Below the pieces are notes generated by a model that ran no database searches, was not told the DNA's origin, and saw nothing but the letters and a program-made list of their open reading frames with translations. Positions 1-64,000 of a stretch of 64,000 nt of DNA are shown here, in pieces. Both the position numbers and the translations under genes were made by a program. The stretch comes from Paramacrobiotus metropolitanus (lineage: Eukaryota; Tardigrada; Eutardigrada; Parachela; Macrobiotidae). The stretch is taken from positions 124,001-188,000 of the forward strand of contig NW_026570335.1 in the NCBI RefSeq assembly GCF_019649055.1, in the 5' to 3' direction. Numbering within the stretch: the first letter of the stretch is position 1; each line of letters starts with the position of its first letter.

Positions 1-360
1 ATTGTATGTGCATTTTTTTGAAAAGTTTTTGCGTGCAATTTTCAAAAATGTTTGCGTGCATTTTTTCAAAAATGTATGCGGGAAATTTTCTAAAAAATGT
101 AAACCTGCATTTTTTTGAAAAATTTTATCCGTGCGTTTATCTCAAAAATGTATTTGTATTTTTTTGAAAAAATTTATTCGTGCATTGTCTCAAAAATGTA
201 TGCGGGAATTTTTTCAAAAAATATACGCGTGCAGTTTTTGAAAAAACGTATCCGTGCGTTTTTCTCAAAATTGTATGTGCATTTTTTTGAAAAGTTTTTG
301 CGTGCAATTTTCAAAAATGTTTGCGTGCATTTTTTCAAAAATGTATGGGGGAATTTTTTC
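1..360 (+). repeat. Direct duplication of about 269 bp period inside the minisatellite
   Basis: The segment beginning ATTGTATGTGCATTTTTTTG at position 1 recurs at 270 and stays nearly identical for about 90 bases. The two copies differ near their ends, GCGGGAATTTT at about 78 against GGGGGAATTTT at about 346. This shows a second-level unit of about 269 bp, made of around eleven short units, and a fairly recent local duplication. Confidence 0.75.
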
Positions 361-1300
361 AAAAAATGTTCGCGTGCATTTTTTTTAAAAAACTATCCGT
401 GCGTTTTCCTCAAAAATGTACGTGCATTTTTTTGGAAAAATTTATGCGGCCATCTTTTCAAAAATGTGTCCGGGCCTTTTTTCAAAAAACGTATGCGGCC
501 GTTTTCCATCGATGCAAGAGTACATTGTTTCAAAAAGGTATGCGGGAATGTTTTTAAAAAATATACGCGCGCAGTTTGTCAAAAAATATATCCGTGCGTT
601 TTTTTGAAAATATATGTGCATTTTTTAAAAAATTTAGGGAAGAATTTTTTCAGAAAACGGACGCATGCATTTTCTCAAAAATGCATGCGGGAATATTTTC
701 AAAAAATGTACGCATGCGTTTTTTTCAAAAATGTATGCCAGCATTTTTTCGAAAAATGTTTGTGTGCATTTTTTGAAAATATTCCAGCATTCAATTTTGA
801 AAAAATTCACGCTACCGTCCTTGAGAAAAATGCAAAAACTCAAAAAAAATGCACGCTTACATTTTTGAGAAAAATTGTACGCCTATATTTTTGAGAAAAG
901 CGCGTGCTTTAATTTTTTTTGAGAAAAATGTACGCTTGCATTTTTGGGAGAATGCAAGCGTACATTTTCGACAGAAAGGCACGCTTACGTTTTTTAAAAA
1001 CATATACGCCTATATTTTATGGAAAAATGCACGCGTACATTTTTGAAAAAAATCCTTGCATAAATTTTCCCGCATGAAATTTCTGAAGCAATGTACTCTC
1101 CCATTGATGGAAAATGTCCGCATACATTTTTTTGAAAAATGGCCGCATACGTTTATGAAGACATCCTCGCAAACATTTTTCCGAAAAAATTGACATACAT
1201 TTTTGAGAAAAACGCACGGATACAATATTCAAAAAAAATGCACGCATAAAATTTTTCAAAAAAATGCTCGCATACATTTTTAAAAAAAATGCACGCATAG
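330..1300. repeat. Large imperfect inverted duplication, centre near 806
   Basis: Forward landmarks have reverse-complement partners at mirrored positions. The block at 502-531 (TTTTCCATCGATGCAAGAGT and on) pairs with 1085-1114 (ending ATTGATGGAAAA), midpoint 808. The block at 388-411 (TATCCGTGCGTTTTCCTC) pairs with about 1200-1222 (GAGAAAAACGCACGGATA), midpoint 805. The arms are therefore about 330-780 and 830-1300, diverged but co-linear. This is more than an orientation switch of single units, because rare unit variants are mirrored in order. Confidence 0.7.
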
Positions 1301-1834
1301 ATCCTTTTGAAAAAATTTACGCTACCAATTTTCAGAAAAAAAATTTGAAAATTTAATTTTTAAAAAATTCACGCTCAAATTTTTGAGAAAAATGTACGCC
1401 TACTTTCTGGGAGAATGCACGCGTACTTTTTTTGAAAATTTTTTGAAAATTAATCCGGGGATTTTTTTGAATAATGTACGCGTGCATCTTTTTTTAAAAA
1501 ATTTATGCGGGCATTTTTAGAAAATGTATGCGGGCATTCCTTCAAAAATGTACGCGTGCATTTTTTCCAAAAAAATGTACGCGTGCATTTTCTCAAAAAT
1601 GTATGCGTGCATTTTTTCAAAACTGTACGCGTGCATTTTGTTAAATAATGTACGCGTGCATTTGCGTTTTTTCAAAAACTGTACGCGTACATTTTTTCAA
1701 AAAATCTACGCGTGCATTTTTTTAAAGATGTATGCGGCATTTTTTCAAAAAATGTACGCGTGCAAATTTCCGAAAACGTATCCGGGGATTTTTGAAATAA
1801 TGCAAGTAGTTGTAACGCTAGAATAGCATTATTG

Positions 1835-2082
1835 CTCTGATTGGTCAGACACGCCCCCTTCTCTGATTGGTCGGACACGCCCCCTTCTCTGATTGGTCAG
1901 ACACGCCCCCTTCTCTGATTGGTCAGACACGCCCCTTCTCTGATTGGTCAGACACGCCCCCTTCTCTGATTGGTCAGACACGCCCCCTTCTCTGATTGGT
2001 CGGACACGCCCCCTTCTCTGATTGGTCAGACACGTCCTCTTCTCTGATTGGTCAGACACGCCCTCTTCTCTGATTGGTCAGA
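1835..2082 (+). repeat. 26-bp minisatellite with inverted CCAAT boxes, 10 copies
   Basis: Ten head-to-tail units start (CTCTGATTGG) at 1835, 1861, 1887, 1913, 1938, 1964, 1990, 2016, 2042 and 2068. The unit is CTCTGATTGGTCAGACACG followed by CCCCCTT. The unit starting at 1913 is 25 bp because it lost one C. Two units carry TCGGAC instead of TCAGAC, and the last two carry variant C/T runs. Each unit holds GATTGG, the reverse complement of the CCAAT box known as an NF-Y site, so the array would present ten such sites at a 26-bp spacing. Function is not shown; the motif is also short enough to be incidental to the repeat. Confidence 0.95.
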
Positions 2083-2153
2083 ACCGAACCGAACCGGACC
2101 GAACCGAGACTGAGCCGAGACAGAACCAGACCGAACCGATACCGAACCGAGCC
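2081..2153 (+). repeat. GAACC-type simple repeat
   Basis: Imperfect tandem of 5-6 bp words (GAACC, GGACC, GAGACT, GAGCC, GATACC) directly abutting the last 26-bp minisatellite unit. It ends near GAACCGAGCC and gives way to pyrimidine-rich single-copy DNA. It looks like a degraded microsatellite. Confidence 0.85.
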
Positions 2154-2202
2154 TGTGTCGCACTTTACCCCCTTTCTTTTGTTTCAATTTTCCCCACCCT
2201 CT

Positions 2203-2208
2203 TTTATT
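2203..2208 (-). terminator. Canonical polyadenylation signal AATAAA on the minus strand
   Basis: The plus strand TTTATT reads AATAAA on the minus strand, 86 bases past the stop codon of the minus-strand frame at 2294-2758. It is followed on that strand by a G-rich run (AGAGGGTGGGGAAAA) resembling a downstream G/U-rich element. Position and order fit a short 3' untranslated region. A six-base signal can occur by chance in AT-rich DNA, so this is support rather than proof. Confidence 0.5.
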
Positions 2209-2293
2209 CATTGTTCAGACAGCATTCGTATATGCAGGCACAGCGGTACATTGTTTAACAAGTAAACTAAAATATATCAGTATAATGGACACA

Positions 2294-2758
2294 TCATCGA
2301 ACAAAGAAAAGGCGACTGAAAGTCCGGTTGTTCTTCCAGTGCGTTGTGTGAATTTCCGCCATCAGAGCAAGAAATTCTGTATATGGCAATGTTATTATGC
2401 GGCCAAACTGGGAAAAACGGATCATACGGCCGCGTTTCTTATGAATTCTAAGCGCAAGGCGTAAACATCCCGGGCCAGCCAGTCCAATCTTTTTCAAGCC
2501 ATCACCGTTAAACCCACGTTCCAAACACCCCGCCCACGGTCCACCATAAATCATTTCCATGAATGCATTCAGGTGTGTGGATTGTAGCCGTACGCCGTAC
2601 TCCTTGGCCAGTGCTAGTCCATACGCATCCGGTTGGGCGTCATGTACTAAAAAACAGTACTCGTATTTTGGACACCAAAACGCTATAATTCTTGGCGTAA
2701 TTTTATATATTGTATAGCCCCGAAACGTTCCTATAATTTCTACACGGTTGTCAGACAT
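2294..2758 (-). CDS. Hypothetical protein, 154 aa, single-exon frame
   Basis: I do not recognise this protein. The frame runs 154 codons from ATG at 2758 to TGA at 2294. The start has A at -3 (GCAAAATGT), a good eukaryotic initiation context, and an AATAAA signal follows the stop by 86 bases. It is the only long frame in the window outside repeats, and unlike the repeat-born frames its composition is balanced. Residues 1-40 look like beta strands rich in aromatic residues (TFRGYTIYKITPRIIAFWCP). A glycine/cysteine-containing middle follows (YGGPWAGCLERGF, GPGCLRLAL), then a basic stretch HKKRGRMIRF and a basic C-terminus. There is no signal peptide or clear membrane segment. The segment RFSQFGRIITLPYTEFLALM faintly recalls the end of PC4/p15-type single-strand DNA-binding coactivator domains; this is by eye only and weak. 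It could be an unannotated host gene, part of a mobile element, or the exon of a larger gene. Confidence 0.45.
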   Translation of the reverse strand: MSDNRVEIIGTFRGYTIYKITPRIIAFWCPKYEYCFLVHDAQPDAYGLALAKEYGVRLQSTHLNAFMEMIYGGPWAGCLERGFNGDGLKKIGLAGPGCLRLALRIHKKRGRMIRFSQFGRIITLPYTEFLALMAEIHTTHWKNNRTFSRLFFVR

Positions 2759-2847
2759 TTTGCAGAGATTCTAATGAGTAACTAAACTATGTGTTCGCTT
2801 TCAGTGAGCGCGTTCATAGCTATTTGACCGGAGGCAGCTGTCGGTGG

Positions 2848-2875
2848 TGACGTAACTGGCGATGAGTCATATAAA
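2848..2875 (+). promoter_or_regulatory. CRE-like, AP-1-like and TATA-like motif cluster
   Basis: TGACGTAA (2848-2855, CRE/ATF-like), TGAGTCAT (2863-2870, AP-1-like) and TATAAA (2870-2875) lie within 28 bases, followed by TTCTCAGAA at 2879-2887. The cluster lies about 90-115 bases upstream of the ATG of the minus-strand frame at 2758. Read on that strand it gives TTTATAT, TGACTCAT and TTACGTCA. It could serve that gene, or a plus-strand transcript, or be a chance assembly inside a repeat. Related but less complete clusters recur to the right. Confidence 0.4.
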
Positions 2876-3020
2876 CTTTTCTCAGAAAACAGTACTCGTA
2901 CCTTCACCCCACTGCACCGGCACCGGCACCGGCACATCACCGGGCCCCACAGCTTACAAGTAGGGTAGCCATGTAATGTATGTATTGCACTGCCACTACG
3001 TACAAGCAAATTCATATTGT

Positions 3021-3039
3021 ATGAGTACTGTACTCGTAT
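3021..3039. repeat. Near-perfect 19-bp palindrome around GAGTACTGTACTC
   Basis: ATGAGTACTGTACTCGTAT is an inverted repeat about a single central T, with GAGTAC mirrored exactly and one mismatch in the outer arms. Half or full versions recur in the same repeat family at 3261 and 4341 (GTACGAGTACTGTACTTTG), so it is a conserved element of the unit rather than an isolated hairpin. Confidence 0.6.
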
Positions 3040-3399
3040 AGACAGAGCGCGCCAACAGCAAGCTTTCTGATTGGTATCAGAAAGAATCTGACAGCGCCTA
3101 GTGATGTGACTTTTCTCAGAAAAAAGCGGCTAATACACTGCACCGCACATCACCGGCTGCTGCACAACACGACACCTCAAAGGTATGGTAAACTGTACCG
3201 AACCACCACGTATAGGTACTGTATGTATTGTACGATCGATACTCGGGAACAAATAATACTGTACGAGTACTGTACTTTGCACTCGTATAGACAGAGTGAG
3301 GTAACAGCTTATGCACAAACAAGTATTATTGTACTCGTATAGACAGAGCGGGGTAACCGCATGCTGTGTGATTGAATCCGACAGCAGCCGTCAGCGCTT

Positions 3400-3575
3400 G
3401 GCGATGAGTCTTTTCTCAGAAAGCGCCAAGAGAAACAACACTTGTGCTTAAATACTGCACCGTATTGCACCGGGCTCCCGGACAGCACCGGCCCCAGCAC
3501 AGCAGCGCCGTAACATCGCACCGCATCTGATCCAGCACCACATCCAACCGCGCGGCATCGTACAGGTAAGGTAGA
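3400..3575 (+). promoter_or_regulatory. Promoter-like module with splice-donor-like end (best copy)
   Basis: In order: GATGAGTC (3403), TTCTCAGAA (about 3413), TTAAATA (about 3449), a GC-rich stretch with repeated CACCGG/CAGCACC words, then ACAGGTAAGGT at about 3557, a strong match to a 5' splice site (CAG/GTAAG). A neighbouring copy at 3755-3895 shows GATGAGTCA, a TTCTAAGAA variant, TTTATA, CACCGTATTAGACCGG and AAAGGTATGG in the same order. This looks like a core promoter, first exon and splice donor repeated in tandem. The order is seen in the sequence; function is inference. Confidence 0.3.
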
Positions 3576-4640
3576 TGAATTAATCATGTACCGTACTGCC
3601 ACTACTCATAAAAAAACGTATACTGCACGAGTATTGTACTTTGCACCCGTATGGTCCGAACGCTTCAACTGCACGCTATCTAGGGTGAATTCAGATAGCA
3701 TCAGGCAGTGAATGTGTTCAGTCATCAAACTTTTGATGTTCCGGCTGCGCTGGCGATGAGTCACAATGACTTTCTAAGAAGGGATTAGAGAAAACAGTAC
3801 TTGTGCTTTATACCTGCACCGTATTAGACCGGCCTCCACACAGCAACGGCCTAACACCGCACCGGATCAACACTACACTGCTCCGCAAAGGTATGGTAAA
3901 CTGCACCTAAGCGTCAGGTAATGTATGTATTTTACTGCCACTACGCGCAAATAAATAATTATACGTATACGAGTACAAACATGCAAATATTGTACGAGTA
4001 GTGTACTTTGTGCTCATATGATAAGAGCGCGTAAAAGCAGTATGCGGTCTGATTAAAATTAGTCAGTATCTGTTAACGCCTGTGTGCGTGCAGCCTCTCT
4101 GTTTAGTCATCAAACGTTTGAGCAAAATCAACTTATTATTTTGATTAACATTACAGACAAGTTTACTTGCACCTATGGGCATTCAAAACTAGATGTACAT
4201 ACTGGTCAGAAAAAACAATATAGACGTACCGTGCACATCCACCGGTTCTCGCACAGCAACGGACCGGAGCCAATTCCATTACCAAATAGCCATGTGCTGT
4301 ATGTAATGTACTGCCACTACTTGCACAAATATATAATGTTGTACGAGTACTGTACTTTGCACCCGTATAGATAGAGTGCGGTAACAGCCTACGCGCAAGC
4401 AAATATTATGGTACGAGTAATATAACTTACACTCGTATGGACACAGCGAGCCAACAGCATGCTTTCTGAAAAAAATCAGATCAGCAGCGATTGTGAGCAT
4501 GCAGCCTGTCTGTTCAGTCATTAAACATTGCGGCGAAATCGACTTATTTTTCTGATCAAGACTAAAGATAAGTTTACTTGCACTTATGAAAATATAATAT
4601 TAGATTTATGTACTGCATGCAGCACAGTGTATACACTAAC

Positions 4641-4899
4641 CGCCACTAACAATTTTAAACGGGCTAACATTCACTGGAAACAGCCATGCGCCACTGTCTA
4701 GGAACATATGCTGTTTGCATATTTACAAACAGATATTAGTAATAATTATGATTATATGGACGGACAGATACCGTACTTCCGACAACAAAAAACGTTACTT
4801 ATCTTTTCTTCGTGAGCTGTGGATTCCACACATCGATTGCATTTCCAAGTAAGGCGCAACTACACGGGTTACTACTCAGGTAGGAAATGGTTCCGGTAA
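4641..4899. other. Apparently single-copy spacer before the satellite
   Basis: About 260 bases that match neither the 340-410-bp repeat to the left nor the satellite to the right. It holds no open frame of note. It contains two nested dyads at 4706-4732 and ends in TTCCGGTAAA directly before the first satellite base. Its last bases (CCGGTAAAGTTC) partly resemble the satellite at the same place (ACCGAGTTC), suggesting the junction formed at short homology. Confidence 0.6.
4706..4732. repeat. Nested inverted repeats
   Basis: ATATGC (4706-4711) pairs with GCATAT (4717-4722) around TGTTT. Overlapping it, CTGTTTG (4711-4717) pairs with CAAACAG (4726-4732) around an 8-base loop. The two hairpins share the bases TGTTTGCAT and so would be alternative folds. 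They lie about 170 bases left of the satellite edge. Chance occurrence in AT-rich DNA is possible. Confidence 0.45.
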
Positions 4900-5793
4900 A
4901 GTTCTTTATATTTTTGAATCGATGGCAGTGGCAAAACTGTCTGTCCAAAAATCAGTTACGTTAATACGGATTTCAGCTTATGATAACAGACAGAACTGTT
5001 TGTAAGCCAGTCACGGTATGTACCGTGAGGTTGCTAATAGTGTGAATCTTTTGTAGCTGCCTAGAGCAACGTGGAATTACACCAAACGGTCGTATGGATG
5101 ATAACGGTGTAGCAAAAAATCGGATTACGTTCATACATGGGATTAGAAGGACGAATTGTTTTGCACGTCAACGGTAATTATCGTGAGATCAGAAACAGTT
5201 TGAACCGCTTTTAACTACCTAGAGCAACGTAGAATCGCACCGAACAATCGTATGGAAGAGGATGGTACAGCACAAAACCGGATTTTGTTCAAACATGTGA
5301 TTGCGAAAAAGAATTGTTCAGTGGCGCCAACGGATGTATATCGCGTGCTTGCAAATGATGTGTCCAGTTGGTGGCCAGCTAGGCCAGCACGAAACAGCTC
5401 CATTCTTCATGATGGAATGTTCTAGAACTGACCAGCTAATATCCATGGAAATATATGACCGTTATTGTATGATATCATATTCAAGCCCGCTTATCTACGG
5501 TCGTAGATTGAATTGCTTACTTTTGTTACTCAAATTAAGCCAAATAAATTTTCAGTCATTTCATTCGATTTAACTTTTCAGCCTTTTTACCAGATTTTTA
5601 AAGGCTATAGTCAGGTTTTTTTCAAAAAATGACTTTTTTTAAAAGTTGTTCAGATGACCACTATTTTGCTGAGCGAGTGAAATCTCGAAAGACTGAACCG
5701 AGTTCTTTATAGTTTTGAATCGATGGCAGTGGCAAAACTGTCTGTCCAAAAATCAGTTACGTTAATACGGATTTCAGCTTATGATAACAGACA

Positions 5794-5953
5794 GAACTGT
5801 TTGTAAGCCAGTCACGGTATGTACCGTGAGGTTGCTAATAGTGTGAATCTTTTGTAGCTGCCTAGAGCAACGTGGAATTACACCAAACGGTCGTATGGAT
5901 GATAACGGTGTAGCAAAAAATCGGATTACGTTCATACATGGGATTAGAAGGAC
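5794..5953 (+). repeat. Monomer A of the 800-bp unit (reference copy), 160 bp
   Basis: It runs from GAACTGTTTGTAAGCC to just before GAATTGTTTTGC. It contains the dyad CACGGTATGTACCGTG and the words ACCGTGAGGTTGCTAATAG, CTAGAGCAACGTGGAATTAC and GATTACGTTCATACATGGG. These align co-linearly with monomer B (ATCGTGAGATC, CTAGAGCAACGTAGAATCGC, GGATTTTGTTCAAACATG) with about the same spacing throughout. It recurs in every long and every 340-bp unit. In type II copies CTAGAG becomes CTCGAG, an XhoI site. Confidence 0.8.
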
Positions 5954-6110
5954 GAATTGTTTTGCACGTCAACGGTAATTATCGTGAGATCAGAAACAGT
6001 TTGAACCGCTTTTAACTACCTAGAGCAACGTAGAATCGCACCGAACAATCGTATGGAAGAGGATGGTACAGCACAAAACCGGATTTTGTTCAAACATGTG
6101 ATTGCGAAAA
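5954..6110 (+). repeat. Monomer B of the 800-bp unit (reference copy), 157 bp
   Basis: It runs from GAATTGTTTTGCACGTC to just before GAATTGTTCAGTGGC. It is the closest relative of monomer A, with no gap over about 120 bases from CGTGAG to CATG. It is absent from the 340-bp units. The codon-like words TATCGTGAGATC and CTAGAGCAACGTAGA are separated by the same offset as in monomers A and C. In the rightmost copies (for example 61399 and 63441) the word is GAGATCGCAAACAG; type I has GAGATCAGAAACAG. Confidence 0.8.
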
Positions 6111-6260
6111 GAATTGTTCAGTGGCGCCAACGGATGTATATCGCGTGCTTGCAAATGATGTGTCCAGTTGGTGGCCAGCTAGGCCAGCACGAAACAGCTC
6201 CATTCTTCATGATGGAATGTTCTAGAACTGACCAGCTAATATCCATGGAAATATATGACC
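6111..6260 (+). repeat. Monomer C of the 800-bp unit (reference copy), about 150 bp
   Basis: It starts GAATTGTTCAGTGGCGCCAA and aligns with monomer B through AACGGATGTATATCGC, GCTTGCAAATGATGTG and CTAGGCCAGCACGAAACAGC. It ends near ATCCATGGAAATATATGACC, matching the CATACATGGGATTA end of monomer A. It carries the 10-bp palindrome GTTCTAGAAC in type I; type II has GTTCTAGTAC. The C/D boundary is set by this alignment and is uncertain by about 10 bases. Confidence 0.65.
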
Positions 6261-6442
6261 GTTATTGTATGATATCATATTCAAGCCCGCTTATCTACGG
6301 TCGTAGATTGAATTGCTTACTTTTGTTACTCAAATTAAGCCAAATAAATTTTCAGTCATTTCATTCGATTTAACTTTTCAGCCTTTTTTACCAGATTTTA
6401 AAGGCTATAGTCAGGTTTTTTTCAAAAAATGACTTTTTTTAA
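6261..6442 (+). repeat. Segment D of the 800-bp unit (reference copy), about 182 bp
   Basis: This is the most diverged member. Its status as a monomer rests mainly on spacing: it fills the gap between C and E in a unit whose other parts are 150-160 bp. Weak matches to the other monomers include TCTACGGTCGTAG and TTTCATTCGATT. It has two perfect dyads, TATGATATCATA and CTACGGTCGTAG. It ends in GTCAGG, a T run, an A run and TGAC, a hairpin-like inverted repeat whose homopolymers vary in length between units. Confidence 0.4.
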
Positions 6443-6593
6443 AAGTTGTTCAGATGACCACTATTTTGCTGAGCGAGTGAAATCTCGAAAGACTGAACCG
6501 AGTTCTTTATAGTTTTGAATCGATGGCAGTGGCAAAACTGTCTGTCCAAAAATCAGTTACGTTAATACGGATTTCAGCTTATGATAACAGACA
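6443..6593 (+). repeat. Monomer E of the 800-bp unit (reference copy), 151 bp
   Basis: It starts AAGTTGTTCAGATGACC and ends before GAACTGTTTG of the next A. It aligns with B at the CTGAACCG word (GTTTGAACCG in B; GATTGAACCG in type II E) and with A near its end (TTACGTTAATA against TTACGTTCATA). It occurs alone as the about 151-bp extra unit at 61905, 62056 and 63003, which confirms its limits independently of the alignment. Confidence 0.7.
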
Positions 6594-9500
6594 GAACTGT
6601 TTGTAAGCCAGTCACGGTATGTACCGTGAGGTTGCTAATAGTGTGAATCTTTTGTAGCTGCCTAGAGCAACGTGGAATTACACCAAACGGTCGTATGGAT
6701 GATAACGGTGTAGCAAAAAATCGGATTACGTTCATACATGGGATTAGAAGGACGAATTGTTTTGCACGTCAACGGTAATTATCGTGAGATCAGAAACAGT
6801 TTGAACCGCTTTTAACTACCTAGAGCAACGTAGAATCGCACCGAACAATCGTATGGAAGAGGATGGTACAGCACAAAACCGGATTTTGTTCAAACATGTG
6901 ATTGCGAAAAGAATTGTTCAGTGGCGCCAACGGATGTATATCGCGTGCTTGCAAATGATGTGTCCAGTTGGTGGCCAGCTAGGCCAGCACGAAACAGCTC
7001 CATTCTTCATGATGGAATGTTCTAGAACTGACCAGCTAATATCCATGGAAATATATGACCGTTATTGTATGATATCATATTCAAGCCCGCTTATCTACGG
7101 TCGTAGATTGAATTGCTTACTTTTGTTACTCAAATTAAGCCAAATAAATTTTCAGTCATTTCATTCGATTTAACTTTTCAGCCTTTTTACCAGATTTTTA
7201 AAGGCTATAGTCAGGTTTTTTTCAAAAAAATGACTTTTTTTAAAAGTTGTTCAGATGACCACTATTTTGCTGAGCGAGTGAAATCTCGAAAGACTGAACC
7301 GAGTTCTTTATAGTTTTGAATCGATGGCAGTGGCAAAACTGTCTGTCCAAAAATCAGTTACGTTAATACGGATTTCAGCTTATGATAACAGACAGAACTG
7401 TTTGTAAGCCAGTCACGGTATGTACCGTGAGGTTGCTAATAGTGTGAATCTTTTGTAGCTGCCTAGAGCAACGTGGAATTACACCAAACGGTCGTATGGA
7501 TGATAACGGTGTAGCAAAAAATCGGATTACGTTCATACATGGGATTAGAAGGACGAATTGTTTTGCACGTCAACGGTAATTATCGTGAGATCAGAAACAG
7601 TTTGAACCGCTTTTAACTACCTAGAGCAACGTAGAATCGCACCGAACAATCGTATGGAAGAGGATGGTACAGCACAAAACCGGATTTTGTTCAAACATGT
7701 GATTGCGAAAAAGAATTGTTCAGTGGCGCCAACGGATGTATATCGCGTGCTTGCAAATGATGTGTCCAGTTGGTGGCCAGCTAGGCCAGCACGAAACAGC
7801 TCCATTCTTCATGATGGAATGTTCTAGAACTGACCAGCTAATATCCATGGAAATATATGACCGTTATTGTATGATATCATATTCAAGCCCGCTTATCTAC
7901 GGTCGTAGATTGAATTGCTTACTTTTGTTACTCAAATTAAGCCAAATAAATTTTCAGTCATTTCATTCGATTTAACTTTTCAGCCTTTTTACCAGATTTT
8001 TAAAGGCTATAGTCAGGTTTTTTTCAAAAAATGACTTTTTTTAAAAGTTGTTCAGATGACCACTATTTTGCTGAGCGAGTGAAATCTCGAAAGACTGAAC
8101 CGAGTTCTTTATAGTTTTGAATCGATGGCAGTGGCAAAACTGTCTGTCCAAAAATCAGTTACGTTAATACGGATTTCAGCTTATGATAACAGACAGAACT
8201 GTTTGTAAGCCAGTCACGGTATGTACCGTGAGGTTGCTAATAGTGTGAATCTTTTGTAGCTGCCTAGAGCAACGTGGAATTACACCAAACGGTCGTATGG
8301 ATGATAACGGTGTAGCAAAAAATCGGATTACGTTCATACATGGGATTAGAAGGACGAATTGTTTTGCACGTCAACGGTAATTATCGTGAGATCAGAAACA
8401 GTTTGAACCGCTTTTAACTACCTAGAGCAACGTAGAATCGCACCGAACAATCGTATGGAAGAGGATGGTACAGCACAAAACCGGATTTTGTTCAAACATG
8501 TGATTGCGAAAAGAATTGTTCAGTGGCGCCAACGGATGTATATCGCGTGCTTGCAAATGATGTGTCCAGTTGGTGGCCAGCTAGGCCAGCACGAAACAGC
8601 TCCATTCTTCATGATGGAATGTTCTAGAACTGACCAGCTAATATCCATGGAAATATATGACCGTTATTGTATGATATCATATTCAAGCCCGCTTATCTAC
8701 GGTCGTAGATTGAATTGCTTACTTTTGTTACTCAAATTAAGCCAAATAAATTTTCAGTCATTTCATTCGATTTAACTTTTCAGCCTTTTTACCAGATTTT
8801 TAAAGGCTATAGTCAGGTTTTTTTCAAAAAATGACTTTTTTTAAAAGTTGTTCAGATGACCACTATTTTGCTGAGCGAGTGAAATCTCGAAAGACTGAAC
8901 CGAGTTCTTTATAGTTTTGAATCGATGGCAGTGGCAAAACTGTCTGTCCAAAAATCAGTTACGTTAATACGGATTTCAGCTTATGATAACAGACAGAACT
9001 GTTTGTAAGCCAGTCACGGTATGTACCGTGAGGTTGCTAATAGTGTGAATCTTTTGTAGCTGCCTAGAGCAACGTGGAATTACACCAAACGGTCGTATGG
9101 ATGATAACGGTGTAGCAAAAAATCGGATTACGTTCATACATGGGATTAGAAGGACGAATTGTTTTGCACGTCAACGGTAATTATCGTGAGATCAGAAACA
9201 GTTTGAACCGCTTTTAACTACCTAGAGCAACGTAGAATCGCACCGAACAATCGTATGGAAGAGGATGGTACAGCACAAAACCGGATTTTGTTCAAACATG
9301 TGATTGCGAAAAGAATTGTTCAGTGGCGCCAACGGATGTATATCGCGTGCTTGCAAATGATGTGTCCAGTTGGTGGCCAGCTAGGCCAGCACGAAACAGC
9401 TCCATTCTTCATGATGGAATGTTCTAGAACTGACCAGCTAATATCCATGGAAATATATGACCGTTATTGTATGATATCATATTCAAGCCCGCTTATCTAC

Positions 9501-12500
9501 GGTCGTAGATTGAATTGCTTACTTTTGTTACTCAAATTAAGCCAAATAAATTTTCAGTCATTTCATTCGATTTAACTTTTCAGCCTTTTTACCAGATTTT
9601 TAAAGGCTATAGTCAGGTTTTTTCAAAAAATGACTTTTTTTAAAAGTTGTTCAGATGACCACTATTTTGCTGAGCGAGTGAAATCTCGAAAGACTGAACC
9701 GAGTTCTTTATAGTTTTGAATCGATGGCAGTGGCAAAACTGTCTGTCCAAAAATCAGTTACGTTAATACGGATTTCAGCTTATGATAACAGACAGAACTG
9801 TTTGTAAGCCAGTCACGGTATGTACCGTGAGGTTGCTAATAGTGTGAATCTTTTGTAGCTGCCTAGAGCAACGTGGAATTACACCAAACGGTCGTATGGA
9901 TGATAACGGTGTAGCAAAAAATCGGATTACGTTCATACATGGGATTAGAAGGACGAATTGTTTTGCACGTCAACGGTAATTATCGTGAGATCAGAAACAG
10001 TTTGAACCGCTTTTAACTACCTAGAGCAACGTAGAATCGCACCGAACAATCGTATGGAAGAGGATGGTACAGCACAAAACCGGATTTTGTTCAAACATGT
10101 GATTGCGAAAAGAATTGTTCAGTGGCGCCAACGGATGTATATCGCGTGCTTGCAAATGATGTGTCCAGTTGGTGGCCAGCTAGGCCAGCACGAAACAGCT
10201 CCATTCTTCATGATGGAATGTTCTAGAACTGACCAGCTAATATCCATGGAAATATATGACCGTTATTGTATGATATCATATTCAAGCCCGCTTATCTACG
10301 GTCGTAGATTGAATTGCTTACTTTTGTTACTCAAATTAAGCCAAATAAATTTTCAGTCATTTCATTCGATTTAACTTTTCAGCCTTTTTACCAGATTTTT
10401 AAAGGCTATAGTCAGGTTTTTTTCAAAAAATGACTTTTTTTAAAAGTTGTTCAGATGACCACTATTTTGCTGAGCGAGTGAAATCTCGAAAGACTGAACC
10501 GAGTTCTTTATAGTTTTGAATCGATGGCAGTGGCAAAACTGTCTGTCCAAAAATCAGTTACGTTAATACGGATTTCAGCTTATGATAACAGACAGAACTG
10601 TTTGTAAGCCAGTCACGGTATGTACCGTGAGGTTGCTAATAGTGTGAATCTTTTGTAGCTGCCTAGAGCAACGTGGAATTACACCAAACGGTCGTATGGA
10701 TGATAACGGTGTAGCAAAAAATCGGATTACGTTCATACATGGGATTAGAAGGACGAATTGTTTTGCACGTCAACGGTAATTATCGTGAGATCAGAAACAG
10801 TTTGAACCGCTTTTAACTACCTAGAGCAACGTAGAATCGCACCGAACAATCGTATGGAAGAGGATGGTACAGCACAAAACCGGATTTTGTTCAAACATGT
10901 GATTGCGAAAAGAATTGTTCAGTGGCGCCAACGGATGTATATCGCGTGCTTGCAAATGATGTGTCCAGTTGGTGGCCAGCTAGGCCAGCACGAAACAGCT
11001 CCATTCTTCATGATGGAATGTTCTAGAACTGACCAGCTAATATCCATGGAAATATATGACCGTTATTGTATGATATCATATTCAAGCCCGCTTATCTACG
11101 GTCGTAGATTGAATTGCTTACTTTTGTTACTCAAATTAAGCCAAATAAATTTTCAGTCATTTCATTCGATTTAACTTTTCAGCCTTTTTACCAGATTTTT
11201 AAAGGCTATAGTCAGGTTTTTTTCAAAAAATGACTTTTTTTAAAAGTTGTTCAGATGACCACTATTTTGCTGAGCGAGTGAAATCTCGAAAGACTGAACC
11301 GAGTTCTTTATAGTTTTGAATCGATGGCAGTGGCAAAACTGTCTGTCCAAAAATCAGTTACGTTAATACGGATTTCAGCTTATGATAACAGACAGAACTG
11401 TTTGTAAGCCAGTCACGGTATGTACCGTGAGGTTGCTAATAGTGTGAATCTTTTGTAGCTGCCTAGAGCAACGTGGAATTACACCAAACGGTCGTATGGA
11501 TGATAACGGTGTAGCAAAAAATCGGATTACGTTCATACATGGGATTAGAAGGACGAATTGTTTTGCACGTCAACGGTAATTATCGTGAGATCAGAAACAG
11601 TTTGAACCGCTTTTAACTACCTAGAGCAACGTAGAATCGCACCGAACAATCGTATGGAAGAGGATGGTACAGCACAAAACCGGATTTTGTTCAAACATGT
11701 GATTGCGAAAAGAATTGTTCAGTGGCGCCAACGGATGTATATCGCGTGCTTGCAAATGATGTGTCCAGTTGGTGGCCAGCTAGGCCAGCACGAAACAGCT
11801 CCATTCTTCATGATGGAATGTTCTAGAACTGACCAGCTAATATCCATGGAAATATATGACCGTTATTGTATGATATCATATTCAAGCCCGCTTATCTACG
11901 GTCGTAGATTGAATTGCTTACTTTTGTTACTCAAATTAAGCCAAATAAATTTTCAGTCATTTCATTCGATTTAACTTTTCAGCCTTTTTACCAGATTTTT
12001 AAAGGCTATAGTCAGGTTTTTTTCAAAAAATGACTTTTTTTAAAAGTTGTTCAGATGACCACTATTTTGCTGAGCGAGTGAAATCTCGAAAGACTGAACC
12101 GAGTTCTTTATAGTTTTGAATCGATGGCAGTGGCAAAACTGTCTGTCCAAAAATCAGTTACGTTAATACGGATTTCAGCTTATGATAACAGACAGAACTG
12201 TTTGTAAGCCAGTCACGGTATGTACCGTGAGGTTGCTAATAGTGTGAATCTTTTGTAGCTGCCTAGAGCAACGTGGAATTACACCAAACGGTCGTATGGA
12301 TGATAACGGTGTAGCAAAAAATCGGATTACGTTCATACATGGGATTAGAAGGACGAATTGTTTTGCACGTCAACGGTAATTATCGTGAGATCAGAAACAG
12401 TTTGAACCGCTTTTAACTACCTAGAGCAACGTAGAATCGCACCGAACAATCGTATGGAAGAGGATGGTACAGCACAAAACCGGATTTTGTTCAAACATGT

Positions 12501-15500
12501 GATTGCGAAAAGAATTGTTCAGTGGCGCCAACGGATGTATATCGCGTGCTTGCAAATGATGTGTCCAGTTGGTGGCCAGCTAGGCCAGCACGAAACAGCT
12601 CCATTCTTCATGATGGAATGTTCTAGAACTGACCAGCTAATATCCATGGAAATATATGACCGTTATTGTATGATATCATATTCAAGCCCGCTTATCTACG
12701 GTCGTAGATTGAATTGCTTACTTTTGTTACTCAAATTAAGCCAAATAAATTTTCAGTCATTTCATTCGATTTAACTTTTCAGCCTTTTTACCAGATTTTT
12801 AAAGGCTATAGTCAGGTTTTTTTCAAAAAATGACTTTTTTTAAAAGTTGTTCAGATGACCACTATTTTGCTGAGCGAGTGAAATCTCGAAAGACTGAACC
12901 GAGTTCTTTATAGTTTTGAATCGATGGCAGTGGCAAAACTGTCTGTCCAAAAATCAGTTACGTTAATACGGATTTCAGCTTATGATAACAGACAGAACTG
13001 TTTGTAAGCCAGTCACGGTATGTACCGTGAGGTTGCTAATAGTGTGAATCTTTTGTAGCTGCCTAGAGCAACGTGGAATTACACCAAACGGTCGTATGGA
13101 TGATAACGGTGTAGCAAAAAATCGGATTACGTTCATACATGGGATTAGAAGGACGAATTGTTTTGCACGTCAACGGTAATTATCGTGAGATCAGAAACAG
13201 TTTGAACCGCTTTTAACTACCTAGAGCAACGTAGAATCGCACCGAACAATCGTATGGAAGAGGATGGTACAGCACAAAACCGGATTTTGTTCAAACATGT
13301 GATTGCGAAAAGAATTGTTCAGTGGCGCCAACGGATGTATATCGCGTGCTTGCAAATGATGTGTCCAGTTGGTGGCCAGCTAGGCCAGCACGAAACAGCT
13401 CCATTCTTCATGATGGAATGTTCTAGAACTGACCAGCTAATATCCATGGAAATATATGACCGTTATTGTATGATATCATATTCAAGCCCGCTTATCTACG
13501 GTCGTAGATTGAATTGCTTACTTTTGTTACTCAAATTAAGCCAAATAAATTTTCAGTCATTTCATTCGATTTAACTTTTCAGCCTTTTTACCAGATTTTT
13601 AAAGGCTATAGTCAGGTTTTTTTCAAAAAAATGACTTTTTTTAAAAGTTGTTCAGATGACCACTATTTTGCTGAGCGAGTGAAATCTCGAAAGACTGAAC
13701 CGAGTTCTTTATAGTTTTGAATCGATGGCAGTGGCAAAACTGTCTGTCCAAAAATCAGTTACGTTAATACGGATTTCAGCTTATGATAACAGACAGAACT
13801 GTTTGTAAGCCAGTCACGGTATGTACCGTGAGGTTGCTAATAGTGTGAATCTTTTGTAGCTGCCTAGAGCAACGTGGAATTACACCAAACGGTCGTATGG
13901 ATGATAACGGTGTAGCAAAAAATCGGATTACGTTCATACATGGGATTAGAAGGACGAATTGTTTTGCACGTCAACGGTAATTATCGTGAGATCAGAAACA
14001 GTTTGAACCGCTTTTAACTACCTAGAGCAACGTAGAATCGCACCGAACAATCGTATGGAAGAGGATGGTACAGCACAAAACCGGATTTTGTTCAAACATG
14101 TGATTGCGAAAAGAATTGTTCAGTGGCGCCAACGGATGTATATCGCGTGCTTGCAAATGATGTGTCCAGTTGGTGGCCAGCTAGGCCAGCACGAAACAGC
14201 TCCATTCTTCATGATGGAATGTTCTAGAACTGACCAGCTAATATCCATGGAAATATATGACCGTTATTGTATGATATCATATTCAAGCCCGCTTATCTAC
14301 GGTCGTAGATTGAATTGCTTACTTTTGTTACTCAAATTAAGCCAAATAAATTTTCAGTCATTTCATTCGATTTAACTTTTCAGCCTTTTTACCAGATTTT
14401 TAAAGGCTATAGTCAGGTTTTTTTCAAAAAAATGACTTTTTTTAAAAGTTGTTCAGATGACCACTATTTTGCTGAGCGAGTGAAATCTCGAAAGACTGAA
14501 CCGAGTTCTTTATAGTTTTGAATCGATGGCAGTGGCAAAACTGTCTGTCCAAAAATCAGTTACGTTAATACGGATTTCAGCTTATGATAACAGACAGAAC
14601 TGTTTGTAAGCCAGTCACGGTATGTACCGTGAGGTTGCTAATAGTGTGAATCTTTTGTAGCTGCCTAGAGCAACGTGGAATTACACCAAACGGTCGTATG
14701 GATGATAACGGTGTAGCAAAAAATCGGATTACGTTCATACATGGGATTAGAAGGACGAATTGTTTTGCACGTCAACGGTAATTATCGTGAGATCAGAAAC
14801 AGTTTGAACCGCTTTTAACTACCTAGAGCAACGTAGAATCGCACCGAACAATCGTATGGAAGAGGATGGTACAGCACAAAACCGGATTTTGTTCAAACAT
14901 GTGATTGCGAAAAAGAATTGTTCAGTGGCGCCAACGGATGTATATCGCGTGCTTGCAAATGATGTGTCCAGTTGGTGGCCAGCTAGGCCAGCACGAAACA
15001 GCTCCATTCTTCATGATGGAATGTTCTAGAACTGACCAGCTAATATCCATGGAAATATATGACCGTTATTGTATGATATCATATTCAAGCCCGCTTATCT
15101 ACGGTCGTAGATTGAATTGCTTACTTTTGTTACTCAAATTAAGCCAAATAAATTTTCAGTCATTTCATTCGATTTAACTTTTCAGCCTTTTTACCAGATT
15201 TTTAAAGGCTATAGTCAGGTTTTTTTCAAAAAAATGACTTTTTTTAAAAGTTGTTCAGATGACCACTATTTTGCTGAGCGAGTGAAATCTCGAAAGACTG
15301 AACCGAGTTCTTTATAGTTTTGAATCGATGGCAGTGGCAAAACTGTCTGTCCAAAAATCAGTTACGTTAATACGGATTTCAGCTTATGATAACAGACAGA
15401 ACTGTTTGTAAGCCAGTCACGGTATGTACCGTGAGGTTGCTAATAGTGTGAATCTTTTGTAGCTGCCTAGAGCAACGTGGAATTACACCAAACGGTCGTA

Positions 15501-18500
15501 TGGATGATAACGGTGTAGCAAAAAATCGGATTACGTTCATACATGGGATTAGAAGGACGAATTGTTTTGCACGTCAACGGTAATTATCGTGAGATCAGAA
15601 ACAGTTTGAACCGCTTTTAACTACCTAGAGCAACGTAGAATCGCACCGAACAATCGTATGGAAGAGGATGGTACAGCACAAAACCGGATTTTGTTCAAAC
15701 ATGTGATTGCGAAAAGAATTGTTCAGTGGCGCCAACGGATGTATATCGCGTGCTTGCAAATGATGTGTCCAGTTGGTGGCCAGCTAGGCCAGCACGAAAC
15801 AGCTCCATTCTTCATGATGGAATGTTCTAGAACTGACCAGCTAATATCCATGGAAATATATGACCGTTATTGTATGATATCATATTCAAGCCCGCTTATC
15901 TACGGTCGTAGATTGAATTGCTTACTTTTGTTACTCAAATTAAGCCAAATAAATTTTCAGTCATTTCATTCGATTTAACTTTTCAGCCTTTTTACCAGAT
16001 TTTTAAAGGCTATAGTCAGGTTTTTTTCAAAAAATGACTTTTTTTAAAAGTTGTTCAGATGACCACTATTTTGCTGAGCGAGTGAAATCTCGAAAGACTG
16101 AACCGAGTTCTTTATAGTTTTGAATCGATGGCAGTGGCAAAACTGTCTGTCCAAAAATCAGTTACGTTAATACGGATTTCAGCTTATGATAACAGACAGA
16201 ACTGTTTGTAAGCCAGTCACGGTATGTACCGTGAGGTTGCTAATAGTGTGAATCTTTTGTAGCTGCCTAGAGCAACGTGGAATTACACCAAACGGTCGTA
16301 TGGATGATAACGGTGTAGCAAAAAATCGGATTACGTTCATACATGGGATTAGAAGGACGAATTGTTTTGCACGTCAACGGTAATTATCGTGAGATCAGAA
16401 ACAGTTTGAACCGCTTTTAACTACCTAGAGCAACGTAGAATCGCACCGAACAATCGTATGGAAGAGGATGGTACAGCACAAAACCGGATTTTGTTCAAAC
16501 ATGTGATTGCGAAAAGAATTGTTCAGTGGCGCCAACGGATGTATATCGCGTGCTTGCAAATGATGTGTCCAGTTGGTGGCCAGCTAGGCCAGCACGAAAC
16601 AGCTCCATTCTTCATGATGGAATGTTCTAGAACTGACCAGCTAATATCCATGGAAATATATGACCGTTATTGTATGATATCATATTCAAGCCCGCTTATC
16701 TACGGTCGTAGATTGAATTGCTTACTTTTGTTACTCAAATTAAGCCAAATAAATTTTCAGTCATTTCATTCGATTTAACTTTTCAGCCTTTTTACCAGAT
16801 TTTTAAAGGCTATAGTCAGGTTTTTTTCAAAAAATGACTTTTTTTAAAAGTTGTTCAGATGACCACTATTTTGCTGAGCGAGTGAAATCTCGAAAGACTG
16901 AACCGAGTTCTTTATAGTTTTGAATCGATGGCAGTGGCAAAACTGTCTGTCCAAAAATCAGTTACGTTAATACGGATTTCAGCTTATGATAACAGACAGA
17001 ACTGTTTGTAAGCCAGTCACGGTATGTACCGTGAGGTTGCTAATAGTGTGAATCTTTTGTAGCTGCCTAGAGCAACGTGGAATTACACCAAACGGTCGTA
17101 TGGATGATAACGGTGTAGCAAAAAATCGGATTACGTTCATACATGGGATTAGAAGGACGAATTGTTTTGCACGTCAACGGTAATTATCGTGAGATCAGAA
17201 ACAGTTTGAACCGCTTTTAACTACCTAGAGCAACGTAGAATCGCACCGAACAATCGTATGGAAGAGGATGGTACAGCACAAAACCGGATTTTGTTCAAAC
17301 ATGTGATTGCGAAAAGAATTGTTCAGTGGCGCCAACGGATGTATATCGCGTGCTTGCAAATGATGTGTCCAGTTGGTGGCCAGCTAGGCCAGCACGAAAC
17401 AGCTCCATTCTTCATGATGGAATGTTCTAGAACTGACCAGCTAATATCCATGGAAATATATGACCGTTATTGTATGATATCATATTCAAGCCCGCTTATC
17501 TACGGTCGTAGATTGAATTGCTTACTTTTGTTACTCAAATTAAGCCAAATAAATTTTCAGTCATTTCATTCGATTTAACTTTTCAGCCTTTTTACCAGAT
17601 TTTTAAAGGCTATAGTCAGGTTTTTTCAAAAAAATGACTTTTTTTAAAAGTTGTTCAGATGACCACTATTTTGCTGAGCGAGTGAAATCTCGAAAGACTG
17701 AACCGAGTTCTTTATAGTTTTGAATCGATGGCAGTGGCAAAACTGTCTGTCCAAAAGATCAGTTACGTTAATACGGATTTCAGCTTATGATAACAGACAG
17801 AACTGTTTGTAAGCCAGTCACGGTATGTACCGTGAGGTTGCTAATAGTGTGAATCTTTTGTAGCTGCCTAGAGCAACGTGGAATTACACCAAACGGTCGT
17901 ATGGATGATAACGGTGTAGCAAAAAATCGGATTACGTTCATACATGGGATTAGAAGGACGAATTGTTTTGCACGTCAACGGTAATTATCGTGAGATCAGA
18001 AACAGTTTGAACCGCTTTTAACTACCTAGAGCAACGTAGAATCGCACCGAACAATCGTATGGAAGAGGATGGTACAGCACAAAACCGGATTTTGTTCAAA
18101 CATGTGATTGCGAAAAGAATTGTTCAGTGGCGCCAACGGATGTATATCGCGTGCTTGCAAATGATGTGTCCAGTTGGTGGCCAGCTAGGCCAGCACGAAA
18201 CAGCTCCATTCTTCATGATGGAATGTTCTAGAACTGACCAGCTAATATCCATGGAAATATATGACCGTTATTGTATGATATCATATTCAAGCCCGCTTAT
18301 CTACGGTCGTAGATTGAATTGCTTACTTTTGTTACTCAAATTAAGCCAAATAAATTTTCAGTCATTTCATTCGATTTAACTTTTCAGCCTTTTTACCAGA
18401 TTTTTAAAGGCTATAGTCAGGTTTTTTTCAAAAAATGACTTTTTTTAAAAGTTGTTCAGATGACCACTATTTTGCTGAGCGAGTGAAATCTCGAAAGACT

Positions 18501-21500
18501 GAACCGAGTTCTTTATAGTTTTGAATCGATGGCAGTGGCAAAACTGTCTGTCCAAAAATCAGTTACGTTAATACGGATTTCAGCTTATGATAACAGACAG
18601 AACTGTTTGTAAGCCAGTCACGGTATGTACCGTGAGGTTGCTAATAGTGTGAATCTTTTGTAGCTGCCTAGAGCAACGTGGAATTACACCAAACGGTCGT
18701 ATGGATGATAACGGTGTAGCAAAAAATCGGATTACGTTCATACATGGGATTAGAAGGACGAATTGTTTTGCACGTCAACGGTAATTATCGTGAGATCAGA
18801 AACAGTTTGAACCGCTTTTAACTACCTAGAGCAACGTAGAATCGCACCGAACAATCGTATGGAAGAGGATGGTACAGCACAAAACCGGATTTTGTTCAAA
18901 CATGTGATTGCGAAAAAGAATTGTTCAGTGGCGCCAACGGATGTATATCGCGTGCTTGCAAATGATGTGTCCAGTTGGTGGCCAGCTAGGCCAGCACGAA
19001 ACAGCTCCATTCTTCATGATGGAATGTTCTAGAACTGACCAGCTAATATCCATGGAAATATATGACCGTTATTGTATGATATCATATTCAAGCCCGCTTA
19101 TCTACGGTCGTAGATTGAATTGCTTACTTTTGTTACTCAAATTAAGCCAAATAAATTTTCAGTCATTTCATTCGATTTAACTTTTCAGCCTTTTTACCAG
19201 ATTTTTAAAGGCTATAGTCAGGTTTTTTTCAAAAAAATGACTTTTTTTAAAAGTTGTTCAGATGACCACTATTTTGCTGAGCGAGTGAAATCTCGAAAGA
19301 CTGAACCGAGTTCTTTATAGTTTTGAATCGATGGCAGTGGCAAAACTGTCTGTCCAAAAGATCAGTTACGTTAATACGGATTTCAGCTTATGATAACAGA
19401 CAGAACTGTTTGTAAGCCAGTCACGGTATGTACCGTGAGGTTGCTAATAGTGTGAATCTTTTGTAGCTGCCTAGAGCAACGTGGAATTACACCAAACGGT
19501 CGTATGGATGATAACGGTGTAGCAAAAAATCGGATTACGTTCATACATGGGATTAGAAGGACGAATTGTTTTGCACGTCAACGGTAATTATCGTGAGATC
19601 AGAAACAGTTTGAACCGCTTTTAACTACCTAGAGCAACGTAGAATCGCACCGAACAATCGTATGGAAGAGGATGGTACAGCACAAAACCGGATTTTGTTC
19701 AAACATGTGATTGCGAAAAGAATTGTTCAGTGGCGCCAACGGATGTATATCGCGTGCTTGCAAATGATGTGTCCAGTTGGTGGCCAGCTAGGCCAGCACG
19801 AAACAGCTCCATTCTTCATGATGGAATGTTCTAGAACTGACCAGCTAATATCCATGGAAATATATGACCGTTATTGTATGATATCATATTCAAGCCCGCT
19901 TATCTACGGTCGTAGATTGAATTGCTTACTTTTGTTACTCAAATTAAGCCAAATAAATTTTCAGTCATTTCATTCGATTTAACTTTTCAGCCTTTTTACC
20001 AGATTTTTAAAGGCTATAGTCAGGTTTTTTTCAAAAAAATGACTTTTTTTAAAAGTTGTTCAGATGACCACTATTTTGCTGAGCGAGTGAAATCTCGAAA
20101 GACTGAACCGAGTTCTTTTATATTTTTGAATCGATGGCAGTGGCAAAACTGTCTGTCCAAAAGATCAGTTACGTTAATACGGATTTCAGCTTATGATAAC
20201 AGACAGAACTGTTTGTAAGCCAGTCACGGTATGTACCGTGAGGTTGCTAATAGTGTGAATCTTTTGTAGCTGCCTAGAGCAACGTGGAATTACACCAAAC
20301 GGTCGTATGGATGATAACGGTGTAGCAAAAAATCGGATTACGTTCATACATGGGATTAGAAGGACGAATTGTTTTGCACGTCAACGGTAATTATCGTGAG
20401 ATCAGAAACAGTTTGAACCGCTTTTAACTACCTAGAGCAACGTAGAATCGCACCGAACAATCGTATGGAAGAGGATGGTATAGCACAAAACCGGATTTTG
20501 TTCAAACATGTGATTGCGAAAAGAATTGTTCAGTGGCGCCAACGGATGTATATCGCGTGCTTGCAAATGATGTGTCCAGTTTGGTGGCCAGCTAGGCCAG
20601 CACGAAACAGCTCCATTCTTCATGATGGAATGTTCTAGAACTGACCAGCTAATATCCATGGAAATATATGACCGTTATTGTATGATATCATATTCAAGCC
20701 CGCTTATCTACGGTCGTAGATTGAATTGCTTACTTTTGTTACTCAAATTAAGCCAAATAAATTTTCAGTCATTTCATTCGATTTAACTTTTCAGCCTTTT
20801 TACCAGATTTTTAAAGGCTATAGTCAGGTTTTTTTCAAAAAATGACTTTTTTTAAAAGTTGTTCAGATGACCACTATTTTGCTGAGCGAGTGAAATCTCG
20901 AAAGACTGAACCGAGTTCTTTTATATTTTTGAATCGATGGCAGTGGCAAAACTGTCTGTCCAAAAGATCAGTTACGTTAATACGGATTTCAGCTTATGAT
21001 AACAGACAGAACTGTTTGTAAGCCAGTCACGGTATGTACCGTGAGGTTGCTAATAGTGTGAATCTTTTGTAGCTGCCTAGAGCAACGTGGAATTACACCA
21101 AACGGTCGTATGGATGATAACGGTGTAGCAAAAAATCGGATTACGTTCATACATGGGATTAGAAGGACGAATTGTTTTGCACGTCAACGGTAATTATCGT
21201 GAGATCAGAAACAGTTTGAACCGCTTTTAACTACCTAGAGCAACGTAGAATCGCACCGAACAATCGTATGGAAGAGGATGGTACAGCACAAAACCGGATT
21301 TTGTTCAAACATGTGATTGCGAAAAGAATTGTTCAGTGGCGCCAACGGATGTATATCGCGTGCTTGCAAATGATGTGTCCAGTTTGGTGGCCAGCTAGGC
21401 CAGCACGAAACAGCTCCATTCTTCATGATGGAATGTTCTAGAACTGACCAGCTAATATCCATGGAAATATATGACCGTTATTGTATGATATCATATTCAA

Positions 21501-24500
21501 GCCCGCTTATCTACGGTCGTAGATTGAATTGCTTACTTTTGTTACTCAAATTAAGCCAAATAAATTTTCAGTCATTTCATTCGATTTAACTTTTCAGCCT
21601 TTTTACCAGATTTTTAAAGGCTATAGTCAGGTTTTTTCAAAAAAATGACTTTTTTTAAAAGTTGTTCAGATGACCACTATTTTGCTGAGCGAGTGAAATC
21701 TCGAAAGACTGAACCGAGTTCTTTTATATTTTTGAATCGATGGCAGTGGCAAAACTGTCTGTCCAAAGATCAGTTACGTTAATACGGATTTCAGCTTATG
21801 ATAACAGACAGAACTGTTTGTAAGCCAGTCACGGTATGTACCGTGAGGTTGCTAATAGTGTGAATCTTTTGTAGCTGCCTAGAGCAACGTGGAATTACAC
21901 CAAACGGTCGTATGGATGATAACGGTGTAGCAAAAAATCGGATTACGTTCATACATGGGATTAGAAGGACGAATTGTTTTGCACGTCAACGGTAATTATC
22001 GTGAGATCAGAAACAGTTTGAACCGCTTTTAACTACCTAGAGCAACGTAGAATCGCACCGAACAATCGTATGGAAGAGGATGGTACAGCACAAAACCGGA
22101 TTTTGTTCAAACATGTGATTGCGAAAAGAATTGTTCAGTGGCGCCAACGGATGTATATCGCGTGCTTGCAAATGATGTGTCCAGTTTGTGGCCAGCTAGG
22201 CCAGCACGAAACAGCTCCATTCTTCATGATGGAATGTTCTAGAACTGACCAGCTAATATCCATGGAAATATATGACCGTTATTGTATGATATCATATTCA
22301 AGCCCGCTTATCTACGGTCGTAGATTGAATTGCTTACTTTTGTTACTCAAATTAAGCCAAATAAATTTTCAGTCATTTCATTCGATTTAACTTTTCAGCC
22401 TTTTTACCAGATTTTTTAAAGGCTATAGTCAGGTTTTTTTCAAAAAATGACTTTTTTTAAAAGTTGTTCAGATGACCACTATTTTGCTGAGCGAGTGAAA
22501 TCTCGAAAGACTGAACCGAGTTCTTTTATATTTTTGAATCGATGGCAGTGGCAAAACTGTCTGTCCAAAGATCAGTTACGTTAATACGGATTTCAGCTTA
22601 TGATAACAGACAGAACTGTTTGTAAGCCAGTCACGGTATGTACCGTGAGGTTGCTAATAGTGTGAATCTTTTGTAGCTGCCTAGAGCAACGTGGAATTAC
22701 ACCAAACGGTCGTATGGATGATAACGGTGTAGCAAAAAATCGGATTACGTTCATACATGGGATTAGAAGGACGAATTGTTTTGCACGTCAACGGTAATTA
22801 TCGTGAGATCAGAAACAGTTTGAACCGCTTTTAACTACCTAGAGCAACGTAGAATCGCACCGAACAATCGTATGGAAGAGGATGGTACAGCACAAAACCG
22901 GATTTTGTTCAAACATGTGATTGCGAAAAGAATTGTTCAGTGGCGCCAACGGATGTATATCGCGTGCTTGCAAATGATGTGTCCAGTTTGGTGGCCAGCT
23001 AGGCCAGCACGAAACAGCTCCATTCTTCATGATGGAATGTTCTAGAACTGACCAGCTAATATCCATGGAAATATATGACCGTTATTGTATGATATCATAT
23101 TCAAGCCCGCTTATCTACGGTCGTAGATTGAATTGCTTACTTTTGTTACTCAAATTAAGCCAAATAAATTTTCAGTCATTTCATTCGATTTAACTTTTCA
23201 GCCTTTTTACCAGATTTTTAAAGGCTATAGTCAGGTTTTTTTCAAAAAATGACTTTTTTTAAAAGTTGTTCAGATGACCACTATTTTGCTGAGCGAGTGA
23301 AATCTCGAAAGACTGAACCGAGTTCTTTTATATTTTTGAATCGATGGCAGTGGCAAAACTGTCTGTCCAAAAGATCAGTTACGTTAATACGGATTTCAGC
23401 TTATGATAACAGACAGAACTGTTTGTAAGCCAGTCACGGTATGTACCGTGAGGTTGCTAATAGTGTGAATCTTTTGTAGCTGCCTAGAGCAACGTGGAAT
23501 TACACCAAACGGTCGTATGGATGATAACGGTGTAGCAAAAAATCGGATTACGTTCATACATGGGATTAGAAGGACGAATTGTTTTGCACGTCAACGGTAA
23601 TTATCGTGAGATCAGAAACAGTTTGAACCGCTTTTAACTACCTAGAGCAACGTAGAATCGCACCGAACAATCGTATGGAAGAGGATGGTATAGCACAAAA
23701 CCGGATTTTGTTCAAACATGTGATTGCGAAAAGAATTGTTCAGTGGCGCCAACGGATGTATATCGCGTGCTTGCAAATGATGTGTCCAGTTTGTGGCCAG
23801 CTAGGCCAGCACGAAACAGCTCCATTCTTCATGATGGAATGTTCTAGAACTGACCAGCTAATATCCATGGAAATATATGACCGTTATTGTATGATATCAT
23901 ATTCAAGCCCGCTTATCTACGGTCGTAGATTGAATTGCTTACTTTTGTTACTCAAATTAAGCCAAATAAATTTTCAGTCATTTCATTCGATTTAACTTTT
24001 CAGCCTTTTTACCAGATTTTTAAAGGCTATAGTCAGGTTTTTTTCCAAAAAAATGACTTTTTTTAAAAGTTGTTCAGATGACCACTATTTTGCTGAGCGA
24101 GTGAAATCTCGAAAGACTGAACCGAGTTCTTTATATTTTTGAATCGATGGCAGTGGCAAAACTGTCTGTCCAAAGATCAGTTACGTTAATACGGATTTCA
24201 GCTTATGATAACAGACAGAACTGTTTGTAAGCCAGTCACGGTATGTACCGTGAGGTTGCTAATAGTGTGAATCTTTTGTAGCTGCCTAGAGCAACGTGGA
24301 ATTACACCAAACGGTCGTATGGATGATAACGGTGTAGCAAAAAATCGGATTACGTTCATACATGGGATTAGAAGGACGAATTGTTTTGCACGTCAACGGT
24401 AATTATCGTGAGATCAGAAACAGTTTGAACCGCTTTTAACTACCTAGAGCAACGTAGAATCGCACCGAACAATCGTATGGAAGAGGATGGTATAGCACAA

Positions 24501-27500
24501 AACCGGATTTTGTTCAAACATGTGATTGCGAAAAGAATTGTTCAGTGGCGCCAACGGATGTATATCGCGTGCTTGCAAATGATGTGTCCAGTTTGTGGCC
24601 AGCTAGGCCAGCACGAAACAGCTCCATTCTTCATGATGGAATGTTCTAGAACTGACCAGCTAATATCCATGGAAATATATGACCGTTATTGTATGATATC
24701 ATATTCAAGCCCGCTTATCTACGGTCGTAGATTGAATTGCTTACTTTTGTTACTCAAATTAAGCCAAATAAATTTTCAGTCATTTCATTCGATTTAACTT
24801 TTCAGCCTTTTTACCAGATTTTTAAAGGCTATAGTCAGGTTTTTTTCCAAAAAAATGACTTTTTTTAAAAGTTGTTCAGATGACCACTATTTTGCTGAGC
24901 GAGTGAAATCTCGAAAGACTGAACCGAGTTCTTTATATTTTTGAATCGATGGCAGTGGCAAAACTGTCTGTCCAAAGATCAGTTACGTTAATACGGATTT
25001 CAGCTTATGATAACAGACAGAACTGTTTGTAAGCCAGTCACGGTATGTACCGTGAGGTTGCTAATAGTGTGAATCTTTTGTAGCTGCCTAGAGCAACGTG
25101 GAATTACACCAAACGGTCGTATGGATGATAACGGTGTAGCAAAAAATCGGATTACGTTCATACATGGGATTAGAAGGACGAATTGTTTTGCACGTCAACG
25201 GTAATTATCGTGAGATCAGAAACAGTTTGAACCGCTTTTAACTACCTAGAGCAACGTAGAATCGCACCGAACAATCGTATGGAAGAGGATGGTATAGCAC
25301 AAAACCGGATTTTGTTCAAACATGTGATTGCGAAAAGAATTGTTCAGTGGCGCCAACGGATGTATATCGCGTGCTTGCAAATGATGTGTCCAGTTTGTGG
25401 CCAGCTAGGCCAGCACGAAACAGCTCCATTCTTCATGATGGAATGTTCTAGAACTGACCAGCTAATATCCATGGAAATATATGACCGTTATTGTATGATA
25501 TCATATTCAAGCCCGCTTATCTACGGTCGTAGATTGAATTGCTTACTTTTGTTACTCAAATTAAGCCAAATAAATTTTCAGTCATTTCATTCGATTTAAC
25601 TTTTCAGCCTTTTTACCAGATTTTTAAAGGCTATAGTCAGGTTTTTTCAAAAAATGACTTTTTTTAAAAGTTGTTCAGATGACCACTATTTTGCTGAGCG
25701 AGTGAAATCTCGAAAGACTGAACCGAGTTCTTTATATTTTTGAATCGATGGCAGTGGCAAAACTGTCTGTCCAAAAGATCAGTTACGTTAATACGGATTT
25801 CAGCTTATGATAACAGACAGAACTGTTTGTAAGCCAGTCACGGTATGTACCGTGAGGTTGCTAATAGTGTGAATCTTTTGTAGCTGCCTAGAGCAACGTG
25901 GAATTACACCAAACGGTCGTATGGATGATAACGGTGTAGCAAAAAATCGGATTACGTTCATACATGGGATTAGAAGGACGAATTGTTTTGCACGTCAACG
26001 GTAATTATCGTGAGATCAGAAACAGTTTGAACCGCTTTTAACTACCTAGAGCAACGTAGAATCGCACCGAACAATCGTATGGAAGAGGATGGTATAGCAC
26101 AAAACCGGATTTTGTTCAAACATGTGATTGCGAAAAGAATTGTTCAGTGGCGCCAACGGATGTATATCGCGTGCTTGCAAATGATGTGTCCAGTTTGTGG
26201 CCAGCTAGGCCAGCACGAAACAGCTCCATTCTTCATGATGGAATGTTCTAGAACTGACCAGCTAATATCCATGGAAATATATGACCGTTATTGTATGATA
26301 TCATATTCAAGCCCGCTTATCTACGGTCGTAGATTGAATTGCTTACTTTTGTTACTCAAATTAAGCCAAATAAATTTTCAGTCATTTCATTCGATTTAAC
26401 TTTTCAGCCTTTTTACCAGATTTTTAAAGGCTATAGTCAGGTTTTTTTCCAAAAAATGACTTTTTTTAAAAGTTGTTCAGATGACCACTATTTTGCTGAG
26501 CGAGTGAAATCTCGAAAGACTGAACCGAGTTCTTTATATTTTTGAATCGATGGCAGTGGCAAAACTGTCTGTCCAAAAGATCAGTTACGTTAATACGGAT
26601 TTCAGCTTATGATAACAGACAGAACTGTTTGTAAGCCAGTCACGGTATGTACCGTGAGGTTGCTAATAGTGTGAATCTTTTGTAGCTGCCTAGAGCAACG
26701 TGGAATTACACCAAACGGTCGTATGGATGATAACGGTGTAGCAAAAAATCGGATTACGTTCATACATGGGATTAGAAGGACGAATTGTTTTGCACGTCAA
26801 CGGTAATTATCGTGAGATCAGAAACAGTTTGAACCGCTTTTAACTACCTAGAGCAACGTAGAATCGCACCGAACAATCGTATGGAAGAGGATGGTATAGC
26901 ACAAAACCGGATTTTGTTCAAACATGTGATTGCGAAAAAGAATTGTTCAGTGGCGCCAACGGATGTATATCGCGTGCTTGCAAATGATGTGTCCAGTTTG
27001 TGGCCAGCTAGGCCAGCACGAAACAGCTCCATTCTTCATGATGGAATGTTCTAGAACTGACCAGCTAATATCCATGGAAATATATGACCGTTATTGTATG
27101 ATATCATATTCAAGCCCGCTTATCTACGGTCGTAGATTGAATTGCTTACTTTTGTTACTCAAATTAAGCCAAATAAATTTTCAGTCATTTCATTCGATTT
27201 AACTTTTCAGCCTTTTTACCAGATTTTTAAAGGCTATAGTCAGGTTTTTTTCAAAAAATGACTTTTTTTAAAAGTTGTTCAGATGACCACTATTTTGCTG
27301 AGCGAGTGAAATCTCGAAAGACTGAACCGAGTTCTTTATATTTTTGAATCGATGGCAGTGGCAAAACTGTCTGTCCAAAAGATCAGTTACGTTAATACGG
27401 ATTTCAGCTTATGATAACAGACAGAACTGTTTGTAAGCCAGTCACGGTATGTACCGTGAGGTTGCTAATAGTGTGAATCTTTTGTAGCTGCCTAGAGCAA

Positions 27501-30500
27501 CGTGGAATTACACCAAACGGTCGTATGGATGATAACGGTGTAGCAAAAAATCGGATTACGTTCATACATGGGATTAGAAGGACGAATTGTTTTGCACGTC
27601 AACGGTAATTATCGTGAGATCAGAAACAGTTTGAACCGCTTTTAACTACCTAGAGCAACGTAGAATCGCACCGAACAATCGTATGGAAGAGGATGGTATA
27701 GCACAAAACCGGATTTTGTTCAAACATGTGATTGCGAAAAGAATTGTTCAGTGGCGCCAACGGATGTATATCGCGTGCTTGCAAATGATGTGTCCAGTTT
27801 GTGGCCAGCTAGGCCAGCACGAAACAGCTCCATTCTTCATGATGGAATGTTCTAGAACTGACCAGCTAATATCCATGGAAATATATGACCGTTATTGTAT
27901 GATATCATATTCAAGCCCGCTTATCTACGGTCGTAGATTGAATTGCTTACTTTTGTTACTCAAATTAAGCCAAATAAATTTTCAGTCATTTCATTCGATT
28001 TAACTTTTCAGCCTTTTTACCAGATTTTTAAAGGCTATAGTCAGGTTTTTTTCAAAAAATGACTTTTTTTAAAAGTTGTTCAGATGACCACTATTTTGCT
28101 GAGCGAGTGAAATCTCGAAAGACTGAACCGAGTTCTTTATATTTTTGAATCGATGGCAGTGGCAAAACTGTCTGTCCAAAAGATCAGTTACGTTAATACG
28201 GATTTCAGCTTATGATAACAGACAGAACTGTTTGTAAGCCAGTCACGGTATGTACCGTGAGGTTGCTAATAGTGTGAATCTTTTGTAGCTGCCTAGAGCA
28301 ACGTGGAATTACACCAAACGGTCGTATGGATGATAACGGTGTAGCAAAAAATCGGATTACGTTCATACATGGGATTAGAAGGACGAATTGTTTTGCACGT
28401 CAACGGTAATTATCGTGAGATCAGAAACAGTTTGAACCGCTTTTAACTACCTAGAGCAACGTAGAATCGCACCGAACAATCGTATGGAAGAGGATGGTAT
28501 AGCACAAAACCGGATTTTGTTCAAACATGTGATTGCGAAAAGAATTGTTCAGTGGCGCCAACGGATGTATATCGCGTGCTTGCAAATGATGTGTCCAGTT
28601 TGTGGCCAGCTAGGCCAGCACGAAACAGCTCCATTCTTCATGATGGAATGTTCTAGAACTGACCAGCTAATATCCATGGAAATATATGACCGTTATTGTA
28701 TGATATCATATTCAAGCCCGCTTATCTACGGTCGTAGATTGAATTGCTTACTTTTGTTACTCAAATTAAGCCAAATAAATTTTCAGTCATTTCATTCGAT
28801 TTAACTTTTCAGCCTTTTTACCAGATTTTTAAAGGCTATAGTCAGGTTTTTTTCCAAAAAATGACTTTTTTTAAAAGTTGTTCAGATGACCACTATTTTG
28901 CTGAGCGAGTGAAATCTCGAAAGACTGAACCGAGTTCTTTATATTTTTGAATCGATGGCAGTGGCAAAACTGTCTGTCCAAAAGATCAGTTACGTTAATA
29001 CGGATTTCAGCTTATGATAACAGACAGAACTGTTTGTAAGCCAGTCACGGTATGTACCGTGAGGTTGCTAATAGTGTGAATCTTTTGTAGCTGCCTAGAG
29101 CAACGTGGAATTACACCAAACGGTCGTATGGATGATAACGGTGTAGCAAAAAATCGGATTACGTTCATACATGGGATTAGAAGGACGAATTGTTTTGCAC
29201 GTCAACGGTAATTATCGTGAGATCAGAAACAGTTTGAACCGCTTTTAACTACCTAGAGCAACGTAGAATCGCACCGAACAATCGTATGGAAGAGGATGGT
29301 ACAGCACAAAACCGGATTTTGTTCAAACATGTGATTGCGAAAAAGAATTGTTCAGTGGCGCCAACGGATGTATATCGCGTGCTTGCAAATGATGTGTCCT
29401 GTTTGTGGCCAGCTAGGCCAGCACGAAACAGCTCCATTCTTCATGATGGAATGTTCTAGAACTGACCAGCTAATATCCATGGAAATATATGACCGTTATT
29501 GTATGATATCATATTCAAGCCCGCTTATCTACGGTCGTAGATTGAATTGCTTACTTTTGTTACTCAAATTAAGCCAAATAAATTTTCAGTCATTTCATTC
29601 GATTTAACTTTTCAGCCTTTTTACCAGATTTTTAAAGGCTATAGTCAGGTTTTTTTCCAAAAAATGACTTTTTTTAAAAGTTGTTCAGATGACCACTATT
29701 TTGCTGAGCGAGTGAAATCTCGAAAGACTGAACCGAGTTCTTTATATTTTTGAATCGATGGCAGTGGCAAAACTGTCTGTCCAAAAGATCAGTTACGTTA
29801 ATACGGATTTCAGCTTATGATAACAGACAGAACTGTTTGTAAGCCAGTCACGGTATGTACCGTGAGGTTGCTAATAGTGTGAATCTTTTGTAGCTGCCTA
29901 GAGCAACGTGGAATTACACCAAACGGTCGTATGGATGATAACGGTGTAGCAAAAAATCGGATTACGTTCATACATGGGATTAGAAGGACGAATTGTTTTG
30001 CACGTCAACGGTAATTATCGTGAGATCAGAAACAGTTTGAACCGCTTTTAACTACCTAGAGCAACGTAGAATCGCACCGAACAATCGTATGGAAGAGGAT
30101 GGTACAGCACAAAACCGGATTTTGTTCAAACATGTGATTGCGAAAAAGAATTGTTCAGTGGCGCCAACGGATGTATATCGCGTGCTTGCAAATGATGTGT
30201 CCTGTTTGTGGCCAGCTAGGCCAGCACGAAACAGCTCCATTCTTCATGATGGAATGTTCTAGAACTGACCAGCTAATATCCATGGAAATATATGACCGTT
30301 ATTGTATGATATCATATTCAAGCCCGCTTATCTACGGTCGTAGATTGAATTGCTTACTTTTGTTACTCAAATTAAGCCAAATAAATTTTCAGTCATTTCA
30401 TTCGATTTAACTTTTCAGCCTTTTTACCAGATTTTTAAAGGCTATAGTCAGGTTTTTTTCCAAAAAATGACTTTTTTTAAAAGTTGTTCAGATGACCACT

Positions 30501-33500
30501 ATTTTGCTGAGCGAGTGAAATCTCGAAAGACTGAACCGAGTTCTTTATATTTTTGAATCGATGGCAGTGGCAAAACTGTCTGTCCAAAAGATCAGTTACG
30601 TTAATACGGATTTCAGCTTATGATAACAGACAGAACTGTTTGTAAGCCAGTCACGGTATGTACCGTGAGGTTGCTAATAGTGTGAATCTTTTGTAGCTGC
30701 CTAGAGCAACGTGGAATTACACCAAACGGTCGTATGGATGATAACGGTGTAGCAAAAAATCGGATTACGTTCATACATGGGATTAGAAGGACGAATTGTT
30801 TTGCACGTCAACGGTAATTATCGTGAGATCAGAAACAGTTTGAACCGCTTTTAACTACCTAGAGCAACGTAGAATCGCACCGAACAATCGTATGGAAGAG
30901 GATGGTATAGCACAAAACCGGATTTTGTTCAAACATGTGATTGCGAAAAAGAATTGTTCAGTGGCGCCAACGGATGTATATCGCGTGCTTGCAAATGATG
31001 TGTCCTGTTTGTGGCCAGCTAGGCCAGCACGAAACAGCTCCATTCTTCATGATGGAATGTTCTAGAACTGACCAGCTAATATCCATGGAAATATATGACC
31101 GTTATTGTATGATATCATATTCAAGCCCGCTTATCTACGGTCGTAGATTGAATTGCTTACTTTTGTTACTTAAATTAAGCCAAATAAATTTTCAGTCATT
31201 TCATTCGATTTAACTTTTCAGCCTTTTTACCAGATTTTTAAAGGCTATAGTCAGGTTTTTTTCCAAAAAATGACTTTTTTTAAAAGTTGTTCAGATGACC
31301 ACTATTTTGCTGAGCGAGTGAAATCTCGAAAGACTGAACCGAGTTCTTTATATTTTTGAATCGATGGCAGTGGCAAAACTGTCTGTCCAAAAGATCAGTT
31401 ACGTTAATACGGATTTCAGCTTATGATAACAGACAGAACTGTTTGTAAGCCAGTCACGGTATGTACCGTGAGGTTGCTAATAGTGTGAATCTTTTGTAGC
31501 TGCCTAGAGCAACGTGGAATTACACCAAACGGTCGTATGGATGATAACGGTGTAGCAAAAAATCGGATTACGTTCATACATGGGATTAGAAGGACGAATT
31601 GTTTTGCACGTCAACGGTAATTATCGTGAGATCAGAAACAGTTTGAACCGCTTTTAACTACCTAGAGCAACGTAGAATCGCACCGAACAATCGTATGGAA
31701 GAGGATGGTATAGCACAAAACCGGATTTTGTTCAAACATGTGATTGCGAAAAAGAATTGTTCAGTGGCGCCAACGGATGTATATCGCGTGCTTGCAAATG
31801 ATGTGTCCTGTTTGTGGCCAGCTAGGCCAGCACGAAACAGCTCCATTCTTCATGATGGAATGTTCTAGAACTGACCAGCTAATATCCATGGAAATATATG
31901 ACCGTTATTGTATGATATCATATTCAAGCCCGCTTATCTACGGTCGTAGATTGAATTGCTTACTTTTGTTACTCAAATTAAGCCAAATAAATTTTCAGTC
32001 ATTTCATTCGATTTAACTTTTCAGCCTTTTTACCAGATTTTTAAAGGCTATAGTCAGGTTTTTTTCCAAAAATGACTTTTTTTAAAAGTTGTTCAGATGA
32101 CCACTATTTTGCTGAGCGAGTGAAATCTCGAAAGACTGAACCGAGTTCTTTATATTTTTGAATCGATGGCAGTGGCAAAACTGTCTGTCCAAAAGATCAG
32201 TTACGTTAATACGGATTTCAGCTTATGATAACAGACAGAACTGTTTGTAAGCCAGTCACGGTATGTACCGTGAGGTTGCTAATAGTGTGAATCTTTTGTA
32301 GCTGCCTAGAGCAACGTGGAATTACACCAAACGGTCGTATGGATGATAACGGTGTAGCAAAAAATCGGATTACGTTCATACATGGGATTAGAAGGACGAA
32401 TTGTTTTGCACGTCAACGGTAATTATCGTGAGATCAGAAACAGTTTGAACCGCTTTTAACTACCTAGAGCAACGTAGAATCGCACCGAACAATCGTATGG
32501 AAGAGGATGGTATAGCACAAAACCGGATTTTGTTCAAACATGTGATTGCGAAAAAGAATTGTTCAGTGGCGCCAACGGATGTATATCGCGTGCTTGCAAA
32601 TGATGTGTCCTGTTTGTGGCCAGCTAGGCCAGCACGAAACAGCTCCATTCTTCATGATGGAATGTTCTAGAACTGACCAGCTAATATCCATGGAAATATA
32701 TGACCGTTATTGTATGATATCATATTCAAGCCCGCTTATCTACGGTCGTAGATTGAATTGCTTACTTTTGTTACTTAAATTAAGCCAAATAAATTTTCAG
32801 TCATTTCATTCGATTTAACTTTTCAGCCTTTTTACCAGATTTTTAAAGGCTATAGTCAGGTTTTTTTCCAAAAAATGACTTTTTTTAAAAGTTGTTCAGA
32901 TGACCACTATTTTGCTGAGCGAGTGAAATCTCGAAAGACTGAACCGAGTTCTTTATATTTTTGAATCGATGGCAGTGGCAAAACTGTCTGTCCAAAAGAT
33001 CAGTTACGTTAATACGGATTTCAGCTTATGATAACAGACAGAACTGTTTGTAAGCCAGTCACGGTATGTACCGTGAGGTTGCTAATAGTGTGAATCTTTT
33101 GTAGCTGCCTAGAGCAACGTGGAATTACACCAAACGGTCGTATGGATGATAACGGTGTAGCAAAAAATCGGATTACGTTCATACATGGGATTAGAAGGAC
33201 GAATTGTTTTGCACGTCAACGGTAATTATCGTGAGATCAGAAACAGTTTGAACCGCTTTTAACTACCTAGAGCAACGTAGAATCGCACCGAACAATCGTA
33301 TGGAAGAGGATGGTATAGCACAAAACCGGATTTTGTTCAAACATGTGATTGCGAAAAAGAATTGTTCAGTGGCGCCAACGGATGTATATCGCGTGCTTGC
33401 AAATGATGTGTCCTGTTTGTGGCCAGCTAGGCCAGCACGAAACAGCTCCATTCTTCATGATGGAATGTTCTAGAACTGACCAGCTAATATCCATGGAAAT

Positions 33501-36500
33501 ATATGACCGTTATTGTATGATATCATATTCAAGCCCGCTTATCTACGGTCGTAGATTGAATTGCTTACTTTTGTTACTTAAATTAAGCCAAATAAATTTT
33601 CAGTCATTTCATTCGATTTAACTTTTCAGCCTTTTTACCAGATTTTTAAAGGCTATAGTCAGGTTTTTTTCCAAAAAATGACTTTTTTTAAAAGTTGTTC
33701 AGATGACCACTATTTTGCTGAGCGAGTGAAATCTCGAAAGACTGAACCGAGTTCTTTATATTTTTGAATCGATGGCAGTGGCAAAACTGTCTGTCCAAAA
33801 GATCAGTTACGTTAATACGGATTTCAGCTTATGATAACAGACAGAACTGTTTGTAAGCCAGTCACGGTATGTACCGTGAGGTTGCTAATAGTGTGAATCT
33901 TTTGTAGCTGCCTAGAGCAACGTGGAATTACACCAAACGGTCGTATGGATGATAACGGTGTAGCAAAAAATCGGATTACGTTCATACATGGGATTAGAAG
34001 GACGAATTGTTTTGCACGTCAACGGTAATTATCGTGAGATCAGAAACAGTTTGAACCGCTTTTAACTACCTAGAGCAACGTAGAATCGCACCGAACAATC
34101 GTATGGAAGAGGATGGTATAGCACAAAACCGGATTTTGTTCAAACATGTGATTGCGAAAAGAATTGTTCAGTGGCGCCAACGGATGTATATCGCGTGCTT
34201 GCAAATGATGTGTCCTGTTTGTGGCCAGCTAGGCCAGCACGAAACAGCTCCATTCTTCATGATGGAATGTTCTAGAACTGACCAGCTAATATCCATGGAA
34301 ATATATGACCGTTATTGTATGATATCATATTCAAGCCCGCTTATCTACGGTCGTAGATTGAATTGCTTACTTTTGTTACTTAAATTAAGCCAAATAAATT
34401 TTCAGTCATTTCATTCGATTTAACTTTTCAGCCTTTTTACCAGATTTTTAAAGGCTATAGTCAGGTTTTTTTCCAAAAAATGACTTTTTTTAAAAGTTGT
34501 TCAGATGACCACTATTTTGCTGAGCGAGTGAAATCTCGAAAGACTGAACCGAGTTCTTTATATTTTTGAATCGATGGCAGTGGCAAAACTGTCTGTCCAA
34601 AAGATCAGTTACGTTAATACGGATTTCAGCTTATGATAACAGACAGAACTGTTTGTAAGCCAGTCACGGTATGTACCGTGAGGTTGCTAATAGTGTGAAT
34701 CTTTTGTAGCTGCCTAGAGCAACGTGGAATTACACCAAACGGTCGTATGGATGATAACGGTGTAGCAAAAAATCGGATTACGTTCATACATGGGATTAGA
34801 AGGACGAATTGTTTTGCACGTCAACGGTAATTATCGTGAGATCAGAAACAGTTTGAACCGCTTTTAACTACCTAGAGCAACGTAGAATCGCACCGAACAA
34901 TCGTATGGAAGAGGATGGTATAGCACAAAACCGGATTTTGTTCAAACATGTGATTGCGAAAAAGAATTGTTCAGTGGCGCCAACGGATGTATATCGCGTG
35001 CTTGCAAATGATGTGTCCTGTTTGTGGCCAGCTAGGCCAGCACGAAACAGCTCCATTCTTCATGATGGAATGTTCTAGAACTGACCAGCTAATATCCATG
35101 GAAATATATGACCGTTATTGTATGATATCATATTCAAGCCCGCTTATCTACGGTCGTAGATTGAATTGCTTACTTTTGTTACTTAAATTAAGCCAAATAA
35201 ATTTTCAGTCATTTCATTCGATTTAACTTTTCAGCCTTTTTACCAGATTTTTAAAGGCTATAGTCAGGTTTTTTTCCAAAAAATGACTTTTTTTAAAAGT
35301 TGTTCAGATGACCACTATTTTGCTGAGCGAGTGAAATCTCGAAAGACTGAACCGAGTTCTTTATATTTTTGAATCGATGGCAGTGGCAAAACTGTCTGTC
35401 CAAAGATCAGTTACGTTAATACGGATTTCAGCTTATGATAACAGACAGAACTGTTTGTAAGCCAGTCACGGTATGTACCGTGAGGTTGCTAATAGTGTGA
35501 ATCTTTTGTAGCTGCCTAGAGCAACGTGGAATTACACCAAACGGTCGTATGGATGATAACGGTGTAGCAAAAAATCGGATTACGTTCATACATGGGATTA
35601 GAAGGACGAATTGTTTTGCACGTCAACGGTAATTATCGTGAGATCAGAAACAGTTTGAACCGCTTTTAACTACCTAGAGCAACGTAGAATCGCACCGAAC
35701 AATCGTATGGAAGAGGATGGTATAGCACAAAACCGGATTTTGTTCAAACATGTGATTGCGAAAAGAATTGTTCAGTGGCGCCAACGGATGTATATCGCGT
35801 GCTTGCAAATGATGTGTCCTGTTTGTGGCCAGCTAGGCCAGCACGAAACAGCTCCATTCTTCATGATGGAATGTTCTAGAACTGACCAGCTAATATCCAT
35901 GGAAATATATGACCGTTATTGTATGATATCATATTCAAGCCCGCTTATCTACGGTCGTAGATTGAATTGCTTACTTTTGTTACTTAAATTAAGCCAAATA
36001 AATTTTCAGTCATTTCATTCGATTTAACTTTTCAGCCTTTTTACCAGATTTTTAAAGGCTATAGTCAGGTTTTTTTCCAAAAAATGACTTTTTTTAAAAG
36101 TTGTTCAGATGACCACTATTTTGCTGAGCGAGTGAAATCTCGAAAGACTGAACCGAGTTCTTTATATTTTTGAATCGATGGCAGTGGCAAAACTGTCTGT
36201 CCAAAGATCAGTTACGTTAATACGGATTTCAGCTTATGATAACAGACAGAACTGTTTGTAAGCCAGTCACGGTATGTACCGTGAGGTTGCTAATAGTGTG
36301 AATCTTTTGTAGCTGCCTAGAGCAACGTGGAATTACACCAAACGGTCGTATGGATGATAACGGTGTAGCAAAAAATCGGATTACGTTCATACATGGGATT
36401 AGAAGGACGAATTGTTTTGCACGTCAACGGTAATTATCGTGAGATCAGAAACAGTTTGAACCGCTTTTAACTACCTAGAGCAACGTAGAATCGCACCGAA

Positions 36501-39500
36501 CAATCGTATGGAAGAGGATGGTATAGCACAAAACCGGATTTTGTTCAAACATGTGATTGCGAAAAAGAATTGTTCAGTGGCGCCAACGGATGTATATCGC
36601 GTGCTTGCAAATGATGTGTCCTGTTTGTGGCCAGCTAGGCCAGCACGAAACAGCTCCATTCTTCATGATGGAATGTTCTAGAACTGACCAGCTAATATCC
36701 ATGGAAACATATGACCGTTATTGTATGATATCATATTCAAGCCCGCTTATCTACGGTCGTAGATTGAATTGCTTACTTTTGTTACTTAAATTAAGCCAAA
36801 TAAATTTTCAGTCATTTCATTCGATTTAACTTTTCAGCCTTTTTACCAGATTTTTAAAGGCTATAGTCAGGTTTTTTTCCAAAAATGACTTTTTTTAAAA
36901 GTTGTTCAGATGACCACTATTTTGCTGAGCGAGTGAAATCTCGAAAGACTGAACCGAGTTCTTTATATTTTTGAATCGATGGCAGTGGCAAAACTGTCTG
37001 TCCAAAGATCAGTTACGTTAATACGGATTTCAGCTTATGATAACAGACAGAACTGTTTGTAAGCCAGTCACGGTATGTACCGTGAGGTTGCTAATAGTGT
37101 GAATCTTTTGTAGCTGCCTAGAGCAACGTGGAATTACACCAAACGGTCGTATGGATGATAACGGTGTAGCAAAAAATCGGATTACGTTCATACATGGGAT
37201 TAGAAGGACGAATTGTTTTGCACGTCAACGGTAATTATCGTGAGATCAGAAACAGTTTGAACCGCTTTTAACTACCTAGAGCAACGTAGAATCGCACCGA
37301 ACAATCGTATGGAAGAGGATGGTATAGCACAAAACCGGATTTTGTTCAAACATGTGATTGCGAAAAAGAATTGTTCAGTGGCGCCAACGGATGTATATCG
37401 CGTGCTTGCAAATGATGTGTCCTGTTTGTGGCCAGCTAGGCCAGCACGAAACAGCTCCATTCTTCATGATGGAATGTTCTAGAACTGACCAGCTAATATC
37501 CATGGAAATATATGACCGTTATTGTATGATATCATATTCAAGCCCGCTTATCTACGGTCGTAGATTGAATTGCTTACTTTTGTTACTTAAATTAAGCCAA
37601 ATAAATTTTCAGTCATTTCATTCGATTTAACTTTTCAGCCTTTTTACCAGATTTTTAAAGGCTATAGTCAGGTTTTTTTCCAAAAAATGACTTTTTTTAA
37701 AAGTTGTTCAGATGACCACTATTTTGCTGAGCGAGTGAAATCTCGAAAGACTGAACCGAGTTCTTTATATTTTTGAATCGATGGCAGTGGCAAAACTGTC
37801 TGTCCAAAGATCAGTTACGTTAATACGGATTTCAGCTTATGATAACAGACAGAACTGTTTGTAAGCCAGTCACGGTATGTACCGTGAGGTTGCTAATAGT
37901 GTGAATCTTTTGTAGCTGCCTAGAGCAACGTGGAATTACACCAAACGGTCGTATGGATGATAACGGTGTAGCAAAAAATCGGATTACGTTCATACATGGG
38001 ATTAGAAGGACGAATTGTTTTGCACGTCAACGGTAATTATCGTGAGATCAGAAACAGTTTGAACCGCTTTTAACTACCTAGAGCAACGTAGAATCGCACC
38101 GAACAATCGTATGGAAGAGGATGGTATAGCACAAAACCGGATTTTGTTCAAACATGTGATTGCGAAAAGAATTGTTCAGTGGCGCCAACGGATGTATATC
38201 GCGTGCTTGCAAATGATGTGTCCTGTTTGTGGCCAGCTAGGCCAGCACGAAACAGCTCCATTCTTCATGATGGAATGTTCTAGAACTGACCAGCTAATAT
38301 CCATGGAAACATATGACCGTTATTGTATGATATCATATTCAAGCCCGCTTATCTACGGTCGTAGATTGAATTGCTTACTTTTGTTACTTAAATTAAGCCA
38401 AATAAATTTTCAGTCATTTCATTCGATTTAACTTTTCAGCCTTTTTACCAGATTTTTAAAGGCTATAGTCAGGTTTTTTTCCAAAAAATGACTTTTTTTA
38501 AAAGTTGTTCAGATGACCACTATTTTGCTGAGCGAGTGAAATCTCGAAAGACTGAACCGAGTTCTTTATATTTTGAATCGATGGCAGTGGCAAAACTGTC
38601 TGTCCAAAGATCAGTTACGTTAATACGGATTTCAGCTTATGATAACAGACAGAACTGTTTGTAAGCCAGTCACGGTATGTACCGTGAGGTTGCTAATAGT
38701 GTGAATCTTTTGTAGCTGCCTAGAGCAACGTGGAATTACACCAAACGGTCGTATGGATGATAACGGTGTAGCAAAAAATCGGATTACGTTCATACATGGG
38801 ATTAGAAGGACGAATTGTTTTGCACGTCAACGGTAATTATCGTGAGATCAGAAACAGTTTGAACCGCTTTTAACTACCTAGAGCAACGTAGAATCGCACC
38901 GAACAATCGTATGGAAGAGGATGGTATAGCACAAAACCGGATTTTGTTCAAACATGTGATTGCGAAAAAGAATTGTTCAGTGGCGCCAACGGATGTATAT
39001 CGCGTGCTTGCAAATGATGTGTCCTGTTTGTGGCCAGCTAGGCCAGCACGAAACAGCTCCATTCTTCATGATGGAATGTTCTAGAACTGACCAGCTAATA
39101 TCCATGGAAACATATGACCGTTATTGTATGATATCATATTCAAGCCCGCTTATCTACGGTCGTAGATTGAATTGCTTACTTTTGTTACTTAAATTAAGCC
39201 AAATAAATTTTCAGTCATTTCATTCGATTTAACTTTTCAGCCTTTTTACCAGATTTTTAAAGGCTATAGTCAGGTTTTTTTCCAAAAAATGACTTTTTTT
39301 AAAAGTTGTTCAGATGACCACTATTTTGCTGAGCGAGTGAAATCTCGAAAGACTGAACCGAGTTCTTTATATTTTTGAATCGATGGCAGTGGCAAAACTG
39401 TCTGTCCAAAGATCAGTTACGTTAATACGGATTTCAGCTTATGATAACAGACAGAACTGTTTGTAAGCCAGTCACGGTATGTACCGTGAGGTTGCTAATA

Positions 39501-42500
39501 GTGTGAATCTTTGTAGCTGCCTAGAGCAACGTGGAATTACACCAAACGGTCGTATGGATGATAACGGTGTAGCAAAAAATCGGATTACGTTCATACATGG
39601 GATTAGAAGGACGAATTGTTTTGCACGTCAACGGTAATTATCGTGAGATCAGAAACAGTTTGAACCGCTTTTAACTACCTAGAGCAACGTAGAATCGCAC
39701 CGAACAATCGTATGGAAGAGGATGGTATAGCACAAAACCGGATTTTGTTCAAACATGTGATTGCGAAAAGAATTGTTCAGTGGCGCCAACGGATGTATAT
39801 CGCGTGCTTGCAAATGATGTGTCCTGTTTGTGGCCAGCTAGGCCAGCACGAAACAGCTCCATTCTTCATGATGGAATGTTCTAGAACTGACCAGCTAATA
39901 TCCATGGAAACATATGACCGTTATTGTATGATATCATATTCAAGCCCGCTTATCTACGGTCGTAGATTGAATTGCTTACTTTTGTTACTTAAATTAAGCC
40001 AAATAAATTTTCAGTCATTTCATTCGATTTAACTTTTCAGCCTTTTTACCAGATTTTTAAAGGCTATAGTCAGGTTTTTTTCCAAAAAATGACTTTTTTT
40101 AAAAGTTGTTCAGATGACCACTATTTTGCTGAGCGAGTGAAATCTCGAAAGACTGAACCGAGTTCTTTATATTTTTGAATCGATGGCAGTGGCAAAACTG
40201 TCTGTCCAAAGATCAGTTACGTTAATACGGATTTCAGCTTATGATAACAGACAGAACTGTTTGTAAGCCAGTCACGGTATGTACCGTGAGGTTGCTAATA
40301 GTGTGAATCTTTTGTAGCTGCCTAGAGCAACGTGGAATTACACCAAACGGTCGTATGGATGATAACGGTGTAGCAAAAAATCGGATTACGTTCATACATG
40401 GGATTAGAAGGACGAATTGTTTTGCACGTCAACGGTAATTATCGTGAGATCAGAAACAGTTTGAACCGCTTTTAACTACCTAGAGCAACGTAGAATCGCA
40501 CCGAACAATCGTATGGAAGAGGATGGTATAGCACAAAACCGGATTTTGTTCAAACATGTGATTGCGAAAAGAATTGTTCAGTGGCGCCAACGGATGTATA
40601 TCGCGTGCTTGCAAATGATGTGTCCTGTTTGTGGCCAGCTAGGCCAGCACGAAACAGCTCCATTCTTCATGATGGAATGTTCTAGAACTGACCAGCTAAT
40701 ATCCATGGAAATATATGACCGTTATTGTATGATATCATATTCAAGCCCGCTTATCTACGGTCGTAGATTGAATTGCTTACTTTTGTTACTTAAATTAAGC
40801 CAAATAAATTTTCAGTCATTTCATTCGATTTAACTTTTCAGCCTTTTTACCAGATTTTTAAAGGCTATAGTCAGGTTTTTTTCCAAAAAATGACTTTTTT
40901 TAAAAGTTGTTCAGATGACCACTATTTTGCTGAGCGAGTGAAATCTCGAAAGACTGAACCGAGTTCTTTATATTTTTGAATCGATGGCAGTGGCAAAACT
41001 GTCTGTCCAAAGATCAGTTACGTTAATACGGATTTCAGCTTATGATAACAGACAGAACTGTTTGTAAGCCAGTCACGGTATGTACCGTGAGGTTGCTAAT
41101 AGTGTGAATCTTTGTAGCTGCCTAGAGCAACGTGGAATTACACCAAACGGTCGTATGGATGATAACGGTGTAGCAAAAAATCGGATTACGTTCATACATG
41201 GGATTAGAAGGACGAATTGTTTTGCACGTCAACGGTAATTATCGTGAGATCAGAAACAGTTTGAACCGCTTTTAACTACCTAGAGCAACGTAGAATCGCA
41301 CCGAACAATCGTATGGAAGAGGATGGTATAGCACAAAACCGGATTTTGTTCAAACATGTGATTGCGAAAAGAATTGTTCAGTGGCGCCAACGGATGTATA
41401 TCGCGTGCTTGCAAATGATGTGTCCTGTTTAGGCCAGCTAGGCCAGCACGAAACAGCTCCATTCTTCATGATGGAATGTTCTAGAACTGACCAGCTAATA
41501 TCCATGGAAATATATGACCGTTATTGTATGATATCATATTCAAGCCCGCTTATCTACGGTCGTAGATTGAATTGCTTACTTTTGTTACTTAAATTAAGCC
41601 AAATAAATTTTCAGTCATTTCATTCGATTTAACTTTTCAGCCTTTTTACCAGATTTTTAAAGGCTATAGTCAGGTTTTTTTCCAAAAATGACTTTTTTTA
41701 AAAGTTGTTCAGATGACCACTATTTTGCTGAGCGAGTGAAATCTCGAAAGACTGAACCGAGTTCTTTATATTTTTGAATCGATGGCAGTGGCAAAACTGT
41801 CTGTCCAAAGATCAGTTACGTTAATACGGATTTCAGCTTATGATAACAGACAGAACTGTTTGTAAGCCAGTCACGGTATGTACCGTGAGGTTGCTAATAG
41901 TGTGAATCTTTTGTAGCTGCCTAGAGCAACGTGGAATTACACCAAACGGTCGTATGGATGATAACGGTGTAGCAAAAAATCGGATTACGTTCATACATGG
42001 GATTAGAAGGACGAATTGTTTTGCACGTCAACGGTAATTATCGTGAGATCAGAAACAGTTTGAACCGCTTTTAACTACCTAGAGCAACGTAGAATCGCAC
42101 CGAACAATCGTATGGAAGAGGATGGTATAGCACAAAACCGGATTTTGTTCAAACATGTGATTGCGAAAAGAATTGTTCAGTGGCGCCAACGGATGTATAT
42201 CGCGTGCTTGCAAATGATGTGTCCTGTTTGTGGCCAGCTAGGCCAGCACGAAACAGCTCCATTCTTCATGATGGAATGTTCTAGAACTGACCAGCTAATA
42301 TCCATGGAAACATATGACCGTTATTGTATGATATCATATTCAAGCCCGCTTATCTACGGTCGTAGATTGAATTGCTTACTTTTGTTACTTAAATTAAGCC
42401 AAATAAATTTTCAGTCATTTCATTCGATTTAACTTTTCAGCCTTTTACCAGATTTTTAAAGGCTATAGTCAGGTTTTTTTCCAAAAATGACTTTTTTTAA

Positions 42501-44806
42501 AAGTTGTTCAGATGACCACTATTTTGCTGAGCGAGTGAAATCTCGAAAGACTGAACCGAGTTCTTTATATTTTTGAATCGATGGCAGTGGCAAAACTGTC
42601 TGTCCAAAGATCAGTTACGTTAATACGGATTTCAGCTTATGATAACAGACAGAACTGTTTGTAAGCCAGTCACGGTATGTACCGTGAGGTTGCTAATAGT
42701 GTGAATCTTTTGTAGCTGCCTAGAGCAACGTGGAATTACACCAAACGGTCGTATGGATGATAACGGTGTAGCAAAAAAATCGGATTACGTTCATACATGG
42801 GATTAGAAGGACGAATTGTTTTGCACGTCAACGGTAATTATCGTGAGATCAGAAACAGTTTGAACCGCTTTTAACTACCTAGAGCAACGTAGAATCGCAC
42901 CGAACAATCGTATGGAAGAGGATGGTATAGCACAAAACCGGATTTTGTTCAAACATGTGATTGCGAAAAGAATTGTTCAGTGGCGCCAACGGATGTATAT
43001 CGCGTGCTTGCAAATGATGTGTCCTGTTTGTGGCCAGCTAGGCCAGCACGAAACAGCTCCATTCTTCATGATGGAATGTTCTAGAACTGACCAGCTAATA
43101 TCCATGGAAACATATGACCGTTATTGTATGATATCATATTCAAGCCCGCTTATCTACGGTCGTAGATTGAATTGCTTACTTTTGTTACTTAAATTAAGCC
43201 AAATAAATTTTCAGTCATTTCATTCGATTTAACTTTTCAGCCTTTTTACCAGATTTTTAAAGGCTATAGTCAGGTTTTTTTCCAAAAAATGACTTTTTTT
43301 AAAAGTTGTTCAGATGACCACTATTTTGCTGAGCGAGTGAAATCTCGGAAAGACTGAACCGAGTTCTTTATATTTTGAATCGATGGCAGTGGCAAAACTG
43401 TCTGTCCAAAGATCAGTTACGTTAATACGGATTTCAGCTTATGATAACAGACAGAACTGTTTGTAAGCCAGTCACGGTATGTACCGTGAGGTTGCTAATA
43501 GTGTGAATCTTTTGTAGCTGCCTAGAGCAACGTGGAATTACACCAAACGGTCGTATGGATGATAACGGTGTAGCAAAAAATCGGATTACGTTCATACATG
43601 GGATTAGAAGGACGAATTGTTTTGCACGTCAACGGTAATTATCGTGAGATCAGAAACAGTTTGAACCGCTTTTAACTACCTAGAGCAACGTAGAATCGCA
43701 CCGAACAATCGTATGGAAGAGGATGGTATAGCACAAAACCGGATTTTGTTCAAACATGTGATTGCGAAAAAGAATTGTTCAGTGGCGCCAACGGATGTAT
43801 ATCGCGTGCTTGCAAATGATGTGTCCTGTTTGTGGCCAGCTAGGCCAGCACGAAACAGCTCCATTCTTCATGATGGAATGTTCTAGAACTGACCAGCTAA
43901 TATCCATGGAAACATATGACCGTTATTGTATGATATCATATTCAAGCCCGCTTATCTACGGTCGTAGATTGAATTGCTTACTTTTGTTACTTAAATTAAG
44001 CCAAATAAATTTTCAGTCATTTCATTCGATTTAACTTTTCAGCCTTTTACCAGATTTTTAAAGGCTATAGTCAGGTTTTTTTCCAAAAATGACTTTTTTT
44101 AAAAGTTGTTCAGATGACCACTATTTTGCTGAGCGAGTGAAATCTCGAAAGACTGAACCGAGTTCTTTATATTTTTGAATCGATGGCAGTGGCAAAACTG
44201 TCTGTCCAAAGATCAGTTACGTTAATACGGATTTCAGCTTATGATAACAGACAGAACTGTTTAGGTAAGCCAGTCACGGTATGTACCGTGAGGTTGCTAA
44301 TAGTGTGAATCTTTTGTAGCTGCCTAGAGCAACGTGGAATTACACCAAACGGTCGTATGGATGATAACGGTGTAGCAAAAAATCGGATTACGTTCATACA
44401 TGGGATTAGAAGGACGAATTGTTTTGCACGTCAACGGTAATTATCGTGAGATCAGAAACAGTTTGAACCGCTTTTAACTACCTAGAGCAACGTAGAATCG
44501 CACCGAACAATCATGGAAGAGGATGGTATAGCACAAAACCGGATTTTGTTCAAACATGTGATTGCGAAAAGAATTGTTCAGTGGCGCCAACGGATGTATA
44601 TCGCGTGCTTGCAAATGATGTGTCCAGTTTGTGGCCAGCTAGGCCAGCACGAAACAGCTCCATTCTTCATGATGGAATGTTCTAGAACTGACCAGCCAAT
44701 ATCCATGGAAATATATGACCGTTATTGTATGATATCATATTCAAGCCCGCTTATCTACGGTCGTAGATTGAATTGCTTACTTTTGTTACTTAAATTAAGC
44801 CACAAA

Positions 44807-44807
44807 N
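44807..44807. other. Single ambiguous base (N): assembly join with repeat phase jump
   Basis: The base is N. To its left is a type I unit at AATTAAGCCACAAA, in segment D; to its right the sequence resumes at TCAGTGGCGCC, the start of monomer C, in a type II unit. Repeat phase therefore jumps back by about 200 bases and the sequence type changes at the same point. Both sides carry private changes (GTTTAGGTAAGCC at about 44260, ACAATCATGG at about 44509, CCTGTTTTGTAGC at about 44852), as expected of contig ends. The true array length here is unknown. Confidence 0.9.
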
Positions 44808-47575
44808 TCAGTGGCGCCAACGGATGTTATCGCCTGCTTGCAAATGATGTGTCCTGTTTTGTAGCTAGGCCAGCACAGAAACAGCTCCATTTTTGATGAT
44901 GGAATGTTCTAGTACTGACCAGCTAATATCCATGGAAATATATAACCGTTATTGTATGATATCATATTCAAGTCCGCTTATCTGCGGTCGTAGATTGACT
45001 TGCTTATTTTTGTTACTTAAATTAAGCCAAATAAATTTTCAGTCATTTCATTCGATTTAATTTTTCGGCCTTTTTACCAGATTTTTAAAGGCTATTATAG
45101 TCAGGTTTTTTTCAAAAAAATGACTTTTTTTAAAGTTGTTCAGATGACCACTATTTTGCTGAGCGAGTAAAATCTCGAAAGATTGAACCGAGTTCTTTAT
45201 ATTTTTGAATCGACGGCAGTGGCAAAATTGTTTGTGCAAAGATTAGTTACGTTAATATAGATTTCAGCTTATGATAACAGACAGAACTGTTTGTAAGCCA
45301 GTCACGGTATGCACCGTGAGGTTGCTAATAGTGTGAATCTTTTGTAGCTGCCTCGAGCAACGTGGAACTACACCAAACGGTCGTATGGATGATAACGGTG
45401 TAGCAAAAAATCGGATTACGTTCATACATGGGATTAGAAGGACGAATTGTTTTGCACGTCAACGGTTATTATCGTGAGATCGTAAACAGTTTGAACCGCT
45501 TTTAACTACCTAGAGCAACGTAGAATTGCACCGAACAATCATACGGAAGAGGATGGTATAGCACAAAACCGGATTTTGTTCAAACATGTGATTGCGAAAA
45601 GAATTGTTCAGTGGCGCCAACGGATGTATATCGCCTGCTTGCAAATGATGTGTCCTGTTTGTGGCCAGCTAGGCCAGCACGAAACAGCTCCATTTTGATG
45701 ATGGAATGTTCTAGTACTGACCAGCTAATATCCATGGAAATATATAACCGTTATTGTATGATATCATATTCAAGTCCGCTTATCTACGGTCGTAGATTGA
45801 CTTGCTTACTTTTGTTACTTAAATTAAGCCAAATAAATTTTCAGTCATTTCATTCGATTTAATTTTTCGGCCTTTTCACCAGATTTTTAAAGGCTATAGT
45901 CAGGTTTTTTTCGAAAAAATGACTTTTTTAAAAGTTGTTCGGATGACCACTATTTTGCTGAGCGAGTAAAATCTCGAAAGATTGAACCGAGTTCTTTATA
46001 TTTTTGAATCGACGGCAGTGGCAAAATTGTTTGTGCAAAGATTAGTTACGTTAATATAGATTTCAGCTTATGATAACAGACAGAACTGTTTGTAAGCCAG
46101 TCACGGTATGCACCGTGAGGTTGCTAATAGTGTGAATCTTTTGTAGCTGCCTCGAGCAACGTGGAACTACACCAAACGGTCGTATGGATGATAACGGTGT
46201 AGCAAAAAATCGGATTACGTTCATACATGGGATTAGAAGGACGAATTGTTTTGCACGTCAACGGTTATTATCGTGAGATCGTAAACAGTTTGAACCGCTT
46301 TTAACTACCTAGAGCAACGTAGAATTGCACCGAACAATCATACGGAAGAGGATGGTATAGCACAAAACCGGATTTTGTTCAAACATGTGATTGCGAAAAA
46401 GAATTGTTCAGTGGCGCCAACGGATGTATATCGCCTGCTTGCAAATGATGTGTCCTGTTTGTGGCCAGCTAGGCCAGCACGAAACAGCTCCATTTTGATG
46501 ATGGAATGTTCTAGTACTGACCAGCTAATATCCATGGAAATATATAACCGTTATTGTATGATATCATATTCAAGTCCGCTTATCTACGGTCGTAGATTGA
46601 CTTGCTTTTGTTACTTAAATTAAGCCAAATAAATTTTCAGTCATTTCATTCGATTTAATTTTTCGGCCTTTTTACCAGATTTTTAAAGGCTATAGTCAGG
46701 TTTTTTTCGAAAAAATGACTTTTTTAAAAGTTGTTCGGATGACCACTATTTTGCTGAGCGAGTAAAATCTCGAAAGATTGAACCGAGTTCTTTATATTTT
46801 GAATCGACGGCAGTGGCAAAATTGTTTGTGCAAAGATTAGTTACGTTAATATAGATTTCAGCTTATGATAACAGACAGAACTGTTTGTAAGCCAGTCACG
46901 GTATGCACCGTGAGGTTGCTAATAGTGTGAATCTTTTGTAGCTGCCTCGAGCAACGTGGAACTACACCAAACGGTCGTATGGATGATAACGGTGTAGCAA
47001 AAAACGTTCATACATGGGATTAGAAGGACGAATTGTTTTGCACGTCAACGGTTATTATCGTGAGATCGTAAACAGTTTGAACCGCTTTTAACTACCTAGA
47101 GCAACGTAGAATTGCACCGAACAATCATACGGAAGAGGATGGTATAGCACAAAACCGGATTTTGTTCAAACATGTGATTGCGAAAAAGAATTGTTCAGTG
47201 GCGCCAACGGATGTATATCGCCTGCTTGCAAATGATGTGTCCTGTTTGTGGCCAGCTAGGCCAGCACGAAACAGCTCCATTTTTGATGATGGAATGTTCT
47301 AGTACTGACCAGCTAATATCCATGGAAATATATAACCGTTATTGTATGATATCATATTCAAGTCCGCTTATCTACGGTCGTAGATTGACTTGCTTTCTTT
47401 TGTTACTTAAATTAAGCCAAATAAATTTTCAGTCATTTCATTCGATTTAATTTTTCGGCCTTTTACCAGATTTTTAAAGGCTATAGTCAGGTTTTTTCGA
47501 AAAAATGACTTTTTTAAAAGTTGTTCGGATGACCACTATTTTGCTGAGCGAGTAAAATCTCGAAAGATTGAACCG
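44808..47575 (+). repeat. Satellite type II: partial unit and three long units
   Basis: A partial unit to 45190, then long units at 45191 (799 bp), 45990 (796) and 46786 (790). They differ from type I by fixed changes spread over the unit, for example GAGTAAAATCTCG for GAGTGAAATCTCG, AATATAGATT for AATACGGATT, TATGCACCG for TATGTACCG, CCTCGAGC for CCTAGAGC and CTAGTACTG for CTAGAACTG. All five monomers are present and in the same order. Confidence 0.95.
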
Positions 47576-48946
47576 AGTTCTTTATATTTTTGAATCGACG
47601 GCAGTGGCAAAATTGTTTGTGCAAAGATTAGTTACGTTAATATAGATTTCAGCTTATGATAACAGACAGAACTGTTTGTAAGCCAGTCACGGTATGCACC
47701 GTGAGGTTGCTAATAGTGTGAATCTTTTGTAGCTGCCTCGAGCAACGTGGAACTACACCAAACGGTCGTATGGATGATAACGGTGTAGCAAAAAATCGGA
47801 TTACGTTCATACATGGGATTATATAGTCTGGTTTTCTTCAAAAAAATGACTTTTTTAAAAATTGTTCAGATGATCACTATTTTGCTGAGCGAGTAAAATC
47901 TCGAAAGATTGAACCGAGTTCTTTATATTTTGAATCGACGGCGGTAAGCAAATTGTTTTGTGCAAAAGATTATTTACGTTAATATAGATTTCAGCTTATG
48001 ATAACAGACAGAACTTTTTGTAAATAGTCACGGTATGCACCGTGAGGTTGCTAATAGTGTGAATCTTTGTAGCTGCCTCGAGCAACGTGGAACTACACCA
48101 AACGGTCGTATGGATGATAACGGTGTAGCAAAAAAATCGGATTACGTTCATACATGGGATTTTATAGTTTGGTTTTTTTTTCTTCAAAAAAAATGACTTT
48201 TTTTAAAAATTGTTCAGATGATCACTATTTTGCTGAGCGAGTAAAATCTCGAAAGATTGAACCGAGTTCTTTATATTTTTGAATCGACGGCAGTGTAAAA
48301 TTGTTTGTGCAAAGATTATTTACGTTAATATAGATTTCAGCTTATGATAACAGACAGAACTTTTTGTAAGCCAGTCACGGTATGCACCGTGAGGTTGCTA
48401 ATAATGTGAATCTTTTGTAGCTGCCTCGAGCAACGTGGAACTACACCAAACGGTCGTATGGATGATAACGGTGTAGCAAAAAATCGGATTACGTTCATAC
48501 ATGGGATTATGAAGTCAGGTTTTTTCAAAAAAAATGACTTTTAAGAAATTGTTCAGATGACCACTATTTTGCTGAGCGAGTAAAATCTCGAAAGATTGAA
48601 CCGAGTTCTTTATATTTTTGAATCGACGGCAGTGGCAAAATTGTTTGTGCAAAGATTATTTACGTTAATATAGATTTCAGCTTATGATAACAGACAGAAC
48701 TTTTTTGTAAGCCATGATCTGGTATGCACCGTGAGGTTGCTAATAATGTGAATCTTTTGTAGCTGCCTCGAGCAACGTGGAACTACACCAAACGGTCGTA
48801 TGGATGATAACGGTGTAGCAAAAAATCGGATTACGTTCATACATGGGATTATATAGTCAGGTTTTTTTCGAAAAAATGACTTTTTTAAAAGTTGTTCGGA
48901 TGACCACTATTTTGCTGAGCGAGTAAAATCTCGAAAGATTGAACCG
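47576..48946 (+). repeat. Four 339-348-bp short satellite units (E+A dimers)
   Basis: Units start at 47576, 47917, 48265 and 48604. Each is a type II unit lacking monomers B and C and most of D: CATGGGATTA at the end of A runs straight into TATAGTCAGG at the end of D. The joint is the same in all short units in the window, so one deletion or crossover product was amplified. Confidence 0.93.
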
Positions 48947-49745
48947 AGTTCTTTATATTTTTGAATCGACGGCAGTGGCAAAATTGTTTGTGCAAAGATT
49001 ATTTACGTTAATATAGATTTCAGCTTATGATAACAGACAGAACTTTTTGTAAGCCAGTCACGGTATGCACCGTGAGGTTGCTAATAGTGTGAATCTTTTG
49101 TAGCTGCCTCGAGCAACGTGGAACTACACCAAACGGTCGTATGGATGATAACGGTGTAGCAAAAAATCGGATTACGTTCATACATGGGATTAGAAGGACG
49201 AATTGTTTTGCACGTCAACGGTTATTATCGTGAGATCGTAAACAGTTTGAACCGCTTTTAACTACCTAGAGCAACGTAGAATTGCACCGAACAATCATAC
49301 GGAAGAGGATGGTATAGCACAAAACCGGATTTTGTTCAAACATGTGATTGCGAAAAAGAATTGTTCAGTGGCGCCAACGGATGTATATCGCCTGCTTGCA
49401 AATGATGTGTCCTGTTTGTGGCCAGCTAGGCCAGCACGAAACAGCTCCATTTTGATGATGGAATGTTCTAGTACTGACCAGCTAATATCCATGGAAATAT
49501 ATAACCGTTATTGTATGATATCATATTCAAGTCCGCTTATCTACGGTCGTAGATTGACTTGCTTACTTTTGTTACTTAAATTAAGCCAAATAAATTTTCA
49601 GTCATTTCATTCGATTTAATTTTTCGGCCTTTTCACCAGATTTTTAAAGGCTATAGTCAGGTTTTTTCGAAAAATGACTTTTTTTAAAAGTTGTTCAGAT
49701 GACCACTATTTTGCTGAGCGAGTAAAATCTCGAAAGATTGAACCG
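48947..49745 (+). repeat. Long type II satellite unit, 799 bp
   Basis: A complete A-E unit between two blocks of four short units. It contains GGGATTAGAAGGACG at 49186-49200, the sequence missing from short units. Confidence 0.95.
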
Positions 49746-51112
49746 AGTTCTTTAATATATTGAATCGACGGCAGTGGCAAAATTGTTTGTGCAAAGATTA
49801 GTTACGTTAATATAGATTTCAGCTTATGATAACAGACAGAACTGTTTGTAAGCCAGTCACGGTATGCACCGTGAGGTTGCTAATAGTGTGAATCTTTTGT
49901 AGCTGCCTCGAGCAACGTGGAACTACACCAAACGGTCGTATGGATGATAACGGTGTAGCAAAAAATCGGATTACGTTCATACATGGGATTATATAGGCAG
50001 GTTTTCTTCAAAAAAATGACTTTTTTTAAAAGTTGTTCAGATGACCACTATTTTGCTGAGCGAAAAGTAAAATCTCGAAAGATTGACCAAATTCTTTATA
50101 TTTTGATCATGACGGCAGTGGCAAAATTGTTTGTGCAAAGATTATTTACGTTAATATAGATTTCAGCTTATGATAACAGACAGAACTTTTTGTGTAAGCC
50201 AGTCACGGTATGCACCGTGAGGTTGCTAATAATATGAATCTTTTGCCGCTGCCTCGAGCTAACGTGGAACTACACCAAACGGTCGTATGGATGATAACGG
50301 TGTAGCAAAAATCGGATTACGTTCATACATGGGATTATATAGTCAGGTTTTTCTTCAAAAAAATGACTTTTTAAAAATTGTTCAGATGACCACTATTTTG
50401 CTGAGCGAGTAAAATCTGGAAAGATTGAACCGAGTTCTTTATATTTTTGAATCGACGGCAGTTGCAAATTGTTTGTGCAAAGATTATTTACGTTAATATA
50501 GATTTCAGCTTATGATAACAGACAGAACTTTTTGTAAGCCAGTCACGGTATGCACCGTGAGGTTGCTAATAGTGTGAATCTTTTGTAGCTGCCTCGAGCT
50601 ACGTGGAACTACACCAAACGGTCGTATGGATGATAACGGTGTAGCAAAAAATCGGATTACGTTCATACATGGGATTATAAATTGTTTTTTCATTCAAAAA
50701 TGACTTTCTTAAAACATTGTTCAGATGAACACTTTTATTTTGCTGAGCGAGTAAAATCTCGGAAAGATTGAACCGAGTTCTTTATATTTTTGAATCGACG
50801 GCAGTTGTAAAATTGTTTGTGCAAAAGATTATTTACGTTAATATAGATTTCAGCTTATGATAACAGACAGAACTGTTTGTAAGCCAGTCACGGTATGCAC
50901 TGTGAGGTTGCTAATAGTGTGAATCTTTGTAGCTGCCTCGAGCAACGTGGAACTACACCAAACGGTCGTATGGATGATAACGGTGTAGCAAAAAAATCGG
51001 ATTACGTTCATACATGGGATTATATAGTCAGGTTTCTTCAAAAAAATGACTTTTTTGGTGTTCAGATGATCACTATTTTGCTGAGCGAGTGAAATCTCGA
51101 AAGATTGAACCG
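49746..51112 (+). repeat. Four short satellite units, 337-344 bp
   Basis: Units at 49746, about 50090, 50433 and 50776. They are noisier than neighbours: the second start is altered to ATTCTTTATA, there is a CGAAAAGTAAAATC insertion at about 50060, and one copy reads AAATCTGGAAAG, losing the CGA of the CGAG/CTCG stem. Confidence 0.9.
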
Positions 51113-51912
51113 AGTTCTTTATATTTTGAATCGACGGCAGTGGCAAATTGTTTGTGCAAAGATTATTTACGTTAATATAGATTTCAGCTTATGATAACAG
51201 ACAGAACTTTTTGTAAGCCAGTCACGGTATGCACCGTGAGGTTGCTAATAGTGTGAATCTTTTGTAGCTGCCTCGAGCAACGTGGAACTACACCAAACGG
51301 TCGTATGGATGATAACGGTGTAGCAAAAAATCGGATTACGTTCATACATGGGATTAGAAGGACGAATTGTTTTGCACGTCAACGGTTATTATCGTGAGAT
51401 CGTAAACAGTTTGAACCGCTTTTAACTACCTAGAGCAACGTAGAATTGCACCGAACAATCACACGGAAGAGGATGGTATAGCACAAAACCGGATTTTGTT
51501 CAAACATGTGATTGCGAAAAAAGAATTGTTCAGTGGCGCCAACGGATGTATATCGCCTGCTTGCAAATGATGTGTCCTGTTTGTGGCCAGCTAGGCCAGC
51601 ACGAAACAGCTCCATTTTTGATGATGGAATGTTCTAGTACTGACCAGCTAATATCCATGGAAATATATAACCGTTATTGTATGATATCATATTCAAGTCC
51701 GCTTATCTACGGTCGTAGATTGACTTGCTTTCTTTTGTTACTTAAATTAAGCCAAATAAATTTTCAGTCATTTCATTCGATTTAATTTTTCGGCCTTTTT
51801 ACCAGATTTTTAAAGGCTATAGTCAGGTTTTTCTCGAAAAAATGACTTTTTTAAAAGTTGTTCGGATGACCACTATTTTGCTGAGCGAGTAAAATCTCGA
51901 AAGATTGAACCG
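51113..51912 (+). repeat. Long type II satellite unit, 800 bp
   Basis: A complete unit with all five monomers. It reads ATCACACGG at about 51459 where the neighbours have ATCATACGG. Confidence 0.95.
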
Positions 51913-52934
51913 AGTTCTTTATATTTTTGAATCGACGGCAGTGGCAAAATTGTTTGTGCAAAGATTATTTACGTTAATATAGATTTCAGCTTATGATAAC
52001 AGACAGAACTTTTTGTAAGCCAGTCACGGTATGCACCGTGAGGTTGCTAATAGTGTGAATCTTTTGTAGCTGCCTCGAGCAACGTGGAACTACACCAAAC
52101 GGTCGTATGGATGATAACGGTGTAGCAAAAAATCGGATTACGTTCATACATGGGATTATATAGTCAGCTTTTCTTCAAAAAAATGACTTTTTTAAAAATT
52201 GTTCAGATGACCACTATTTTGCTGAGCGAGTAAAATCTGGAAAGATTGAACCGAGTTCTTTATATTTTTGAATCGACGGCAGTGGCAAATTGTTTGTGCA
52301 AAGATTATTTACGTTAATATAGATTTCAGCTTATGATAACAGACAGAACTGTTTGTAAGCCAGTCACGGTATGCACTGTGAGGTTGCTAATAGTGTGAAT
52401 CTTTTGTAGCTGCCTCGAGCAACGTGGAACTACACCAAACGGTCGTATGGATGATAACGGTGTAGCAAAAAATCGGATTACGTTCATACATGGGATTATA
52501 TAGTCAGGTTTTCTTCAAAAAAATGACTTTTTTAAAAATTGTTCAGATGATCACTATTTTGCTGAGCGAGTAAAATCTCGGAAAGATTGAACCGAGTTCT
52601 TTATATTTTGAATCGACGGCAGTGGCAAAATTGTTTGTGCAAAGATTAGTTACGTTAATATAGATTTCAGCTTATGATAACAGACAGAACTGTTTGTAAG
52701 CCAGTCACGGTATGCACTGTGAGGTTGCTAATAGTGTGAATCTTTTGTAGCTGCCTCGAGCAACGTGGAACTACACCAAACGGTCGTATGGATGATAACG
52801 GTGTAGCAAAAAATCGGATTACGTTCATACATGGGATTATATAGTCAGGTTTTCTTCAAAAAAATGACTTTTTTAAAAATTGTTCAGATGATCACTATTT
52901 TGCTGAGCGAGTAAAATCTCGAAAGATTGAACCG
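51913..52934 (+). repeat. Three short satellite units, 340-341 bp
   Basis: Units at 51913, 52254 and 52595. The latter two carry GCACTGTGAGG in place of GCACCGTGAGG, which breaks the CACGGT/ACCGTG dyad of monomer A. One joint reads AGTCAGCTTTTCTTC, a variant also seen at about 58620. Confidence 0.93.
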
Positions 52935-53733
52935 AGTTCTTTATATTTTTGAATCGACGGCAGTGGCAAATTGTTTGTGCAAAGATTATTTACGTTAATA
53001 TAGATTTCAGCTTATGATAACAGACAGAACTTTTTGTAAGCCAGTCACGGTATGCACCGTGAGGTTGCTAATAGTGTGAATCTTTTGTAGCTGCCTCGAG
53101 CAACGTGGAACTACACCAAACGGTCGTATGGATGATAACGGTGTAGCAAAAAATCGGATTACGTTCATACATGGGATTAGAAGGACGAATTGTTTTGCAC
53201 GTCAACGGTTATTATCGTGAGATCGTAAACAGTTTGAACCGCTTTTAACTACCTAGAGCAACGTAGAATTGCACCGAACAATCATACGGAAGAGGATGGT
53301 ATAGCACAAAACCGGATTTTGTTCAAACATGTGATTGCGAAAAGAATTGTTCAGTGGCGCCAACGGATGTATATCGCCTGCTTGCAAATGATGTGTCCTG
53401 TTTGTGGCCAGCTAGGCCAGCACGAAACAGCTCCATTTTTGATGATGGAATGTTCTAGTACTGACCAGCTAATATCCATGGAAATATATAACCGTTATTG
53501 TATGATATCATATTCAAGTCCGCTTATCTACGGTCGTAGATTGACTTGCTTTCTTTTGTTACTTAAATTAAGCCAAATAAATTTTCAGTCATTTCATTCG
53601 ATTTAATTTTTCGGCCTTTTTACCAGATTTTTAAAGGCTATAGTCAGGTTTTTTTCGAAAAAATGACTTTTTTAAAAGTTGTTCGGATGACCACTATTTT
53701 GCTGAGCGAGTAAAATCTCGAAAGATTGAACCG
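52935..53733 (+). repeat. Long type II satellite unit, 799 bp
   Basis: A complete unit between a three-short block and a four-short block. Confidence 0.95.
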
Positions 53734-55093
53734 AGTTCTTTATATTTTTGAATCGACGGCAGTGGCAAAATTGTTTGTGCAAAGATTATTTACGTTAATA
53801 TAGATTTCAGCTTATGATAACAGACAGAACTTTTGTAAGCCAGTCACGGTATGCACCGTGAGGTTGCTAATAGTGTGAATCTTTTGTAGCTGCCTCGAGC
53901 AACGTGGAACTACACCAAACGGTCGTATGGATGATAACGGTGTAGCAAAAAATCGGATTACGTTCATACATGGGATTATATAGTCAGGTTTTTCTTCAAA
54001 ATGACTTTTTTAAAAATTGTTCAGATGACCACTATTTTGCTGAGCGAGTAAAATCTGGAAAGATTGAACCGAGTTCTTTATATTTTTGAATCGACGGCAG
54101 TGGCAAACGGTGTTTGTGCAAAGATTATTTACGTTAATATAGATTTCAGCTTATGATAACAGACAGAACTGTTTGTAAGCCAGTCACGGTATGCACTGTG
54201 AGGTTGCTAATAGTGTGAATCTTTTGTAGCTGCCTCGAGCAACGTGGAACTACACCAAACGGTCGTATGGATGATAACGGTGTAGCAAAAAATCGGATTG
54301 TGTTCATACATGGGATTATATAGTCAGGTTTTCTTCAAAAAAATGACTTTTTTAAAAATTGTTCAGATGATCACTATTTTGCTGAGCGAGTAAAATCTGG
54401 AAAGATTGAACCGAGTTCTTTATATTTTTGAATCGACGGCAGTGGCAAATTGTTTGTGCAAAGATTATTTACGTTAATATAGATTTCAGCTTATGATAAC
54501 AGACAGAACTGTTTGTAAGCCAGTCACGGTATGCACTGTGAGGTTGCTAATAGTGTGAATCTTTTGTAGCTGCCTCGAGCAACGTGGAACTACACCAAAC
54601 GGTCGTATGGATGATAACGGTGTAGCAAAAAATCGGATTACGTTCATACATGGGATTATATAGTCAGGTTTTCTTCAAAAAAATGACTTTTTAAAAATTG
54701 TTCAGATGACCACTATTTTGCTGAGCGAGTAAAATCTCGAAAGATTGAACCGAGTTCTTTATATTTTTGAATCGACGGCAGTGGCAAATTGTTTGTGCAA
54801 AGATTATTTACGTTAATATAGATTTCAGCTTATGATAACAGACAGAACTGTTTGTAAGCCAGTCACGGTATGCACCGTGAGGTTGCTAATAGTGTGAATC
54901 TTTTGTAGCTGCCTCGAGCAACGTGGAACTACACCAAACGGTCGTATGGATGATAACGGTGTAGCAAAAAATCGGATTACGTTCATACATGGGATTATAT
55001 AGGCAGGTTTTCTTCAAAAAAATGACTTTTTTTAAAAGTTGTTCAGATGACCACTATTTTGCTGAGCGAGTAAAATCTCGAAAGATTGAACCG
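53734..55093 (+). repeat. Four short satellite units, 338-342 bp
   Basis: Units at 53734, 54072, 54414 and 54753. Two copies carry GCACTGTGAGG and two carry AAATCTGGAAAG, the same linked variants as in the preceding short blocks, which argues for block-wise duplication. Confidence 0.93.
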
Positions 55094-56685
55094 AGTTCTT
55101 TATATTTTTGAATCGACGGCAGTGGCAAATTGTTTGTGCAAAGATTATTTACGCTAATATAGATTTCAGCTTATGATAACAGACAGAACTTTTTGTAAGC
55201 CAGTCACGGTATGCACCGTGAGGTTGCTAATAGTGTGAATCTTTTGTAGCTGCCTCGAGCAACGTGGAACTACACCAAACGGTCGTATGGATGATAACGG
55301 TGTAGCAAAAAATCGGATTACGTTCATACATGGGATTAGAAGGACGAATTGTTTTGCACGTCAACGGTTATTATCGTGAGATCGTAAACAGTTTGAACCG
55401 CTTTTAACTACCTAGAGCAACGTAGAATTGCACCGAACAATCATACGGAAGAGGATGGTATAGCACAAAACCGGATTTTGTTCAAACATGTGATTGCGAA
55501 AAGAATTGTTCAGTGGCGCCAACGGATGTATATCGCCTGCTTGCAAATGATGTGTCCTGTTTGTGGCCAGCTAGGCCAGCACGAAACAGCTCCATTTTTG
55601 ATGATGGAATGTTCTAGTACTGACCAGCTAATATCCATGGAAATATATAACCGTTATTGTATGATATCATATTCAAGTCCGCTTATCTACGGTCGTAGAT
55701 TGACTTGCTTACTTTTGTTACTTAAATTAAGCCAAATAAATTTTCAGTCATTTCATTCGATTTAATTTTTCGGCCTTTTTACCAGATTTTTAAAGGCTAT
55801 AGTCAGGTTTTTCTCGAAAAAATGACTTTTTTAAAAGTTGTTCGGATGACCACTATTTTGCTGAGCGAGTAAAATCTCGAAAGATTGAACCGAGTTCTTT
55901 ATATTTTTGAATCGACGGCAGTGGCAAAATTGTTTGTGCAAAGATTATTTACGTTAATATAGATTTCAGCTTATGATAACAGACAGAACTTTTTGTAAGC
56001 CAGTCACGGTATGCACCGTGAGGTTGCTAATAGTGTGAATCTTTGTAGCTGCCTCGAGCAACGTGGAACTACACCAAACGGTCGTATGGATGATAACGGT
56101 GTAGCAAAAAATCGGATTACGTTCATACATGGGATTAGAAGGACGAATTGTTTTGCACGTCAACGGTTATTATCGTGAGATCGTAAACAGTTTGAACCGC
56201 TTTTAACTACCTAGAGCAACGTAGAATTGCACCGAACAATCATACGGAAGAGGATGGTATAGCACAAAACCGGATTTTGTTCAAACATGTGATTGCGAAA
56301 AGAATTGTTCAGTGGCGCCAACGGATGTATATCGCCTGCTTGCAAATGATGTGTCCTGTTTGTGGCCAGCTAGGCCAGCACGAAACAGCTCCATTTTGAT
56401 GATGGAATGTTCTAGTACTGACCAGCTAATATCCATGGAAATATATAACCGTTATTGTATGATATCATATTCAAGTCCGCTTATCTACGGTCGTAGATTG
56501 ACTTGCTTTTGTTACTTAAATTAAGCCAAATAAATTTTCAGTCATTTCATTCGATTTAATTTTTCGGCCTTTTTACCAGATTTTTAAAGGCTATAGTCAG
56601 GTTTTTTCGAAAAAATGACTTTTTTAAAAGTTGTTCGGATGACCACTATTTTGCTGAGCGAGTAAAATCTCGAAAGATTGAACCG
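55094..56685 (+). repeat. Two consecutive long type II units (799 and 793 bp)
   Basis: Complete units at 55094 and 55893. The first AT-rich joint of the region (ATATAGGCAGG at about 54999) just precedes them and is shared with about 49991, another sign of block duplication. Confidence 0.94.
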
Positions 56686-59392
56686 AGTTCTTTATATTTT
56701 TGAATCGACGGCAGTGGCAAAATTGTTTGTGCAAAGATTATTTACGTTAATATAGATTTCAGCTTATGATAACAGACAGAACTTTTTGTAAGCCAGTCAC
56801 GGTATGCACCGTGAGGTTGCTAATAGTGTGAATCTTTTGTAGCTGCCTCGAGCAACGTGGAACTACACCAAACGGTCGTATGGATGATAACGGTGTAGCA
56901 AAAAATCGGATTACGTTCATACATGGGATTATATAGTCAGTTTTCTTCAAAAAAAATGACTTTTTTAAAAGTTGTTCAGATGACCACTATTTTGCTGAGC
57001 GAGTAAAATCTGGAAAGATTGAACCGAGTTCTTTATATTTTTGAATCGACGGCAGTGGCAAAATTGTTTGTGCAAAGATTATTTACGTTAATATAGATTT
57101 GAGCTTATGATAACAGACAGAACTGTTTGTAAGCCAGTCACGGTATGCACCGTGAGGTTGCTAATAGTGTGAATCTTTTGTAGCTGCCTCGAGCAACGTG
57201 GAACTACACCAAACGGTCGTATGGTTATTAACGGTGTAGCAAAAAATCGGATTACGTTCATACATGGGATTATATAGCAGGTTTTCTTCAAAAAATGACT
57301 TTTTTAAAAGTTGTTCAGATGACCACTATTTTGCTGAGCGAGTAAAATCTCGAAAGATTGAACCGAGTTCTTTATATTTTTGAATCGACGGCAGTGGCAA
57401 ATTGTTTGTGCAAAGATTATTTACGTTAATATAGATTTCAGCTTATGATAACAGACAGAACTTTTGTAAGCCAGTCACGGTATGCACCGTGAGGTTGCTA
57501 ATAGTGTGAATCTTTTGTAGCTGCCTCGAGCAACGTGGAACTACACCAAACGGTCGTATGGATGATAACGGTGTAGCAAAAATCGGATTACGTTCATACA
57601 TGGGATTATAAGTCAGGTTTCTTCAAATGACTTTTTTTTAAAAGTTGTTCAGATGACCACTATTTTTACTGAGCAGCGAGTAAATCTGGAAAGATTGACC
57701 GAGTTCTTCATATTTTGAATCGACAGCAGTGGCAAATTGTTTGTGCAAAGATTATTTACGTTAATATAGATTTGAGCTTATGATAACAGACAGAACTGTT
57801 TGTAAGCCAGTCACGGTATGCACCGTGAGGTTGCTAATAATGTGAATCTTTTGTAGCTGCCTCGAGCAACGTGGAACTACACCAAACGGTCGTATGGATG
57901 ATAACGGTGTAGCAAAAAATCGGATTACGTTCGCCATGGGATTATATAGTCAGGTTTTCTTCAAAAAATGACTTTTTAAAAGTTGTTCAGATGACCACTA
58001 TTTTGCTGAGCGAGTAAAATCTCGAAAGATTGAACCGAGTTCTTTATATTTTGAATCGACGGCAGTGGCAAAATTGTTTGTGCAAAGATTATTTACGTTA
58101 ATATAGATTTCAGCTTATGATAACAGACAGAACTTTTGTAAGCCAGTCACGGTATGCACCGTGAGGTTGCTAATAGTGTGAATCTTTTGTAGCTGCCTCG
58201 AGCAACGTGGAACTACACCAAACGGTCGTATGGATGATAACGGTGTAGCAAAAAATCGGATTACGTTCATACATGGGATTATATAGACGGGTTTTCTTCA
58301 AAAAAAATGACTTTTTTTAAAAATTGTTCGGATGACCACTATTTTGCTGAGCGAGTAAAATCTCGAAAGATTGAACCGAGTTCTTTATATTTTGAATCGA
58401 CGGCAGTGGCAAATTGTTTGTGCAAAGATTATTTACGTTAATATAGATTTCAGCTTATGATAACAGACAGAACTTTTGTAAGCCAGTCACGGTATGCACC
58501 GTGAGGTTGCTAATAGTGTGAATCTTTGTAGCTGCCTCGAGCAACGTGGAACTACACCAAACGGTCGTATGGATGATAACGGTGTAGCAAAAATCAATTT
58601 ACGTTCATACATGGGATTATATAGTCAGCTTTTCTTCAAAAAAATGACTTTTTTAAAAATTGTTCAGATGACCACTATTTTGCTGAGCGAGTAAAATCTG
58701 GAAAGATTGAACCGAGTTCTTTATATTTTTGAATCGACGGCAGTGGCAAATTGTTTGTGCAAAGATTATTTACGTTAATATAGATTTCAGCTTATGATAA
58801 CAGACAGAACTGTTTGTAAGCCAGTCACGGTATGCACCGTGAGGTTGCTAATAGTGTGAATCTTTTGTAGCTGCCTCGAGCAACGTGGAACTACACCAAA
58901 CGGTCGTATGGATGATAACGGTGTAGCAAAAAATCGGATTACGTTCATACATGGGATTATATAGTCAGGTTTTCTTCAAAAAAATGACTTTTTTAAAAAT
59001 TGTTCGGATGATCACTATTTTGCTGAGCGAGTAAAATCTCGAAAGATTGAACCGAGTTCTTTATATTTTTGAATCGACGGCAGTGGCAAATTGTTTGTGC
59101 AAAGATTATTTACGTTAATATAGATTTCAGCTTATGATAACAGACAGAACTTTTGTAAGCCAGTCACGAGTATGCACCGTGAGGTTGCTAATAGTGTAGA
59201 ATCTTTTGTAGCTGCCTCGAGCAACGTGGAACTACACCAAACGGTCGTATGGATGATAACGGTGTAGCAAAAATCGGATTACGTTCATACATGGGATTAT
59301 ATAGTCAGGTTTTCTTCAAAAAATGACTTTTTAAAAATTGTTCGGATGACCACTATTTTGCTGAGCGAGTAAAATCTCGAAAGATTGAACCG
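56686..59392 (+). repeat. Eight short satellite units, 336-341 bp
   Basis: Units at 56686, 57027, 57366, 57702, 58038, 58379, 58715 and 59055. This is twice the usual run of four. The copy at 57366-57701 is the most damaged (TTTTTACTGAGCAGCGAG at about 57664 and CGCCATGGG at about 57932 in the next copy). Confidence 0.93.
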
Positions 59393-60968
59393 AGTTCTTT
59401 ATATTTTTGAATCGACGGCAGTGGCAAATTGTTTGTGCAAAGATTATTTACGTTAATATAGATTTCAGCTTATGATAACAGACAGAACTTTTTGTAAGCC
59501 AGTCACGGTATGCACCGTGAGGTTGCTAATAGTGTGAATCTTTTGTAGCTGCCTCGAGCAACGTGGAACTACACCAAACGGTCGTATGGATGATAACGGT
59601 GTAGCAAAAATCGGATTACGTTCATACATGGGATTAGAAGGACGAATTGTTTTGCACGTCAACGGTTATTATCGTGAGATCGCAAACAGTTTGAACCGCT
59701 TTAACTACCTAGAGCAACGTAGAATTGCACCGAACAATCATACGGAAGAGGATGGTATAGCACAAAACCGGATTTTGTTCAAACATGTGATTGCGAAAAG
59801 AATTGTTCAGTGGCGCCAACGGATGTATATCGCCTGCTTGCAAATGATGTGTCCTGTTTGTGGCCAGCTAGGCCAGCACGAAACAGCTCCATTTTGATGA
59901 TGGAATGTTCTAGTACTGACCAGCTAATATCCATGGAAATATATAACCGTTATTGTATGATATCATATTCAAGTCCGCTTATCTACGGTCGTAGATTGAC
60001 TTGCTATTTTGTTACTTAAATTAAGCCAAATAAATTTTCAGTCATTTCATTCGATTTAATTTTTCGGCTTTTTACCAGATTTTAAAGGCTATAGTCAGGT
60101 TTTTCGAAAAATGACTTTTTAAAAGTTGTTCGGATGACCACTATTTTGCTGAGCGAGTAAAATCTCGAAAGATTGAACCGAGTTCTTTATATTTTTGAAT
60201 CGACGGCAGTGGCAAAATTGTTTGTGCAAAGATTAGTTACGTTAATATAGATTTCAGCTTATGATAACAGACAGAACTTTGTAAGCCAGTCACGGTATGC
60301 ACTGTGAGGTTGCTAATAGTGTGAATCTTTTGTAGCTGCCTCGAGCAACGTGGAACTACACCAAACGGTCGTATGGATGATAACGGTGTAGCAAAAATCG
60401 GAATACGTTCATACATGGGATTAGAAACGAATTGTTTTGCACGTCAACGGTATTATCGTGAGATCGTAAACAGTTTGAACCGCTTTTAACTACCTAGAGC
60501 AACGTAGAATTGCACCGAACAATCATACGGAAGAGGATGGTATAGCACAAAACCGGATTTTGTTCAAACATGTGATTGCGAAAAAGAATTGTTCAGTGGC
60601 GCCAACGGATGTATATCGCCTGCTTGCAAATGATGTGTCCTGTTTGGCCAGCTAGGCCAGCACGAAACAGCTCCATTTTTGATGATGGAATGTTCTGGTA
60701 CTGACCAGCTAATATCCATGGAAATATATAACCGTTATTGTATGATATCATATTCAAGTCCGCTTATCTACGGTCGTAGATTGACTTGCTTACTTTGTTA
60801 CTTAAATTAAGCCAAATAAATTTTCAGTCATTTCATTCGATTTAATTTTTCGGCCTTTTCACCAGATTTTTAAAGGCTATAGTCAGGTTTTTTCGAAAAA
60901 TGACTTTTAAAAGTTGTTCAGATGACCACTATTTTGCTGAGCGAGTAAAATCTCGAAAGATTGAACCG
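59393..60968 (+). repeat. Two consecutive long type II units (788 and 788 bp)
   Basis: Units at 59393 and 60181. In the first, monomer B has CGCTTTAAC (three T) instead of CGCTTTTAAC, opening a 103-codon frame (59586-59897), and it reads GATCGCAAAC like the rightmost copies. The second has lost several bases in homopolymers. Confidence 0.93.
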
Positions 60969-61117
60969 AGTTCTTTATATTTTGAATCGACGGCAGTGGC
61001 AAAATTGTTTGTGCAAAGATTAGTTACGTTAATATAGATTTCAGCTTATGATAACAGACAGAACTGTTTGTAAGACCACTTGTTTACTAAGCGGTAAAAC
61101 CTCGAAAGATTGAACCG
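60969..61117 (+). repeat. Single-monomer satellite unit, 149 bp
   Basis: Monomer E alone. CTGTTTGTAAG at the start of A is joined to ACCACTTGTTTACTAAGC, a variant of ACCACTATTTTGCTGAGC of E. The joint lies 14 bases into the monomer on both sides. Confidence 0.9.
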
Positions 61118-61904
61118 AGTTCTTCATTTTTGAATCGACGGCAGTGGCAAAATGGTTTGTGCAAAGATTAGTTACGTTAATATAGATTTCAGCTTATGAT
61201 AACAGACAGAACTGTTTGTAAGCTCGTCACGGTATGCACTGTGAGGTTGCTAATAGTGTGAATCTTTGTAGCTGCCTCGAGCAACGTGAACTACACCAAA
61301 CGGTCGTATGGATGATAACGGTGTAGCAAAAATTGAATACGTTCATACATGGAATTAGAAAAACGAATTGTTTTGCACGTCAACGGTAATTATCGTGAGA
61401 TCGCAAACAGTTTGAACCGCTTTAACTACCTAGAGCAACGTAGAATTGCACCGAACAATCATACGGAAGAGGATGGTATAGCACAAAACCGGATTTTGTT
61501 CAAACATGTGATTGCGAAAGAATTGTTCAGTGGCGCCAACGGATGTATATCGCTTGCTTGCAAATGATGTGTCCTGTTTGGGCCAGCCAGGCCAGCACGC
61601 AACAGCTCCATTTTTGATGATGGAATGTTCTGTACTGACCAGCTAATATCCATGGAAATATATAACCGCTATTGTATGATATCATATTCAAGTCCGCTTA
61701 TCTACGGTCGTAGATTGACTTGCTTACTTTTGTTACTTAAATTAAGCCAAATAAATTTTCAGTCATTTCATTCGATTTAATTTTTCGGCCTTTTCACCAG
61801 ATTTTTAAAGGCTATAGTCAGGTTTTTTCAAAAAATGACTTTTTAAAAGTTGTTCAGATGACCACTATTTTGCTGAGCGAGTAAAATCTCGAAAGTTCGA
61901 ACCG
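61118..61904 (+). repeat. Long type II satellite unit, 787 bp
   Basis: A complete unit with GATCGCAAAC and the three-T CGCTTTAAC in B, so the first 51 codons of B are open from ATG at 61349. It reads ATGGAATTAGAAAAACG where other units have ATGGGATTAGAAGGACG. Confidence 0.93.
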
Positions 61905-62206
61905 AGTTCTTTATATTTTTGAATTGACGGCAGTGGCAAAATTGTTTGTGCAAAGATTAATTACGTTAATATAGATTTCAGCTTATGATAACAGACAGAA
62001 CTGTTTGTAAGACCACTTGTTTACTAAGCGAGTAAAATCTCGAAAGATTGAACCGAGTTCTTTATATTTTTGAACCGACGGCAGTGGCAAAATGGTTTGT
62101 GCAAAGATTAGTTACGTTAATATAGATTTCAGCTTATGATAACAGACAGAACTGTTTGTAAGACCACTTGTTTACTAAGCGAGTAAAATCTCGAAAGATT
62201 GAACCG
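61905..62206 (+). repeat. Two single-monomer satellite units, 151 bp each
   Basis: Units at 61905 and 62056 give a clean tandem of monomer E with a 151-bp period (GACCACTTG at 62011 and 62162). They share the GTTTGTAAGACCACTTG joint with the other single-monomer units. Confidence 0.93.
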
Positions 62207-63002
62207 AGTTCTTTATATTTTTGAATCGACGGCAGTGGCAAAATTGTTTGTGCAAAGATTAGTTACGTTAATATAGATTTCAGCTTATGATAACAGACAG
62301 AACTGTTTGTAAGCTCGTCACGGTATGCACCGTGAGGTTGCTAATAGTGTGAATCTTTTGTAGCTGCCTCGAGCACCGTGGAACTACACCAAACAGTCGT
62401 ATGGATGATAACGGTGTAGCAAAAAATCGGAATACGTTCATACATGGAATTAGAAAAACGAATTGTTTTGCACGTCAACGGTAATTATCGTGAGATCGCA
62501 AACAGTTTGAACCGCTTTTAACTACCTAGAGCAACGTAGAATTGCACCGAACAATCATACGGAAGAGGATGGTATAGCACAAAACCGGATTTTGTTCAAA
62601 CATGTGATTGCGAAAAAGAATTGTTCAGTGGCGCCAACGGATGTATATCGCTTGCTTGCAAATGATGTGTCCTGTTCGGGGCCAGCCAGGCCAGCACGCA
62701 ACAGCTCCATTTTTGATGATGGAATGTTCTGGTACTGACCAGCTAATATCCATGGAAATATATAACCGCTATTGTATGATATATATTCAAGCCCGCTTAT
62801 CTACGGTTGGAGATTGACTTGCTTTATTTGTTACTTAAATTAAGCCAAATAAATTTTCAGTCATTTCATTCGATTTAATTTTCGGCCTTTTCACCAGATT
62901 TTTAAAGGCTATAGTCAGGTTTTTTCAAAAAATGACTTTTTTAAAAGTTGTTCAGATGACCACTATTTTACTGAGCGAGTAAAATCTCGAAAGTTTGAAC
63001 CA
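62207..63002 (+). repeat. Long type II satellite unit, 796 bp
   Basis: A complete unit with GATCGCAAAC in B. It has lost the GATATC palindrome (TATGATATATATTC at about 62776), and CTACGGTTGGAG replaces the CTACGGTCGTAG dyad. Confidence 0.93.
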
Positions 63003-63153
63003 AGTTCTTTATATTTTTGAATTGACGGCAGTGGCAAAATTGTTTGTGCAAAGATTAATTACGTTAATATAGATTTCAGCTTATGATAACAGACAGAACT
63101 GTTTGTAAGACCACTTGTTTACTAAGCGAGTAAAATCTCGAAAGATTGAACCG
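63003..63153 (+). repeat. Single-monomer satellite unit, 151 bp
   Basis: Monomer E alone, with the same joint as at 61074 and 62011. Confidence 0.93.
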
Positions 63154-64000
63154 AGTTCTTCATATTTTGAATCGACGGCAGTGGCAAAATGGTTTGTGCA
63201 AAGATTAGTTACGTTAATATAGATTTCAGCTTATGATAACAGACAGAACTGTTTGTAAGCTCGTCACGGTATGCACTGTGAGGTTGCTAATAGTGTGAAT
63301 CTTTTGTAGCTGCCTCGAGCAACGTGGAACTACACCAAACGGTCGTATGGATGATAACGGTGTAGCAAAAAATCGGAATACGTTCATACATGGAATTAGA
63401 AAAACGAATTGTTTTGCACGTCAACGGTAATTATCGTGAGATCGCAAACAGTTTGAACCGCTTTTAACTACCTAGAGCAACGTAGAATTGCACCGAACAA
63501 TCATACGGAAGAGGATGGTATAGCACAAAACCGGATTTTGTTCAAACATGTGATTGCGAAAAAGAATTGTTCAGTGGCGCCAACGGATGTATATCGCTTG
63601 CTTGCAAATGATGTGTCCTGTTCGGGGCCAGCCAGGCCAGCACGCAACAGCTCCATTTTTGATGATGGAATGTTCTGGTACTGACCAGCTAATATCCATG
63701 GAAATATATAACCGCTATTGTATGATATCATATTCAAGTCCGCTTATCTACGGTTGTAGATTGACTTGCTTTATTTTGTTACTTAAATTAAGCCAAATAA
63801 ATTTTCAGTCATTTCATTCGATTTAATTTTTCGGCCTTTTCACCAGATTTTTAAAGGCTATAGTCAGGTTTTTTTCAAAAAATGACTTTTTAAAAGTTGT
63901 TCAGATGACCACTATTTTACTGAGCGAGTAAAATCTCGAAAGATTGAACCGAGTTCTTTATATTTTTGAATCGACGGCAGTGGCAAAATTGTTTGTGCAA
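63154..64000 (+). repeat. Long type II unit (798 bp) and partial unit at window end
   Basis: A complete unit 63154-63951 with GATCGCAAAC in B, then 49 bases of the next unit. The satellite runs off the window edge, so its right limit is not seen. Confidence 0.94.

What the first reader, a model, noticed from the sequence alone, without database searches (positions are those of the whole stretch)
4900..64000. The 800-bp unit is a pentamer of an ancient monomer of about 160 bp
Seen: A (160 bp), B (157), C (150) and E (151) align in order through shared words: GTGAG, TTGCTAATAG / TCGCAAACAG / TTGCAAATGATG; CTAGAGCAACG / CTAGAGCAACG / CTAGGCCAGCACG; TTACGTTCATA in A and TTACGTTAATA in E; TTGAACCG in B and E. 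D (182 bp) is weak and placed by spacing. Known: alphoid-type satellites are built as higher-order repeats of diverged monomers. Inference: an old monomeric satellite of near-nucleosome length gave a pentamer that was then amplified.
Basis: partly seen in the sequence, partly recalled or inferred. Interest (0 to 1): 0.75.

Follow-up and report, generated by a model that had tools for sequence, protein, structure and literature searches.

The report
Complex 800-bp satellite, pentamer unproven
A long run of near-identical 800-base repeats in a probably animal genome contains an old internal duplication of a roughly 157-base piece (two full copies and half of a third), but the rest of the unit shows no reliable relation to that piece, so it is best read as an ordinary complex satellite DNA rather than a proven five-copy, alphoid-style repeat.

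Summary
The 800-bp tandem array is real: window 4900-64000, continuing 2.3 kb beyond it. The pentamer claim is only partly right. A and B are one tandemly duplicated ~157-bp segment (71-75% identical; 0 of 500 shuffles). The first ~80 bp of C is a third, in-phase relative (0 of 2000 shuffles). Homology below about 60% identity cannot be excluded.

The family sits in six arrays (C24, C90, C115, C134, C190, C425), which hold 233 of 233 genome matches to a 28-base word of D. Identity falls with distance. Variants include ~341-bp E-A units, E duplications, one A/B fusion and a ~46-bp-shorter A in 28 of 28 copies of one array. A single N at 44807 marks an abrupt subtype switch, so the window array may be an assembly join. 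Genome size suggests the tardigrade Paramacrobiotus metropolitanus (inferred). A centromere role is possible, untested. New member of a known kind.

The parts
4900..64000 (+). Satellite array with ~800-bp unit; continues past the window to window coordinate 66305 (L010 ~2305)
   Evidence: 386 modules in all, 370 ending inside the window
5007..5162 (+). Module A (first complete copy), ~157 bp
   Evidence: 71-75% identical to B
5164..5319 (+). Module B, ~156 bp, tandem duplicate of A
5321..5455 (+). Module C, ~135 bp; only its first ~80 bp is related to A/B, in phase
   Evidence: 0 of 2000; first 82 bp 0 of 500; rest 359 of 500
5457..5654 (+). Module D, ~199 bp, 28.6% GC; no reliable relation to the others
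5656..5807 (+). Module E, ~152 bp; no reliable relation to the others; duplicated on its own near the right edge
44807..44807 (.). The only N of the window, inside a broken D, followed by an extra C-D and an abrupt change of unit subtype: possible assembly join
47482..59636 (+). Five blocks of ~340-bp E-A units (47482-49192, 49660-51356, 51818-53179, 53639-55338, 56592-59636) between full units
   Evidence: one search counts 20 A-E and 3 A-D joins in C115
60924..61222 (+). E duplicated (~150-bp step)
61860..62313 (+). E triplicated (151-bp step)
62958..63259 (+). E duplicated (~150-bp step)

Best explanation
This is a complex satellite DNA family with an ~800-bp unit. SHOWN: a ~157-bp segment is present as two tandem copies (A, B; 71-75% identical) and as a third, in-phase partial relative (first ~80 bp of C); the remaining ~400 bp (rest of C, D, E) has no reproducible kinship with that segment; the family forms six arrays in this assembly; neighbouring units are more alike than distant ones. 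INFERRED: an old tandem duplication inside a longer ancestral unit, then amplification of the whole unit, with homogenisation by local unequal exchange; out-of-register or microhomology exchanges made the variant units (341-bp E-A, E-E, an A/B fusion, the shortened A of C190). No coding or RNA function was recognised; any role is as chromosome-structure DNA, and a centromere role is possible (about 0.2) but untested.
For: A-B. C. D and E negative. Six arrays with 233 of 233 genome matches to a 28-base word of D. Identity falls with distance in all four arrays examined for it. Private variants: a 21-mer, chosen because it is rare in C115, C24 and C90, has 30 of 30 genome matches in C134; A is 109-111 bp in 28 of 28 C190 modules. 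No Rfam match in window 1-7300; the longest open frame (106 aa) is reached by 16 of 300 shuffles and is open for 100 or more codons in 99 of 274 units.
Against: The test has little power below 60% identity. B-D 3 of 1000 and A-E 1 of 500 in one unit hint at faint kinship of D and E. E is close to monomer length and is duplicated by itself. The C link is thin: B-C local 218 of 500, C profile on B no hit. Homogenisation by array is incomplete: mean identity within C24 (0.979) equals C24 against C115 left (0.979), and within C134 (0.957) is below C134 against C115 right (0.962).
Confidence: 0.8

Rival explanations
1. One reading: all five modules descend from one ~160-bp monomer, and D and E have diverged past recognition (a true pentameric higher-order repeat).
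For: A, B and the first half of C are in phase; E is 152 bp and is duplicated as a single module; B-D 3 of 1000; A-E 1 of 500 in one unit; low power below 60% identity.
Against: Adding diverged copies strengthens C but not E or D; D is 199 bp and 28.6% GC against 41-42% for A and B; the ~341-bp variant step is not a whole number of ~157-bp monomers.
Confidence: 0.15
2. Part of the picture is an assembly product: the window array joins two arrays or haplotypes at the N (44807), and some variant units are misassemblies.
For: The only N of the window lies exactly at the abrupt subtype switch, with no gradient in the ten units before it; small indel differences between neighbouring units in the 47-60 kb part (seen).
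Against: A-E/A-D joins also occur at two places in C134 and E-E joins at 22 places there, so the variants themselves are found at two loci.
Confidence: 0.4
3. The array is a centromeric satellite of its chromosome.
For: Few large arrays with distinct flanks; near-nucleosome segment; a tardigrade HJURP modelled with its CENPA is reported in PMC13001451 (passages only).
Against: Six arrays against five chromosome pairs reported for the presumed species (passage of PMC11191345); no CENP-B box; an H3-like protein whose best listed PDB matches are H3.3 and H3.Y, not CENP-A; no chromatin data; four of six arrays stop at contig ends.
Confidence: 0.2

Closest known systems
Primate alpha-satellite pentameric higher-order repeats (SF3: chromosomes 1, 11, 17, X; passages of PMC8122249)
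   Same: Tandem unit of several hundred bp holding ~70%-identical near-nucleosome segments, with neighbouring units 97-100% identical.
   Different: Only A, B and half of C are shown to be related here; D and E are not; no CENP-B box; no centromere evidence; no sequence relation tested or claimed.
Responder satellite of Drosophila melanogaster (dimer of two 120-bp monomers, 84% identical; passage of PMC8122249)
   Same: Satellite unit that contains an older internal tandem duplication.
   Different: There the duplicated monomer makes up the whole unit; here it makes up about half of it.

Membership tests
Higher-order repeat of one monomer (alphoid-type organisation) | Unit made of several homologous monomers, about 70% identical to each other | tested here: not met
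   A-B met (71-75%); C only over its first ~80 bp; D and E not met; power limited below 60% identity
Higher-order repeat of one monomer (alphoid-type organisation) | Neighbouring units 97-100% identical | tested here: met
   Lag-1 identity 0.9987 (C115 left block), 0.9897 (C24), 0.9908 (C90), 0.9730 (C134)
Higher-order repeat of one monomer (alphoid-type organisation) | Array- or chromosome-specific variants | tested here: inconclusive
   Private variants in C134 and C190, but C24 and C134 are no more alike within than to other arrays, and only C190 is a clean clade
Alpha satellite | CENP-B box in some monomers | tested here: not met
   None with up to 2 mismatches in the consensus unit, both strands
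Centromeric satellite | Bound by CENP-A | not testable with these tools
   No chromatin data
Complex satellite DNA | Long head-to-tail arrays of a non-coding unit at few loci | tested here: met
   233 of 233 genome matches to a D word lie in six arrays
Paramacrobiotus metropolitanus as the source organism | Assembly statistics or a diagnostic gene | tested here: inconclusive
   169,799,020 bp in 533 contigs against 170,483,395 bp in 684 scaffolds (passage of PMC8277472); COX1 no match; the lipocalin-family hit was not diagnostic

The most novel reading that the evidence does not exclude
The family is the centromeric satellite of a tardigrade and a genuine five-monomer higher-order repeat whose D and E have diverged past recognition. 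It would show, outside primates, successive steps of higher-order repeat growth (two-, five-, six- and seven-module units and diverged four-module remnants) side by side in one small genome.
Probability: 0.06. Interest if true: 0.7.

Novelty: new member of a known kind. Interest (0 to 1): 0.33.

Why it matters
If the species inference is right, this is a multi-locus satellite family of a tardigrade. Three searches of the open-access library listed 2, 1 and 5 papers, none with a title about tardigrade satellites; other literature was not searched. The 800-bp unit and its array-specific words are ready probes to ask whether tardigrade chromosomes have satellite centromeres, and the variants let module duplication, fusion and deletion be followed at several loci.

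Tried and rejected
Single-unit pairwise local alignments gave only A-B clearly; fixed-phase global tests hinted at C, which led to the profile tests. A 106-aa open frame across B-C-D was dropped: 16 of 300 shuffles reach it and it is open in 99 of 274 units. Rfam on window 1-7300: nothing. CENP-B box: none.

I considered that the C134 remnants without B (order D-E-A'-C-D) are the ancestral state. At the 44 sites where A and B differ, copy A'1 has A's letter at 19 of the first 20 and B's at 17 of the last 24, as a fused A/B would; A'3 is mixed and is followed by a second A-like copy. Ancestral single copy and A/B fusion both remain open.

Organism: COX1 no match; the lipocalin hit is an ordinary fatty-acid-binding protein. 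The ~313-320-bp repeat beside two arrays was tested as a relative of the modules: best profile hit over all ten flanks E 0.2, and that one (C profile, C134r_low 5371-5408) lies outside the repeat. My first notebook entry calls contig C425 all satellite; that is wrong (23,468 bp, of which the first 8,166 are satellite).
Full report
WHAT IS THERE. The window is bases 124001-188000 of contig C115 (604,001 bp) in a 169.8-Mb, 533-contig eukaryotic assembly. From window 4900 on, words recur at 799-803 bp. I cut one unit into A, B, C, D, E and searched the fetched stretches with these. C115 holds 386 modules over 61.4 kb, ending at window coordinate 66305, 2.3 kb past the window; 370 end inside it.

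THE PENTAMER CLAIM, pairwise. In one window unit only A-B stands clear of dinucleotide shuffles (z 39, 0 of 500); A-E reached 1 of 500, A-C 22, B-D 28, and the other six pairs 119-446 of 500. With array consensuses aligned globally in fixed phase (19 comparisons, 1000 shuffles each): A-B 75% and 0 of 1000, A-C150 0, B-C150 3, B-D 3, A-C 6, B-C 15, B-E 38, and the other twelve 95-934, with A-E at 320. A separate repeat finder reports A-B as its only long repeat (132 bp, spacing 158, 74%).

PROFILES SUPPORT HALF OF C. A profile of A and B finds C positions 6-81 against model positions 4-78, the expected phase, at 8.4 bits (0 of 2000; shuffle maximum 5.5, or 8.2 for the 150-bp version). Four diverged A-type copies raise it to 18.4 bits (0 of 2000, maximum 9.2). 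The first 82 bp carry the signal (z 9.3, 0 of 500); the rest does not (359 of 500). The reverse test with a C profile gives 1 of 1000 on A, no hit on B, 0 of 1000 on a diverged A copy, and B-C local with consensuses is 218 of 500, so the link is real but thin.

PROFILES DO NOT SUPPORT D OR E. Neither gets a hit from the A/B profile. The best values elsewhere are a D profile on E, 66 of 1000, on a diverged E, 35 of 1000, and on the C remainder, 13 of 1000, and a C profile on a diverged D in reverse orientation, 19 of 1000; with 30 comparisons in that call I do not read these as signals. Diverged copies helped C but not E: A or the A-type consensus against three diverged E copies gives 238-493 of 500, and A-E with array consensuses 39 of 500. 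The words offered for E are common by chance: an exact 8-mer between B and E in 153 of 400 shuffles, an 11-mer with one mismatch between A and E in 55 of 400, a 12-mer in 21 of 400. Power: simulated monomers at 70, 65, 60, 55 and 50% identity were detected above 8 bits in 186, 161, 106, 49 and 17 of 200. A very old pentamer is not excluded; it is not shown.

THE FAMILY IN THE GENOME. A 28-base word of D, up to 3 mismatches, has 146 forward and 87 reverse matches. The fetched arrays hold 65 (C115), 51 (C134) and 30 (C90) forward and 56 (C24), 21 (C190) and 10 (C425) reverse, that is 233 of 233. Copies that have lost this word would escape the count, as the C134 remnant at 305380-306432 does. 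The arrays are C24 558252-607659, C90 579083 to the contig end, C115 128900-190305, C134 327355 to the contig end, C190 contig start to 20911, and C425 contig start to 8166; with the remnant, 1,496 modules and 234 kb. Ten flanks of 1.1-15.3 kb compared with each other share three relations: the two sides of an insert in C134 (97.6% over 169 bp), C134r_low with C90_left (67-68%) and C134r_high with C24_high (66%). So the arrays are at different places.

HOW IT EVOLVES. Among 274 full units, identity falls with distance: C115 left block 0.9987 at lag 1 and 0.9918 at lag 40, C24 0.9897 and 0.9688, C134 0.9730 and 0.9515, C90 0.9908 at lag 1 and 0.9711 at lag 20. Local unequal exchange would give this (inference). 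Some variants are private: a 21-mer chosen for being rare in C115, C24 and C90 has 30 of 30 genome matches in C134, and A is 109-111 bp in 28 of 28 C190 modules. Against strict array homogenisation, C24 is as like C115 left (0.979) as itself (0.979), and C134 is less alike within (0.957) than to C115 right (0.962); in the tree only C190 is a clean clade.

VARIANT UNITS. C115 has 20 A-E and 3 A-D joins (the ~341-bp units), C134 one of each; E-E joins number 5 in C115 and 22 in C134 (the 27-base pattern lists 5 and 19). C24 has one E-B order, where A and B are fused with a scrambled middle. C115 has one D-C order at the N. The 341-bp step is not a whole number of ~157-bp monomers. The diverged remnants of C134 have the orders D-E-A'-C-D and E-A-C-D-E-A-A.

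ASSEMBLY CAUTION. The window's only N is at 44807, inside a broken D, where the unit subtype switches from one like C425 and C24 to one like C90 and C134. The ten C115 units listed before the switch show no gradient. The array may be two arrays joined.

ORGANISM, inferred. Size and contig count lie close to the Paramacrobiotus sp. TYO assembly (170,483,395 bp, 684 scaffolds; passages of PMC8277472); the P. metropolitanus paper gives 170 Mbp and 2n = 10 (passages of PMC11191345). That TYO and P. metropolitanus are the same animal is recalled. No gene test succeeded.

FUNCTION. No Rfam match in window 1-7300, no conserved open frame. A centromere role is possible by analogy: few large arrays, and a tardigrade HJURP modelled with CENPA (passages of PMC13001451). 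Against it: six arrays for five chromosome pairs, no CENP-B box, an H3-like protein whose best listed PDB matches are H3.3 and H3.Y. I put it at 0.2.

VERDICT. Array confirmed; the monomer idea holds for A, B and half of C; the pentamer is not shown. For comparison, human alpha-satellite monomers within a higher-order unit are about 70% identical and neighbouring units 97-100% (passages of PMC8122249). It is a complex satellite, a new member of a known kind.

Noticed in passing
G000:C134:306433-327354 (ends read in L053 and L052): A ~20.9-kb insert splits a diverged, reverse-oriented piece of the satellite inside D; its ends are inverted repeats (97.6% over 169 bp) and GTTGTT stands on both sides (read). 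It looks like a large transposable element (Polinton-like, recalled); its interior was only probed by four 300-base pieces without satellite hits.
   Followed up: partly
L055 1-2782 (G000:C90:576301-579082) and L053 ~3700-4379 (G000:C134 ~304.7-305.4 kb): A second tandem repeat of ~313-320 bp abuts the 800-bp family at two loci; the two are 67-68% alike, show no profile hit to A-E inside the repeat, and the C90 form has its best self-offset at 159 bp (35.8%; not tested against shuffles).
   Followed up: partly
G000:C134:356865-357654: A ~790-bp insertion between C and D in an otherwise regular array; sequence printed, not identified.
   Followed up: no
window 8-1802 (continuing from L009 9584): Degenerate ~25-bp AT-rich repeats with TGTACGCGTGCA-like cores.
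   Followed up: no
window 1835-2082: 26-bp minisatellite CTCTGATTGGTCAGACACGCCCCCTT, 9.6 copies, 95% matches.
   Followed up: no
window ~2900-4450: Diverged repeated stretches containing words such as GTACGAGTACTGTAC and CTCGTATAGACAGAGC between the minisatellite and the array (read by eye).
   Followed up: no
L010 ~4820-7700: Right flank: a DNA-binding-like frame and, further on, a transposase-like stretch, reminiscent of PIF/Harbinger; judged by eye and recalled, not searched.
   Followed up: no
L005 and L006 (G000:C3:1715908-1716234 and C19:147381-147692): Two divergent H3-like frames with unusual N-terminal parts; possible CENP-A candidates by eye, but the PDB search of the second lists H3.3 and H3.Y first; the first was not searched.
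   Followed up: partly
L031/L030 (G000:C425, ~16.3-17.5 kb): A 31-bp tandem repeat of ~37 copies (also read as 92-bp) about 8 kb from the array edge.
   Followed up: no
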